In this document: one piece after another, positions 1-64,000 of the stretch
Position numbering within the stretch: position 1 is the stretch's first letter
Layout: each line of letters begins with the position of its first letter
NCBI GenBank assembly: GCA_031213475.1
Contig: JARUPZ010000012.1
Span: 9,568,727 to 9,632,726, forward strand
Origin: Nereocystis luetkeana
Taxonomy: Eukaryota > Sar > Phaeophyceae > Laminariales > Laminariaceae
Length of the DNA: 64,000 nt
Direction: 5' to 3'
The notes under the pieces: generated by a model
Seen by the model: only the letters and a program-made list of their open reading frames with translations
The model's database searches: none
Told to the model about the DNA's origin: nothing
Translations under genes and position numbers: made by a program

Positions 1-135
1 ATTGCTTGCATACCAGGCACTACTCGATGGCCCATTTGCTGGCTTGCTTGTTGGTGCTTTCGTGTCTGCTGGCTTTTCTGATCAGTAGCCTGACTTTGCT
101 CTTCGACTGCCTTTTCTCGCGTGCTTGCTTCCCAG

Positions 136-312
136 GCTGCACGCAGTTATCTCGCTCCTGGTTGAGATGACACTCATCGGAGCTGAGGAGCGCGACCCCT
201 GGCAACTCAAAGGGCTGTTCCCGCTTCCGCTGGCTGCCGCGACTGGGTTTCTAGGAGCCTGGATGGCCGTGCGCCTCATGCAGGACCGAGGGGTGAATCC
301 GCTGTTTTTGTG
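136..312 (+). CDS. Gene A, first exon seen (polytopic membrane protein, 5' part off window)
   Basis: This exon follows a pyrimidine-rich acceptor ending in CCCAG at 131-135 and ends before a GTGAGA donor at 313. It is 177 nt and starts and ends with a split codon (one base left over at the start, two at the end). The translation (AVISLLVEMTLIG.. then LAAATGFLGAWMAVRL) gives two hydrophobic segments separated by a short charged loop. Nothing upstream is in the window, so the true start of the protein is missing. Ten further + strand exons can be joined to it without breaking the reading phase, and most carry membrane segments. The whole protein looks like an integral membrane protein of unknown function. 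A distant resemblance in layout to plant NEF1-type membrane proteins is a guess from memory. Confidence 0.6.
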
Positions 313-599
313 GTGAGAGTACTTCCACCATCATCTACATGGACGCGCCTCCCCCCCCCCCCCCACTCCTTTTGGGAGTACAGTACAGTACGTCGATAAA
401 ACAAACGAGAAAAGTGCGGTCTTAACATAGTGTCGAGCTTGTCATATGATATGTAGATACAGCTCCTTGCATGTATGTGTGGGTGACTGATGCGGTAGTC
501 CGTCGTTTTTCTCAAAGCTTCCAGATAATTTCCTCGTTTTTCGTTGGCATTATTTGGGCAACCGAGAAAAAAAAAAGGTGGGGGGAAAAAATCGACCCA

Positions 600-1382
600 A
601 GGCTGCTTCCTATGCGGTTCGATTTCGAGCTTCAGATTTGTATTTTTCGATCTCAAAAACGAATGACCCTGCATATGCAGTCCAAATATGCAAAATCCGA
701 CCGGAATTTTGTCGATTTGAGAATCCGATGACCCAAGTCGTCGGATTTTGGGCCAAAATCCGACGACCTGGGTCATCAGATTTTCAAATCGAAAAATGGC
801 ATGCTCTCTAAATTCAAGATGTTATCCATGACAGCAGGCCGCAGCAGAACGATCGATGAGTTGGAAGGTGACACAGCTGTATGGCGACGTTGCTTCGCGC
901 CCGACGCTCGGGCGGCGGGCGGCGCGACCCTCCGTGGCCAGACGTCAGTCGCCTGGCGCGGGCTCGGGCCTAGAGACCAAGAGAAGCGCACTCGGCACGC
1001 ACCTCTCGGTGGATACATACGAGTACTTGTACGTAGAATACACTGCTGTACAGCAGCAGCAGTCAGTCACAACATGGAACCCAAAATACCAAGACAGGTG
1101 GCTCTAGCGCACTCGCCACGTCTCTTCGCCGCCAGACCAGAGGTGGTCAGCCTTGGCTCGGACGCTTGGGTCCTACGCGCAGTGCAGCGCACCCAGCGCG
1201 TCTCTTCGCGGCGCCAAACCACAAAAACAGCAGTTGGTCTCGGCGTTTGCCCAAATTTCTACACACACAATAAATCTGATTTTTCCGCATAGGAAGGCTG
1301 TTTCGATTTGCCAACTTCACATCTGAAAATGCGATCGGGCCAAAATCTGAAGCTCAAAAATCGAACCGCATAGGAAACGGCC
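600..1382. repeat. Composite element with inverted ends, in gene A intron 1
   Basis: The ends at about 600-640 and 1340-1382 are inverted copies of each other (left end contains CCTATGCGGTTCGATTT). Inside, 800-1290 matches 45270-45812 on the opposite strand over about 490 bp, so the inner part is a dispersed repeat. Reading frames in it are not conserved between the copies in a coding manner. An internal hairpin lies at 729-777. Confidence 0.6.
729..777. repeat. Near-perfect hairpin
   Basis: The arms are about 23 bases each with a GGCC-type centre. The left arm begins ATGACCCAAGTCGTCGGATT and the right arm is its complement except for two to three positions. It lies inside the inverted-end element at 600-1382. 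Confidence 0.7.
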
Positions 1383-1479
1383 TAAAAAGTGTTCTATAAA
1401 AGCACGGCCCTTATTCCACGCCCCTAAAATGCCTCTAAAATGCCGAGTTTGGGCCTGTTCCCCTCGTACCGCTTCAGTA

Positions 1480-1915
1480 CTTATCAATGCTTTGTCAAAA
1501 GGTTTAACGCATCTGACAGATCATTCACAGATCATGCACAGATCATCTACAGATCATCTACAGATTATGATCTACATATTTCAAGGCGGATAGATCTATT
1601 CCCCATGTAGTATTATCTAATGAAGCTCATGTTGCCGGGTGGGGCCCGTACAATTTGCATGATCCGGCACATGTTGTTGGGTTGGATCTGTTACCATGCA
1701 GATATATCCTGCTCGACCTCTCTCACAACGGTCGGTGAGGAACTATAGATTATCTATCTGTAGATGACCTGGCTGATCTGTAGATGATCTGTCTATCCGA
1801 GGTGCGCAAGGTCTGTCAAGCCTCTTCAACGTTTAGTCTGGATTATCTATATGTAGATGATCTATCTGTCCGTAGATGATCTGTCTGTCTGATCTGTACA
1901 TGATCTGTGTTGCCC
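1480..1915 (-). repeat. GATCTGTAGAT-satellite element, copy 1
   Basis: Short units related to GATCTGTAGATGATC are tandemly repeated at both ends, around a unique centre of about 200 bp. The reverse complement of the centre aligns with 56150-56460 (shared order: GTTGTGAGAG, then AGATCCAACCCA, then CATGAGC, then CTTGAAATAT). Other copies lie at 30466-30735 and 53565-54025. No coding capacity was seen. The surrounding 1915-2384 shows nothing recognisable. Confidence 0.65.
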
Positions 1916-2384
1916 CCTACAAGGCCTATCTCACGGAACAGCGCTGTTCGTGACGAAGCAGACGAGTAGACCAATCGTGATCGAGCTACTATTAATAATA
2001 CACACCTTGCATTCCGTCTGTAGACACCGCGCCGGATGATGAAACGCGAACTGGTGGTCAGCGCGGCCTCTACTTGAGCACCGGCCTATTATATATAGAG
2101 AAGATATGAACGCGTTGTAACCGCGACTATGCGGGTGGATCCTTTCTCGCGCGCAAGCTCGTTTCAATTTGAAAAAACGTTACAAAGCTGTGTTAGATTT
2201 TCATTTTTTGTGCCAGCTTAAGAGTGTTACACTTTTTTTCGTACCTCTTTGCTTTCCCCCTTCGGATCAGCGCTTCCCCCTCCGCCTTACTTGCTGTATT
2301 GTGTGTACGTACGCTCCTTTTCGTGCGTGTTTTTTTTTTGTTTTTGTTTCGTGTGTGTGTGCTCTACACGGCTCGCTTGAATAG

Positions 2385-2455
2385 GCTGCCGGGGAGTGTG
2401 AACGTCGCGAAGGTGCTCGCCTGTCTTGTGGTCGCACTCGCCCCTCTCGACCAAG
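2385..2455 (+). CDS. Gene A, exon 2
   Basis: This small exon of 71 nt lies between the acceptor TTGAATAG (ends 2384) and the donor GTGCGA at 2456. Its first base completes the codon left open by the exon at 136-312, and it ends one base into a codon that the exon at 4429 completes. The encoded stretch contains VAKVLACLVVALAPL, one short hydrophobic segment. The phase match on both sides is the main support; the exon is too short to identify alone. Confidence 0.55.
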
Positions 2456-2487
2456 GTGCGACGAAGAACTTTATTTTTTTGTTTTCG

Positions 2488-2540
2488 GCGGGGAACGGAG
2501 GCGGGGGGGGGGGGAGGGGGGGGGGGGGGGGCGGGGGTCG
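2488..2540. repeat. Poly-G run
   Basis: Almost uninterrupted G, just inside the 5' end of gene A intron 2. Similar G runs follow several other donors in this window. Confidence 0.8.
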
Positions 2541-2554
2541 GACTTGTATTTTGA

Positions 2555-2755
2555 GGTACGGTGCAGTAGTGGTTGGCCCCTCTATGAGGCCGGTATGTGT
2601 CTGGCGAGGACACCGGCAATGTGCTGCGGGCACCGGCATTATTCCGCACACTGCCTGCTACACCGGTTTACTGTAATCCCACCTGTGCCAAGCGATTTCA
2701 GGGTCATTGTATCGGGCACCGGCACTACTAAGCCGGCAATATAGAGGGGGACCCT
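2555..2755. repeat. Dispersed repeat with GCCGG and GGCAC blocks, copy 1
   Basis: A shared set of short blocks (GTGCCGGTTGCCGCTATA, GTTGTTGGCTGGC, ATAGAGGGACC) links this stretch to 17150-17335 and 31795-31970. The copies are diverged. No coding capacity was seen. Confidence 0.45.
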
Positions 2756-2956
2756 TTACCGTACGAGCACTGTTAATAGCAGACTGCTGCGATAACTACC
2801 GTATACCGTACACACAAAAGATAGTAGCTTTAAATACTACTGCCGGGGGGGGATACTGATAGGAATCATAGCCCAGTATGGCGAGTGAATATTGGGGGGG
2901 GTTACCCGGAGTTTCTCGGGTCCATCCTCCGTTCTGACTGTTATTGTACTATTCCC

Positions 2957-3068
2957 GGGGGGGGGGGGGGGGGCATATTAAATAGGACCTACGTTGAAGA
3001 CAAAAAACCTTTGCATTTCGCTATTTTTAACAACAATATTTGGTCCTATTTACTATGGCCCCCCGTAA
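2957..3068 (-). mobile_element. Degenerate 105-bp-family MITE
   Basis: Reads as a diverged, inverted copy of the TTACGGGG..CCCCGTAA family. The CCCCGTAA end is at 3061-3068 and the other end is blurred by a long G run. Confidence 0.55.
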
Positions 3069-3293
3069 CATTATGCTATTGTACTCTGCCCCGCCCGGAC
3101 CAGTTTTTATCGAACGTATTATTAATGAAACAAAATTACCTCCTTGTTTTGTACGGTACTATGTCCCTTTTAGTACTGCACTCTACACATATATCTACCA
3201 GGTACCTGGTATATGTTACCTGGTATATATAACATAAATATATACTGGTATACAATATATATATACCTGGTATATATTATACCTGGTATACTA

Positions 3294-3398
3294 TTACGGG
3301 GGGCCATTTTAAATAGGACCAAATATTGTTGGTAAAAATAGCGAAATATATAGGGTTTTGTGTGCACCGTAGGTCCTATTTACTATGGTCCCCCGTAA
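3294..3398. mobile_element. 105-bp MITE (TA target site), copy
   Basis: Starts TTACGGGG and ends CCCCGTAA, flanked by TA on both sides. The terminal inverted repeats of about 27 bp contain CATAGT..TAATAGGACC. The middle reads AATATTGTTGGTAAAAATAG. Exactly 105 bp, as in five other copies. Tc1/mariner-like by target site only. Confidence 0.85.
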
Positions 3399-3419
3399 TA
3401 TATGCCTGGGTCTACTTCC

Positions 3420-3475
3420 AAGTAATTTGTCCCGCAACACGGGAGTGCAGTTCTAAACGGCTAAACCCCGTTGGG
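3420..3475. mobile_element. Partial TTAA-type MITE
   Basis: Half of the about 97-bp TTAA family: AATTTGTCCC, then GGGAGTGCAGTTCTAAA. The other half is missing. Confidence 0.5.
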
Positions 3476-3492
3476 AACCCCGGGAGATACTA

Positions 3493-3597
3493 TTACGGGG
3501 GACCATAGTAAACAGGACCAAATATTGTTGGTAAAAATGGTGAAATATCTAGGTTTTTATGTATACCATAGGTCCTATTATCTATGGTCCCCCGTAA
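3493..3597. mobile_element. 105-bp MITE, copy
   Basis: TTACGGGG..CCCCGTAA with TA on both sides, 105 bp. It is very similar to the copy at 3294 but not part of the same insertion. Confidence 0.88.
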
Positions 3598-4033
3598 TAG
3601 ACGGCGACCGAAAAACGATAACAGCTTTGGTGTTGGACAACCGCGTAGGAGCAGCTGTACGGGTAGGGTGATGTTGCATCCGTGCCGTACGACTCCTTGC
3701 TACCAACTATATGTGTAGCACATATCAGGTGTATCATCCCCCAGCCATGCAGTGGCGGGTGTTTGTGTGTAAGTGTCACTCTTTATGTCAACTTTTTTCC
3801 CTGTCAGGATTATTCAATTTTTCATTTGTATTTTTTTTCGTTCAGGCAATTTCATCTGTTTGTTTTCTGTTTTGTCTTGGCACTACCATCGCCCGGTCGT
3901 GTCCCCCCTTGCTCGCTCCCGTTTGCGCCGTCGAGCAAATGTTGACATTTCTTGCCTTCACCGTACCCCTCTTGCTTGCTTCGCGTCCCCTATCCTCCTT
4001 GCCCACGACCTTTTTCTGTCCGTGTGTACGTGT

Positions 4034-4400
4034 TGGTGATGGTGTCGATGTTGGTGGTGGCGTTGGTTATGTTGGTGTTGGTGGTGGTGTTGTTGGTGTT
4101 GGTGATGGTGTTGGTGATGGTGTTGGTGTTGGTTGTTGGTGTGGGTGTTGGTGTGGGTGTTGGTGTTGGTGTGGGTGTTGGTGTTGGTGTTGGTGTGGGT
4201 GTTGGCGTTGTTTTTGTCGGTGCTGCTATTGGTGTTGGTGTGGGTGTTGGCGTTGTTTTTGTCGGTGCTGCTATTGGTGTTGGTGTGGGTGTTGGCGTTG
4301 TTTTTGTCGGTGCTGCTATTGGTGATGGTATTGGTGTTGGCGGTGTTGGTGTGGGTGTTGGCGTTGTTTCTGTCGGTGCTGCTATTGGTGATGGTGTTGG
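4034..4400 (+). repeat. GGTGTT-rich minisatellite in gene A intron 2
   Basis: Begins as a simple GTTGGTG array. It then forms 45-bp units carrying GGCGTTGTTTTTGTCGG at 4204, 4249 and 4294, with a variant at 4360. The long hydrophobic reading frames across it are an effect of the repeat, not genes. Confidence 0.85.
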
Positions 4401-4428
4401 TGTATCGGCGCTACCGCTGTGGGTTCAG

Positions 4429-4571
4429 AGTCACCGACGCTGTCCTACCTCACCACCATCTTCCCTTTGGCCGCGGTCGTCATGGCCAGCACCGCACCAT
4501 TCGCCCTCTTCGAACAATACCCTGCCGCCGCCACCGCCGCGTCCGACGCGCACCCTTCGGTGGAAACCCGT
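4429..4571 (+). CDS. Gene A, exon 3
   Basis: The acceptor GGGTTCAG ends at 4428 and the donor GTAGGG is at 4572. The 143-nt exon starts with two bases that complete exon 2's open codon and ends on a whole codon. It encodes a hydrophobic segment (YLTTIFPLAAVVMASTAPFAL) and a short polar tail ending near PSVETR. A minisatellite occupies the intron up to 30 bases before it. GC content rises sharply at the acceptor, as for the other gene A exons. Confidence 0.6.
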
Positions 4572-4689
4572 GTAGGGTATGGGCTCGGGGTCGGGGGCGG
4601 GGCGGCGGCGACTGGAGCCCCCGCGGGGGACTGGTCAGGACCCATGCTCCCTTTCGAGGTGCGAAACGTCGTTCTTTCGAGCAAAGAGG

Positions 4690-5110
4690 CTACTCTTTTT
4701 TTTTCTCGCCATATTCGCTCACCATTTTCGCTCACCGTTTTCGCTCGCCGTTTTCGCTCACCGTTTTCGCCTTTTTCGCCCAGCACTTTCGCTCCCCATT
4801 TTTGCTCACCATTTTCGCTCAACATTTCGCTCGCCATTTTTCGGTCACCGTTTTCGCTAACCTTTTTTTCACTCGGCACTTTCGCTCCTCATTTTCGCAT
4901 CACTTTCGCTCCTCATTTTCGCTCAACATTTCGCTCACCCTCTTCGCTCGTCTGGTATATTTATTAATTAATTAATTAATTTATATATATATATACAAGT
5001 ATATGTATATACTGGTGCCATTTTTCCTCACCAGTTTTGCTCTGCACTTTCGCCCACCATTCTTGCTGATACTTCTCGCTCGGAATTTTCGTTCGGTATT
5101 CCTGCTTCGC
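4690..5110 (+). repeat. TTTTCGCTCACC minisatellite in gene A intron 3
   Basis: About twenty imperfect units of TTTTCGCTCACC(A/G) run up to the next acceptor. They are interrupted by an AT-rich stretch (TTAATTAA and TATATA) at about 4955-5012. Confidence 0.8.
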
Positions 5111-5150
5111 CCCCTCGGACTGCATGAACGTTCCGGAATCGATGACTCAG

Positions 5151-5372
5151 GCGGGCCTGTGCGTGTTCTTCATGGCGATCTCCTTGCTGGTGTGCTCCGG
5201 CCCCGTCATCGCCCCCTTGCTGGAGGCGGTGTTTCGGGGGGGAAGGGGGGGCATTGGCCATGGGGGCGGGACGGTTGTGGGAGTTCCGGTGCATGCTGCT
5301 GCGTTTTGCGGCGTGGTCCTGGGTCTGTACCTGCTGGCGGTGGTGTCGAGGCACTTCCCCAACTCTCAAACG
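5151..5372 (+). CDS. Gene A, exon 4
   Basis: The acceptor GACTCAG ends at 5150 and a donor GTGATT is at 5373. The 222-nt exon is a whole number of codons in phase with exon 3. It encodes two hydrophobic helices (LCVFFMAISLLVCSGPVIAP and AAFCGVVLGLYLLAVV) separated by a glycine-rich loop, then RHFPNS. An alternative donor GTGACT eight bases downstream would break the phase. The good helix pattern and the phase agreement make this one of the better gene A exons. Confidence 0.65.
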
Positions 5373-5559
5373 GTGATTGGTGACTGGCGATTTCGGCGGT
5401 TGTCCCTCGCGCGTACGCTGTCCTTGCAGTGGCAGTGAAGTACCTGGTGGTATACTGTAATGCACCGTATACCGACAGGATGTCACACGAAAAATGATTA
5501 AAAAAAGCAAGCGAAACGCTATCGGGAGACACCATCAGTACGTTGTTTGCATCTTCCTC

Positions 5560-5890
5560 CTTTTCAACAACGTTTGTGCCCCGCCCCCCCTCCCCCCCCT
5601 CCGCCCTCTATTTCAACAAAGTACTCCTGCACAACACCCCCATTTTAACCATGTTTGCGCCCCCCTCCCTCCGTTTGTTTCAACCATGTTATCCTGTAAA
5701 GTCCCTCCGTTTCAACCATGTTTGCGTTCCCCCCTCTGTTTCAACCACGTTATCCTGCACAGTGCCTCAATTTCAACCATCTTTGCGCCCCCCCCCCGTC
5801 CGTTTCAACCATGTTATCTACAGTTTAGTACCTCCGTTCCAACCATGTTGGCGCCTCCCCCCCCCCCTCCGTTTCAACCATGTTGGCCTC
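5560..5890 (+). repeat. TTTCAACCATGTT minisatellite, block 1 (gene A intron 4)
   Basis: Units of roughly 40-50 bp are built on GTTTCAACCATGTT and separated by C runs. The same core returns at 6420-7350, so this is one large intronic array with an insert between. Confidence 0.8.
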
Positions 5891-6227
5891 TCTCATGCGT
5901 GTTTGCCTTGAACGGGAAGGGTCTGATTTTTCTGAGGCTTCTCACTTCAGGAACTCCATACTAGTAGTAAGTCCTTTGTAAGAGACCCAACACCGCCTTG
6001 GAGAAAACTATGTGAGCGTAACCAGGTGGGAAATTCAATCGCCTACGCATGGTGTAACGAAGATGTTCTACAACACAAATGGGATACTAAATCGCAGGCT
6101 GACCCTGCTGCAACACGTACAGGGAGGTATACCGTAAACTGCAGCAGCCGCCTTTTATGGCTCGCTCGGTAGGTCACGGAAGTCGCGGCCTTCAAACCTG
6201 TGATTTTTTCTTTTGTGTAGACGGATC

Positions 6228-6345
6228 TAAAAACCTACACACACCCCAGACGCGCGATCGAATCATCACCAGCATCACACCTAAGGCTGAAAATATGAGT
6301 TTTGAGCAATTTTTCGATCTCACTGCTGCCTTTATTTTTATTTTA
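6228..6345 (+). repeat. Dispersed repeat, matched at 51595-51725
   Basis: Shares CCTACACACCCC, GCGATCGAAT, and TTTTGAG.AATTTTTCGATC in the same order with 51595-51725. It sits between the two minisatellite blocks of intron 4. No coding capacity is supported. Confidence 0.5.
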
Positions 6346-6419
6346 TTCATCTACTGGGTAGTTCTCCGTCAATCACAAATAATTCGGCAAAAAAAAGGTG
6401 CTACCGCTGTGTAGCACCA

Positions 6420-7350
6420 CGCTTCCTCTCCCCGTTTCAACGATGCCGCCGTACGAACTCGACTTCAACCATGTGTGCAGCTGGCTCCGCTCCAACCATT
6501 GCGTGCATCTACTGTACCCCGTTTCAATCATGTTTCTGTCTGGACTCAATTGGAACCATTTTTGCGTCTGCCGCCGTTTCACCCATTGTTTGCATTCAGG
6601 CCATTTCTACCGTGTTTCGGTCCATACTCAACGCGTCTGCCTCCGTTCCAACCATTGTTGGCATCCGCTGTACGCCGTCTCAACCATGTTCCTGCCTGAA
6701 CACAATTTCAACCATGTGTGTGTTTGCCTCCGTTCCAACCATGGTATACAATCTACTGCACTCCGTTTCAACACATGTTTCTGTCTGTACTCAATTTCAA
6801 CTATGTTTGCATCTGCCTCCGTTCCAACCATTGTTTGGATCTCCCCCCGTTTCAACCGTGGCTCCATCTATACTCAATTCCAACCATGTTTGCATATACC
6901 TCCGTTCCAGCCACAAATCCATCTACATACTCCATTTCAACCATTTTTGCATCTGCCCCCGTTTCAACCATGCCTCCATCTATACGCTCGAGTTCAACCA
7001 TGTTTTGCATCTACCTCCGCTCCAACCATTGTTTGCATCTACAGTACCCCGTTTCAACCATGTTTTTGTCTACACTCAAATTCAACCATTTTTCATACGT
7101 CTCCGTTTCAACCATTGCTTGTATCTACCCCCGTTTCAGCCATGTTTCCGGCTATACTCAATTTCCACCATGCTTGCATCTGCCTTCGTTCCACTAATGT
7201 TTGCATCTACCTCCTCTATGTACTCAATTTCAACCATGGTTGCACCGGTCCAGGCACGGGTCCATCCATATGCTCAAGTTCAACCACGGTTTGCATCTGC
7301 TCCCGTTCCAATCGTTCGCTCACGTCTCCCTCCGTTTCCAACCCATGTTC
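6420..7350 (+). repeat. TTTCAACCATGTT minisatellite, block 2 (gene A intron 4)
   Basis: More than 900 bp of degenerate units, usually paired: CCGTTTCAACCATG, a short TCTGTCTGTACTCAA-type spacer, then CCGTTCCAACCATT. The array ends about 10 bases before the exon 5 acceptor and also serves as its pyrimidine tract. Two overlapping frames are open for over 330 codons, but they only translate the repeat. Confidence 0.85.
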
Positions 7351-7359
7351 GAGCGACAG

Positions 7360-7589
7360 GGTCGGAGGTCGGCCACCGCGCTGCTCCTGGCTTCTATGGC
7401 TGCCCTAGCCCTGCAGCCCGCCTCGAAGGACGGCGGTGCTGTCGCGACCGATTCCAGCCGTGGGGGTGGGGTTGGGGGTGGTAGCGGCGGCGGTGGTGAC
7501 GATTGGAGGGAATACTTGGAGCAGGTCTGCGGTGTTGCCATGGCGGGCATGGGCGTGCTGGCGCTGACTGGGATTGCCTCTCCACCAAA
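7360..7589 (+). CDS. Gene A, exon 5
   Basis: The acceptor GAGCGACAG ends at 7359 and the consensus donor GTGAGG is at 7590. The 230-nt exon starts on a whole codon and ends two bases into a lysine codon. It encodes a hydrophobic segment (ATALLLASMAALAL), a low-complexity glycine-rich loop, then DDWREYLEQV and a second hydrophobic segment (GVAMAGMGVLALTGIA). The phase fits exon 4 before it and exon 6 after it. Confidence 0.68.
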
Positions 7590-7619
7590 GTGAGGAGAGC
7601 AGGAAGAAATTCAACGCAG

Positions 7620-8040
7620 GGGAGGGGGGGGAGGGAAGGAGGCGAGGACGGGGGGGGGGGCGTACTCGTTTGTTGCTTACCTTTGTTGTTAAATAGTCAA
7701 CTTTTGACCACGCATCCCTTTCGAGATGGAGCAGGGGACGAGGAGAAGATAGGGGGGAAGGAGCGGGGGGGGGGGGGGGTACTCGATAGGAGAGCTGTAC
7801 TCGATCTCATGCATGGCCGTAGTTGTATGAGGGGGGGGGGGGGGGGGGGGGGTGGAAGGAAGGCAGGATGGGAAGAGGATATCCGGACGGCTTTGTATTT
7901 TTATGTTCATCTTTTTGTTTTCCCTGAGGGGTTATATGACAGGGGGAGGGCTGTAACAGCAGGAGGAGGATAACGGGAAAGGGGGAGGGGGGCGGTGTAC
8001 TACAGGATGTCGTGCATGGCCGTAGTCGTATGACCAATAC
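7620..8040 (+). repeat. Poly-G runs with CATGCATGGCCGTAG motif (gene A intron 5)
   Basis: G runs of 9-18 bases are followed by TACTCG and then a short motif CATGCATGGCCGTAGT / GTCGTGCATGGCCGTAG. Relatives lie at 10935, 13214, 13552, 14000, 31420, 49665, 61325 and 63040. Another G-rich block without the motif follows at 8095-8340. Confidence 0.7.
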
Positions 8041-8797
8041 ACCGACAAAGGGGGTTGGCGAGTAGATGGTTGAGATATGCAGTCAACCAGTCGCGGGTGA
8101 TCGGGGTTTGGGAGTTGAGGGCTGGACTTTGGAGGGTGGAGAGGGGGCAAGGGGGCGAGGGGGGGGGGGGTGGGGGGGGGAGAACACTTGGATGGCGAAG
8201 GGAGGAGGTTCATGGTTTGGCTTTAGAATACGAAATATGCCGTGACCTACTGTACGCGGTTCGGAGGTTGGGGGCTTGGGAGGCGGTGGGGAGGGGGGTG
8301 GGGGGGGGGGCTGGGGAGGGTATGTTTTTTTTCGGGGGGTGTTTCTAATTTATACCGTACAGGGTATCGGGTTGATCCCCACGGCATGTCGCATTTTTCG
8401 TTCGAAGGTTTATGAGTTCCTGACATGCTGCAGGTCTTCGGAAGAGGCGTTTCTACGGTAGAGGTATAAAAGCAAAAAGTTGTGAGACACCACGGCACCC
8501 TTGCCGGTATACATTAGAAGGAAGCACGGTACACCGCGCAGTTCGTGGGTATATCTGTAACTCTCTGTTGAACGTGCGCGCCCCACACATCCCAAGCACC
8601 AGCCGCATTATACCCTGGGGGGAGATGGTAGCCTCACCAAAAAAAAATGGAGTGAACTTCTGTCGTAGCGGCTTGCTCTGGACACTCGCGGCGTTGCGGC
8701 TTGCTCTGGAGCGTGGAGGGAAGCAGTATGGTGGCTTCGCTTTTGTCTTTTTGTTGTCGACGGCGTCGCCGCCGTGCCTCTGCTGAAACAAATGAGG

Positions 8798-9037
8798 GTA
8801 GCACATCGTTTGCCGGCATTGCTCCCAAATACCGCGCACATCGTAAAGGGCCTGCGCATGATGCCCTCGCCGGTCCGCCGGGATCCGCCGGATTAATATA
8901 TATATATACCTGGTATATATTATTATGTATATATATATAATATACGGCGGATCCCGGCGGACCGGCGAGCGCATCATGCGCAGGCCCTTTACGATGTGCG
9001 CGGTATTTGGGAGTAATGCCGGCAAACGATGTGCTAC
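8798..9037. repeat. Large inverted repeat with AT-rich centre
   Basis: Arms of about 93 bp (8798-8890 and 8945-9037) are almost perfect complements. They flank a 54-bp TATATA-rich spacer containing ACCTGGTA. The arm ends are GTAGCACATCGTTTGCC and its complement. It could fold into a cruciform or long hairpin RNA. It lies in gene A intron 5. A foldback-type transposon or a hairpin locus are both possible. Confidence 0.88.
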
Positions 9038-9261
9038 CGATGTGCTACCGCTGGTGGGGCAGTGCCCCCGAGCGCTGCCCTCGGCTGCCACGCGCTAGCA
9101 TCAATCCTTGGCACGGGATACAATAACTCGGACGACAAGTCATCGGGATGTGGCAGTGCTTTTTCAGCGCGGACGAGCGGCCTCTAGAGCTTCCACTTGG
9201 CGTTGCTGAATTCAATGTCGGCGACTGCTGCCATGCGTCTTCAACACCAATCCCTCTTCTT

Positions 9262-9420
9262 CCCCCTCCCTCCCTCCCTCCCTCCCTCCCTCCCTCCCTG
9301 CCTCCCTCCCTGCCCTCCCTCCCTCCCTGCCTCCCCTCCCTGCCTCCCTCCCTCCCTCCCTGCCTCCCTCCCTGCCTCCCTCCCTCCCTCCCTCCCTGCC
9401 TCCCTCCCCCCCCTCCCCCC
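9262..9420 (+). repeat. CCTCCCTG pyrimidine minisatellite
   Basis: Tandem CCTCCCTCCCTG-type units, pure pyrimidine apart from scattered G, immediately before the exon 6 acceptor. Confidence 0.88.
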
Positions 9421-9432
9421 CTTTTCCTCAAG

Positions 9433-9763
9433 AACACTGACAACGAGAGCCGCGTACGCGAGTGCGATCGGCGCGCCTCTCGGCGTTTGGTCCGCCCTAG
9501 CCTCCATGCCTCTCGCCGACTCCGCAGCTGTAGCGTGGTCGGCGCTAGGAGCCGCGGGCACGTATTCCTGCGCCACGATGGTCCTCCTAGAAGCCGCGCA
9601 CCCGAGGGCGTCCGTTCTGTCCAGGAGTGCAATGCGGAGCGGTGGTGAGGGTGGGGGGAAGGCGGGGAGGAAGAGGGGAGCACCTGCTGTTGCTGCCGGA
9701 AGCGTGCTGTTGGAGTTGTATGTGGCGGTGGCGGCAATTATGCCGATGGCTGCTCTTGCTCAG
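9433..9763 (+). CDS. Gene A, exon 6
   Basis: The acceptor CCTCAAG ends at 9432 and the donor GTGCGT is at 9764. The 331-nt exon begins with the third base of exon 5's lysine codon and ends on a whole glutamine codon. It encodes several hydrophobic stretches (SAIGAPLGVWSALASMPLA, AWSALGAAGTYSCATMVLLE and LYVAVAAIMPMAALAQ) with an arginine/glycine-rich loop between the second and third. This is the longest gene A exon in the window and one of the best supported. Confidence 0.7.
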
Positions 9764-10079
9764 GTGCGTGTTTTTGTGGGATGTGGGGGTGGGGTAGAAG
9801 GGGGAGGGGGGGGGGGGGGGGGGTTGCTCACGAGCAGCTTTTGTTGCGTTTCGCTTGTCCGTCGGCGTTTCGTTTCGTTTTGTGTCGTTTTTTTTGTTTG
9901 TTTTCTGTTTTCTGTTTTTTGTTTTCGTTTTGTGTATTTTGTTCGTTTCATTCGCTTTTGTTCATCCGTTTTCCAGTCTACCTGGTACGATACTGTTAAC
10001 AGTTTCTTATCCAACCGGGAACGAAAGGGTGGCACATCGCGTCCTTGCTGCCGTGCGTGCATTGATGCCCCCCACGTGC

Positions 10080-10570
10080 GCCCCCCGAAACTATCGAAAT
10101 CGAAATGTCGAAAATGTAGCGGACCAGACCTCAACCTGATGAGGACCAAAACCTCCTGAACCGACAAAAACGAACCGTCGAAAACCAAAACTGGCAAAAG
10201 TCGAAACCGTCGAAACCAAAACTGGCAAAAATCGAAAACTGGCGAGAAAGCCGAACCTATAAAAACGGAGACTGTCTGAAATCGAAGCTGATGAAAAACG
10301 GAGTTGACGAAACCGAAACCGGCCAAAACCGAAGAACTGGCAAAAAACAGAACTGACCAAAACCGTAACTCGTATATACATGGAAACTGTTTTTTTTTTT
10401 TTCCAAAAACCTACAGTGTCAAGAATCAAAACCGTGCAACATCCGAAACAGACGAAGAAAAATATTACCGTCAAAAGTCAAAACCGTAACTTTTTCGAAA
10501 CTGACCAAGAAAGCATGACCCGTCAAAAGTCAAATCCGAAACTGACAACATGTATCCGAAACTCTCCAAA
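10080..10570 (+). repeat. CGAAAC/AAAACTGGC minisatellite (gene A intron 6)
   Basis: Degenerate units of about 20 bp such as CCGAAACTGGCAAAAAC run for nearly 500 bp and stop about 15 bases before the exon 7 acceptor. The array is A- and C-rich, so this intron lacks a long pyrimidine tract. The preceding 9764-10080 is a G run followed by TTTTGTTT-rich sequence. Confidence 0.8.
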
Positions 10571-10588
10571 AACTCCGGAATTTTTCAG

Positions 10589-10735
10589 GGGGTGCAGCTG
10601 CTGGTTTTCGGGCCCGTTGGGCGACGCCTCATGGGATTTCCATCAAGGGGAGGCGTTAGTGCTGAAGGCGCCGCCCGCTTCGCCCTCGCTACCGCTGCCA
10701 CTGGCCATGCTGTCATCGCCGTGGCCCTCAAGTTC
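10589..10735 (+). CDS. Gene A, exon 7 (3' end uncertain)
   Basis: The acceptor TTTTTCAG ends at 10588 and the exon starts on a whole codon. The encoded stretch runs GVQLLVFGPVGRRLMGF.. to a hydrophobic segment ATGHAVIAVAL. Three donors keep the phase needed for exon 8: GTGGGG at 10736 (chosen, shortest), GTTGGC at 10760, and GTTGGG at 10874. The longer options would add a glycine/arginine-rich loop. The choice cannot be made from sequence alone. Confidence 0.5.
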
Positions 10736-10879
10736 GTGGGGGGGGCTAGCTCAGGAGGAGTTGGCAGCGGAGGCGGCGACGGTGGCGGGGGGAGTGGTGG
10801 CGGGGGGCGGAGGGGGGAGAGGTTCGGGTCTGCTTGGATGGCGGGGTCGTCTGCATCTCGGGCTGCTAGCGAGGTTGGG

Positions 10880-11065
10880 AGGGATGAGGGGGGGCGGCGC
10901 GGGGGGGGGGGAGGGGGGGGGAGGGGGGGGGCGGTATACTCATTATCATGCTTGGCCGTAGTCGTATGACCATAGACCCTCCCTTCCCTACAATGCCGGG
11001 ACGGAGCACGTCGGGTTTTCACCGGCAGGGGGGGGGGGTTATTGGGGGGGGGGGGGGGGGGGCGG
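10880..11065 (+). repeat. Poly-G runs with CTTGGCCGTAGTCG motif
   Basis: G runs flank the motif copy at about 10945-11000, which continues GTATGACCATAGACCC and then GACGGAGCACGTCGGG. The latter part recurs inverted at about 13985-14040. Confidence 0.65.
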
Positions 11066-11194
11066 AGGCGGGGAGTAGTTTTCGGGTATTTATCGAACAA
11101 GAGTCGGATTCGGTACGGTTACGGCGACAAAACTAAAACAATGAAGCCGGCCTACGGCTTCGATGTTCGATCACTCGTTGAAACGGTTCGTTTT

Positions 11195-11412
11195 GTTACG
11201 GGGGAGCCTATTGTGGGGGGGCATCGTAAATACTGGTAGGACCTACGGTACACACGAATAAAAAACTACCAGGTATGTATTTACGATTTTTTACGAACAG
11301 TATTTGGTCCTCTTTACCATGGTCAGAACCAAAAATTGGGCCTGAGGATAGAGGAATGCCTGATTTTTTCGGACCATCGTGGGTGCTGATTGCCACTCGT
11401 ATAGGCCCCTCG
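11195..11412. mobile_element. Degenerate MITE remnant
   Basis: Contains pieces of the 105-bp family (TTACGGGGGAGCC, TAGGACCTACGGTACAC, TTTGGTCCTCTTTACCATGG, CCTCGTAATA), expanded by internal insertions. Confidence 0.4.
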
Positions 11413-11750
11413 TAATACATGCAGTAGTATGATTATGCTGTTCTGCGGGGTTGTCAGCAGGGGACGGCGGGGAAAAATGCGTTCGATGAGGCGGTAAAAA
11501 AATCGTAAAACAATCGTGATCCCGATCAGATGACCGGAGTTGTTTTGGAGCAAAAGACGGAAGAAAATATAATCGTGGTTGTTCCTACGCACGGAGCGAT
11601 CAATCACTCAGTGAAGTCGTTTCTACCCATGTCGGGACGTGGATGTGCTGAGAGTGTAGAGACGTGGGGTGGGTGTGTTCGATGCCAAAAATACGAATGA
11701 TGTGTGTGTGTGTGAGAGAGGGTGTCGGGATGGGTGAGTTTGAACGATGT

Positions 11751-11847
11751 CAACCCTTTTAGGACTACAGTTCCCTTCGGGGGACAAACTGCTTTGAATT
11801 TTGAGTGGTTTGTCCCCAAAACGGGACTGCGGTTCTAAAAGGGTTAA
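11751..11847. mobile_element. TTAA-type MITE, copy
   Basis: About 97 bp. Inverted ends read CCCTTTTAGGACTACAGT and the complement, with TTAA (TCAA on one side) at the edges and TTTGTCCCCAAAACGGGAC inside. TTAA targets plus CCC ends resemble piggyBac-type elements. Confidence 0.75.
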
Positions 11848-11978
11848 CAATTAAAAACCAGATAACGAACGAGTATGTTGCTTGCTCCCCCTGTCCCCTC
11901 GCGATCAACGCCCCCCCCCCCCCCCCCCCCCCCCCCCCGTCACCACCGCTCCTGGCGGCTTCTTCGCGCAACGAACAG

Positions 11979-12227
11979 GCGCGGTGGATTCCCGCGATGG
12001 GGAACGCCTCCGCATGTTTTGCCGCCGCGGGAGCGTTCCTCTGCTGCTGGGCTCACCTCCCAGCAGAGGGGGCCAGGGCGCTGGCCGCGGTCCCTTGCTG
12101 CGCCCTGCTGCTCCTGCTCCAGGAGGACGGGCGGCTGTTTCGCGGGACCGGGTACGTCGTCGCGGTTCCTCTGGGCGCCCTGTCGGGGGCGTGGGCCGGC
12201 TCCGCGGCGTACTACGTCCTCCTCAAG
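11979..12227 (+). CDS. Gene A, exon 8
   Basis: The acceptor ACGAACAG ends at 11978 and the donor GTGTTG is at 12228. The 249-nt exon is 83 whole codons. It encodes three hydrophobic segments: NASACFAAAGAFLCCWAHL, ALAAVPCCALLLLL, and VVAVPLGALSGAWAGSAAYY. A short charged loop (EDGRLFRG) separates the second and third. A 20-base C run precedes the acceptor. The strong membrane pattern and phase agreement support it. Confidence 0.7.
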
Positions 12228-12740
12228 GTGTTGTGTGTGTTTTTTATGTGTGTGTTTTGTGTTGTTTTTTGTTTTATTTGTGTTTGCGTTTCTGTGTTTT
12301 TTTTTTTTTCGCCCGTTTTTTTTTTTTCTCTTTTTTTTTTTGTTTGCCTTTCAAATGCTTTGTCTTTTTTTTGTCTTTTTTTCAGTTTGTTGTGTCTCTT
12401 GGGTGTCGTTGAAATACTTAGTCTTCATCTTTTTTATTTTTTTTGTGTGTTTCGTGCGTTTTTTTTTGTGTATTTTGGTTTAGTATCGTTTGCGCAGTTT
12501 TTTTGTGTTCTTACGTGTTCAATGTATTTTGCGTATACGTGTTTTGTTTTTTTTTCGTGTGTGTTTCTATGTGTCTGTTGCGTTTTGTATGCTTATGTTT
12601 TGTTTGTTGTGTTTTTTGTGTGCTTGTTGCTGTGTTTTTCAAGTTTGTCACTTTTTTTGTTTCTGTGTGCCGCTGTGCGTTTCTGTGTGGTTTTGTGTCC
12701 GTGTTCAATTTGGTTGTGTTTTTGTTCTCGTTGTATCGGG
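12228..12740 (+). repeat. T/G-rich intron tract (gene A intron 8)
   Basis: About 500 bp of TTTTTGTGTGTTT-type low-complexity sequence. The long open frames across it are rich in Phe, Val and Cys because of the composition. The rest of the intron (12740-13306) has C runs and one inverted CATGGCCGTAGTCG motif at about 13214-13275. Confidence 0.75.
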
Positions 12741-13306
12741 CTTGATCGGCCAATTGTTGTGCCGAGTTCGAGTTGGTTTTTGCTTGTCAAAGAGAGTGCT
12801 TGTCGTGTGGTCTTGAATGAGCTTGTCTTGATGTCGTCTTGCCTACACACTCCCGCTCGCGATATGCTGTTGCATTGAGACGCCCCTGCCGAGCTGCTCA
12901 CGCTCAGAAGACGTCGCCCCCCCCCCCCCCAGTATCACCACCTGTCGTGCCATAGCACCGACGTCGATAAATCATGAAATCGATTCCCCTCCGCCCTCCG
13001 CCCTCCCGCACACCCTGTACTACATTCAATATCGACTGTAGAATCGTTGGGCCTACCCCCCTCTGCCCCCCCCCCCCCTCCTCTCCCCCCCCGATGCTTA
13101 TCGCCGCGGCACGTGAGATAATGGCCTCGAGCACAATATCACCCCCCTCCCCAACTCCCGTCTCGAAAGGGATGCGTGGTAAAATAGTCGAATGAAAAAA
13201 GGCGAGCAAGAAGTGAGTACTCCCCCTCCCTATGATCATACGACTACGGCCATGCACGATATCGAGTACCTCCCCCCCCCCCCCTCGTTCTCAACTCGAA
13301 CTCCAG

Positions 13307-13510
13307 GGATCTTTGTCGGCGGGGCTGCACGCACCCCACTTTTCCCCCATGCTCCTGTTTGGGGGCCTCGCGGGGCCCGCCCTTGGCGCCTACAAGGGGC
13401 TACTGCACCACTACCACGGTGCTAGCGGAGTGGCGGACAGCCGTAGACACGGGGAGATGGCGGTAGCGCTCCAGGCGGTCAGCTTCTGGACGTCGGATAC
13501 GCCTTGGCAG
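13307..13510 (+). CDS. Gene A, exon 9
   Basis: The acceptor CGAACTCCAG ends at 13306 and a perfect donor GTGAGT is at 13511. The 204-nt exon is 68 whole codons. It encodes HFSPMLLFGGLAGPALGAYK (a membrane segment), a histidine-rich loop (LLHHYHG), then a polar stretch with HGEMAVALQAVSFWTSDTPW. Immediately after the donor comes a G-rich stretch and the CATGCATGGCCG motif. Confidence 0.7.
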
Positions 13511-13524
13511 GTGAGTGGGGGAGG

Positions 13525-13695
13525 GGGACAGGGGGAGGGGGAGGGGGGGGGGGGGTGTACTCGATACGAGAGATGCACTCGATCTCATGCATGGCCGTTG
13601 TCGACCATGGGGGAGGGGCAGGGAAGGAGGGGGAGGTGGGGGGGGAATCGGTGTGGCCACTTCGGAGGGGGGAGAGGGGGGGGGGGGTGGTTTAG
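13525..13695 (+). repeat. Poly-G runs with CATGCATGGCCG motif after a donor
   Basis: GTGTACTCGATACGAGAG, then CTCGATCTCATGCATGG, then further G runs, starting 15 bases after the exon 9 donor. Confidence 0.7.
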
Positions 13696-13984
13696 GAAGC
13701 TTTTTGCGACGCTGTACGGGGCAGGGGTGCTTGTGGCCTAGAACGTGGAAAATGTTTGTCGTCAATTTTATCGCACGTACGTCCCGTAGCTTTCTTATGG
13801 CCTGAGCATCTGCTCAGCCCCCCTTAGTAAACGTCTGAGAGCTGGTTGATGTAGCCAAGGGCGCGCTGAATCATCCAGGCGTACGGCTAACGTTAATCCT
13901 GTGTAATGTCATACATGTGCAACGTCGGGCCGGACCACCGGCCGTCGTGGTTTCGAGGCGCCTCTCGCTCTCTCGTTACGCTCA

Positions 13985-14095
13985 TTTTATTATCATCATT
14001 TCCTCTCGGGTGAAAACCCGACATGCTCCGTCCCGACATTGTTGGGATGCAAGGGTCTATGGTCATACGACCACGACCATGCATGCCATGAGTAC
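13985..14095 (-). repeat. Inverted copy of the CATGCATGG motif element
   Basis: Contains GGGTGAAAACCCGACATG, GGGATGCAAGGGTCTATG and GTCATACGACCACGACC in the order opposite to that at 10935-11025. It is the most complete matching pair with that copy. Confidence 0.65.
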
Positions 14096-14151
14096 CCCTC
14101 CCGCCCCCTTCCCCCTTCCCATTTGTCGCGTCTCTTCTTCTTCCGCCCCAG

Positions 14152-14309
14152 CCTCTGTGGAACTTGGCCTTGCTCGCGGTTTCTCTGCCGTCGCACTACC
14201 AGCTGGTGGCGTTTTTGTGGCGGGAACAGGGATCTGCGCAACGCACCGCCCCAGTAGTCGCCGCCCTCGCTATCAACACTCTGCCTATGATTGCCGGCGA
14301 TCTCAGCAG
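14152..14309 (+). CDS. Gene A, exon 10
   Basis: The acceptor TTCCGCCCCAG ends at 14151 and the donor GTGGGA is at 14310. The 158-nt exon begins on a whole codon and ends two bases into a serine codon that exon 11 completes. It encodes two hydrophobic stretches, WNLALLAVSLPSHYQLVAFLW and TAPVVAALAINTLPMIAGDL, joined by REQGSAQR. If the donor were unused, the frame would run to a stop at 14359-14361; splicing to exon 11 is preferred because exon 11 is duplicated elsewhere with its frame preserved. Confidence 0.65.
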
Positions 14310-15299
14310 GTGGGAGAAGCAATATGCCGGGCATGATCCCCAGTATATATGTTTACGATAAATAGATGCATATCTGTATATGTATATAATACAAGGTTCC
14401 CCTTCAGGAATGCGGGTGACTTGAAATCCCGGTGAGATGTCGCAAGCCGAAAAGGGAGAATACGCAGCAGGCGTTCGTTCCTCGTGCGTACCAGCTAGAC
14501 TCGCACGTAGCCACCGGGCAAAAGAACCAAGACGTTGGAAAAAAAAAAAAAAAAAAAAAACTCTTGAAAATTTACATAGAAAAAAAGAGAGTAGCTTAAC
14601 CACCGGGCAAGGAACACCGACCAGGCCGAACAACTTTGTGTATAGAATACAATTGCCTCAGCGGTAATATCGAGGATTCCGCCGCGTCGAGGTTGTGAAC
14701 AGGGTACCAACCATTTCATCCTTGATCTCACAACCCAAAAATCGTAAGAACTTGTTCCTCGCCCAAACTGAGCATTTAGAAGAACTCGAGGCCTCGCCGA
14801 AAATAAGCAAAGGGTAATAAGTTGAGTATTTTGTTGGTGTCGCGTACTACCGTTGTATAGTACGTTTACCTTCTTCCCGCTTGCTCTGTCCCACATGTAA
14901 AGTATTACCAGGTATGTATTTTACAGCCACAGGCGCCTATCAATTCTCCGATTCATTTCTCGATTTTTTTTGGTCAAAAATCAAATCTTAATCTGTTTTG
15001 TAGTTTCACAGCTGAGATACCAGGTTCTGGTACGTTTTTATTTTTTTATCATCTGCACAAAGAGGTAGGTGTATGAGGCAAGGCGCCTGGCCTCATTCTT
15101 GCAGCAGGCGCGTGTGCGCTGCTCGAAGAAAAAAGAAGAAGAAACAGACACCGCGAAAAATGGCCGCACGAAAAAGTGCTCGTACACCACTTGCAACATG
15201 GAAAAGCTGTTTTCTTCTGTCTCACGCGTAAGTCGAGTAGCAATGCAGGAGTCAGTAACTGCTACGTATGGTTATGTGGTTCCATTTTTTGTTCTTGGG

Positions 15300-15590
15300 G
15301 CGATTCAAGGCAACCTTGAAAAAAACAAACCCAGTGTCTTTGTTGAAATTTTCGAACACACAGTTTGTTTCGAGGCGGTTCAAGGAACCCTTATAAAAAG
15401 CATCCAGCAAAATATTGAAACCCTTTGCTGGCACAAACGTTTGCCGTTTTTGTTGTTGCGGTTCAAGGAGCCCTTGTGAAAAACATCCAACAAACAATTG
15501 AGACCCTGTGTAGGCCGTTTCGCCTTTTTTTGTGTCTATTCAAGGAACCCTTGTGAAAAAAACGTCCAGCGAAGTATGGAAACCTTTCAT
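15300..15590 (+). repeat. TTCAAGGAACCCTT tandem repeat (gene A intron 10)
   Basis: Four units of about 75-85 bp, each starting near TTCAAGGAACCCTTGTGAAA and containing CATCCAGCAAA and TTGAAACCCT. Starts are near 15304, 15379, 15462 and 15538. The remainder of intron 10 (14310-15300) includes an A run at 14540 and otherwise nothing recognised. Confidence 0.75.
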
Positions 15591-15702
15591 AAGACCCGCT
15601 TACAACACTGCAATCTATCTGCATCGTACACTTGTTGTCGTCCTGCTGCGTGCCCGTCGCTGCTGCCGTCCCTCCTGTCCGTTGCTGTGGTCGTTCCGGC
15701 AG

Positions 15703-15796
15703 CATCAACATCATGGGGCTGGTGGGACTGGCGGGAGGGGGAGTGCAGCTGTGGCTCATGAAAAGGCGACGGGCAACGGGCAAACGCTTCATTTGA
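15703..15796 (+). CDS. Gene A, last exon
   Basis: The acceptor TCGTTCCGGCAG ends at 15702. The first base completes exon 10's serine codon and the frame then reads INIMGLVGLAGGGVQLWLMK.. to a TGA at 15794-15796. The end is basic (KRRRATGKRFI), a likely cytosolic tail after the last membrane segment. A second copy at 30871-30964 keeps the frame, the stop position and nearly every residue; most changes are conservative or silent. That conservation is the best evidence that this exon is translated. Confidence 0.75.
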
Positions 15797-15862
15797 GTTA
15801 GTTTTTTTTCACCGCCTCATATTTTGTGTTTCATTTCGTGTGACACATCAGCGGCAGCACTA

Positions 15863-15966
15863 TTACGGGGCCCATAGTTGACAGAACCAACCATTGTTAG
15901 TAAAAATGGGCAAATATATAGGTTTTTATGTATTCCATAGGTCCTATTAACTATGCTCCCCCGTAA
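15863..15966. mobile_element. 105-bp-family MITE in the gene A 3' flank
   Basis: TTACGGGG..CCCCGTAA, 104 bp, TA on both sides. The homologous flank of the duplicated exon at 30.97-31.1 kb lacks it, so the insertion came after the duplication or was lost there. Confidence 0.85.
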
Positions 15967-16693
15967 TAGCACCAGTACCATCAGCCACGGTGGAGGCTAC
16001 ACCACCAACACCACCACCAGCGGCGGCGGCGGCGGCGGCGGCGGCGGCTGCGGCGAGCAGCGGAGCTTACCTTACAACCTGTTCGTTCGTCAGAATTTTC
16101 TTGAGATTTTTGCTTGGAGCGATTTCATCTCTGGCTGCTGTCGGTAGCCGTCGGCGACGGCAGCGGCAGCACTATTTAGTATTGCAATCAACCAAGAGTT
16201 GTTGTCTGGTTGTGCTGTTGAAGGTGCCGATAAACAGTGTCGAGTGCAGCGACGGGCCTCTTGCGTGATTTGCTGATTGGTGGGCATGGTACAAATCGGT
16301 GCGGGAGGGATTCATTTGCGATGCAAGGGGGTCCGTACGGCGTAGGCACAGACGCAACATGATCCTACCCGTACATGCTGGCATGCTGCAGGGTGCTTAC
16401 TCACTCGCTCACTCTGCTCGTGTTGGATACGATTTGATAGCACCAGAGTTTGCCAACCACTGTTCTGGTCGCTACTGGTAGTTTGCCAACCATTGTTCTG
16501 GTCGCTACTGGTAAACATCTCGGGGTCCGAAGGGAGTTAGTGGTGTAGTGCTGTTTGTGTGCTTCTGTGTGTTGCGTTCCGTTGTTTTTGCAACCAGAGT
16601 AGTATATATTCTCACGGGATCCGTGGCAGCTCGGCCACAGTCGGTCTTCACGAAATTATTAAACTGCACTACTGCTCTATTTACGTTTTACCG

Positions 16694-17045
16694 GCGTCCC
16701 CGGTGGCTTAGTAGGTGGTCCGCGTGCCTATCAAATCAATTTCGTGGGATCAAGTCTCGCCGAGTGCATTCTTGTAGGGACTTTTTCTTGCATAAAAAAA
16801 ATGACTAGCGGAAAGCGCGAGAGCGTGAGTTAGCTACACTCGATGAAAATCGACGAGCAGTGGGAATGCTGACTGGACCCTATGCGCGACAAAAAATATG
16901 AAGGCACGTACCTGGGGGGAGAAGGGACGACACCTACCTGTGGCCACGGCTTGTCCAGAAGATCGCTGAGGGTAAAGGCTCTCACGGGTTACAGCAGTAG
17001 GCTGGAAAGTGAAAGTGATGATCAAAGAAAACAAAAAAAAAAAAG
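16694..17045 (+). mobile_element. tRNA-derived SINE, copy 1
   Basis: The head has Pol III box-like sequences: TGGCTTAGTAGG (A box) and GGATCAAGTCTC (B box, about 16748). The body contains AGCGTGAGTTAGCTAC, GAAAATCGACGAGCAGTGGG, AAGGCACGTACC and CACGGCTTGTCCAGAAGATC. It ends in an A run at 17030-17045. The same body occurs at 18733, 19123, 32537 (-) and 58142 (-). Confidence 0.8.
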
Positions 17046-17149
17046 CTGCGTTGACGGGGTACAGCTCCTCGGACACGTAGTTGACCCTTTTTTACAGCTG
17101 GAAACTTGAAGCGAACGCAATTCCAAGTACGGTAGCGGTCTTGTCTCTC

Positions 17150-17335
17150 TATAGTGTCGGTTGGGTACTGCCGGCTGCCCGCTATAATACCTACACCAGC
17201 TGTGAAATCGCTTGGCACACAGATTGGATCAATCAAATTGGCACTGTGCGGAGTACATAGTGCCGGTTGCCGCTATAGCACCGTTATTGTTGGCTGGCAC
17301 AAACCAACCGGCAACGTGGAGGGACAATTTGCCGT
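17150..17335 (+). repeat. Dispersed GCCGG repeat, copy 2
   Basis: Shares GTGCCGGTTGCCGCTATA and GTTGTTGGCTGGC with 31795-31970 and weaker blocks with 2555-2755. Confidence 0.5.
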
Positions 17336-17375
17336 AGTTAGTCCCCAATATGTGGCGCAGCCGAGGTAGACGGGG

Positions 17376-17469
17376 TTGACCCTTTTAGGACTGCAGTTCC
17401 ATTTTTGGGGACAAAGTACTTAGAATTTGAGTGATTCGTCCCCAAAACGGGACTGCAGTCCTAGTAATA
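17376..17469. mobile_element. TTAA-type MITE, copy
   Basis: CCCTTTTAGGACTGCAGTTC.. with GTCCCCAAAACGGGACTGC. The right end is eroded. First of three copies within about 520 bp. Confidence 0.7.
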
Positions 17470-17512
17470 AAAGAAACACTACTCGTAGTAATAGGGGAGG
17501 AGGATGGCGTGA

Positions 17513-17666
17513 CCCCTGCCACGACTACGATAGGCGAACATAACTTCTATTAATACCAGAACATTTTCTGAGGCTCCCCACTTGAGAAGCCCCTGCCACG
17601 ACTACGATAGGCGAACATAACTTCTATTAATACCAGAACATTTTCTGAGGCTCCCCACTTGAGAAG
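17513..17666 (+). repeat. Perfect 77-bp tandem duplication
   Basis: Units 17513-17589 and 17590-17666 start CCCCTGCCACGACTACG and appear identical by eye, which implies a recent event. Confidence 0.9.
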
Positions 17667-17696
17667 CCCCGACACCCGACTTTGATAAACGGTGCG

Positions 17697-17793
17697 TAAC
17701 CCCTTGCGAACCGCACTCCCATATGTGGGGACAATACGCTCTAATTCTAAGTGGTTTGTCCCCAAAACGGGACTGGGGTCCTATAAGGGTTAA
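17697..17793. mobile_element. TTAA-type MITE, copy
   Basis: TAACCCCTTGCGAACCGC at the left and CCTATAAGGGTTAA at the right, 97 bp, with GTTTGTCCCCAAAACGGGAC inside. Confidence 0.75.
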
Positions 17794-17802
17794 CATCCGG
17801 TG

Positions 17803-17896
17803 TAATCCTTTTGGAACCGCAGTCCCGTTTGGGGGACGAACCACTTAGAATTTGAGTGATTTGTCCTCAAAACGGGACTGCGGTACTATGAGGGTA
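17803..17896. mobile_element. TTAA-type MITE, copy
   Basis: TAATCCTTTTGGAACCGC at the left and ACTATGAGGGTA at the right. It starts only about 10 bp after the previous copy. Confidence 0.7.
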
Positions 17897-18170
17897 TGCG
17901 CAGATACAAGACGCGGTAAATCGGCGTGTCACGAGGTAAAAGACAAGAAGGCCAAAACGGAGATGAGACCACACGTCAAATTGGCGTGTCACAGGGTGGT
18001 CTTTAAAATGGGTCCACTACTTACTTATTATTACGCTTGCCATCTGACAATGTGTAGTGCTGTCCTAAAAAAAGACTATTAATAACAGAGAGTGAAGAAC
18101 CCTCCAGAACAAAAACGCGGCAGTATCATACGACAAATCAAAACTGACGTGACGCTCATCATGAAGACTA

Positions 18171-18274
18171 TTACGGGGGACCTTAGTTAATAGGACCTGT
18201 GGTATACATAAAAACCTATATATTTAACCATTTTTACTCACAATATTTGGTCTATTAACTATGGTCGCCCGTAA
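18171..18274. mobile_element. 105-bp-family MITE, copy
   Basis: TTACGGGGGACCTTAGTTAA at the left, GTCGCCCGTAA at the right, TA on both sides, 104 bp. The interior is in the opposite orientation to most other copies. Confidence 0.83.
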
Positions 18275-18562
18275 TACTACACCCAACATCCCCCCATCTC
18301 ATCCACCAAAAAACGACCACTCCCCCCCTTAAGGCACCCAAGAAGCATCTACCAGAAACCCGCTGTCCATCGAACTGGCTGGTTTATTGCTGCTACGCGC
18401 ATGTTTCAACGCGCAGAAGGTCGTGCGGTGTTGCTCGTATACACTGCTATCGGCAGGACCTACGAGAGAGCCTCCCTGCTGTCTCGCTCTCTCTGTACAC
18501 CACTTACTGGTGTGGCTAAGCCCGATACACTGCTCGAATCATTGTGGGTTAGGTATCTACTA

Positions 18563-18669
18563 GTACGGGGATCCGTAGTTAATAGGACCAAATATGGTTA
18601 GTAAAAATGTTTAAAATTATAGGTTTTTATGTATACCGTCGGTCCTATTAACTATGGTCCCCCGTATAA
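18563..18669. mobile_element. 105-bp-family MITE, diverged copy
   Basis: Left end GTACGGGGATCCGTAGTTAA; right end CCCCCGTATAATA with two extra bases. Confidence 0.75.
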
Positions 18670-18732
18670 TACTACCTGGTACTGTATAAAACACCTGGAC
18701 CAGTGGTGGCGACTAATGGCGACCCTCGGGGG

Positions 18733-19118
18733 CGCGTCTCCGCTGGCGCTTGGAAGGTGGTCCGCGTCCCTATTAACATCAATTTATAGTTTCGAGGGTT
18801 CGAGTCTCATCGAGTGCGTACTAGCGTGGGGACCTTTTCTTACATAATAACACATGATTTGCCGGAAAGCATAAGACAATAAATAGCGTGAATTCTAGCG
18901 ACATTCGATGAGAACTGACGAGCAGTGTGGGGATGCTGAACCCTATCTATGCGCGATAAAAATGTACGTGGTAGGCACGTACCGGGGGTGTGACAAGGGA
19001 CGACACCCGTGACCACGGCTTGTCCAGAAAATAACGCAATAATATAGGGTAAAACCTCGCACGAGTTAAGCTGGAAGAAAGGGAAAAAGCGATGATAAAA
19101 ATAAATAAATATATGTAA
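18733..19118 (+). mobile_element. tRNA-derived SINE, copy 2
   Basis: Head with a good B box GGTTCGAGTCTC at about 18798, then the family body (GAACTGACGAGCAGTG, GGCACGTACCGGGGG, CACGGCTTGTCCAGAAAAT). It ends in an AAATAAATAAAT tail. Confidence 0.8.
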
Positions 19119-19122
19119 TCAG

Positions 19123-19340
19123 GACCGAGAGCGTGAGTTAGCTACATTCGACGAAAGTCGACGATCAGTGGGAATGCTGAACCCTATGCGCGACAAAAAA
19201 TAAAGGCACGTACCGGGGGGGAGAAGGGACGACACCTGCGACCACGGCTTGTCCAGAAGATCGCCGAGGGTAAAACCTCCTACGAGTTTAGGCTAGAAAG
19301 TAAAAGCAATGATACAAAAAAAGAAGAAAATAAAAAAAGG
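19123..19340 (+). mobile_element. tRNA-derived SINE, 5'-truncated copy
   Basis: Begins inside the body at GAGCGTGAGTTAGCTAC and ends in an A-rich tail. The head is missing, as expected of an incomplete reverse transcript. It lies directly behind copy 2. 19340-19820 holds a remnant of a MITE relative at about 19385-19462 (GGTCCTGATTGCTATGATGG) and nothing else recognised. Confidence 0.75.
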
Positions 19341-19819
19341 ACCAAATATATATGCTTTATTATTACAGTAGTAAATACCGGAATACAAAGGGGGGCATTA
19401 AATATTTGTGGATGTTGTGTGTGATGGGTCCTGATTGCTATGATGGTCCTCCGTGATAACAAAATGCCATCTATGGGCGTGAGTACAAGGACCGCTTGGT
19501 CTTCATGTTAACGTCTTGGCGGTCCTCATATTTCCTTCCGATGGCTTTGCACATATACATCGGATCCAGCGACGTGGGGTGGTTCCTCCACATACATTGA
19601 GGAGCCTCGTTATTATTATGTAGTTGGGAATGTTTGGGCCGAAAAGCGCAACTAACCCCCTGCCCCGTCATATATATGTATATACTTACGGCTGTACCAC
19701 CTCCCTCGGCTGCTCCCCGGCCGGGGTGGAGCTCCGGCCTGCGGCTTCCCCAACACGTGCTAGAGCTCCCAGTGGAGCGCGGCCTTGACCTTGCTTGCGC
19801 GTCTAACTAGCGTTCGAGC

Positions 19820-22800
19820 ATGGTCGAGCCGGCGGTGATGGCCAGCGATATGGCGGAAAAATTTCTCGCGGATTTTTTCCACGCGGCAGTATTGCCTGCG
19901 GTAGCCGTGTCGTATCACCGTCGCGGAAAGCGTGGAACTCGTAGCGAACGGAGAAGAGAGGCTAGGATCCACGTGAGTAAGCACCCCATTCGACGTCATC
20001 TAGGAGATGATGGGCGTCGAGGCGCGTTGGGATTGCTGCCCCCAGCACGTCGGAACCTCGGCACGAACCGGGCCGGGCGAAAAAACACGGAACGGAAGAA
20101 ACCCACCGCCTGGGAAAAGCGGAGGGTAGAGGAGAAACAACACGCTGCACGGAAGAAGAGGAGGCAAGGTCGGAAAGGTCGCAGAGAAGCTCGAAGGTTA
20201 CGCTCAGATGCTAGGGCTAGGTACAGAGCTGGGGAACTCGTCGTGGGTACGTTCAATGTTCGCACACTCGCCTTCAACGGCAAAAATGGCATCGGCCACA
20301 GCGAGGTCATCATGAAGGTATGCCAGGAACTAGGATGCGATGTCGTAGGTCTCCAAGAGACTAGGCGAGACGGGCATAGCACGTTCACAGCAGCTGGATA
20401 CACGATTTTTTGCTCTGGAGCAGACGGCAGCAAATACGAGAGGAAGGGCACCCATGGTGTAGGACTAGCAGTCAGGGAGTCTATTGTGGCAGGTGTGGGC
20501 AAGGATGGTCTCGAGGTGGAGTGCGTTAGTGCCAGACTGATGAAAGTTCGCATTCAACTTGAGGGCAAATCAAATGCTGTTTCTTTTGTTGTCGGCTATG
20601 CGCCGATACTGGATGCACCCGTTCGCGAGAAAGATCAATTCTGGAACGAACTGAACAAAGTCGTCTCGGGGGTCCCAAGTGGGGATCACCTACTTGTACT
20701 CTTGGATGCAAATGCTCGCACCGGCAAGCGAGAGAGCGGATGTGCCGGCAGTAAGGTGATGGGTAAATACGGGCGCGATGAATTGAACAACAACGGAGAG
20801 CGACTACTCCTCCTCGCAGATGACAACAGGCTTGCGCTCCTCAACACGTTCTTTGCCACACCTACTCGCGGAGTGTCGTACACTTTCCAATCTCCAAACT
20901 CCGGGAAGGGTCAGTGTAGGCTAGACTACATCCTTACTCGGCAAGTTGATCGACGCCTGGTCCGCAACATGACAGTACGGAAACCCCCAGAGGATCGGCA
21001 TGAATCTGACCACAACCTCGTGGTCTGCAATATTCGCCTCTTGGGTCGGTTCGCGCCGAATCGGAGGGTAAAAGCAGGCAGCGGAAAACGAGCTATTAAT
21101 CTACAACGGTTGATGGCAGACCCCGGTCTCCGAGCGGACCTCAATAGGGAGATAACCAAACTTACCCCCCCACCGCCTGGTACAATTGGGAGTGTCGATG
21201 ATAAGGCAACTGCTCTGGTGGAGACCGTGCTGTCGACTGCTGCTAAACTAGCACCTCATACCAGTCGAAAACAAGGGCCGCTGGGCTGGTGTACGCCCGA
21301 AGAGGTAAAAGCAGAGGTGCACTCACGATGGCAGGAGAAGGAAAATGCGAGGACGCAACTACGTGCTAACCCGGAAGACAAAAATCTGCGAAAAGCTGTG
21401 AAGATTGCCACTAAACAGCTCAAACGTGCGAGGACGGACGGAGTGCAGAAGTTCTTCGAGGAATACGTCCGTCAACTCGAAAGGCGTATCCAAGAAGGTG
21501 ATCAGTTTGGGTTCTACAAGCACCTTAAGGGGATGAATGTGGAAGGAAAGAGGACTTTCCATTCGCAGTACATCAGGGACGAGGAAGGTAGATTACTACG
21601 AGACGTAGGCCTCATCCGGGAACGATGGGTAAGGTGGTTCCATAAGCTGCTAAACACAAGGTCATCGACCCTCGATCCGACTATCGTCGATGAGCTCAAG
21701 GTCTGGCCCTCGTGCAGTCCGCTGGACGACGTCCCGTCTAGATACGAGGTGGAAGACGCGATCAGGGCGATGGCGAACCGCAAGGCGGTTGGGCCTGATG
21801 GTCTCCCAGCTGAACTTCTGAAGGTCCTGGCCGACGAAGGAGACTCGGACACCTTGGGAAGCTTCTACGAGATTATCGTCGCTGTGTGGAGGGGAGGGGT
21901 CGTGCCGCAGCAATGGAAGGATGCAACGATTAAGGTGCTGCACAAGAAGAAAGACAGGACGGAGTGTGGTAACTATCGTGGCATTTCCCTAGTCGCGCAT
22001 GCCGGCAAAGTGCTCCTCAAAGTCATCGCGCGCCGACTCAGCGACTATTGCGAACGGGAAGGCATCCTGCCGGAGGAGCAGTGTGGCTTTAGGCCCGAAC
22101 GATCGACGGTCGACATGATGTTCGTGGTGCGACGCTTGCAGGAATTGGCAAGGAAGAAGGACACTCCGCTCTTCATGTGCTTTGTCGACCTCACCAAAGC
22201 CTACGACTCCGTCGACCGAACCCTCCTGTGGGCTGTCTTGGCTCGCTTTGGGGTGCCACCTAGAATGCTCACCGTTATCCGCCAATTCCACGACGGCATG
22301 CGAGCATGCGTGCGGCTGGATGACGGCGAGTGCTCAGATATGTTCGACGTGAAACAGGGCCTACGGCAAGGGTGTGTGCTCGCGCCATTGTTGTTCAACA
22401 TGTTTTTTACAGCGGTGCTGCGTGTGGCGGAGAAACGTTTCGCTGCTGATAAAGCCATCACGGACAGCTTGGTGCAACTCCAACAAAAGCAGGAGAAGTA
22501 GAAAAAGAAGAGGGGGAAGGCACGGGTCGGGCACGCCGACGGACAGGGGAATGATAAAGAGGCCCAGACACTGTGGGCTATGCTCTATGCCGACGATGCA
22601 GGCATAGTATCGAGATCACCCAACGGCCTGGAGAGGATGATGACGGTGATCGTGTCTGCATGTGCCGCTTTCGGCCTGACGGTCTCGGAGGCCAAGACGG
22701 AGATAATGTGTCTGCAAACGAAAGATGGGGGGAACGTGCCGTTCACCGTCACCGCCGCCGGCCAAGTGTACAAACAAACGACCGAGTTTGTGTATCTGGG

Positions 22801-23599
22801 CGGGGCTATCAGCGCAGATTGGACGGGCAGAAGTGTCGAGGTAACGCGTCGACTCCAGAGGGCATGGGCATGCTTCGGACGGTATAAGATGGAAATTTAT
22901 GACCGCCCGGGTGTGCGCCTACGCCTGAAGGTGCGAATGCTGAGAGCCGAGGTGATCGAAACGTTGCTCTACGGTTGCGTTACTTGGAGCCCGAGCAAGA
23001 CTGATTACGGTAGGCTACGGGAGGTCCACCACAAGATGCTCCTCCGATGCATCGGGTGGCGAAAACGAAAGCGCGAAGACCACATTCTATCCTATGCTAG
23101 CGCGCTTCTCAGGACAACATCTGAAAGCGTTGAGACGACGGTACGCAGACGTAGGCTCTTGTTTGCGGGCTTTGTGACACGAATGGGAGAGGAGCGCCTG
23201 CCGAGGAGGGTGATGTTTGGGGAGATGGTTGGGGGTAAGGGTTACTCCGGAGGACAGGAGTGGGACTGGATGAGGTACCTTGAGGAGGACCTCAAGGAGT
23301 TCGGCATCAAGCTCGAAGGGTGGCGCGAGACAGCACAGAAAGCCGGCAGATGGTTCCAACGGGTCGAGGAAGGGGCGGAGGCCTTCATGCGGAAATGGCA
23401 TACAGATGAGAAGGAGGCATCGGCAGAACGGCATAGAATAGCTGCGACCACGACCACAGCCGTTGACGCCAACGCGAGTGTGCAGAATGGCAGGGAAGAG
23501 GGGGGGGGCGAAAGGGGGACGAGGGGGAATGGCGGGGGGGGGGAGGGGAGGCGGTCTGCCCAACAGACTGAAGCCTGGTTATGGCCATCATCGTCATGA
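19820..23599 (+). pseudogene. LINE polyprotein (endonuclease + reverse transcriptase), one in-frame stop
   Basis: The frame stays open for about 1,260 codons apart from one TAG at 22499-22501. An AP-type endonuclease begins near residue 141 (GTFNVRTL..), with the ETRR motif after GLQ and an SDHNLVV motif near residue 396. The reverse transcriptase follows: NYRGISLV near residue 715, FVDLTKAYDSV near 787, GLRQGCVLAPLLFN near 845, and the YADD catalytic box near 922, just after the stop. The C-terminal part carries KAGRWFQRVEEGAEAFMRKW, which recurs in fragments at 27.7 and 41.5 kb. The stop falls between two RT motifs, so readthrough or a dead copy must be assumed. The start codon is chosen only as the first position of the open frame. 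RTE clade placement is from motif style. Confidence 0.8.
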
Positions 23600-24086
23600 T
23601 GCACTCCTTTCTTTGGGACCCAAGTAACTAGCATGGTGCCATCTGGGCAACTTTGCGTGTCTGTATGCTCCAGTGCCTGCCTTTGGTATTTTCTTTCCCC
23701 CCCGCCCGTGATTATCGCTTTTTGTCCCTTCTTTGTTTTCATTTTTCTTTCATTCCCGTTTGTACCTCTTTGTGTCTTTGTTAGTATGGTCCGTTTTGCC
23801 TTGCCTTTTTTTCGCGTTTTGCTATCTGCGTCTGTTTTAGTTTTGTTTTTGTTTTTGTTTTGCTTAGCTTCATCTTCTTTTTTTAGGTTTTTGTCTTCTA
23901 TTAATAGTCTCCTTTTTGCTTCCCTGGTGTCCGCAGTGGTGGAGTGCGTATGCCTGTTTTTTGTTTTTTTTTTGCCTCTGTTTTTACTTGAGGTATTTCT
24001 TCCACTCCAGAGTTATTGGAGCCTGTCCTGCGACCACGGACTGCATTGAATTGTGAGTTAATGTGAGAACAACAACAACAACAATA
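19820..24086 (+). mobile_element. RTE-like LINE, nearly full length
   Basis: A single long coding frame (19820-23599) with an endonuclease and a reverse transcriptase is followed by a T-rich 3' part and an AAC-repeat tail at 24068-24086. The 3' end is confirmed by an inverted, 5'-truncated copy at 24397-24610 that stops at the same kind of AAC tail. The true 5' end is not defined. Confidence 0.8.
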
Positions 24087-24396
24087 GCACGGGACAGGTG
24101 GTGGTTGGTGTGCATATATAATGTTTTGCCATCATTGCTTTGACTCATTTTCGTGCCCAACGCTATAAATACGTACAGTAATTGGTACGTACGCGTGATG
24201 AAGCCGACGGCGCGACACCGTGCGTGGTATGTTGCTCGAGGGCGCGACGCTGTTATACCGTATTTTTTTACCTGCGGTTTTGGCGTATTCGGTTGGCGTT
24301 GCCCTGCTGCAGTGAAAACCGCGGTATGCACGCATAAAAACGGAAGACGTCATTATTGTAGTTAGTTGATCCCTTCGGGGCCCCTGTTGATAGCGA

Positions 24397-24401
24397 ACTA
24401 A

Positions 24402-24447
<46 letters not shown>

Positions 24448-24610
24448 CTCACATTGACTCACAACACAATGCAGTCCGTGGTCGCAGGACAGGCTCCAAT
24501 AACTCTGGAGTGGAAGAAATACCTCGGTAGTAAAACAGAGGCAAAAACAAAAAACAAGCATAATACGCACTCCACCACTGCGGACACCAGGGAAGCAAAA
24601 AGGAACTATC
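24397..24610 (-). mobile_element. 5'-truncated LINE copy, opposite strand
   Basis: On the - strand it matches 23916-24086 (GTGTCCGCAGTGGTGGAG, CTTCCACTCCAGAGTTATTG, CGACCACGGACTGCATTG) and ends in about fifteen AAC units (24403-24447 on +). It makes an inverted pair with the main LINE 3' end. Between them, 24087-24396 shows nothing recognised. Confidence 0.8.
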
Positions 24611-24880
24611 TATGTATGTATGTGTGTATAGTAGTAGCAGGCACACCCCAGTTCCTCCCAAGGTGCAGTATTATGGGTGGCCATAGTAAATATGACCTAT
24701 AGTGCACATAAAAAGATACATTTATCACACGTGAGTGAATGGTGAATCAATCAGATGCGGAGGTAGGTACAAGTAATATTATAATAATGGGTGTGTTCGA
24801 ACTGTAATGTAAGGAGATAGATGTACCACACACGCGCGTGCAGCATGGCGACATGTTTACTGCGCTGCACACTCTTCGCG

Positions 24881-25212
24881 AGGACCTTTAACAATCTGGG
24901 AGAAGGGATCTTTAGGTTGGTAGGCTGTTCGGGTGTTTTGGTTCCTATTGGGATGAAGGTACGGGCGAAGACCCAACCCAACCCCTGACTCTAACCCTAA
25001 CCCTAACCCTAACCCTAACCCTAACCCTGACCCCAAACCGCAGCCAAAACGGGCCAAAACTCGCCATAGACGCGGCTGCGCCGAGTTTGCATCGAACCAG
25101 GAAATTTCTCAGTTAGTTGCGGACGACGATTCCGAAGGGCAGACCACGCTACCCATTTTTCAAGTTAAAAACATCCCTAAAGATCCCTTCTCCCAAGCTG
25201 CTAAACCTACTC
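24881..25212 (+). repeat. Single arm of the telomere-repeat-bearing foldback element
   Basis: Begins AGGACCTTTAACAATCTGGG, contains about five CCCTAA units at 24995-25025, and continues through CCAAACCGCAGCCAAAACGG to CTGCTAAACCTAC. It is the same unit as each arm of the palindrome at 26723-27419. Confidence 0.8.
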
Positions 25213-25748
25213 CTCTTCGTAGTCGCTGAATTTATAGTCAACAACTCTACTAACAGATAGTAGTATTCCCACTTGATGGTCTCCAGCAGATATTTCGGGG
25301 AAATCGATCCCGAACACCGCACGCATCAGTATATATATAGATCGTTGCGGAATGGGACTCAACAGATAGATGTAATCTGCACATATATATCATGATCTAC
25401 CGGACGTATTAATCTGTAACAGACGCACGGCACATAGCAGCAGTGATGCAGAGAGATACCGGGTAAGGAGAGGGTCCCGCGTCCCGGATGGCCAACACGA
25501 ATCCTAAACCTGGTTTTCTGCTGTATGAATGGTATGCGCAGCCCGTCAACAACAACAACACACAAACAACACGACGGTGCGCCAGCACGCATGATTGTCC
25601 CCTGTCCCCCACCGTTTGCAACATATTATTATTCATCGCCTGGAGAGTGGAAACCTCTTTTTTCAAATTTTGAAAACATTTCTTAGAAAGAATCAACAAG
25701 TCAGCGAGCGACGTGGTGTGGGAGAGAATCGGGCCTCCATTACCCAGC

Positions 25749-25947
25749 ATGGCGGCCGCATTGCCTGATAATGGTACGGGCATGATATGGCCAACACATG
25801 ACCAGCTCAAGATTTATGCGCGCAAAGCTCGAACGAGAATCAGGAAATTGGAGGAACAGAACCGGTCCCTGCTGGACAAGGTCCAGGAACTGCAAGTGGC
25901 ACAGCTGCAGCAGAGCACCGCTGAGGCCAATCCTGCTGCTGATGATG
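25749..25947 (+). CDS. Copy of gene B exon 1 (start of suspected chimeric gene)
   Basis: ATG at 25749, donor GTGAGATG at 25948; 199 nt ending one base into a codon. It encodes DQLKIYARKARTRIRKLEEQ.. followed by NRSLLDKVQELQ, a clear coiled-coil start. It is homologous to 46969-47170: the same ATG context (CAGCATGGCGG), same phase, same donor and about 60 percent identical residues in the coil. The upstream flank (25450-25500, GTCCCGGATGGCCAACACGA) and the first 200 bases of the intron also match the other copy, so this is a duplicated promoter-plus-exon, not a retrocopy. What follows it differs from gene B. Confidence 0.65.
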
Positions 25948-26119
25948 GTGAGATGCTTGGGTTGTGTGTGCTTGTCACGTGGCACATGTGCTCCACAGGA
26001 ACTTCTCCGGCACCTTTGTGAGCGAAGAGGGGGGTCTCTACTGCAGTCTGCCTCGTGCGTGTGCATCTGGCCTGATGAACTGTGCCATACACAACTCCAA
26101 CGACGTCTGCACAGCAGTG

Positions 26120-26156
<37 letters not shown>

Positions 26157-26256
26157 CTTCCAGCAAAAATTGAGACTTGACTTCTGATGAGACCTGTCGT
26201 CCTTTGACTCTGGGTGTTTCTTGTTCCGTGTACCTCTGATCCGACGCTGTTAATAG

Positions 26257-26417
26257 TCGATTTCCGTTGGATGGTTCCCGCCGACGACCACCCTCTCTCG
26301 CGGTGTATTGACCGGGCGCGGCCTGCGCCTACGACGACACAGGTTCTCCGCAATCTACTGATGATTTCTGCCCTGTCGGCGATTTGGGCAAGGGCGTCTC
26401 GCCTCGCGCCACAGGAG
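26257..26417 (+). CDS. Candidate exon 2 of the chimeric gene
   Basis: The acceptor GCTGTTAATAG ends at 26256 and a perfect donor GTGAGT is at 26418. The 161-nt stretch begins with the two bases needed to complete the codon left by the exon at 25749-25947 and ends on a whole codon. It encodes FRWMVPADDHPLSRC.., a proline/threonine linker, then a hydrophobic segment LRNLLMISALSAIWAR. It does not resemble any gene B exon and has no clear match among gene A exons. Phase agreement has a one-in-three chance of being accidental. Confidence 0.45.
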
Positions 26418-26722
26418 GTGAGTGCGTTTTCCGTGGTTATTCCGGGTGCGTGCTTTCCGACCTCCAAACCCCGCCCCGGGAGCGTCGATCGTCCTGCCGG
26501 CACCACCGTCGTGCGGTTTTTGCGCGGGCGGCCGTGTGTGAGATGCACGACATGTTTCACACCCCCGGCAAATACATGCCACCCAGATTTCGTTGACAAC
26601 TACGTAAAGTACGTACATAAATAAATGTAAACAGATTTTTCACGTGAAGGGTACTGCTGTACGTATTCCGAAGAGTTCTCTTTTTTACCGTAGGTTTTCC
26701 GTGTGCACGAACTAAAAACAAG

Positions 26723-27419
26723 AGGACCTTTAACAATCTGGGAGAAGGGATCTTTAGGTTGGTAGGCTGTTCGGATGTTTTGGTTCCTGTTGGGATCAGG
26801 ATACGGGCGAAGACCCAACCCCACCCCTGACTCTAACCCTAACCCTAACCCTAACCCTAACCCTGACCCCAAACCGCAGCCAAAACGGGCCAAAACTCGC
26901 CATAAACGCGGCTGCGCCGAGTTTGCATCGAACCAGGAAATTTCTCAGTTGCGGACGACGATTCCGAAGTGCAGACCACGCTACACATTTTTCAAGTTAA
27001 AAACATCCCCAAAGATCCCTTCTCCCAGACTGCTAAACCGACCCCTAAAACCCTATCCCCAAAGATCCCTTCTCCCAGACTGCTAAACCGACCCCTAAAC
27101 CTAGGTCGGTTTAGCAGTCTGGGAGAAGGGATCTTTGGGGATGTTTTTAACTTGAAAAATGTGTAGCGTGGTCTGCACTTCGGAATCGTCGTCCGCAACT
27201 GAGAAATTTCCTGGTTCGATGCAAACTCGGCGCAGCCGCGTTTATGGCGAGTTTTGGCCCGTTTGGGTTGCGGTTTGGGGTCAGGGTTAGGGTTAGGGTT
27301 AGGGTTAGAGTCAGGGGTGGGGTTGGGTCTTCGCCCGTGCCTTGATCCCAACAGGAACCAAAACATCCGAACAGCCTACCAACCTAAAGATCCCTTCTCC
27401 CAGATTGTTAAAGGTCCTG
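26723..27419. mobile_element. 697-bp foldback palindrome containing telomere-type repeats
   Basis: The left arm (26723 to about 27044) and right arm (about 27104-27419) are near-perfect complements of roughly 320 bp, meeting near 27097. Each arm holds several CCCTAA/TTAGGG units (26833-26868 and 27279-27317) and starts AGGACCTTTAACAATCTGGG. The left arm has a partial 48-bp duplication next to the centre. No transposase is encoded. It is probably a non-autonomous foldback element. Confidence 0.85.
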
Positions 27420-27649
27420 TCGCTCGACCTCTCAAAAATAGACTACGCACGCTCTTTGGGATGTTGTAAGACTTCGCTCTTTGCACGGTTATTCACTGTA
27501 AGGACCAACGTGCCGGGTACGGGAGCATAACAAAACAAGCCCAGCAAGGCGACAACACGAACAGCCAGATACGTGCTGCAGTAGTTTTATGCCACATGAT
27601 CTGCCATTATATCCTTCCTGCTCTCTTGTTGAAAGCAAGCAGTGGTGTC

Positions 27650-28050
27650 GAGTGTCAGTACTGCCGCTGTCGCGTCCCCCCTAGGGGAAAACATGAGACA
27701 AAATACCAAACAAAACTCAACTACAGCTGTAGAATTCCGAACGGCAATACGTGGCACAGGTTCCTTTTATAGCTCGAACCGGTGCATTGCCGCGCAATCC
27801 GCTATTCATTTCTTTGCTGCGTTCGTCGACAGCAGTATCAGTACCCCCCCCCCCCCCTCTCCCCACTATGTCGCCGCTCGTGGCGCCCTCTACTGCTGTG
27901 TGGCGTAGACAGCTCCTCTTCACCCCGTTCCCAGTGTCACCTCGCCATGAAACGTTCCGCCGCTTCGACGACCCCTCGATACCACTCCCCACCCTTCGTA
28001 GCGGCGGTGGAACCCTCCGTAGCCGCGGTGGACCAAAACACCGCCTCTAC
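27650..28050 (-). pseudogene. RTE-like LINE 3' coding fragment
   Basis: In two - strand frames it encodes GGEWYRGVVEAAERFMARW and then TDTAVDERSKEM. These match the fragment at 41460-41740 (KWYRGILEAAERFMVRW and TAVDESRKEM) and, more distantly, the C terminus of the LINE at 19.8 kb. The frame is shifted between blocks. The + strand frame over the same region, which ends at a GTGAGT, is therefore probably not an exon. Confidence 0.7.
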
Positions 28051-28532
28051 CGCGAACGACGAAGGAGAGCTTTCCGTGGATCCCTCGGTGGCTCGAAACC
28101 CGTTGAGGCCGTCTGCTAGACATTGGGCCCCTCTCTGGTGAGTGCTTGATTGAGTAAAAATCGTGTTCTCCTGGTGTACGTGTACACTTTGTATGTGGTC
28201 TACGCACACGCTTTGTACGCTACTCGGAGTTTATCGACAGGCCCCTCCGCCTAAACTAAGTGGGCGGTGGCCGGGATCATACTTGGAAAAGTTGAAAACA
28301 AAAAACAAAGGTGTGAGAAAAATCTCAAGAGTCATCTTCGCAAGCTTGGCCAAATCGTAACTACTGGATGATAGCCTGTCGACGATGCTCAGCTCTATAA
28401 AATGCCACACAACTCTAGAAGTAAGTGTATATTTGTATTTTTTTGTATTGACCAAGTAAGTGCGGCGCTATTGACGTGAAGACTATTTGGGTGAGTATGT
28501 TGTAAAACGTTGCAGGTGATGTATATTACCAG

Positions 28533-28674
28533 GTATGGAATTACCGATCTGAAGATCGGACCAGCAGCGATGACATGCCGCGGATCTTTGCCGAAGTATC
28601 GCAACCACAACCTCCGTATCTTGCGGTCGTCGTCATCGCCATTGGTAGCGCACGCTTTTTATCTTCGGTGGCAC
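28533..28674 (+). CDS. Candidate exon 3 of the chimeric gene
   Basis: The acceptor TATTACCAG ends at 28532 and the donor GTGAGC is at 28675. It starts on a whole codon, as required after the exon ending at 26417, and ends one base into a codon. It encodes a polar start (VWNYRSEDRTSSDDMPRIF), then PPYLAVVVIAIGSARFLSSV, one membrane segment. The acceptor coincides with a copy of the recurrent TACCAGGTA motif, so a chance match is possible. Confidence 0.35.
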
Positions 28675-28729
28675 GTGAGCGTAAAGTGCCTCCCACGACG
28701 CCGTTAAACATCGGTACCTCCCGTGGCAC

Positions 28730-28990
28730 TGCCGGGTGGCTATCACCGCCGCACCTGGCCCTCTCGGGGGTCAGGTGGGATCAACATGTTCACGTGGTAC
28801 GAGCAGCCGGGTTTGCTCTTGCAAACGGGAGCGACGGGTTGCAGTGGCACCCGACACGTATTCTAATACACGTGGAAGTGTAGTGAGCTCAAGCTTTGTG
28901 TTTACCAATCCACCGGCCGATGAAACAGAAACAAACGAAGGGGAAGTGTGGTGAGCTTAAGCTTTATTTTCACCAATCCGCCAGAGGATG
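28730..28990 (+). repeat. Dispersed repeat, matched at 60745-60950
   Basis: Both copies share CTCTCGGGGGTCAGGT, TCAACATG, ACACGTGGAAGTGTAGTGAG and ACCAATCCGCCGGAGGAT-like blocks in order. The copy here ends in AAAC tandem units at 29005-29040. Confidence 0.6.
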
Positions 28991-29399
28991 AAAATAAAAA
29001 CAAACTAACAAACAAACAAACAAACAAACAAACAAACAAGCGTTAAAACTGATCACTCCCAACAATATTCGAACAATCGATCACAAAGAAAGCTACTTCT
29101 GTATACCCTGGAAGCCGACGTTTAAAAAAAAAAAACAATTATCACAAAACAGATACCGGTACAGTAGTAGTGAAACGTACTCGTAGAATATCACCGTTTT
29201 TTATTTCGCATGGTTGCTTCCTGGGCCTGGTCGACGCATTTTTCTATCCTTGCAACCTCCCACGAGGTATGATGGAACGGAAGAGGCGGGTTCCTCGCTG
29301 TGTGGGTGACGCTAGGATCACAACAGCCGTCTCGCCCAGCAAATGCTGTCAGGATGTTCCGATCTCCCACATGATTTGAGGTTTGATTATAAAGTACTT

Positions 29400-29600
29400 T
29401 TTTACTCTCTTGGGAGTGTTTTTACTTCCAAGGAAGTAGAATGATTTTGCTTCCAAAAATGAAACAGTTTACTTCCTTTGGAAAAAAAAATTCCATGGGA
29501 GTAAATTCTGGAAGTAAATCTTAAAGAAGTAACATTGAACTTCCATGGAAGTAAAAACACTTCCATGGAAGTACATTTTGGAACTAAAATGGAACCAAAC
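29400..29600 (+). repeat. Cluster of TTCCATGGAA palindromes
   Basis: About eight perfect or degenerate copies of ACTTCCATGGAAGT with short spacers, some joined as AAAAACACTTCCATGG. No gene is evident; 29040-29400 likewise shows nothing recognised. Confidence 0.7.
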
Positions 29601-29926
29601 AGAACCAAGGGAAAATGATGTGGTGGACTCGGATATTCTTACGTGCTGGCATCTGGACGCAGATCTCAACTTTAAATGTGGCACGTTTTCCGACGATAGA
29701 TTGGGCCGCCTGCAAAGGTCAAATATAAAAAAAATGTGGCATTTCTACGTCGTGTGAGTAAGTGAGTATCGATCAGAACACCAGAGGGATATTTGTCGAA
29801 CCGAAGCCCCGGACACAGCTGCTGTCCGTTTGTATGTACGAGTACGGGCGAAATGTATTTCGCGAACCAATCGGTATGGTGATGCTACATTCATTCATCT
29901 GCTCATCGACGCTGAGCACAGCCCAG

Positions 29927-30055
29927 GCGGTGTATACATACGTATTGGGGAGGCCTGTGCACCGCTCATTGGGCATCCCCCCCGTCCTCTACCTCTTGTT
30001 TTTTTTTGTCAAAAGGCTTGTCATCTCGCCAAGAAGAAAGTCTTTGCCGGCACAG
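29927..30055 (+). CDS. Weak candidate exon of the chimeric gene
   Basis: The acceptor GCACAGCCCAG ends at 29926. One frame reads a hydrophobic stretch (PPVLYLLFFFVKRLVI), but the frame demanded by the preceding exon is a different one, and no consensus donor is visible before 30055. It is listed because it is the only hydrophobic open stretch between 28.7 and 30.8 kb. It may be spurious. Confidence 0.2.
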
Positions 30056-30465
30056 GGTCTCCCTTCAGTCCCTCCTAATCGTAACGCCATACTCGTACAT
30101 AGGACAAAATAGTGATCGTTATCCACAGGGAAGATGAGTGTGGAGGCGGGGTGGGGTATACGATCGAGTCCGGTGCTGAACATTTTTTTGAGATTGCAAT
30201 TGCTGCGCAGACCGACTTTCACGCACCCCGCCCCGCTTGACTCGGCGAGACTAGACGAGATACCCCGCGAAACTGACTATTTTTGTTTCGGGTTTTGCGA
30301 GCGCGCTGCCCCGGCCGCGATGCGCGAGCGAGAGCGAAGCCCCGAGGGCGCAAGACGCCCGTCTCGATGATTCCCCACCGCCTGAGCCGAGCGGCGGAAA
30401 AAAAAGCCGGAGAAAGAAAGAAAACACAAATTTACGTTGCAAGAAAGTTTGCACACCTTGGATAG

Positions 30466-30735
30466 ATAGATCATGATCTACTGTAATAGATCATCCACAG
30501 ATAGATCATCTAGTCCATCAACTGCCGTTGTGAGATGTTGCGCAAGATCTGTCTGCATAGTATATATCCAACCAAGTAGCATCGGTAGACCGTGCGGATT
30601 GCCCATGAGCCGAATCATGGGAGACCGGCAATATATATATGTTGCCTTGATGGATTTAGATCATGATGAAGTGGGAATGATCTGTACATGATCTGTACAT
30701 GATCTGTACATGACCTGTACATGATCTGCCCGTGT
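30466..30735 (+). repeat. GATCTGTACAT-satellite element, copy 2
   Basis: TAGATCATGATCTACTG-type ends and a centre with CTGCCGTTGTGAGATGTTGC, closing with four CATGATCTGTA units. Same family as 1480-1915. Confidence 0.65.
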
Positions 30736-30870
30736 GAAATATGTCTACGATTTTTTTTCAACGTACAGCTGTTGTTTTATACCAGGTATAGTGATAATCG
30801 GCTTTTGATTGTCGCTGCTGAGTGTTCACCACTGTTGCCGCCCCTCTTGTCCATTGCCGTCGTTCTCCAG

Positions 30871-30964
30871 CATCAACATCATGGGGCTGGTGGGACTGGC
30901 GACAGGTGGGGTGCAGCTGTGGCTTATGCGCCAGCAGCGGGCAACGGGAAAACGCCTCATTTGA
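30871..30964 (+). CDS. Copy of gene A last exon (end of suspected chimeric gene)
   Basis: The acceptor CGTCGTTCTCCAG ends at 30870. It reads INIMGLVGLATGGVQLWLMR.. to TGA at 30962-30964 and ends RATGKRLI. Compared with 15703-15796 the length, stop and frame are identical and about 26 of 31 residues agree. The upstream pyrimidine tract and the downstream CAG/CGGCGG-rich flank also match, so genomic duplication is more likely than retroposition. Which exon splices to it is unknown; an exon ending two bases into a codon is required. Confidence 0.6.
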
Positions 30965-31399
30965 GTTTTCGGGTGCCGCCTGGTGGCGGCGTGTCCTTCC
31001 GTGCGACACAGCAGCAGCAGCAGCAGCAGCAGCCCGCGGTAGCACCGACAACATCACCAGCATCAGCGGCGGCAGCAGCAGTAGTCAACCAGTGGTCTCG
31101 TGCGTTCATGCTATTAGCAGTACCGTGTTTTTCATGTGATATACAATTTTTTTGCACTCAAAGTGATATTGATAGTATACGCACATGGGATCCAAAGCAG
31201 CTCAGCCAAATCTGACCGAAACGTTTTTGACAGCACTACTTCGGACACGTTTTGGGCTGCAGTCACGGCTTGTACACAGTTCTACAACGTTCCTCGGACT
31301 CGCGGTCTCGCGGTTACCCCCTTCAGCACAACACACATTCTGTTTTAGGGAAAACTACTCGGGGATTTAGTGCGAGACGATTTGTGCAGTAGTCTAGCG

Positions 31400-31515
31400 C
31401 CAACAATAGGAAGAGAGGGAGGGGGGTGTACTCGATAGGAGGTAGATATGTTCTCGATCTCATGCATGGCCGTAGTCGTATGACCATAGACCCTCGCATC
31501 CCTAGAAGAGAGGGG
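31400..31515 (+). repeat. CATGCATGGCCGTAGTCG motif element with G runs
   Basis: GTACTCGATAGGAGG, CTCATGCATGGCCGTAG, GACCATAGACCCTCGCATCC. The best-preserved copy of this small element in the window. Confidence 0.75.
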
Positions 31516-31794
31516 GGGAGGGAGGGGGGGTGTTGCAATTACGCTTACCTTTTTGTTTTGGTGTGTGTGTGCAATGCTGCGCTTCGTCGAGCAGACGGTG
31601 CAACGAGCGCTTAACGGTGCCATTTTGCTACAAAGTAGTAGAGGGCGCGGCATTTTTTGTCGGGTTTGTTTGGCGCTGCCTGGGAGCCGCGGCGAGTATC
31701 GATGACTTTGGATGCCGTACTACTTGCTGTAGGCGCTGAATCTGACTTTATGTATGAGCACAGCACCTGCCAATACGATGTACAGCAATTGAGT

Positions 31795-31970
31795 AGTGCG
31801 GCTTGAGTAGTGCCGGTTGCCCGCTATGTTGCCTTTGGAATCACTCCACACCGATGGGATTCACCAGCATCGTAGCGTGCGGGAGGTTTTTATAGAGCCG
31901 GTCGCCGCTATTATAGTGCCGGTGTTGTTGGCTGGCGCATACCGGCACTATAGAGGGACCCCTGTCCTGT
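31795..31970 (+). repeat. Dispersed GCCGG repeat, copy 3
   Basis: GTGCCGGTTGCCCGCTAT, GTTGTTGGCTGGC and CACTATAGAGGGACCCC, shared with 17150-17335. The stretches 31515-31795 and 31970-32350 show no supported gene. Confidence 0.5.
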
Positions 31971-32358
31971 ATCTGGTATATCAGGTGTATATGTTTCTTG
32001 TTTCAACTTGTTGCTGTCTTGTAGTTTTATTCGGCAGGTGTCCGTGAACCTGGTAGTTATTGGGCACCCGTATCTATATAATAGATTATTGTTAGGTGCA
32101 AGTATCAGTTACGTTCATTTTTCTTGGTGACTACTCCATGGGATCAGGATTATGTGCCGCACGCTCAGGCCTTGTTTTTTTCTTTGTCAAGGTTGGCTGT
32201 TGGGCGAGGTGCTGTACTATGACAATATACCCTTGCCGTGTCTATACGTAGTATACTTGTATTATTACAACAATGAGTGTTTACACACGCTCATACATTA
32301 GCCTAGCCTAGTGGATACTTTCTTCGTGTGCACCCTCAGCATTGTACTAGCACTACTA

Positions 32359-32457
32359 TTACGGGGAACCATAGTAAACAGGACCTACGTTACACACAAC
32401 AATATATACATTTACCTATTTTTACAAACAAAATTTGGTCCTTTTTACTACTCGTAA
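32359..32457. mobile_element. 105-bp-family MITE, shortened copy
   Basis: TTACGGGGAACCATAGTAAA at the left, CTCGTAA at the right, TA on both sides. The right inverted repeat has a short deletion. Confidence 0.75.
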
Positions 32458-32536
32458 TATTATACGGTACTGGAAGATGGGGCAGCCCTCGCTAGGAACT
32501 CGCGCTTAGCTATCGTCAAGGGTTTTACTTTTAACC

Positions 32537-32695
32537 ACCACCTTTCTCTCCAGCTCTCTGGACAAGTCGTGGCGACACTGCAGGTGTCTCCCTTCCCCCC
32601 TCCCCTCCCGGTACGAGCCTCCATTTTTTTCGTGCAGGGGGTTCAGTATTCCCACTGCTCGTCGACATTTTTCGATTTTTCCTAACTCTCGCTCT
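32537..32695 (-). mobile_element. tRNA-derived SINE body, truncated
   Basis: On the - strand: TCGACGAGCAGTGGGAATAC, then GGAAGGGAGACACCTGCAG, then CACGACTTGTCCAGAGAGC, ending near ACCACC. The head is cut off where the next MITE begins. Confidence 0.65.
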
Positions 32696-32702
32696 ACTCC
32701 TA

Positions 32703-32807
32703 TTACGGGGGGCCATAGTTAATAGGACCAAATATTGTTAGTAAAAATGTTTAAATATACAGGTTTTTATGTATACCATAGGTCCTATTAACTATGGTCC
32801 CCCGTAG
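32703..32807. mobile_element. 105-bp MITE, copy
   Basis: TTACGGGGGGCCATAGTTAA at the left, CCCCCGTAG at the right, 105 bp, at the broken end of a SINE. From 32810 to 34540 no gene or clear repeat was recognised. Confidence 0.86.
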
Positions 32808-34540
32808 TAGCACTTTTAGCGATAAGAAAAAGCGGGAAAGCCTCATAACGTATACCAATATGTCCTGAAATATAAGCACCGTTTGATTCAACAGTTTGTG
32901 CGTAATCGGTGATTATATTATGGGATAGGGTGGCACTGCTTTGTTTTTGGGGGGGAATGTGAGCGCTGGTGGACTGGCGAAAGAGTGGGCAACAGTAGCG
33001 GAAGGCATTTGAGCAGAAGAATTATGGTTTGCTTTTGTGATTTCCACACGTTGATTTTGTCATGATTGGCAACAAAAAAAAACAAGACTAGAAAGGAGAT
33101 TTCATAGGTCAGAACGGAACGATAAAAATTACGTTTCCAGTCGGACGGCGCGGAGATCCGGTTTCAGATCTCCGGCTTCACCCAGATAAAAAAACGGTAA
33201 GGCACGACCTATCCCCTACCTCGTACCACTCCCGGCGGGTGTATAGGGATCACTTCGTCCTCATATTAATGCCTAAACGATCATTACCAGTATGTTTTAA
33301 GCCCAGGGTGGTATATTTTAGGCGGCCGTGTAAATTAGCAATTTGCTACCAGGTACGTTATAACGCGTTACTTCGTGTGTGCGTACTGTACCTACATGCC
33401 TGGTGGCGTTATTTTGTTTGTTTTGACGCAAAGGGTGCGGGGAATGAACTGTAGACAAGGCATGGATAGTGGGTGTAGCCTTCTTCTGGCTGTATTCCAC
33501 TCAGCAGTCTGCTCTTGTCTTGTTTTTGTCCGGTTTTGAATCGTTTTTGTCTCGTCTGTCTTGTCCTGCTTATTTTTTTCTTGTCTGCCCGTTATTGTCG
33601 ACCATGAAGAACAGTACCAGGTAGTATTTTGTAGCTGCTGTACGTATACTACAACAGTATTAATAGTAGTCTTTTTGTTCTTTTGTCTTGGCGAGAAAAC
33701 AACCTGAGCACACCATTGACGACTCGTACACAGAGCACTAACTGAAATTGATGGGAGGAAATGTTTCCCCTCTCTGCATTCTACGCACATTCATCTGGTC
33801 GTGGCGCTTTCGTTATTCATTCGTGATGTGTCCGTAGCCAGCACTAAAACCCTGCGTTGTTTCTCTTTCTCTCGGAGAATCATCATTTTTACTTCTCAGC
33901 TGTCCAGCTCATGCCGCAACTTTTTGAGCACTCGGCGTCTTTTTGGACGAGCGTAGCTCAAAGATTGGTACATGTGTCTACAGTATGCGCGTCCTCTTCC
34001 CCCCCCATGGCCCATGCGCCCGTCTTCGTTTTAGCGCCCCCGCGGAAGCTCATCTAGCCTTCATTCCCACCGCTCGTCTTCTATTTGCATACCAGCTACT
34101 TCTTTTTTTCCAACTGGTGCTCTCACGCGTTCACCGACCGAACGAATCACATGGTTTTGTTTTCACAGCGATGATCGAGCCCCCGAACTTGAGCCTGCCG
34201 AGGTGACAGTCTCGGGTCAGACTTACTTACCGGTACCCCCCCGCGTGTGAATTGAATACGCGAAGAATTAACGGCTCCTTCGCTGGAGGGCTTTCTGAAA
34301 CAGAGGCCCTGCTTGAATCTCAATACGTATACCTGGTATACGTGTTGGCATTACCCCTCCCCCCCCCTCCCCTCCTCCTATTGTTGCTCAGCTAAAGTCC
34401 CTTGAACGTTTAAAGCACGAGCAAAGACTGATGGCTGTAGGCTCGCTTGGCTCGCCCTGGAAACCCATAATTTCCATCTAAGATGTACGCTTCCAAATTG
34501 CTATAAATACGCCCCCAATACCTGTGCGTGCCCCGGTAAT

Positions 34541-34830
34541 TACTGGCCTTTTGTGATGGAGTAACACACCCATCGTATAGGTACGTATACACCTGTATGC
34601 GAACCTTAGATGGTACGTATACACCTGTATGCGAACCTTAGATGGTTGCACGTAGCGCTTTGGGAATATGCCCAAATGAGAATCTTATATGGTTACACAT
34701 ATAGCGTTTTGAGAATATATCCGTATGACAATCATATACCAGGTACAAAGTATCGTTACAGGTCGCTCTTTGGGAGTATTCTGTGAAACCAGTCGAGAAA
34801 CCTCCTTCGTGAACAGAGCATTGTGTTATT
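34541..34830 (+). repeat. Direct repeat flanking the decayed LINE, left copy
   Basis: Matches 40385-40640 over about 260 bp (GATGGAGTA.CACA.CCAT, GTAGCGCTTTGGGAATAT, GAGAAACCTCCTTCGTGAAC, ACAGAGCA). It is itself made of 50-60 bp tandem units around GCGCTTTGGGAATAT. Confidence 0.75.
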
Positions 34831-35053
34831 ATTATTTAGACTTGCCACCCGACAATGTGCAGCATGAGTTTTCGCGTTTATCAATCAAAACATTCCTAAG
34901 CGAAGAAATCTCCGTATACGAAGGAAACCTATACCCCGAGTCTATCTACCTTCTATGTCTACTTCCTTTTATGTTTTATCTACGATACTCTATGTGTTGT
35001 CTGTGCTCCCTCCTACATCTTAATATGTACTCGTTATTCCTATTCTTAAAATC

Positions 35054-38000
35054 CTAACCCGCATCCAAGCTCCATCCCCACGCCATCGGTGTGGGTCTGT
35101 CATCTCCCCACCCCCTGCTACTTCTCGATTCCTGACGACCCCTAAGCTGGAGTCTAAATCGTGATACCCTCCTCGAAATGGCGACCTGTGTAGTCACCGA
35201 GACGATTTGGAGTAGGCGTTCCTTCACCATTCCTTTCCTTCCCATCGACCCACCATTCCTCCTCCCCACTACACTAGCAGCCAGCTGGTCGATGAACTTA
35301 CTGCCCTCTACCCCGAGACGCCCTAAGCTTTCCACTGCCAAAGTGGCAAGTTCGTGACTCCGTTCGTCAAAGGACACATGTCCCGGACGAGCGTAGTGTT
35401 GGCGCTTGCGCGCCTCGGAGATAGAGGCAGCTGATCCATCTTGATCGGCACTGCCTCCTCGCAGGTGTATCTGCACTTGAGGGTCCGCATGGGTGACGTC
35501 CAGCAGGATGGACTTCTCCCTATACTCCCTATTAGGAGCATCCCGTAGACCTCTCCTGACGACAATTTCCCTTCGCAGATTTCGGTCTGCGGTGAATGGT
35601 TGGCCGCTTTCCACTTGGTATGAAATCCCCAGCCACTTCAACGTTCGGGACATCGCGTGGACGAGCGGTTGGTGCTGATGTACCTGCGCCCCTGCTCTGG
35701 GACAGATGCGCGCGTGGCGAGTGTCCGCGTCCACTGCATCGCAGCAGGGGCACCTCACTGCCACGTGTTCTTCTATACCAATGAGCCGTCTCCCCTTGCC
35801 CACACACTCTTCAGCGGGTATGACCCGGAGTGAGTTCGTTGGTCTCGCCCGAAGGCATGCCGTAGCTCCTGCCTCCTGTAGGCTCCTGTAGCGAGCCCTG
35901 GCGAGGGCTTTAGTTTCGGTCCCACCCATCGGGTCGCCCGGTCCGGGGGGGCGTGCTGTCTCCGGGAGCTCGTCCAGCGAGGCAGCGTGGGTTGCGTGCC
36001 GACGTTGGTTAACCAACTCACCCAACTTCTGTTGGACTTTGCGTGAGTTCGTGGTTAGGCGTCGTGTGCAGCCAGCATGTCGGTTTCTGGGGGTCTTGAG
36101 GCCCTGTCCCCCTCTGCGCCTAGACCCCATTCCAACCAAGAGTCGGGGGCGATGCCCGCCATCGCTTCCTGTGACACCACCCATGTATCCCTAATCTCCC
36201 GCAAGCTGTCTCCCAGCTGAGCAATGATGCTCGATTCTGGGAGCCCCCTCCTCGACTCATCGCCTAACTGGCCTGTGAGGTCTACGAGGGCCTCCGGCAA
36301 GGTCCCCACCCTACTCCCGATGGATGCCGACATTCTCCTTGCTTCTGTCGACGGCAGCCCTAACCCTCCCGCTCCCGTAGAAAGGCGTGCTTGGGCTTGG
36401 TGGTAAGGTTTGAGAGCCAGCCCACTATCCGGGCACCCCTCCTGGAAAAACGGTTGTGCCTCCGCCGCTCCCGGTAGTTCGAGGATTTTCTCGTACGCCC
36501 GCTGGGCCCCGTTGTCAGCTCTTTTACATGCTTCGAGGGACAACCCCGGGTCCAGAGCCCTTTCGAGGTAACTCGTCCGTTACCCGAGAGATTCGACGGG
36601 GACGAGGGCCGCCGCCTGTTTGTCGGGCATGTTAGCGAGGCAGCGTGCAAGGTGGTCCGCGCCCCCATCCCTCACTACCTCCATTGCTCGCCCCCGCACG
36701 TACTCTTCCGTGCCGATCGGGACACCCACTGCCGTCACCCCACCGTCGTCTGCGATGCAGACCTCAACGCTTTCAAGGAGCGAAATCTCCTCCATCGTCG
36801 GGGCGTGCCCTTTCGGTGGTAGTGCCACTGTTATGGTGGCGTTGACCACAATGCCGATGTCATCTAGCTCTGGTCGGAGGAAGGCGAATGCTCTAATCGT
36901 GTTGGCCGTGATCCCTGTAAGGCCGAGAGAGACATCGTCCATGTACACGAAGGCTTCCACGCCTTCTCACTCGAGTTCCTGCCGGAATCGCTTCAGCCCC
37001 TGTCGTAACGCCGGGCAAACATTGCTGGTCCCATGTGATCCCCTTGCTGGACACCGCTGGAGCAAGCGATCGTCCTGATCTCTCCTGAATCCACCCGGAA
37101 AAACACGTCGACTGGTCTTGTGCCGTAGCACTCGGCCACTAAAGGCGTGAGCGCTGGCACGCATTTTGCCACCTCTTCTAGCACCGCCGTCCCTTTTACG
37201 GTGTTGAAGGCGTTGGAGCAGTCCGTGAGAACAAGCCAGTTGCCCGTCTCGTGCAGCACGCTATCCCTCAATTCCACATGCTCTACTCTTCCGGGTACGG
37301 CGACCCCAAACTGCCTTACCTCTCGGTTTACCTCCTCCAACCTCGGTCGCCACTGTCGCATAGCCCCTGCGGTCATGAGCCTCATACCCACGCAGACCGG
37401 CCGGCACTTTTCCCCCAACGCAGTGAGGCTCGACTGCAGGAAGAGCTGCCAGACCTCTGGCGGGAACTCGTCCGGCTCATCGACGATTTTCCGCCAGAAG
37501 GCTGTAATACCACTTCTGAACTCGTCTCTGCCGATTTCGGTTGGAATGATGGATTGTAGATGAGCAAATCGTTGACCGTCGTTTCCGGGGCCTTAGAGGG
37601 CGCTCCGGGAGTTGACGACGCCGAAGAGCACCTCGGAGGCATACTCATCGTCAGGGCGCCACGGGGGGGCGTTTCCATCTTCCACCTCGGTGCCGCTCGC
37701 TAGCACTGCGGCCGCCGCCGCCGCGGACGCGGCGGCATGGTCTTCGGGGGGAAACTTGGCCATTCCACGTTTCCTCGTTCCCCGCTGATCGTGGTTCTTT
37801 CCAGAAGTTTGCTTTCTGCCACTTTGACCGTTCCCGCGAGGCGACACGCAGGCGACGCTCGTTCAAGTTTCGCCTCTTCCGAAGCTTCCTGGGCGGTATG
37901 CCGTTGTCTCAAGCCCTCTCTCATTGTGTACGCTATCAGCCATGGGAGCAGGAGCACTATGTTCCCGCTCTCCACCAGCGTGAACCTCTGTCGCCTCTCA

Positions 38001-38793
38001 TCCGGTCGTCCGGTGAGTGGAGCAGGGCTGGCATGAGGTGCCATAATTTGATCGCCCGCAGGAGCGAGTTCGGTGTCGCCGATTCTCGGCTCGGCCGGTG
38101 CTCTCCCATAGCGTGGTTGAGGAGGCCAAGGGCATGAACGCTCAAGGGCACATGTGCTCCTGCCAGCTGCAGCTGTACTGTCTTCCCGGTTGCGAAACGT
38201 TGCCCCAGGTCCTCCAATGAAACGGCATCGAGTGGTGGCCCTATGCCCAGGCTGTTGTGGTCCCATCCGTACCACAGCCCCCGGCTGTGTAGGTCCTCGT
38301 CATCTATGCCCCCCCCTCCCATCATAGCCGCCCGATTGCGAAGACCCGGGTCAGCTTGGACCGCTGCCTCCAGTGCGTCCCGTCTGGGATGCCGAGCTCC
38401 GTAATCGGCGGCTGGACAGCAGAGTGGTGCCGGTGCCGTGCCTCTCGCTAGGGTCTCTACCACACAACGAGCGTGGAGCACGTGGCGCCCTTGCCCAAAT
38501 GGAAAACGTACCACCCGGTGCCCTAGCTGAAGTGTTTCACCGCAGACCCCGCATGCCACTCCACCTGTGGTCATGCCAATGAAGGCCCGGGGGTGCGTCC
38601 CGTTCCCTGCTCCCCTCCCCTGCGACCTGGGAGATCCTCCTGCCGGAGCCTCGCCGTTTGGTGTCTGGTGTCCCCTGTCGTTTTCTGTTCCTCTCACTCC
38701 ATTTCTTCGGCTCGTTCCTCTCTGTACACCTCTCTCCACCAGTATTTTGCGTTCCTCCGGTTTCCACTTCTCCTTTACCTTCCCTATACCCAC
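35054..38793 (-). pseudogene. Decayed LINE with C-terminal zinc knuckle and nuclease-like domain
   Basis: Read right to left on the - strand. At 38793-37957 the frame encodes a cysteine/histidine finger (CGVCGETLQLGHRVVRF.. then HARCVVETL). At about 37560-36990 lies reverse transcriptase with RPVCVGMRLMTAGAMRQW, VLTDCSNAFNTV and SSGVQQGDHMGPAMF. At 36960-36580 it continues with the YMDD box near 36945. At 36184-35054 lies CPCCDAVDADTRHARICP, a CCHC-type knuckle, followed by SILLDVTHADPQ, like restriction-type nuclease domains of early LINE clades. The blocks lie in at least four successive frames and stops interrupt them, so the copy is dead. The N-terminal finger may belong to a separate ORF1. 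Confidence 0.75.
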
Positions 38794-38794
38794 C

Positions 38795-39655
38795 CCCCTT
38801 TCCGCTAGCTTAGCTCCTTGTACTCGTCCCCGCCTCTCCCGTCCTCTCCATCCCTCTCGGTCCCTCGGTCCGTCTTGATCTCTCCGCTCCCCGCTCTCTC
38901 CACAGTCCCCCTGCCTCCCTTGTTCTCTCAGCTACTTGCACACCTCCCGCTTCCCCATGCCCCGCCGTTCCCCCCGCTTCTCCTGCCCCCCCCCGCCCTC
39001 CCTGTCCCCCTCTCCCTCCCCCAACCTGTTGGCGGGGGCGCCGCCCTATCTCCTCCCGACGTTTCCCCCACTCCAGCCGCCCCCTCCATTCCCTCCTCCC
39101 CCCCCGCCCCTCCCACTCTCCCTGCCCCCCCTGTTCCACTTGCTCCCCCCGCTCCCCTGGCTCCCCCCGCCCCCTCCCCTCTCCTCGTTCCCCTTGCTCC
39201 TTCCATCATCCTTTCTCTCCCCCCCCCCCCCGCCCCCCCTGCCCCCTTTCTGGCCAGCCAACATGAGTGCTGCACTATCCCTTCCCCCCGCTACCCCCTC
39301 TCTCGTCGCTCCCCCCTCTCCCTCTGCTCCCCCCCCTCCCCTCACCTCCCCCGTTCCCCCCACTCCTCCCGTTCCATCCGCCCCCCCTTCTCCCCCCACT
39401 CCCCCGGCTCCTTCCGCCACTCCCACCCCCCCCACCCCCCTCGCTTCTTCCGCCGCCCCCTCCCCCCCCCTGGCCGGATGATGAAGGTGGCGCACTACCC
39501 CTCTGCCTGGGGTTTCGCTCCGTACTTGTGTCCGCCCCTCTTCCTGTGCTAGCTGCTCGTGATCTTCCCCCAGATTTCCTCGATCGACCTCGAGTATCCC
39601 TGGCGAACCCCCCCCCCCCCCCCCTCCCCTCATTCCTTGGAACTGTCACCTCGGG
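38795..39655 (+). repeat. C/T-rich low-complexity tract
   Basis: Over 800 bp of CCCCTCCC, CCCGCTCCCC and similar. Several long proline- or glycine-rich frames cross it on both strands and reflect composition only. It may be the expanded 5' region of the decayed LINE on the - strand. Confidence 0.75.
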
Positions 39656-39827
39656 TGAGGTCGATGCGGCCTCTGCCCTTGCTCGGGGCGTTCCGGGCTG
39701 TTCCTCTTGTATGGTATCCCTGTTTCCCTCGTTCTGGTGGTTATCTGTGGAGCCCGAAGCTTCGTGTTCTTGGTCCAAGCCACCTTCTCAACATCTTACA
39801 GTTTTTGAGTCTTCTTTGTTGGCAACG

Positions 39828-40010
39828 CCCCGGTAGACTGTACGTACCCGCCAACGGTTAGGGTTTGGTCAACGTGGGCTGACTTATGTTCCCGACGAAG
39901 CCCACCTCGCTCACTCGAGCTCTCTCTCTCAACTCGTTCGAGGAGTAATAGTAAGAAAATCGTGAACTACAAGCAGTGTGCCCTATTATCCAGCGTCGGC
40001 ATCCCTGTGT
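39828..40010 (+). repeat. Direct repeat (CCGCCAACGGTTAGG type), first copy
   Basis: Matches 40645-40840: CGGTAGAC.GTACGTACC, GCCAACGGTTA, GTCAACGTGGGCTGA, CTCGAGCTCTCTCTCTCAAC and ATCGTGAACTA occur in the same order. Confidence 0.78.
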
Positions 40011-40384
40011 CTCTTACCAGTTTATACCTCTGCAAGCTTCTTCACCTTTGGCTCCGTCGGCAGGATTGGTCACCACTGAGCTAGGCGCCTGCTACCTCTC
40101 ACCCTCCCCAACTCCTGTTCACCCTGTGAGCATCATGAGAGAGGCTTTACGTTTTTAGGCTTTACGTTTTTGAGTGCCGAGGCTTTTTTTTTTCGGTTAC
40201 TTCTTAGTGAGGCGTCGGAGCCTCACTACGAGGTGTGGGATAGATCTATCACCTCTCTATTCTGTGTTGAATACCCACATCTCCGGCCTCTCTTCCCGAT
40301 TTTGGGATGGCATCATATTATAGTCATTGTCCTTTATCGTCGCGTGGTCTGCATCTACTGCAGCAGTACGGCTATTCAGGGTGG

Positions 40385-40640
40385 GCTGTTGCGATGGAGT
40401 AGCACATCCATGGTATAAGAACGTACGTATCTGTATGCGAATGTATGGTTGTACGTAGCGCTTTGTTGTTAATTTACCCAAAGAAATGATAATCTTGTAT
40501 GGTTACACTTAATTAGCATTTGGGGAATATATCCGAATGACTATCTTATACGAGTATGGTTACAGGTGCGTAGCGCTTTGGGAATATTCTGTGGAGCCAG
40601 TCTAGAAAACTCCTTCGTGAACAGAGCACTATGTTACTAT
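40385..40640 (+). repeat. Direct repeat flanking the decayed LINE, right copy
   Basis: Right-hand partner of 34541-34830. It lies between the two copies of the CCGCCAACGGTTA repeat. Confidence 0.75.
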
Positions 40641-40644
40641 TTTT

Positions 40645-40840
40645 ATTTGTTGGCAAAATCCCGGTAGACCGTACGTACCTGCCAACGGTTAAGTATTGGT
40701 CAACGTGGGCTGAATTGCGTTCCCAACGAAGCCCACCACGCTCACTCGAGCTCTCTCTCTCAACTCGCTTGAGGAACAGTAACAAGAAGATCGTGAACTA
40801 AGTTACTACGAGCAGTGTGCCCTGTCCAGGATCGACATCC
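40645..40840 (+). repeat. Direct repeat (CTGCCAACGGTTAAG type), second copy
   Basis: Partner of 39828-40010. Together with the flanking repeats it makes the order A, B, A' on the right and B' on the left of the LINE. Confidence 0.78.
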
Positions 40841-41395
40841 CTGTCTCTTTTTACCAGCTTACTGACTGTACCTCAGCAAGCGTCTTCACAGTTTCCACTT
40901 TCTTGGCCCAAGGCAGTACAAAATACCATAACAACACTATTCCCGCATTCCCCCAAAGCGCATCGACTTCCTAAAAGTCCTTTTTCGCAATGCTTCGCAG
41001 ATTTCTGTGAATTTCTGTGAAGTGGCTGCGACATTAAGTGATCCCCCCCGCCTGACCACGCGCATATATATCATATACCGATCATACTTACTTGGAGTAC
41101 AAACATCCCATGAGATCGTACGGCGTACATACATACACAGTACAGCACCGACCGGTAATACACACATACCTGGTATGATAATAGTTTGGGTACATAGGTA
41201 AAATATCTCGGTAAATGGTGGGGGTGCAAGTGAGTACACGCAGGGAAGGAGAATTGGTTCGATGAAGTTAGTGGTATTCGATGAATTATGTCAGCTTTTT
41301 CATTTTGAATGGATAACGCCCTGCACAATGTCAGAAGGCAAAAAAATAAAATAAAATAAAAAATAGTTTGGGTACGTCGTATATACGCAGGTACC

Positions 41396-42110
41396 GTGTG
41401 TCGTATAACACGCAAGATAGCAGAAGAAGTACATACATAGATACACTGTCCACTGCAGCAAAAAAGGCGGGGAAGTGGTACCGGGGGATCCTTGAAGCAG
41501 CCGAACGGTTCATGGTGAGGTGGCACGAGGCTGAGGCTGAGATGAGTAGGCAGCGCCACGCATCCGCCGTAGATGGTGTCCAAGGGAATGGGGGGGGAGG
41601 GGGCAACAGGAGAAGTGGCAGAAAAGCCGACCAAGGGAATGCGGAGAGGGGGGGGAACAGATGGAGTAGAAGGGAAACTGCGGTGGACGAAAGTAGGAAG
41701 GAGATGGCAGACAGGGTAGCAAGGCACCAGGCTGACTAGGAAGTAGAGCATGACTATACTACTAGTGCCACCAACTGGTGCAGCTGCTTCGAACGTGGTC
41801 TTCCCTTGTCTTATCTTCTTTTTATTCAGTTTTTCTTTCTTGCGCTGATTCTCCGTGGTTTTCATTTTATTTATTTCTCTTCCTTTTTTCGATTGATAAG
41901 CCGTATTGAAGGAGTCGTGTGGCGTGGGTGGATGACGAGCCTGCTCTGCTTCTTGCGTATTGTCTGACGCCAAGGGGCTGGGCATAGTTGACGAACGCAG
42001 GGCGGAGACGGCAGTCAGGGTAGCAAGGTACCAGGCGGACTAGCCGGGAGAACCTGGTTATACTACTCGTACCGCAAACTACGGTCGCTACCTGGAGGGT
42101 GCTTTGTGCT
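41396..42110 (+). pseudogene. RTE-like LINE 3' fragment with a duplicated end
   Basis: 41455-41740 encodes KKAGKWYRGILEAAERFMVR.., then TAVDESRKEMADRVARHQAD and a stop. It is related to the C terminus of the LINE at 19.8 kb and to the fragment at 27.7 kb. The last 100 bp (GGTAGCAAGGCACCAGGC..) are repeated at about 42003-42110 (GGTAGCAAGGTACCAGGCGG), giving two successive ends. Confidence 0.65.
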
Positions 42111-44006
42111 TTAGTTTGCCTGGTATTTTCCCTTTGTTATTTTTCCCTTGGTTCTGTGTCTTGCTCTGTTCACAAGTAAGTAGTGGTGTTTTTGTTATTT
42201 TTCCTTTTTTCCAGGTCGTTCTTTTCAAGTGTTTGCCACATCGCCTGCGGGGGGGGGGGGGTACGACAGTTAGTTTCTTCTATTTTTTTTGTTGTCTTTT
42301 TTTTTTCTCTTTTTCTCTCTCGATTTGTCTTCTTTATTTTTGTTTTCTCTTTGTTTGTTTCCTTTCGTTTCTCTAAATTCCATAGAATGTGTATGGCATG
42401 CCTTTCGTATCCAGTATGGTGACATGCCATTGCATTGCCCACTGCTGTGCTTACTGCATAATAAGTGGCTACGTAGTATCTCTGTGGCGTAGCTTTGTGA
42501 CCACAGAACTTGTATGTCTTGTTATACTAAATAGGATTGAAGGATTGGCACGGACACTGGTTGTGCTGGATGTCGACGGGTAGAAAGATTAATGTGAAGA
42601 ACACACACACATAGTTCCAATACCCCATCGGGCGAAGTGCCCAGGCTCTTTTTCTCGACAACGGGCAATACCCTGTGGAAAAAGAAAAAGAGGCCGCAAA
42701 CAAACGCCGAACAAAGCGCGATGCGCGTCGTCAGTCTATCAAAGATCTGCACGAGATCTTTGATGCATCGTATTTTTTCTCCCAAGGGTATACGTATGCG
42801 TACAGAGTTCAAGATTGTTGTGTGCGGACCTCCCTGTTCTACGTACGTACGAGGTTCCTCTCGGTAATTCATCCTAGCCAGGGAAAGGGGTGTGATCTTG
42901 AGCGCCACGTACACGGCAGCAGTCGCAGCAGTGGTATTGCTCGTACAGAGTAGAGGTACGAAACAGAGCAGTAAAACCGTTCCTCTCTCGGACGAAATAA
43001 ATAGTAAATATCCTGATTGGTACTGAAATGTTATTGCCCTCGATGAAATAAATGCATTCGAGCGCTGTTCTCAGTTTGATGGGTTTTTTTTTCAAGCCGC
43101 AGTCAGTTGGAGTTGGTGCGAGTGTGGAGAGAGACCAGTCGGCACCGGTACAGACGGCACCTTGGCTCTCAGACTGAACGTCTGCTTTTTCTTCCTTGGA
43201 ACCAAAAACAAAAAAAGGCTCGCGCTTCGCGCTCGCGCGCCTCATAGTAAAATACGGTTACTATATTACGGGACTGAGTTGTATGCCATAATAGGCCAGT
43301 ACGATAGCACGGCGAGAGCAGGACACCCCACCCCCCAACAGCCATCAATAGGTTGTGGTTTGCCTGGTCCATACGGTGGTGATGTATACGGGAAAGCACG
43401 TCTGCCGATATCTGTATACCGCAGAATGCCCCCCCCTCGCCTCTAACAAAAGCCCACACGGCTCAACAGTTTAAACGTGACAAGCACACCAAGACACTGA
43501 AAAATGTTTGATATACTCCCTGTAAATATTTTACTGTAAAATTTAATGTTGCAGCAGATAGATGTTGACGTACCAGCACATGATGAGTACGTACGTACGT
43601 GTTTGTTGGCGAGTCTCACTATGATATTCGTACATGTTCTTGGCCTCTTCTGCTCTTTACATATGAAAAACGCAGTATGCACGTATGTATGCACACACCT
43701 ACCTGTAAGATTGCAGGGGTGGTCCAACAGCGCAGGAGGTGATGCTCGTGATTTCTGTAGGCAGGCTAGCGAGTGGCGCATTTTGATCCTACCGCTCTTT
43801 GTTTCTTAAATCGGGGGGATTAAATATACGAGGGTAACAAAAGTGATCGACACAGAGACGAAAATACTACATGTCTGTACTACACAGACGGTTGGAAAGT
43901 AAAATCGGACTACTTTTCGTCGTGAAGTTGATGCGAATTAGACTTTTTCGTGCTGCTAGACTACTAAAGTAGGGATGATGCACCATTTTTCTTTTACAGC
44001 CTAATA
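42111..44006. other. No supported gene
   Basis: T-rich sequence at 42120-42370 (TTTTTCTCTTTTTCTC), then sequence without recognisable repeats or exons. A GC-rich stretch GGCTCGCGCTTCGCGCTCGC at about 43218 can form a short hairpin. The open frames present are short and lack splice signals or membrane/coil patterns. Confidence 0.5.
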
Positions 44007-44119
44007 CTACGGGGGACCATAGTAAATAGGCCCAAATAAATTTTGCTAAATATAGGGAAATACACAGGCTTTTGTATTCACTGCTTGCTGTAGTCCCTAT
44101 TTAATAGGGTCCCCAGTAA
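44007..44119. mobile_element. 105-bp-family MITE, diverged copy
   Basis: CTACGGGGGACCATAGTAAA at the left and GGGTCCCCAGTAA at the right, with a longer interior (113 bp). The following 44120-45265 has no supported gene; it contains CTACTATTA-type trinucleotide repeats at 45125-45225. Confidence 0.75.
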
Positions 44120-45269
44120 TATTATTATTATACTACAAGAGTGGGAATGACGAAAGTGACAGATCCATTTACAGTGATTGTCGTCCCATTGGTGTCACAG
44201 CAGCTGCAGCAGTGGTCTGCGGTGGGGTTTCTTGACATGTATTATTGCGCTTGTACGCACGACGGTTACAAAATAATCAACACTATACTCGTGGTCGCAC
44301 TAAAATAAGAATATAACGCAATGAGAAGGAAGGAGCAAAGACAGCAAATTAATGAAGTAGAAAGAAGGGAGGTAGACTTGGTGCATGGGTTTCCTTTTGT
44401 TTCCGAGGTTTTCTTCTTTCGGGATAGTTATGAGTGATCAATGTTGAAGATCATGCTGCACATTGTCGAATGACAGGAGAAATAATAATAAATAATACCA
44501 TACCACCAGGTAACCGACAGCCTCTCGTAATATTACTAGTAACAAGTAAGCGAATTAGTGTTTTTCGTCTTGAAGTTGATGCGAATTATACTTTATAGTT
44601 GGCCAGTGAAAAACATGTGTGGGTTGTTCACACATCATTCGACAGATTGACATGTTTTTTCAACTGCCAGATAATTTACGATTACCAAAACATACGACAA
44701 GGATCGCAAGACAATATAATATAGGCGAAGTAAAAAGTAAATAACTGCTGCTGTACCCGTACCGCCGCTGTTTTCGGCTGCAGGCGGTGCATTATCTTTC
44801 TCGTCGCAAAGTGTCATCACGTTACTACTGGTAAAGATCAGCTCATGCGACGATAGACGCCTGATCTCGACATAGACTCAGCCCACCCGCCAACCCGCTT
44901 CGTGGCGGGCAAGGGCAACTATTAATAGTATAGATGACGGGCTCGAAGAAATCAGTTGGATCGATGCTCTAGGGGGCAAGAGCTTGCCGGCGGCGTCCTA
45001 CGGTATCCTCCCAAACCTGAAAAAAACTATATTCTTCGCCATTCGAGACGGATACGTGAAGATTTGTTTTCATCCATCTCCCCGAATTACCTCTATTTCC
45101 AGTACAATTTCATTTAAATCACCTCTCGTACTGCATTTTACTACTATTAATACTACTGCTGCTACTACAACTACTGCTACTACTGCTACTATTACAACAA
45201 CTACTACTCTTAATACTGCAGCGGCCAATAGTTTATCATATATATACGCCTGACCAGAGCCCGCCACAC

Positions 45270-45812
45270 GTCACCGGCCATTGTGGTGTTGTTGTTGTTG
45301 CTCGGATTTACTGGGCGCGCACAGACGCGAGCAAACGCCGAGACCAACTCTCCTGTTGTTGTTGTCTGGTGCCGCGAAGAGACGCGCTGGGTGCGCTGCA
45401 CTGCGCGTAGGACGCAAGCGTCCGAGCCAACTCTGACTGCCTTTCTTTGGTCTGGCGGCGGAGAGATGTGACGAGTCAACTCGTCTTTGTATTTTGTACT
45501 TCACAATATGACTTGTGACTGCTGCTGCTGCTGCTGCTGCTGGTGTTGCTGCTGTGCCGCTGCTACTGTAGTCTACGAGTACGTACCCACCGAGAGGTGC
45601 GCGCCGCGTGCGCTTCTCTTGGTACCTAAACCCGCGCCAGCCGACTGTTGTAGTTGCCACGGAGAGATTCGCCCCCCACTGACCGCGCGTCGGGCGTGAA
45701 GCAACGACGCTAGTATACAGTAGTTGTGTCACCATCCAACTCATCGATCGTTCTGCTGCTGCTGCTCATTGTCGTGGAGAACATCTTGGATTCAGAGAGC
45801 TTGCTCTTCTCG
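45270..45812 (-). repeat. Dispersed repeat, inverted copy of 800-1290
   Basis: On the - strand it shares CTCTCTGAATCCAAGATG, CGATCGATGAGTTGG, GCGCAGTGCAGCGCACCCAG and CGTCTCTTCGCGGCACC with 800-1290. CTG/CAG runs at 45520-45560 are expanded here. The outer inverted ends of the 600-1382 element are absent. Confidence 0.72.
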
Positions 45813-45839
45813 AGTACCTACCTGGTGTGATATCAGAAT

Positions 45840-46095
45840 AGATTGGTACGTGGTATGATGGTACTACGCGGCTTGATATATACTATGTGGAACAAACACG
45901 GTATGGGATACGGGATATGTTGGTGGTATGGTATATAGGAATATGGGAAAACCACCGTATGTGGTATGGTATGTTTTGACAATATGGGACGGGAAAAACC
46001 CAGTATATGGTATGGTACGTTGGCGGTATGGTACCATGGTACGATGTCGTGCATGTAGTATATGGCTAAATTTGCCTGGTGGTATGGTATGATTC
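45840..46095 (+). repeat. GGTATGGTATG minisatellite
   Basis: Irregular tandem units built from GGTATGGTA and ATATGGGA over about 250 bp, followed by a (CAGA)n run at 46200-46222. Confidence 0.75.
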
Positions 46096-46289
46096 AGTTT
46101 ATAAGGTCCGGAAGGGTGGAATACGTCGTACGAATATCATCTGTAACGAGCTTATATATATCGGCCATTGGAAAGTGTTCAAAAATATAATCCTTGAGGA
46201 CAGACAGACAGACAGACAGACAGATTTGCATTTATCGAAACAGAGACTCAGTTCTACAAACTGAAAATACGAAAATACCAACTACTACC

Positions 46290-46622
46290 AGTTTTTTTTG
46301 CTCATCCTATTTATTATGTTCGCCCATCTTCTTTTCTCTCTCCTTCCAACTCGTACAACTCAGATCCGGGGTCACATAGCAGGCTCTGCTACCCCCTTCC
46401 CGCTACGGTACGTGCCTTCATTTTTATCGCGAGAAGATTTGAGCCTTTTCTTCCCTCGTCGACTCGCATCGAAGTGTGCCTACACACGCTGCAAGGCGCT
46501 CTCAACAATTGAATCCGTTTTTTATTTTTTTGCAAATAAAGTCAAAGTCCGACCCACCTGGGGCTCGAACCCAGGACTCAAACACAAACAAGTAGAATTC
46601 TTGAACTATTAATACCGGGGCG
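46290..46622 (-). mobile_element. SINE with a different tRNA-like head
   Basis: On the - strand the head (46622 to 46553) has a T-arm-like CCTGGGTTCGAGCCCCAGG, then the shared SINE body order: GGACTTTGACTTT, TCGATGCGAGTCGACGAGG, GCGATAAAAATGAAGGCACG. The body matches the other SINEs only loosely, so this is a sister family that took another tRNA. As a tRNA gene the acceptor stem does not close well. Confidence 0.6.
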
Positions 46623-46968
46623 ACCAGTATGGTGACAGTACGAGGTATTAATACTCGGGTATTTGGGTACCCGAGATACCCTGCAAGACATCAAGTACAT
46701 AACAGCATTGTTACAGAGGGGTATCCGGCATTGAGTACGGAGAGGATTCCGGGTCCCGGATGGCCAGCACGATCTTCTACGAGTACCTGCCTGCATCTGC
46801 TGGGGATGACTGGGGGTGAACGCGCGAACCCCCCTCTCGTGTCCCCTGCCCCCCTCCCTTTGTAAAACATTCATCACGGCCTACGTAATGGAAACCTTGA
46901 AATCACAAGAAAAAGGTCATCGGGCGACCGGGGGCAGAACAGTCAGAGTTGGGCGCCTATCACTCAGC

Positions 46969-47170
46969 ATGGCGGATCAAGCCTCTCACGAGGTGGCCGC
47001 ATCGCCTGATGGTGCGGGCAAGAAAGAATCCACCGAGGACCAGCTCAGGTCGTATGCTCGCAAAGCTCGATCGAAAATTAGAAAATTGGAGGAACAGAAC
47101 CAGTCTCTGCTCGCGAAGGTGGAGGAAGCTACACAGCACAGCAGCATTTCGGCCAATGGTGCTGGTAATG
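46969..47170 (+). CDS. Gene B, exon 1 (long coiled-coil protein)
   Basis: ATG at 46969 in CAGCATGGCGG; donor GTGAGATG at 47171. The 202-nt exon ends one base into a codon. After a polar start (ADQASHEVAASPDGAGKK) it encodes DQLRSYARKARSKIRKLEEQ.. then NQSLLAKVEE, a coiled-coil start of golgin-like style. Its copy at 25749-25947 keeps the start, the phase and the coil. The next exon recognised in phase is 8.6 kb downstream, after a very repeat-rich intron; small exons between could have been missed. Cellular role unknown: long coiled coils often act as tethers or scaffolds. Confidence 0.7.
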
Positions 47171-49660
47171 GTGAGATGAGTTGTGCGTGCTTGCCTTGTG
47201 TATCCACAATCGACAGATGCCTGTCTGGCGCCGCTTTCAGCGACGAGGGATATCTCTGCTTTACCTCGTGTCTGTGCGTCTTGGTCGGATAATGTGTGCC
47301 GTACCCGTGCTTCTGCCTTATCTCCCCGCATGTCGGATGTTGAGACTTGAGTGAAAAAAAGACCGCAAAAAAACTGGCAGAGTGTGTGCACGTGTGCTCT
47401 GCCGTTGTTTCGTGCTCGGTGTGCTTGCGATGTCGCCCGCGGGTATGTACGACGTCTACACGAGTAGATACTCGTAGCACCCTCGTGTTGACGTACAACA
47501 GCAATATTCTGCCTACCGATGTGTACACGGCTGGTGCTGCAGCTGCTACTGTTGCGGCTGCAGAGACAGGCGAAACATTTTGGGCGTGCAAATCGACCAG
47601 CCTCCGCGTGCGTCGGTCGCTCGCTCCGCTTGCTCACGTGCTTGATCGGCCTAGATCGTCTCATGGTTTTCGGACTGTAGTGTAAAAGAAAACGTAATGA
47701 CCCCTGCTTGCGTAACGGCTGCGACAGTATCCATCCATCTGTCCCCGGTCCCCAAGCCCCCACGGTCAAATACTCATCATACCAGGTATAATATTATGTA
47801 TCATGCGTACTGCTGCTCTACGTAGAATCAGTCCAAAAACGCCAAATACGTCCAGCCCAGCAGTACTGCTGTAGCGTATACTGGTGAGCTCGTACACCCA
47901 CCGCTCGATGCTGTACACAAACAGCAGCAACAAGCACGCCATCGTCCTCAACAGACACTGACAAAAGGTCGACCGCAACGCTCGTTCAGCGGAAGTCAAG
48001 CAGTGCAGCGGAGGACATATAGCACTATCTCACGTGTGATAAGCTCTCCCTGCACCCCTTAAAGCCTATCAATACGGCCAAAAACTACGCGAAAACGCTG
48101 AAACTGCGATTTCGTGTACGAGGTAGGCGACTTGGACCTGCCAGAAAGAAGAATGAGGTCGTAGTTTACAAGTGTACCAATAGCCGGGCGGAGGAGGAAG
48201 TAGAGGCGTAGATGTGCCCGTGTGGCAAAGCAATACTGGTAGAGAGTAGAACTCACATATTATTACGGAGTAGGAGAATGTGAAGTGTACAAGGAGGAAC
48301 GGGATGTGTTGGAAGAGGAGATGAGAGCAGTAGATACTGGTAGCAGCGAAAAAACGATCGCTATCCTGTGGAGATGGTGGCCACAAGCGGCGAAACAAGA
48401 AGGGGATAAGATTGGCAAAAAGGTTTTACCTGGTATGTGGTATGTGCAAGGTGCTTTGTGGTATGTACAAGGTGCTTCGCTCCGCGGGCGGCATACGCCG
48501 CCCGCTACGCTCGCTCAGGAAGGAAAAGTACATCAAATTACTATGCGAAGCAGATAGAGGCCCATGATTGAATATGCAAGTAGTTTTTTTATGATCGTAG
48601 TTGCAAACTGGCGACTTGATAGTGCCAAGAGTCTCGCCGCCATGCTCCAGGAGAAAACAGCTCGGACTTCAAATACGCTTCGCGTCACGGGCGGTTCCGC
48701 CCTGCTACGCTCGCTCACATGCCGTACGTACGTACATACCCTAGGAAGGGTACTTTTTTTTCTTATTTCGATATGCTGTATGTACGACAAAAGAGAAAGC
48801 ATAGCACGGCACAGCAGCACCGCAAAAACAATGTAAATGAAAACGAAAGTTTCGGGAAGAAAAAAAATGTGTGTCCATCTCTCGTGATAATTTTCTGCCT
48901 GATTGGAACACCTTGCACCGGCCAAAAAAATAAAAATGTCGAACAACAGAGCTTCTCTCTCGGCCTCGTAAGCCGCCCGCCCCTCTCGCGACCACCTCGC
49001 CACCGATTCGGTCCGGGTAAAGCTTTCCTTACTCTCTGCCACAGTGAGTCCCGTCGCCCGCCTCGCGTTAAACCCGGTGCTCACCGTGGCCGCCGTTCGC
49101 CGGCTCGACAATGTAGTTGCTCAGACTGGGTGTAGCTCCCTCTGTGATTTTCAGCCCGGTCGCAAAAATAAGCACCGCTTGAATTTTACCTTGCAATCCC
49201 GAAAGACCTTTTCATACTCGTACAGACACAATCGCATTATGCAGATGGAGGCCAGACAGAGCCCATTCATGCTTCCCTCGTGTCTCAAGGCACACGCAAC
49301 GCCTAGGCACGAAAGCGGCGACCGCGTTTATTTCGACCCCCCCTCTACCCGCCAGTACCCGCTGACACCCGCGACGGCGCTGGGCTCGCCCGCGGTGCCG
49401 TGCTCCGAGTACACGCACGAACACGAAGCGAAAGAAGAAGAAAGGGAAAAATAACCGAAAGTGCCGAGAGAAATGGAGAAAACACAAAACTGCTGGAAAG
49501 GTCGGGCAAGTAATAAAAGGAGGCGATTTCCGAGTGGGAGCTCTGAGAGGCCAGGGATGTACCAACCGAGCACGCTCAGAGAGTGAGATATCTGTAAGTA
49601 GTTCTATATAGAAACAACGTAAAGAGCGTCTAAATGTTGGAGATGTCTCTATTAGGAGTA
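47171..49660. other. Gene B intron 1, part without recognised elements
   Basis: The first 150 bases match the intron after 25947, then similarity ends. A short GGGCGGCATACGCCGCCC hairpin is at about 48486. No splice-compatible + strand exon was found here. Two - strand open stretches (47766-47999 with LLRTMACLLLLFVYSIERW, and 48533-49111) look partly protein-like but have no support. Confidence 0.45.
48533..49111 (-). CDS. Doubtful open frame inside gene B intron 1
   Basis: 192 codons without a stop on the - strand. The first third (RRTAATVSTGFNARRATGL.. then RWSREGRAAYEAEREALLF) has the composition of a real protein; the rest is low-complexity. It has no ATG start, no recognised domain and no relative in the window. 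It may be an old transposon fragment. Confidence 0.15.
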   Translation of the reverse strand: MSSRRTAATVSTGFNARRATGLTVAESKESFTRTESVARWSREGRAAYEAEREALLFDIFIFLAGARCSNQAENYHERWTHIFFLPETFVFIYIVFAVLLCRAMLSLLSYIQHIEIRKKSTLPRVCTYVRHVSERSRAEPPVTRSVFEVRAVFSWSMAARLLALSSRQFATTIIKKLLAYSIMGLYLLRIVI

Positions 49661-49664
49661 GGAA

Positions 49665-49745
49665 CGGTGCTCCATCTCGAAAGGGATGCGTGGTTAACGG
49701 TCAACTGTCTGAGGCAGGCAACAAATGAGTACGCCCCCCCCCCCC
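49665..49745 (-). repeat. CATGGCCG-family relative with GAAAGGGATGCGTGG
   Basis: CTCGAAAGGGATGCGTGG, then GGCAACAAATGAGTACG and a C run. The reverse complement matches 61325-61400 and 7655-7730. Confidence 0.65.
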
Positions 49746-50434
49746 CTCCCTCGGACGATTTTCCACGCTGACACATTTGCTCGACAATGGCGAGGGTGTA
49801 CGAGTACAAGTATGTGTCTATGGAAAAAAATCTCGACGAGATCTACCCAACACGGCCGTTTTCGTCTGTGCCCCTCTTCGCAACCCTTTTATAGAGCAGT
49901 GCAGTTTCAGTTACGAGGAGAAACCACTCATATTTCAAGTACTTTGTCCCACATCTGACCCATAGAGACTGCGGTCCTAACAGGGTCAAGTTCGCAGAGA
50001 TTCTTCTCGGAAATTCATCCCACAGGGGGTATGGTATGTTATCTTGTGTTGTGTTACTATTAATATTGCCACTAGGGCCCGCCTATTAATAGGAAGAAAC
50101 ACCTACTACTGCCGTAATCTGACCAAGGCTTATGTAGAAGCTTACTCTGTGACACACTCCTTGAACACAACCTTTGAGCTTACCTGGTAGGCTATTGTAC
50201 ACCCTGGGTAGGACTTTAATGTGTGGCGCCTCTGGGCATCTCTGTTCTCAACGCATTTTTCTCGTGTGTATAGCGTCCCTAAAAAAAGTGAGCCTATGTT
50301 TTGATTACCCTTGGAAGCTCTTTCTTGTTCGTAGACCTATACTATAATACTGCTGTAGAGGTGCACCAGGCATCTGTATATGTGGTAGTCGTCCAAAAGT
50401 AAGGTGGTCCTTGAGACAATTCCATCTGGATGCA

Positions 50435-50545
50435 TCAGTCGGTGTTTGCGCTCTCCCTGTTGTCGAGAAAATTGGCTCGGAAATTCGTGCGAGGGGGGGT
50501 GTTGTCTTATCACACCGGGTTATAGTGTGATCCGGATTGATGTGT
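50435..50545 (+). repeat. Solo arm of the 54.8-kb inverted-end element
   Basis: CGGTGTTTGCGCTCTCCC, GAGAAAATTGGCTCGGAAAT and TTATCACACCGGGTTATAG match the right arm at 55005-55100. Weaker arms lie at 49998-50050, 53440-53550 and 54055-54140. The surrounding 50050-51100 shows nothing else recognised. Confidence 0.55.
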
Positions 50546-51109
50546 TACATATCATACTATACGAAGTGCGCAACAACTTTGAGGTGCGTGAACGCACTGG
50601 TATTCAGTACGTGGTACTGGTGTGGTGTGAGTATTCTAGGCATAACGTACATTGTCCGTACGTACTCCAGGTGTGTACTCTGGGACACGGGTAAGTATAC
50701 TGGCAAGATACGGCAGCACTCTGTAGGGGTACTGGGAGCACTGGCAGTAAACTTGATACGTACTGAGACACCGTATGAAACATCGAGCATGTGATCCGAT
50801 TATATATGCCCACCCCCCCAAGCTCCGGCTTACAGCAACTGGTAGGATTCATTGATATATTTCGGACATACACAAAATATACCAGGTACTGCTGTACTGC
50901 TGTACTGCTGTAGAAGCAGACTGGTGAGGAGGGAAGACTGCATCACTCGGAGTAATCGGACTAAATCCTTGCAGTATGGCAGCCGGTTGTGAATCCCAAG
51001 TCGTGAGATAGAAGAAAGCGAGAGACAAAGAGGAAGAAGAAAAAAAACTCACAAACACACGCAAGAGCCTGTCTGAAAACCAAGAACACGAATCACGACC
51101 CGGGAGCTT

Positions 51110-51730
51110 CACACACGCACTGCAGCACGCCCGTCGTAACCAGCTCGAGACGGCTTGCGGCGAAACAAGCCTCGCATACGGGTACGAGCAGGCCTGTCCG
51201 CTCCGCTATACGCGGGGTTGGCCGAAATCGTACGTGTGCAGCTCTCGCAGTGCATGATTTCACGGCGCTCATACACAGCATCAGACAGTCTGGGTAGTTA
51301 ATAATGGGAAGCCTGTACGTACCCCGTAAAAAGTAGCTTGAAAAAGAACTGCCCAAGGGGAAAACAAATCAGATACAACCTCAATACTACGAACCGATAT
51401 GACAGTAGTAGTGGAGTGGTAGTGACGCGAGAGTGCTTTATTTTTAAACCTGCAATAGGCCGTGCGCAAGTACAAGACACAGGAACGTGACCCGTACTAT
51501 TATATTACGACAGCTTGCAACGAAACAACCCCCACAAGCTACAGAGCAAGCCCACCCGTCCATGTAAACGGCTGATTGGTCGAAATCGGTTGTGTTTAGG
51601 TCTCGCAGTTAGACCGCTTTAGAACCTACACACCCCGAAGAACACGCGATCGAATGATCTCTGTTATTAGTATCTCACCAAGCTTGCAAACATGAATTTT
51701 GAGTAATTTTTCGATCTCACATATTTGTTT
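51110..51730 (+). repeat. Pair of related repeats
   Basis: 51120-51270 and 51500-51620 share GCTTGC.GCGAAACAA, CGAAATCG and TCTCGCAGT. The tail 51595-51725 matches 6228-6345. From 51730 to 52270 only a G-rich stretch (52100-52150) stands out. Confidence 0.45.
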
Positions 51731-52270
51731 CGTTCGTTTGTCTGTTTTTTCTTTTCAAACTAGTGTTGTGCAAGCCAGCTCATGTAAGCCGCCGAGCCGA
51801 CACGGATGAAAAACAAAAACCGAGCGGATGAACACACGGCATACGATAACGTTTTCATTATATATTCGGAAGCCCGTATGCACGCATTTTTGCCGCTGTG
51901 AAGAGGTATTTTCACGTGACGAAAAGGCGCACAAGGAAGCGAAAAAAAAACGGCCTCATCGTTTTTTCGAAACCACAACACCTCAAAATGTCGAAACAGT
52001 TATGTACCTGGTATAATGTGCGTGAGCAGGCACGATTAGACGCGAGGCAACGAGGGAAGAAAGAAAGTGCGGAACTCTTCTCGCATTAAAAGGGCAAGGC
52101 ACTGGCCGTAGGGGGGAGGGGAGAGGGGAGGAGAGGGGAGGGGGGGAAAAGACCTGAGTTGCGACTATTAACGGAGGGGGAAAGAGAAAAGAAGGGCGGA
52201 AACAAGAAATGGGATGGGGATGGAATAAACTAGAAAATAAAGCGTGTACGCGCCCTTTGAACGCCATCTG

Positions 52271-52498
52271 TTACGGGGGACCATAGTAAATAGGACCCAA
52301 TATTGTTATTACGGGGGGTCACTTTAAATAGGACCTACGGTACACACAAAAACCTATATATTTCGCCATTTTTACTAACAATATTCGGCCCTATTAACTG
52401 TGGTCCCCCGTAATAGTAAAAAATGGTAAACATATACCTGGTAGGTTTTTGTGTGTGCCGTAGGTTCTACTTACTATGGCCCCCGTAAGAGTCGAACT
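52271..52498. mobile_element. 105-bp-family MITE interrupted by another copy
   Basis: The outer element starts TTACGGGGGACC at 52271 and ends GGCCCCCGTAA at 52498. It is split between AATATTGTTA and GTAAAAAATGG by the inner copy at 52309-52413. It carries one ACCTGGTA motif. Confidence 0.85.
52309..52413. mobile_element. 105-bp MITE nested in another, TA duplicated
   Basis: Exactly 105 bp from TTACGGGGGG to CCCCGTAA, with TA at 52307-52308 and again at 52414-52415. The uninterrupted family sequence has a single TA there, so TA is the duplicated target and the element ends are proven. Confidence 0.92.
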
Positions 52499-53564
52499 CT
52501 GTCCAGGACGGCAATCAGCCGTTATCGCTCACGAGGATGCAGCGGTATGCAGGAAGAGTACGATACTACAGTATTTCAATAGCATTTTTTGTTTTTGTTT
52601 TTTGCACCCCGCAGAGTTGTGCGATATTTATGCGATAATTCGATGCCTGGTGCTACTTACCAGATGGTACATACATAATGTCAACTCGTTCCGTACGTAA
52701 AGGTATATTATGAGCGGTATTGTCTCCATATGTATATGCTATGTTCCCGTTCCGCACTTTTCCTGCACTACCGGGTGTTCTGATAGACCCACGGAGGTCC
52801 GGTTTTATACTCTTGGTCGCGATGTGTGATACGTTAATCTCTTGGTCAATAAATATTATTATAATTCCCTCGGCAATGACACAGCGGGTATGGGCGTATA
52901 GCATGGTATGATACCGCAGTATCGTGTTGTGATCTGTGTGATTTCATGCTCAAGCAGTACTGCCGCAACTCCTGCTGTTCATGGTGCTGCTGGTGCTGCT
53001 GGTGCTGCTGCTAGGATGGTGATGGTGGTGCTGTGTTGGCGCGATGTCCCCCCCGTACCTGGTGAAAGTGCCGAATAAAGTGGCCTCTTGGATACCCTTC
53101 ATATCATTCCTTCACGTTGTAGATTCTACATAGATGGAGGTAGGGCTCGCCAGGCTGGTTCGAACCCCGCTGAGATCGCCCCCATAACGATAGATTCACG
53201 CGTTAAAGATTGTAACATCGTCTCTTGAAACAGAAAAATGAATTTATTCACATGAATCCGAGTCATTAACCAATTAATTTATTATTTCACCCACCCATAC
53301 TACCCCAGATGTAGATGCTACATGCGCGGTCTGCGAGCAATGAGGGCGGTGGTCTATACCACTATGTACCTAAAAATGAGGACTGTATTGAATATTGCTA
53401 TACGAACGGCACCTATATTTAGGAACAGATTGATAGCATAGACCCTGGGATGTTTTTTTCCGAGCCAAGCTTCTCCACACCGTGCCTTAAGGGGGTGGTA
53501 CACGCAACGAAAATGGTGGCCTTGGAAACCACTCGTTGAGACCTTTCCACGCCTCGAACAGACG

Positions 53565-54025
53565 GATCATGATCTATCTACCTATCTGTCTACTGTTGTA
53601 GATAATCTTGTTCATCTCCTGCCGTTGTAAGAGGTTGCGCAGGATCTGCACATTGCGGTGGACCATAATAATCAGGACCCATGATATACATGAAAAACCG
53701 GATATTCCGGTGTTTTCACTGGGCGTTTTTGGTCCTGATTACTGTGTTCCCCCGTGGTACGTGCAGATCGAACTCAGGGAAACAAATGACGTTATCGTGC
53801 AGATTTGCACGGACCCCATAGAGGTAATGCAGGATCGGAAATATATCTGCCCTTTGGAAAGATCTACATGATGAGATATCTGTAGATGACGATCTATCTT
53901 TAGATGATTTATCTGTGGATGATCTATCTTTAGGTGATGATCTATTTGTAGATGACGATTTATCTGCAGATGAGGATCTATATGTAGATGATTATCTATC
54001 TGGATATGATGATCTATCTGTAGGT
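53565..54025 (+). repeat. GATCTGTAGAT-satellite element, copy 3, interrupted
   Basis: ATCTATCTACC.. start, CTGCCGTTGTAAGAGGTTGC core, then many GATGATCTATCTGTAGATGA units at 53870-54020. A MITE-like insert splits the core at 53654-53758. Confidence 0.68.
53654..53758. mobile_element. Second MITE subfamily inserted in the GATC element
   Basis: 105 bp with inverted ends GCGGTGGACCATAATAATCA and its near complement ending CCCCCGTGG. It is diverged from the TTACGGGG family but equal in length. The remnant at 19385-19462 belongs here. Confidence 0.65.
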
Positions 54026-54307
54026 GTGCTCAGTCCGAGGTGTGAAACCTTTTCAAAGACGCATCGCTCGGCGTTTGCACCCGCCGATGTCGAGAAAATT
54101 GACTTTTGGAAAATCGTCCAAGGGGTGTGTGTTATATTTCGTGTTGTGCGGTACAGCAGTGGGATCGTACCCACATAGATACCATCCGGTGTAAGGTCAT
54201 AGTATAGATGAAACCAGGTGCATCGATCGGCCTGGCATGATGAAAAACTTGTTGGAGTTAGTATTATATCATTTGGAGTACAGTAGTAAAAGATGAGACC
54301 ATATCTA

Positions 54308-54412
54308 TTACGGGGGAACATAGTTAATAGGACCAAATATTGTTAGTAAAAATGGTGAAATATATAGGTATTTATCTATACCATAGGTCCTATTAACTAT
54401 GGTCCCCCGTAA
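54308..54412. mobile_element. 105-bp MITE, copy
   Basis: TTACGGGGGAACATAGTTAA at the left, GGTCCCCCGTAA at the right, TA on both sides, 105 bp. Confidence 0.88.
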
Positions 54413-54828
54413 TAGGAGAAGACCACGTGTATAGGCTTGCCACGTGATGGTCTTCAAATGGGTGCACCACTGCTGTATGCTGTTCCGAATTTCGCAACAC
54501 GCTGTCGTTCATGTATATAGTGGCAGTAGACAGTACACCTCTGTGAGCGGAGCGGAGTGGCAGGAGATATCAATATGTGCATGCCCTGGAAAGGCTAAAA
54601 ATTGTGATTTTTTTTTTCACGACGACGTACAAACACACTGATGGGGGCAACAGCAGCGTCACTGAGACTGGGACGCGCGGCGATAAAAATACTATCATAC
54701 CGGTCTGATAGTGAACATAGGAAACGTTTAAATGGCAACAAAAGGCCCAAATGTACGAGTACCTTATGTTTTTGTTCGAGCTGATGGCGCGTGTTCGGCG
54801 TGACTACAATGCCAATACGACTTCCGTA

Positions 54829-55100
54829 TCACACTAGAGTGATAAAGATAACACCCCCCCCACCCCCCCGTGGGACGAATTTCAGAACCGATTTTCTCCA
54901 AAACATGCCTTACGGGGGGGCACACACAACGAAAACGAAAATGGCGGCTCAAGGAAAAATCTTATCGACGCTTTTTTTTTTTTCATACCAGGGTATATAG
55001 AAGCGTCGCTCGGTGTTTTCGCACTCTCCCCGTTGTTAGGAGAAAATTAGCTTGGAAATTCGCCCCAAGAGGGGTGTGTTATTTTATCACCCTGGTGTGA
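54829..55100. mobile_element. About 270-bp inverted-end element
   Basis: The left arm 54829-54905 (CACACTAGAGTGATAAAGAT, AACACCCCCC, GAATTTCAGAACCGATTTTC) is complementary to the right arm 55033-55100. The interior holds GCACACACAACGAAAACG. No coding capacity; non-autonomous. Confidence 0.7.
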
Positions 55101-55361
55101 TACGGGTACTAGTATCGATAAACATCACCACTACCAACACCACGATAGCCACACCACTACGTACGATATTTGCGAAAAAAAATATGAGAATAAACCGGTT
55201 CGGTTGGGCTTCTTGTGGTCTGTTTCCTACACACCACTCTGTCCGCAAAGATAAGGACAGTTTGCATATTATTTTATAATCAAAACGATCCTTATATTTG
55301 GGGACAATAGTGGTATACAAAAATGACCCCAATCCATGGGACCACCTTCGTAAGAGTAGGC

Positions 55362-55459
55362 TTAACCCATTTTAGAGCCGCAGTTCTGTTTTGGGGACAA
55401 ACCACTCAAATTTCAAGTAGTTGGTCCCCAAAACGGGACTGCGGTTCTAAAGGGGTTAA
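55362..55459. mobile_element. TTAA-type MITE, copy
   Basis: TTAACCCATTTTAGAGCCGC at the left, GGTTCTAAAGGGGTTAA at the right. Confidence 0.82.
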
Positions 55460-55523
55460 CCAATAATAAATTACCTGCACCGTACGTTACAAATTACATT
55501 CAGGGGCACCTTTTCCCACAAGA

Positions 55524-55620
55524 TTAACCCTTTTAGGACCGCAGTCCCGTTTTGGGGACGAACTACTTGTAATTTGAGTGGTTTGTCCCCAAAACGGGAC
55601 TGCGGTTCTAAAGGGGTTAA
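55524..55620. mobile_element. TTAA-type MITE, best-preserved copy
   Basis: 97 bp, TTAACCCTTTTAGGACCGCA to GGTTCTAAAGGGGTTAA; both ends are flanked by the TTAA that forms part of the repeat. The inverted repeats extend for about 35 bp. Confidence 0.85.
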
Positions 55621-55819
55621 GTTATATCCTAAAGTTGCGAGGGTTGGGGTCGTTGTTTTTTTTCGGGAAACAGACAACAAGAAACCCGATCGAAATTGTT
55701 TTTTTTCACCTACTGTAGTCCTTCCCTTACACCGTACTATTTCACGACCCCTACCTCTGACGACCAACGCGCGATGGTTTCCCGCTGTGTGTGCGCGACC
55801 GGCGCGGGCGACGCTTCAG

Positions 55820-55921
55820 GCATGCTGGCATCCCTTCGCGAGGAGGCAGAGCTGTGGAAGGTGAAGTACCAGGAACAAGTGGAGGCCTTCGCTGCCATGC
55901 CGAACGGGGACGGCGCGCACG
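55820..55921 (+). CDS. Gene B, exon 2
   Basis: The acceptor GACGCTTCAG ends at 55819 and the donor GTGAGC is at 55922. The 102-nt exon begins with two bases that complete exon 1's glycine codon and ends one base into a codon. It encodes LASLREEAELWKVKYQEQVE.. then AFAAMPNGDG: a heptad-like helix then a short flexible end. Confidence 0.68.
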
Positions 55922-56149
55922 GTGAGCCCCCACAGCCTGCTTCATAAGCCGCCGCCCAAACGCGGCGGGGCAGGCTCTTGGAGATGTTGCCCTGTCGAGG
56001 AAAAGGAAACGCCTCCTCCAAGGGGTGCGGGTAGGGCTGTGAATCGCAGCCGACTCATCCGATTCAAACGTACGATTCAGTCGACAATGGAATCGGATAA
56101 CGGAGACGATTGTTGTGCCCACTTTCATTGTAAGGTCTTCACATCACGG

Positions 56150-56460
56150 ACAGGTCATGATCTACAGATATATCATCTACAGATAGATCGTCACCTGCCG
56201 TTACGAGAGGTTGTGTAGGATCTGCATACAGTACAGATCCAACCCAGGAAGCATGTGGGAGATCATGAAAACTACACGTGTCCCACCCTCAAAAACATGA
56301 GCGGCAGTTGTAGATGATACGAGATCGGGAAATAGATCTGCCTTGAAATATCTACAAAATGATCTGTAGATTATCTGTAGATTATCTGTAGATTATCTGT
56401 AGATTATCTGTAGATGATCTGTGGACGATCTGTAGACGATCTGTACATGATATGTCCGAC
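56150..56460 (+). repeat. GATCTGTAGAT-satellite element, copy 4
   Basis: CATGATCTACAGATATATCA at the left, CGTTACGAGAGGTTGTG and CAGATCCAACCCAGGAAGC in the centre, and five GATTATCTGTA units at 56355-56420. It lies in gene B intron 2. Confidence 0.7.
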
Positions 56461-57159
56461 GTGTGAACGTCGTCCACTGGCTACCGGCTGTATTTTTCCC
56501 CATCACGGGCAAGGGGAGGTTGGTTGGGGCTCGATTCGCTCGTTTGAATCCACTCGAAAAACTCCAACAGAGTCTCGACGTAAGTTGAAAAAAAAGCACG
56601 ATTCAACCCCGTTTAGGCCTTAAGGAGGCGTGAAGGAGGCCTTAAGGGCTTCACTCGCGTTGTGGGGGCCTATCATATTACTTGGAATTGAAGTCAGATT
56701 TAGGTTTCTGTACGCTGCAGTACGGATAGGGTTTAATCGGCTTCGCCGAATCGATGTACAGTAGATTCGACCGAATGTTTTTACTCAGATTTTAGCAGCC
56801 CGCTATAAGTGCGTACGGGAGTACGTTTTACGGCGACGACTCTTTGTTAGATAGTGCTGCTGTTGGCGGTGTTGCTGTGCACGTGGGGGTCTATTTACAG
56901 ATGTGTCTTCGTACGGTGCCCTCTGGCGTAGTTGGCAGACGTTTTTTGCACGTGTCCCGTAGCTGTGGCATGTTTAGCTGTAGTAGGCTGTGAGTGGTTC
57001 CGTGTCTGCAACAGTCGGGTCGAGGCTTAGTTGTGTAATGCAGCTCTAGGGTGTGCCAGGTAGGTGCCAGGTAGGTGTACACGGTGGTAGCTCTGGAGGC
57101 TTTGGTAGCACAGGGTCCTCGCTCCCGCCACCCGAGTGTAGATATGTTTGCTTTTAATC

Positions 57160-57430
57160 ACCTTGCCTTCGTTTTCCGTAGCTTACCTTAGCTTACCGTA
57201 GCTCTTCTTAGGTTACCTTGCCTTAGCTTAGCTTAGCTGAGCTTAGCTTAGCTTAGCTTCACTTGTCCGACCTCACCTTCCGTTACGTTACCTTACCCTA
57301 TCTGATCTCAAATTATCGGACCTTACCTTGCCCTATCTCACCTTAGCTTAGCCTAGCTTATCTTATGTTACCTTATCTAACCCTATCCTGCCCTACCCCA
57401 CCCTACCCTGCCCTACCCCACGTAGCCTTA
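57160..57430 (+). repeat. TTAGC/TTACC pentamer array (gene B intron 2)
   Basis: CTTAGCTTAGCTGAGCTTAG and ACCCTACCCTGCCC type units in 5-bp periods over about 270 bp. 56460-57160 shows nothing recognised. Confidence 0.8.
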
Positions 57431-57663
57431 CATCACATTACGTTGTACGACATCACTCTATCAAAGACCTGATACCTTCCATTGACATGTTGCCCTACTA
57501 ATACTACGTACACACGTGCGTTACCCAAATTACATTACGGTGCACTACTCTAGCTGCACTCGAAATGGCACTTCAGTAAACATCTCTCTCAGTCTCTCCT
57601 TGTGTTTTTCTGTTTTGTTTTACTGTGTTATTTTCGCCGTCGCCGTCTTTCTCCTGCACGCAG

Positions 57664-57752
57664 GGCGGCTGGCGGAGGTGGAAGAAGAACTAGAGCAGAA
57701 GAAGGCGGCAGGCGAGCTTGCTCAACAGGCGCTCAACGCCAAGCATGAGGAG
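57664..57752 (+). CDS. Gene B, exon 3
   Basis: The acceptor CTCCTGCACGCAG ends at 57663 and a perfect donor GTACGT is at 57753. The 89-nt exon continues exon 2's codon and ends on a whole codon. It encodes RLAEVEEELEQKKAAGELAQ.. then QALNAKHEE, uninterrupted charged coiled coil. Confidence 0.72.
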
Positions 57753-58141
57753 GTACGTAGGGGGTTTCGTCCGGCAGCAGGCGACATCCAAACGGGGTGG
57801 GGGGGGGATAGGGAGATAGGTCACCCCGGAAGGCGGTAATGTGAAGCACGTCCACGCGTAGAGGGATAAAAGTCCCGCCGTTAACATGCGGTCCTCTCTC
57901 TCTGTGTCAGTCTCTCTCCCCCTCTGCCCGCCTCCCTCCCTCCCCCCCTCCCTCCCCCCCTCTCCCGAACCCCCACAAGCCCAAAGCCCCCCGACAGGCG
58001 ACCCTTCCAGTACCGAGACAGCACGTGACAAATTGGGAGTTGGTTTATTTTTGGCTCGCCGTTTTGCACCAAAAAACATAAGAATACCTTTTCATACTGA
58101 AATTAGTGTCGGACACAGTCCTACCCTGCCTCACAGATCAC

Positions 58142-58490
58142 TTTGACCCATTTTTTCCACTTTATTTTTTTTTCAATCATCACTTTTACTTTCCAGCCCA
58201 ACTCGTAGGGGGTTTTACCCTCAGCGATCTTCTGGACAAGGCATGGCCACAGGTGTCGTCCCTTCCCCCCCCCGGTACGTTTTTTTTTTTTCTTGTCGCG
58301 CATAGGGTTCCCATTGCTCGTCGATTTTCATCGAATCTAGCTAACTCACGCTCTCGCGCTTTCCGCCAATTATTTTTTATGCAAGAAAAAGTCCCTGCCC
58401 GGACGAGCATGCGCTCGGTGAGACTCAAACCCACGAAAAATGATCTTGATAGGCAGGCGGACCACCTACCAAACCACCGACCCAAAATAT
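58142..58490 (-). mobile_element. tRNA-derived SINE, full copy, in gene B intron 3
   Basis: On the - strand the head at 58490-58420 reads GGTTTGGTAGGTGGTCCGCC, then GTGGGTTTGAGTCTCACCG (B box). The body has GAAAATCGACGAGCAATGGG and CATGCCTTGTCCAGAAGATC and ends in an A run at 58150-58170. It is antisense to gene B. Confidence 0.82.
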
Positions 58491-58739
58491 CCTCCGTAAA
58501 TTTCGAGTTATTTTCCCCCTACAAAATGGCTTTACAGCGTTGAAGGGGTTACGTAACCCCTGAGTACCGCAACCATTGTTATCAGACAAAATACGTGGAA
58601 TTAGTGGGGGACCGTTTTTTCCAATAGTGAAAGGGTGCGCCTGCCCCGCAAGTATTGTTTTTCTTAGGTGGTACCGCGTGCTCTTATATCGGAATGCCTC
58701 TATTGCCTGCCGCCTGCATCATTCTTCCCCCTCAACTAG

Positions 58740-59945
58740 GAATCCCAGCGGCTACAGGGTGTGATCGAGTCCCTACGGCTCGAGGGAGCGAGCCGCGATG
58801 GCGCTGTCCGCCAGGCAGAGCAAGCGTCTGTCGACCTCGAAGAGCAGGTGGAAGGGCTCCTGAAGGACGCAGGGACCCTTGAGCACCGCCTCGTCGGCGC
58901 GCAGCAGGAGCGAGACGAGGCAGTGGCGCGCTCCTCTGATCTGGAGGGGGAGGTTCAGCGCCTTAGGGTTGACGCGCGGGACGCGGCGGAGGGGAGGGCG
59001 GGGGAGGCGGGGCGCCTTGAAGCGGAGCGGGAGTCTATCCGGGTCGAACTCGAGCGGCAGTACGAGCAGCAGCGGGAGCAGCAGCAGGAGCAGCAGCGGG
59101 AGCAGCAGCGAGACCAGCTGGAGTCTTTGCGGGTTGAGCTCGAACAGCAGCAGGAGCAACAACGGAAGCAGCAGCAGCAGCAGACGGAATCTCTGCGCGT
59201 TGAGCTTGGGCAACAGCAGGAGCGGCAGCGGGAGCAGAAGCTGGAGCAGCAGCAGGGGTTGGAGCAGCAGCAGCAGAGGCTGGAACAGCAGCAGAGGCTG
59301 GAACAGCAGCAGAAGCTAGAGCTGGAGCAGGCGCTCGCCGAAGCGCTGGAGGAGTCGGAGAAGCTTCGGCGCGAAGTCGAGGGGGCTCGGGCCGCCGAGG
59401 ACGGCGAGTCCGAGTCCCTGCGAAACCTTGTGGCGGAGTCGGCGAAGGAACGCGATGAGGCGTTGGCGGAGCTGGGGGGCGCTAGGGCCGAGTTGGAGAT
59501 GTTCGAGTGTCGGACACGAGATATCGCGACGAATGTCGCGGCTGTTGAGCGGGAGAGGGACGAGGCGAAAGCCGAAGCGTTGGCGCTGAAGGGCGAGCTG
59601 GACGGGCTCAGGTCCGAGCTGGAGGTGTTCGAGTCGCGGGCGGAAGGCGCCGCCGCGAATGCGGCTGCTGTGGAGGCGGAGAGGGACGAGGCGGTGGCCG
59701 AAGTTTTGGCCGCGAAGGGGGAGCTGGATGGACTTAAGGCTGCGCTGGAAGTGTTTGAGTCGCGAGCGGATGGGACCGCGGTGGAGGTTGTAGCTGTGGA
59801 GCGGGAAAGGGATGAAGCGATGGCCGAGGTGGTTGCTTTGAAAGAAGAGCTCGAGGGGGCCAGGGCGGAGTTGGAGCGGGAGAGGGAGGCGGTGGCGGCC
59901 GGGGTGGAACGGGAGCGTGAGCGTGAAACTGCTGCCAGGGAGAAG
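58740..59945 (+). CDS. Gene B, exon 4 (largest coiled-coil exon)
   Basis: The acceptor CCTCAACTAG ends at 58739 and the donor GTGAAT is at 59946; 402 whole codons. After ESQRLQGVIESLRLEG.. comes a glutamine/glutamate-rich part (about residues 95-200, made of REQQ, QEQQ and LEQQQ units). Next is a spacer, then 42-residue repeats beginning LEVFESRA.. and containing AVERERDEA and KGELDGL, near 59492, 59618 and 59744. Forty-two residues is six heptads, so the repeat keeps coil register. It ends RERERETAAREK. If the donor were skipped, translation would stop at 59966. All features are coiled coil; no catalytic motif is seen. Confidence 0.75.
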
Positions 59946-60295
59946 GTGAATCGGTCGCCGCATTAGTTGCCGCATTAGTTGTGTCTTCGTGGGGGAGGCG
60001 AGCGTGTTTTGCGCGCGTGGTGTCTTTGTGGAACTGGGACTGGGGGAGCGAGGCGATGTTCAGAGTTGGAGTCCGATTACGTAGCGTCAACAACGCGTTG
60101 TTTTGGAGTCGACCGAGTGTGTAGATGTTGCCACGGAGGGAGAGAAAAAAATGTGTGTGTGCTGTTGTGTGTATGTGCATGTGTTGGAGCACAATTTACC
60201 AGCACCCTTATCCTTTAATGCCGCCGCAAAAAACAACGAAACCAAAACCAAAACGAGTGTGTTGGGAAACAGTATATACCTTGTGCTAACCCTCT

Positions 60296-60386
60296 GATGC
60301 CGCCGCCAAACCGAAACCGAAACCGAAATCGAAACTGAAACCGAATCCGAAACCGATACCGAAATCGAAACCAAAACCGAAACCAG
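60296..60386 (+). repeat. CCGAAA hexamer array directly before an acceptor
   Basis: About fifteen CCGAAA / CGAAAC units run straight into the acceptor GAAACCAG of exon 5, leaving no pyrimidine tract. Confidence 0.85.
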
Positions 60387-60556
60387 GAGCAGGCGGAGGC
60401 GGAGGCGGAGATGGGTTCCGCGACGGGTGTTGCCGCAGAGGCGGCGGCGCTCCGGCAAGAGTTCGGCACGGAGCGCGACGCTTTGAGCGCTAGCCTCTTG
60501 GAAGCGGAGACGGCGAGGTCGACCGCCGAGGGGGAGGTGGCAGCGCTTCGGGAGAG
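60387..60556 (+). CDS. Gene B, exon 5
   Basis: Starts after AACCAG at 60386 and ends before GTGGGT at 60557. 170 nt, beginning on a whole codon and ending two bases into an arginine codon. It encodes EQAEAEAEMGSATGVAAEAA.. then LRQEFGTERDALSASLLEAE, coiled coil with an alanine-rich start. The acceptor is unusual (purine-rich repeat in front), but phase and coil pattern are convincing. Confidence 0.68.
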
Positions 60557-60744
60557 GTGGGTGGGTTGGTAGATGGGGGATGGTGGGTGGGGGGCAGCTT
60601 TGGGGTCAGGGTGTGCGTAGGTGGGTGGGCGCGAGTGCGAGAGGGTCGATCGGCATATTTACGTTGCCCTTTTTTGCTCGTTTGTTTGTTTGTTTCTCCT
60701 CTTTTATTTTATGGCATGGCGTTGACACCCTCCCGCCACGGTTC

Positions 60745-60950
60745 CCAGCAGTCGCTTGTGTACCGAAGATGCTCTCGGGGGTCAGGTCGGGTCAACATGG
60801 CCAAGAGCCAGTGGTAAAGAGCAGCCGGTTCTGCCTGTCGCAACGGGGGTGACGGGCTAAGTATATTAGACACGACACGTATCTATAAACGTGGAAGCGT
60901 GGTGAGGTTAAGCTGTACTTTTACCAATCCGCCGGAGGATTAAAAAAAAC
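60745..60950 (+). repeat. Dispersed repeat, matched at 28730-28990
   Basis: CTCTCGGGGGTCAGGTCGGG, GGTCAACATGG, AACGTGGAAGCGTGGTGAGG and CCAATCCGCCGGAGGAT. It ends in an A-rich run. 60950-61320 has no supported gene. Confidence 0.6.
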
Positions 60951-61324
60951 GAAAAAAAAAAAGAAAAGAAGAAGATGCGATGTGCCTGCCTTGAAAAGAT
61001 GCGCCGATGGAACAGGGGTGCGTCAAGTGTCAAGTGTCTTTTCGTGGCGCCTTTTGCTGTCTTGGCGTAGTCGAGGACGCTAGTTTGAATCTCGTCCTAT
61101 GTACGTCACGGGGTGATAAGCCGAGGGCGAAGCAAAGGACCTTAAGATTATCTGTTGATATTAATAGGCCGTGAATCTGTCGGATGGCGTGGTCGGCTTG
61201 GAACACACTTGCCCTGTAGGTAAGAGGGGGGAGTTTTTTTAGCCTCAACAATTTCTGACTCGGCATAGTCAGGAAACTCAATTTGTTTTGCTGCAAATTT
61301 CATTACTCACGGGCGGGTGGGGGG

Positions 61325-61400
61325 AGGGGGACGGTGAACTCGTTTGTTGCTTGCCTTAGTCGTTTGACCATCGACCACGCATCCCTTTCGAGACGGTGTC
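61325..61400 (+). repeat. G-run/CATGGCCG-family relative
   Basis: GAACTCGTTTGTTGCTTGCC, CGTTTGACCATCGACCACG and CATCCCTTTCGAGACGG; related to 7655-7730 and, inverted, to 49665-49745. Confidence 0.65.
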
Positions 61401-61424
61401 GCGGGGAGGGGGTAGTATTACATG

Positions 61425-61680
61425 GTAATACATGCTAATATATAGTAATACATACCTGGTACACAGTAATACATAGAAATACATCGTATTACGGGGGGCC
61501 ATAGTTAATAGGACCAAATATTGTTAGTAAAAATGGTTAAATATTTAGGTTTTTATGTACACCATAGGTCCTATTAACTATGGTCCCCCGTAATAGTAAT
61601 ACATGGTGATACATAGTAATACGTAGTAATACATACACGTAGTAATACACAGTGATACATAGGAATACATACAGTAGTAA
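61425..61680 (+). repeat. AGTAATACAT decamer array split by a MITE
   Basis: Units of AGTAATACAT with one-base variants occur on both sides of the MITE at 61489-61593, so the MITE inserted into the array at a TA. Confidence 0.83.
61489..61593. mobile_element. 105-bp MITE, copy
   Basis: TTACGGGGGGCCATAGTTAA at the left, GGTCCCCCGTAA at the right, TA on both sides, 105 bp. It is almost identical to those at 32703 and 54308. Confidence 0.9.
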
Positions 61681-61730
61681 TCAGAACGATGGACCCCTAA
61701 AACCATATATCCCTCTATGCTCACTCACCA

Positions 61731-61860
61731 TTATTGTTGTTGCAGTTGTTGTTGTTGTTGTTGTTCTGACCTTTACAGACTGTGGATGCCGCAACTCAGT
61801 CCGTGGTCACTGGACAGGGTCCAGAACCCTTGCGTGGGAAGAATACCTCAGGGCATCTTT
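61731..61860 (-). mobile_element. LINE 3' end fragment with AAC tail
   Basis: On the - strand it reads GGTATTCTTCCCACGCAAGG, GACCACGGACTGAGTTG, then AAC units. It is related to the 3' ends at 24.0 and 24.5 kb. Confidence 0.65.
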
Positions 61861-62144
61861 GGCTCTGATCGCTAAGTTCCCTCCGTCATACTTGGTAGTA
61901 TTTTATTAGTAGCAACAGTGTCCTGAGGCGCAGTGCTCAATGGACGTATAGCTACAAAATTAAGAAAAGACGTCGGCTGTGAGATCGAGGTTTTCGTCGA
62001 AGCTCATCTTTGCAAGGCGTGTGCCATACGTCGATCGCGCGCACTACGGGTTTTATATGGGCTCATGCGGAATATACACCCCGTGCTGAGTGTCTCTGGT
62101 GTTTGCCGTGTGTGTCGTGTGTTTTCGCCGCTTGTGTTTTTCAG

Positions 62145-62214
62145 AGCGGGAGGGTTGGAGGAGCAGTTGGACGATCTACGAAAGAGCTTCGCCGAGGCTT
62201 CTGCTTCTCTGGGG
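62145..62214 (+). CDS. Gene B, exon 6
   Basis: The acceptor TGTTTTTCAG ends at 62144 and the donor GTGAGG is at 62215. The 70-nt exon completes exon 5's arginine codon and ends on a whole codon. It encodes AGGLEEQLDDLRKSFAEASA.., one short coil segment. Confidence 0.68.
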
Positions 62215-62229
62215 GTGAGGTGATGCTTC

Positions 62230-62400
62230 GTACGAAGCTGTTGTCGTTGCTGTTGTTGGTGGTGCTGGTGGTGTTGACGTCGAGGTGCTGTGGTTGCTGC
62301 TGCTGTTGTTGTTCTGTTGTGCTGTGTTGTGCTGTGTTGTGCTGGTGTTTTAGTTGTTGCTGCTGCTGCTGCTGCTGTTGGTGTTGGTGCGTAAACGCCC
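62230..62400 (+). repeat. GTT/GCT triplet-rich stretch
   Basis: GTTGTTGTTGCTG and TGCTGCTGCTGCTG runs, in gene B intron 6. It also contains GTGCTGTGTT direct repeats. Confidence 0.7.
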
Positions 62401-62754
62401 CTGTGTCCTGGCGAAGCTGAGGTCAAAAGCCCGCACGTAGAGGGCGAGAATGCATGCATACGCAAGGGGTGCGCCAAAAAACAACTTCTAGCCGGCAGCA
62501 AGGAAGAACGCGGCAACCTTTAGCATACCTGGTAGCTGAAACCAACGACAGCCTGGACGAGGACCTGGAAAATTGCACCTGGTATATCGCAGACCTCGAC
62601 TGGCCGCGGGTACCACGCCCATTCGTTTTTCGCAGACCGAGACTGGCATGCGGGCATCGCGTATGTTGGCGTTGCCTCTGCTGGACGTCGACTATGCACG
62701 GCTGACCCGTCGGCCACCTTCTGTATCGCCCACTGTGTTATCGTTGTCGTGCAG

Positions 62755-63003
62755 GCCGGAGACGCCGAGGAGGGCGCGCGAGCGCGAGGCGGAGTAGCAG
62801 CCGACGCTGCAGTTGAAACGGCCGGAACTGTTGAAACTGCCGAAACGGCTGAAAATATCGATTCGGTTGAAACCGCCGTCGGAGCGCCCGAAGCGCTACC
62901 TTCTGCCGACGCCGGCCCGTCATCATCTTCACCATCAGAAGCGGCCTTGCTGCAGGCGAGGTGCGAGGAGCTCGAAGTGGAGGCCACAACAGCCAAAGAG
63001 AAG
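62755..63003 (+). CDS. Gene B, exon 7
   Basis: The acceptor TCGTCGTGCAG ends at 62754 and a good donor GTAAGG is at 63004; 83 whole codons. The start is alanine/glutamate-rich and disordered (VETAGTVETAETAENIDSVE), then comes a serine-rich linker, then a coil (LLQARCEELEVEATTAKEK). Tandem GAAAC units in the DNA make the VETAE repeats. Confidence 0.7.
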
Positions 63004-63014
63004 GTAAGGGGGGT

Positions 63015-63105
63015 TTCCAGTCGAGGCGAAGAAGCGGGGGGGGGGGGGGCGTACTCATGTCAGGCATGGCGGTAGCCGTGTGACCATAGACCCTTGCATC
63101 CCTAA
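63015..63105 (+). repeat. G run with CAGGCATGGCGGTAG motif after a donor
   Basis: A poly-G run, CGTACTCATGTCAGGCATGG, then GACCATAGACCCTTGCATCC: another copy of the small motif element, starting 12-40 bases after the exon 7 donor. Confidence 0.7.
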
Positions 63106-63365
63106 CAGTGACGAACCGCACCGTGCCGTACCATACCATACTGTAATATATCCGTATCATGCCTTCATGTACCATACGATATCACACAATTTCAAGCCTT
63201 ATCATATCATACCGCACAGTACCATGCCGCGCATTTCTGCATGGCACTCTACCGTATGTCGCATAAGGCGCCGGGCCGAACCTCACCGTACTGTACCGTC
63301 CATACCATGCCGTCCCGTACCATACCGTACCGTGCCATGCCGTGCCGCACCACGCCGAGTCTAAC
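63105..63365 (+). repeat. CCGTACCATA decamer-like array (gene B intron 7)
   Basis: Irregular units such as ACCATACCGTACCGTGCC over 260 bp, ending about 45 bases before the next acceptor. Confidence 0.78.
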
Positions 63366-63412
63366 ATTACCATACCGTCCCGTGTATTTCGACGTGCCCT
63401 CGGTGAACACAG

Positions 63413-63910
63413 ATTGGAGTATTACAAACAAAGCTCCGCGACAGCGTCGCTGCCGCCGCCGCCGCTACTGCTGCTGCTGCTGCTGCCGATGCTGCTGCCG
63501 AGACCACGGCTGAGCGTCATGGAGAGATGGAGGAGGGCAAGCTGCTTGAATCGACGGCGCGCGCGACCGCGGCAACAGCGGTGGGGGACGCAAAGAGGGA
63601 GGGGCAGGAGGAGGGGGGAGCCTTGGAAGTGACACCCGAGGCCGCCCCTGGTTCGGAGAGGGGAGAGGGAGAAGAGGGGGGGGAGGGAGGCGGGGCGGCA
63701 GCAGCCGTAGCTACAGCGGCGGCAGTGGAGGTGGCGAGGGCGGAGGCAGCGGCGTTAGCAGCGCAAGCGGCGGAGGCGGCGGGGGAAGAGGCGACCAGGG
63801 TGCAGAAAATGCTCGAAGGGCAGCTGCGGGAGGCCGAGGCTTCAGCGGCAGGGTCCAAGGAGGCTTTAGAAGAGATGGAAGGCGTTGTCGCTGGCCTGCG
63901 GGAAGAGGGG
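63413..63910 (+). CDS. Gene B, exon 8 (last in window, gene continues)
   Basis: The acceptor GTGAACACAG ends at 63412 and the perfect donor GTGAGT is at 63911; 166 whole codons in phase. It starts IGVLQTKLRDSV, then polyalanine encoded by a GCT/GCC triplet run, then ETTAERHGEMEEGKLLEST. A glycine/glutamate linker follows, a second alanine-rich helix (VARAEAAALAAQAAEAAGEE) and a final coil (RVQKMLEGQLREAEASA..). The protein is at least 770 residues long and not yet ended. Confidence 0.72.
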
Positions 63911-64000
63911 GTGAGTTTGTGCCGGTGGTTGCTGGATACCAAGCGGAGCGGTGTGGAGGAGATTCTTGCTTGTTTGTTGTTCTCGTTTTTTCGCTAGAAT

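Follow-up and report, generated by a model that had tools for sequence, protein, structure and literature searches.

The window analysed here is a 64,000-nucleotide stretch of the genome of the brown alga Nereocystis luetkeana, and it holds two genes, which we refer to as A and B:

4425..15795, plus strand: C-terminal exons of gene A, in a hand model of nine exons with the last at 15703-15795 (618 aa).
46969..63997, plus strand: gene B, encoding a long coiled-coil-like protein, with exon 1 at 46969-47170; it extends past the window end.

The exons of gene A were joined by eye, with certain ends uncertain, and the model covers the C-terminal part of the gene, not its start; the penultimate exon, 14152-14309, joins 15703 in frame. 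The partial product (the 618 aa of the hand model) looks like a multi-pass membrane protein, for which Pfam returned no family at E 1 and the Pfam and PDB searches together supplied no name. For gene B, additional coding-looking open stretches were picked out by eye near 57.7 kb, at 58740-59963 and at 62.5-64.0 kb, and such stretches carry on into the next 9.9 kb beyond the window; its Pfam and PDB matches were weak and below the cut-off.

One end of each gene occurs a second time in the space between them. A first-pass annotation of this DNA had claimed that the last exon of A with its flanks recurs near 30.8 kb, and that the promoter, first exon and start of intron 1 of B recur near 25.4 kb, giving the order A end, copy of the B start, copy of the A end, B start. 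Comparison of the window with itself bore this out, with all four blocks on the plus strand in the order A, B', A', B:

15635..15859, plus strand: block A, comprising 68 bp of the end of the last intron, the last exon (15703-15795) and 3' flank; matches A'.
25432..26178, plus strand: block B', a copy of the B upstream region, exon 1 (25749-25947) and the start of intron 1.
30809..31240, plus strand: block A', a copy of the end of the A last intron, the last exon (30871-30963) and 3' flank.
46697..47352, plus strand: block B, comprising the upstream region, exon 1 (46969-47170) and the start of intron 1.

Self-BLAST paired 15635-15799 with 30809-30967 (80.0% identity, E 7.6e-34), 25432-25500 with 46697-46772 (76.3%, E 3.0e-7) and 25751-26090 with 46992-47304 (68.3%, E 3.0e-26), each in plus/plus orientation. 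A permissive self-search lengthened the A-pair match to 15635-15859 against 30809-31022 (74.7%, E 1.2e-36) and added a further B-pair match, 25596-25656 against 46840-46897 (70.5%, E 0.004); identity over these spans is 75-80% for the A pair and, varying by segment, 68-79% for the B pair (46697-47352 against 25432-26178). In global alignments, six sub-segments and the conserved core of B exon 1 each beat all 200 mononucleotide shuffles. The similarity continues past the exons, through 68 bp of intron and into the 3' flank in the A pair, and through 270-317 bp 5' of the ATG and 180-230 bp of intron 1 in the B pair. Because homology reaches introns, 3' flank and upstream region, these are copies made at the DNA level, and neither exon conservation nor retrocopying accounts for them.

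The exon ends do not appear to be scattered through the genome as a repeat family. DNA searches of the alga's own genome (465 Mb) with 15600-15860 and with 46730-47350 each returned two places, both within this window, and the protein of B exon 1 likewise returned two places (3 candidates); these searches score the best candidates only, such that an absent match is not proof of rarity. A further 222,017 bases of the genome, drawn from 27 loci of which 7 were chosen for carrying another repeat and 1 adjoins the window, also gave the blocks no match at E 1e-6. Given two places per block and no match in this sample, we rejected a dispersed repeat family as the source of the blocks, which appear not to be repeats.

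The outer copies, A and B, run into the longer gene models, which themselves stop short of the A 5' end and the B 3' end; the inner copies, B' and A', are truncated. A protein self-comparison at E 1e-4, with the low-complexity filter on, found no earlier exons of A upstream of A' and, within 26.2-30.8 kb, no further exon of either gene. Fuller genes outside and truncated copies inside are what breakpoints in the last intron of A and intron 1 of B predict. A further difference between the A copies is a small insertion:

15862..15968, no strand assigned: TA-flanked MITE, a family member, inserted in the A 3' region and missing from A'.

Both sides of this element align to A' without it, although a CAG microsatellite in A' makes the insertion point imprecise.

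Most probably the blocks are what is left of an old, partial tandem duplication, after which the 5' end of B stood before the 3' end of A, and we consider it probable that one tandem duplication of the A-B interval was responsible, counting the variant in which a larger unit was trimmed later. The shared order and strand, the placement of the copies on longer genes outside and truncated remnants inside, the two places per block, the similar divergence of the two pairs and the presence of the MITE in A but not A' all argue for a single duplication. The duplicated segment would have begun within the last intron of A, crossed the A-B intergenic space and ended within intron 1 of B, and the product, A - B' - A' - B, would have left both original genes whole on the outside. 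A new junction would have joined the B 5' fragment (upstream region, exon 1 and donor) to the A 3' fragment (acceptor, last exon and 3' end). When first formed, this arrangement would have had a hybrid intron made of the two intron halves, from which a chimeric B'-A' transcript may have been spliced. Later, LINEs, MITEs and other repeats would have accumulated in both units and at the junction, independently in each.

A duplication of this kind is ordinary. Rogers, Shao and Thornton (2017; PMC5460883) describe partial-gene tandem duplications in Drosophila yakuba that create chimeric genes and gene fragments, and the A-B case resembles these in that a tandem duplication would have captured parts of genes. 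The Drosophila yakuba cases are polymorphic and come with RNA evidence, whereas the A-B case lies in a brown alga, is old at a dS of about 0.3, has filled with repeats and is known from sequence. A report on Triticeae grasses (PMC6092874) describes a conserved partial gene duplication, comparable in that a partial gene copy was retained over evolutionary time; silencing and overexpression were used there, whereas the present case is read from the DNA. Among the papers listed by our brown-algal literature searches, none was relevant. On this reading, the locus preserves in legible form the way in which gene ends are split and recombined when the breakpoints of a tandem duplication fall in two introns.

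If one event produced both pairs, they should be equally old. Their noncoding sequence agrees with this, though the test is weak and draws on few sites: 21/110 noncoding sites differ between A and A' and 99/414 between B and B' (Fisher P 0.31), and dS is 0.30 and 0.35, respectively. When coding sites are pooled in, the A pair is the less different (35/203 versus 137/594, P 0.09), a slight inequality that speaks against a single duplication and in favour of two separate local duplications, one of the A end and one of the B start, both landing between the genes. We regard two such events as improbable, since chance agreement in strand, order, interval and approximate age would be needed. The divergence also bears on whether the assembly retained a heterozygous region twice, which might be suspected where adjacent stretches are present twice in tandem. 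With 15-26% substitutions, many gaps and different insertions between the copies, far beyond what separates alleles, an artefact of this sort is implausible and can be given almost no weight.

The middles of the two units hold different insertions, and the following features are relevant to their comparison:

19811..24046, plus strand: unit 1 LINE, with endonuclease (PF03372) and reverse transcriptase (PF00078); frame broken by two stops.
34540..40900, minus strand: unit 2 decayed LINE, approximate span, from a weak RVT_1 match and repeated flanks.
16585..16673, plus strand: weak extra colinear anchor 3' of A, against 31149-31240 (65%, E 0.03; E 0.02 after masking).

The Pfam hits on the unit 1 LINE fall on its first two pieces, searched apart, and the third piece (23600-24046), in the same frame, was assigned by position. 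In unit 2, the RVT_1 match at 36999-37592 on the minus strand (E 7.2e-5, 23 bits) lies under the curated cut-off of 29.6, and the span given rests partly on the first-pass annotation. From the start of one block to the start of the next is 9.8 kb in unit 1 and 15.9 kb in unit 2, close to the 10.0 and 16.1 kb claimed previously. The accompanying argument, that the 6.1 kb difference is the unit 2 LINE, fails, since unit 1 carries a LINE of its own and the difference cannot be credited to the unit 2 element alone. In the 9,953 bases separating the stop of A from the start of B', similarity marks 7,086 as repeat; in the 16,005 separating the stop of A' from the start of B, it marks 4,389, or 9,591 once 34540-40900 is masked by hand.

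Nor did the predicted dot-plot diagonal across the units appear. In self-searches of the window, also with repeats masked, the only single-copy similarity linking the A blocks to the B blocks was the weak anchor about 0.8 kb from A, for which the local score, 21, exceeded the highest (16) of 1000 dinucleotide shuffles. Residual similarity outside the exon ends is present in the introns and flanks of the blocks and at this anchor, and no diagonal passes through the middles. This speaks for two separate duplications and against one; under a single duplication, independent insertions in the units and junction would have hidden the diagonal, and the locus illustrates how insertions can erase the very diagonal that would prove a duplication. 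Of the first-pass reading, the best-supported part is the core, a single tandem duplication with independent insertions afterwards; its arguments from LINE spacing and the diagonal fail. A second apparent anchor, 17152-17325 against 31794-31959 (66%, E 2e-13), was set aside as a dispersed repeat; 17060-17372 has 1095 candidate places in the genome, and scoring the best 40 of them yielded 42 matches, which, self apart, are 71-83% identical. Just outside the blocks, the scores of 25215-25431 against 46000-46696 (B pair) and 31241-31404 against 16674-17142 (A pair) were reached by 23/500 and 25/500 shuffles, respectively, and are not counted as evidence.

A single duplication also predicts a junction of B intron 1 to the A last intron between the inner copies:

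26179..30808, no strand assigned: stretch expected to contain the duplication junction, searched by BLAST and local alignments.

Neither method found this junction in 26.2-30.8 kb, a further point against one duplication. BLAST at E 1 gave no match to the A last intron and, within B intron 1, only repeat-like matches. The score of 26179-26720 was reached by 11/500 shuffles against the first 1.1 kb past block B and by 26/100 against the entire B intron 1, and neither comparison is counted as evidence; 29600-30808 exceeded all 200 shuffles against the A last intron, but this similarity is purine-rich low complexity and was discarded. Such a 4.6 kb stretch without recognisable A or B sequence could reflect a larger tandem duplication, one that took in most or all of both genes, if a deletion then removed the DNA between intron 1 of B' and the last intron of A'; this variant of the preferred explanation predicts the identical present structure. 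We think it unlikely, as it requires one more deletion, with each end inside an intron, and no trace of further A or B exons turned up in the stretch at the E 1e-4 threshold. Separately, 28761-29016 matches 60772-60966, a potential sign of B' reaching deeper into B; each has one partial match in the same-genome sample.

B' sits between two copies of a telomere-hexamer repeat (24880-25214 and 26722-27418), which could suggest that B' was carried there on its own, as in two separate duplications. These copies are 90-93% alike, compared with 74-79% for the B pair, and we rejected them as the carrier; as they arose after B and B' had separated, they probably did not move B', unless they were homogenised.

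The main interest of the locus is that the copied ends keep working-looking splice signals and reading frames. B' retains the ATG and 66 open codons, and its donor has the phase of the B donor; A' retains the acceptor, 30 codons, the stop and an in-frame join to the A penultimate exon. Gaps in the codon alignment of the copies are of whole codons only, although the depletion of frameshift gaps is non-significant with gaps counted singly (P 0.08-0.13). The selection tests give a mixed picture: dN/dS is 0.44 for the A last exon (P 0.12), 0.78 for B exon 1 entire (P 0.34) and, in a core of that exon picked once the alignment had been seen, 0.31 (P 0.04). Coding and noncoding differences are about equally frequent (52/273 versus 120/524, P 0.24). 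The substitutions fit one relaxed copy, despite the kept start, stop, splice sites and frame, and we infer that the inner copies are now mostly relics.

These features bear on whether the inner copies are in use, which would be compatible with each of the readings above. B' might supply B with a second promoter and first exon, A' might supply A with a second terminal exon, or the two might work together as a chimeric B'-A' gene; the open frames and splice signals make this conceivable, and the substitution pattern leaves it doubtful. That the pair is a functioning gene or set of ends under selection, whether a chimeric B'-A' gene or an alternative first exon for B and last exon for A, seems rather unlikely; if it were so, one duplication would have given both neighbours a second end. 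If the inner ends are expressed, duplication would have given this brown alga either alternative ends for its genes or a chimeric gene. At the predicted B'-A' join, the splice signals are intact and the phases differ, the latter a point against use; the spliced product would have an open frame of ~155 aa, out of the A frame.

Self-comparison of the window, which covers 9568727-9632726 of contig 12, bore out two pairs of similar blocks, at the places that the first-pass annotation had claimed and all on the + strand. The end of gene A and the start of its neighbour, gene B, each recur between the two genes as inner partial copies, A′ and B′, giving the block order A, B′, A′, B along the window.

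~4.43-15.80 kb, + strand: gene A, nine exons with matching phases, 618 residues, read by eye, some exon ends uncertain
15635-15859, + strand: block A, as extended under permissive scoring; A's last exon at 15703-15795
19811-24046: LINE of unit 1 (A end to B′), with endonuclease and reverse transcriptase domains
25432-26178, + strand: B′, exon 1 copy at 25749-25947
30809-31022, + strand: A′, likewise extended; last-exon copy at 30871-30963
46697-47352, + strand: block B, exon 1 at 46969-47170
near 57.7, 58.7-60.0 and 62.5-64 kb: later frames of gene B, coiled-coil-looking

With gaps left out, segment alignments of the A pair were 79% identical at the end of the last intron, 85% in the last exon and 83% in the 3′ flank, and those of the B pair 78% upstream, 79% in exon 1 and 74% at the start of intron 1; all six scores exceeded every one of 200 mononucleotide shuffles. 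Because similarity reaches introns and flanks in both pairs, a purely exonic cause is excluded. In DNA searches of the genome (465 Mb, 1987 contigs), blocks A and B each returned two places, both inside the window, and the B exon 1 protein likewise returned two; since the search scores the best candidates only, this result is strong rather than absolute. Neither block had a match at E 1e-6 in 222,017 bases elsewhere in the genome, a not fully random sample of 27 loci, of which 7 were picked for carrying the 17152-17325 repeat and 1 adjoins the window.

A protein self-comparison at E 1e-4, run with low-complexity filtering, found A′ without A's earlier exons and B′ without B's later exons, and the truncated copies are therefore the inner ones, as expected if the doubled segment ran from A's last intron into intron 1 of B. 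The ages of the two pairs agree, from both noncoding differences (21/110 in the A pair, 99/414 in the B pair, P 0.31) and dS (0.30 and 0.35). With coding sites added, 35 of 203 sites differ in the A pair vs 137 of 594 in the B pair (P 0.09), a gap that approaches significance and counts against a single event. A MITE at 15862-15968 in A is missing from A′, with a microsatellite blurring the exact empty site; it inserted after A and A′ split. An old partial tandem duplication, including a variant with a larger unit trimmed later, is the best reading and is very probable. According to PMC5460883, tandem duplications in Drosophila yakuba give rise both to chimeric genes and to gene fragments, structures that alter expression there. 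The proposed partial tandem duplication belongs to this known class, and its kind is not surprising.

The duplication junction would sit in 26179-30808, between B′ and A′. Permissive BLAST of this stretch found no match to A's last intron and, inside B intron 1, nothing but repeat-like matches. In local alignments, the score of 26179-26720 was reached by 11/500 shuffles against the first 1.1 kb past block B and by 26/100 against the whole of B intron 1, and the last 1.2 kb of the stretch gave no more than a low-complexity match to A's last intron. Elsewhere in this region, 28761-29016 is 74-81% similar to 60772-60966 within the gene B span, on the same strand, and the two are probably a repeat. 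The stretch 27853-28011, part of an open frame that a donor-like site closes near 28.1 kb, resembles the minus strand at 41449-41603 (68%) and may be an unrecognised element or exon.

The unbroken diagonal anticipated between the units did not appear in a repeat-masked comparison of their interiors. One weak colinear match, 16585-16673 / 31149-31240, was found (E 0.02-0.03), scoring above all 1000 dinucleotide shuffles; two further matches were at chance level (E 1.2 and 3.3). The stronger-looking match 17152-17325 / 31794-31959 was rejected as a diagonal anchor: it belongs to a dispersed repeat (17152-17325 and 31794-31963) for which a first look at the genome gave 1095 candidates, and its colinear placement in both units is apparently due to chance. 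The first-pass annotation had also attributed the difference in spacing to the LINE of unit 2 (A′ to B), which is decayed, its reverse transcriptase match falling below the curated cut-off. As each unit holds a LINE, the difference is not creditable to one. Repeats make up 7,086 of the 9,953 bases from the A stop to the B′ start; from the A′ stop to the B start they make up 4,389 of 16,005 by similarity, or 9,591 of 16,005 are masked if 34540-40900 is taken whole. With the latter masking, ~2.8 kb (unit 1) and ~6.4 kb (unit 2) are left unmasked, so A and B may originally have stood close together.

Both inner copies keep features of coding sequence. B′ retains an ATG, 66 open codons and a GTGAGATG donor and phase identical to B's; A′ retains an acceptor, 30 codons and a stop, and A's penultimate exon would splice to it in frame. 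A B′-A′ splice would link phase 1 with phase 2, so that A′ would be read in a frame other than A's, within an open stretch of ~155 residues in all. Every coding gap in the segment alignments falls in B exon 1 (1, 3, 3, 13 and 21 bases in 5/6 scoring schemes; 3, 3, 4, 8 and 21 in the sixth), and the codon alignment has whole-codon gaps only; with each gap counted individually, frameshift gaps were not significantly depleted relative to noncoding sequence (P 0.08-0.13 across the six schemes). dN/dS was 0.44 for the A exon (P 0.12), 0.78 for the whole of B exon 1 (P 0.34) and 0.31 for its conserved core (P 0.04), a core picked after the alignment was seen. Coding sites were hardly more conserved than noncoding ones (52/273 vs 120/524 differing, P 0.24). 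This pattern is what would be expected of a pair in which one copy is constrained and the other relaxed, and weak use of the inner copies may also be compatible with it.

The gene A product looks hydrophobic and multi-pass in the 618-residue by-eye model of its C-terminal exons; searches with this model gave no Pfam family at E 1, and the best PDB match, at E 0.45, was not convincing. Between two of its exons lies a 242-bp inverted repeat (8797-9038, 93% complementary). Gene B starts at 46969 with 202 coding bases in exon 1, which ends in phase 1, and its reading frames carry on through the 9.9 kb beyond the window, where its end was not found.

A ~330-bp repeat with inner ACCCTA telomere-like hexamers occurs once before B′ (24880-25214) and twice after it as an inverted pair (26722-27046 and 27105-27418); the copies are 90-93% alike, with 1-2 matches each in the 222 kb sampled elsewhere. 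A palindromic ~110-bp element is abundant, its copies mostly 75-95% alike in the self-comparison and each with 18-31 overlapping matches in the same 222 kb; the copy that forms the MITE of gene A has TA on its flanks.

2967-3076, 3288-3400, 3488-3600, 15859-15969, 18168-18276: palindromic element
18558-18666, 32700-32810, 52307-52416, 54305-54415, 61487-61596: further copies

The EsV-1-7 domain family is expanded in brown algae, and its abundance here suggests that the genome is probably that of a brown alga. In this genome, all 150 of the candidates scored for the domain (PF19114), the best of 1710, matched, and the matches listed were flagged as exceeding the curated cut-off; 0/14 control genomes were positive.
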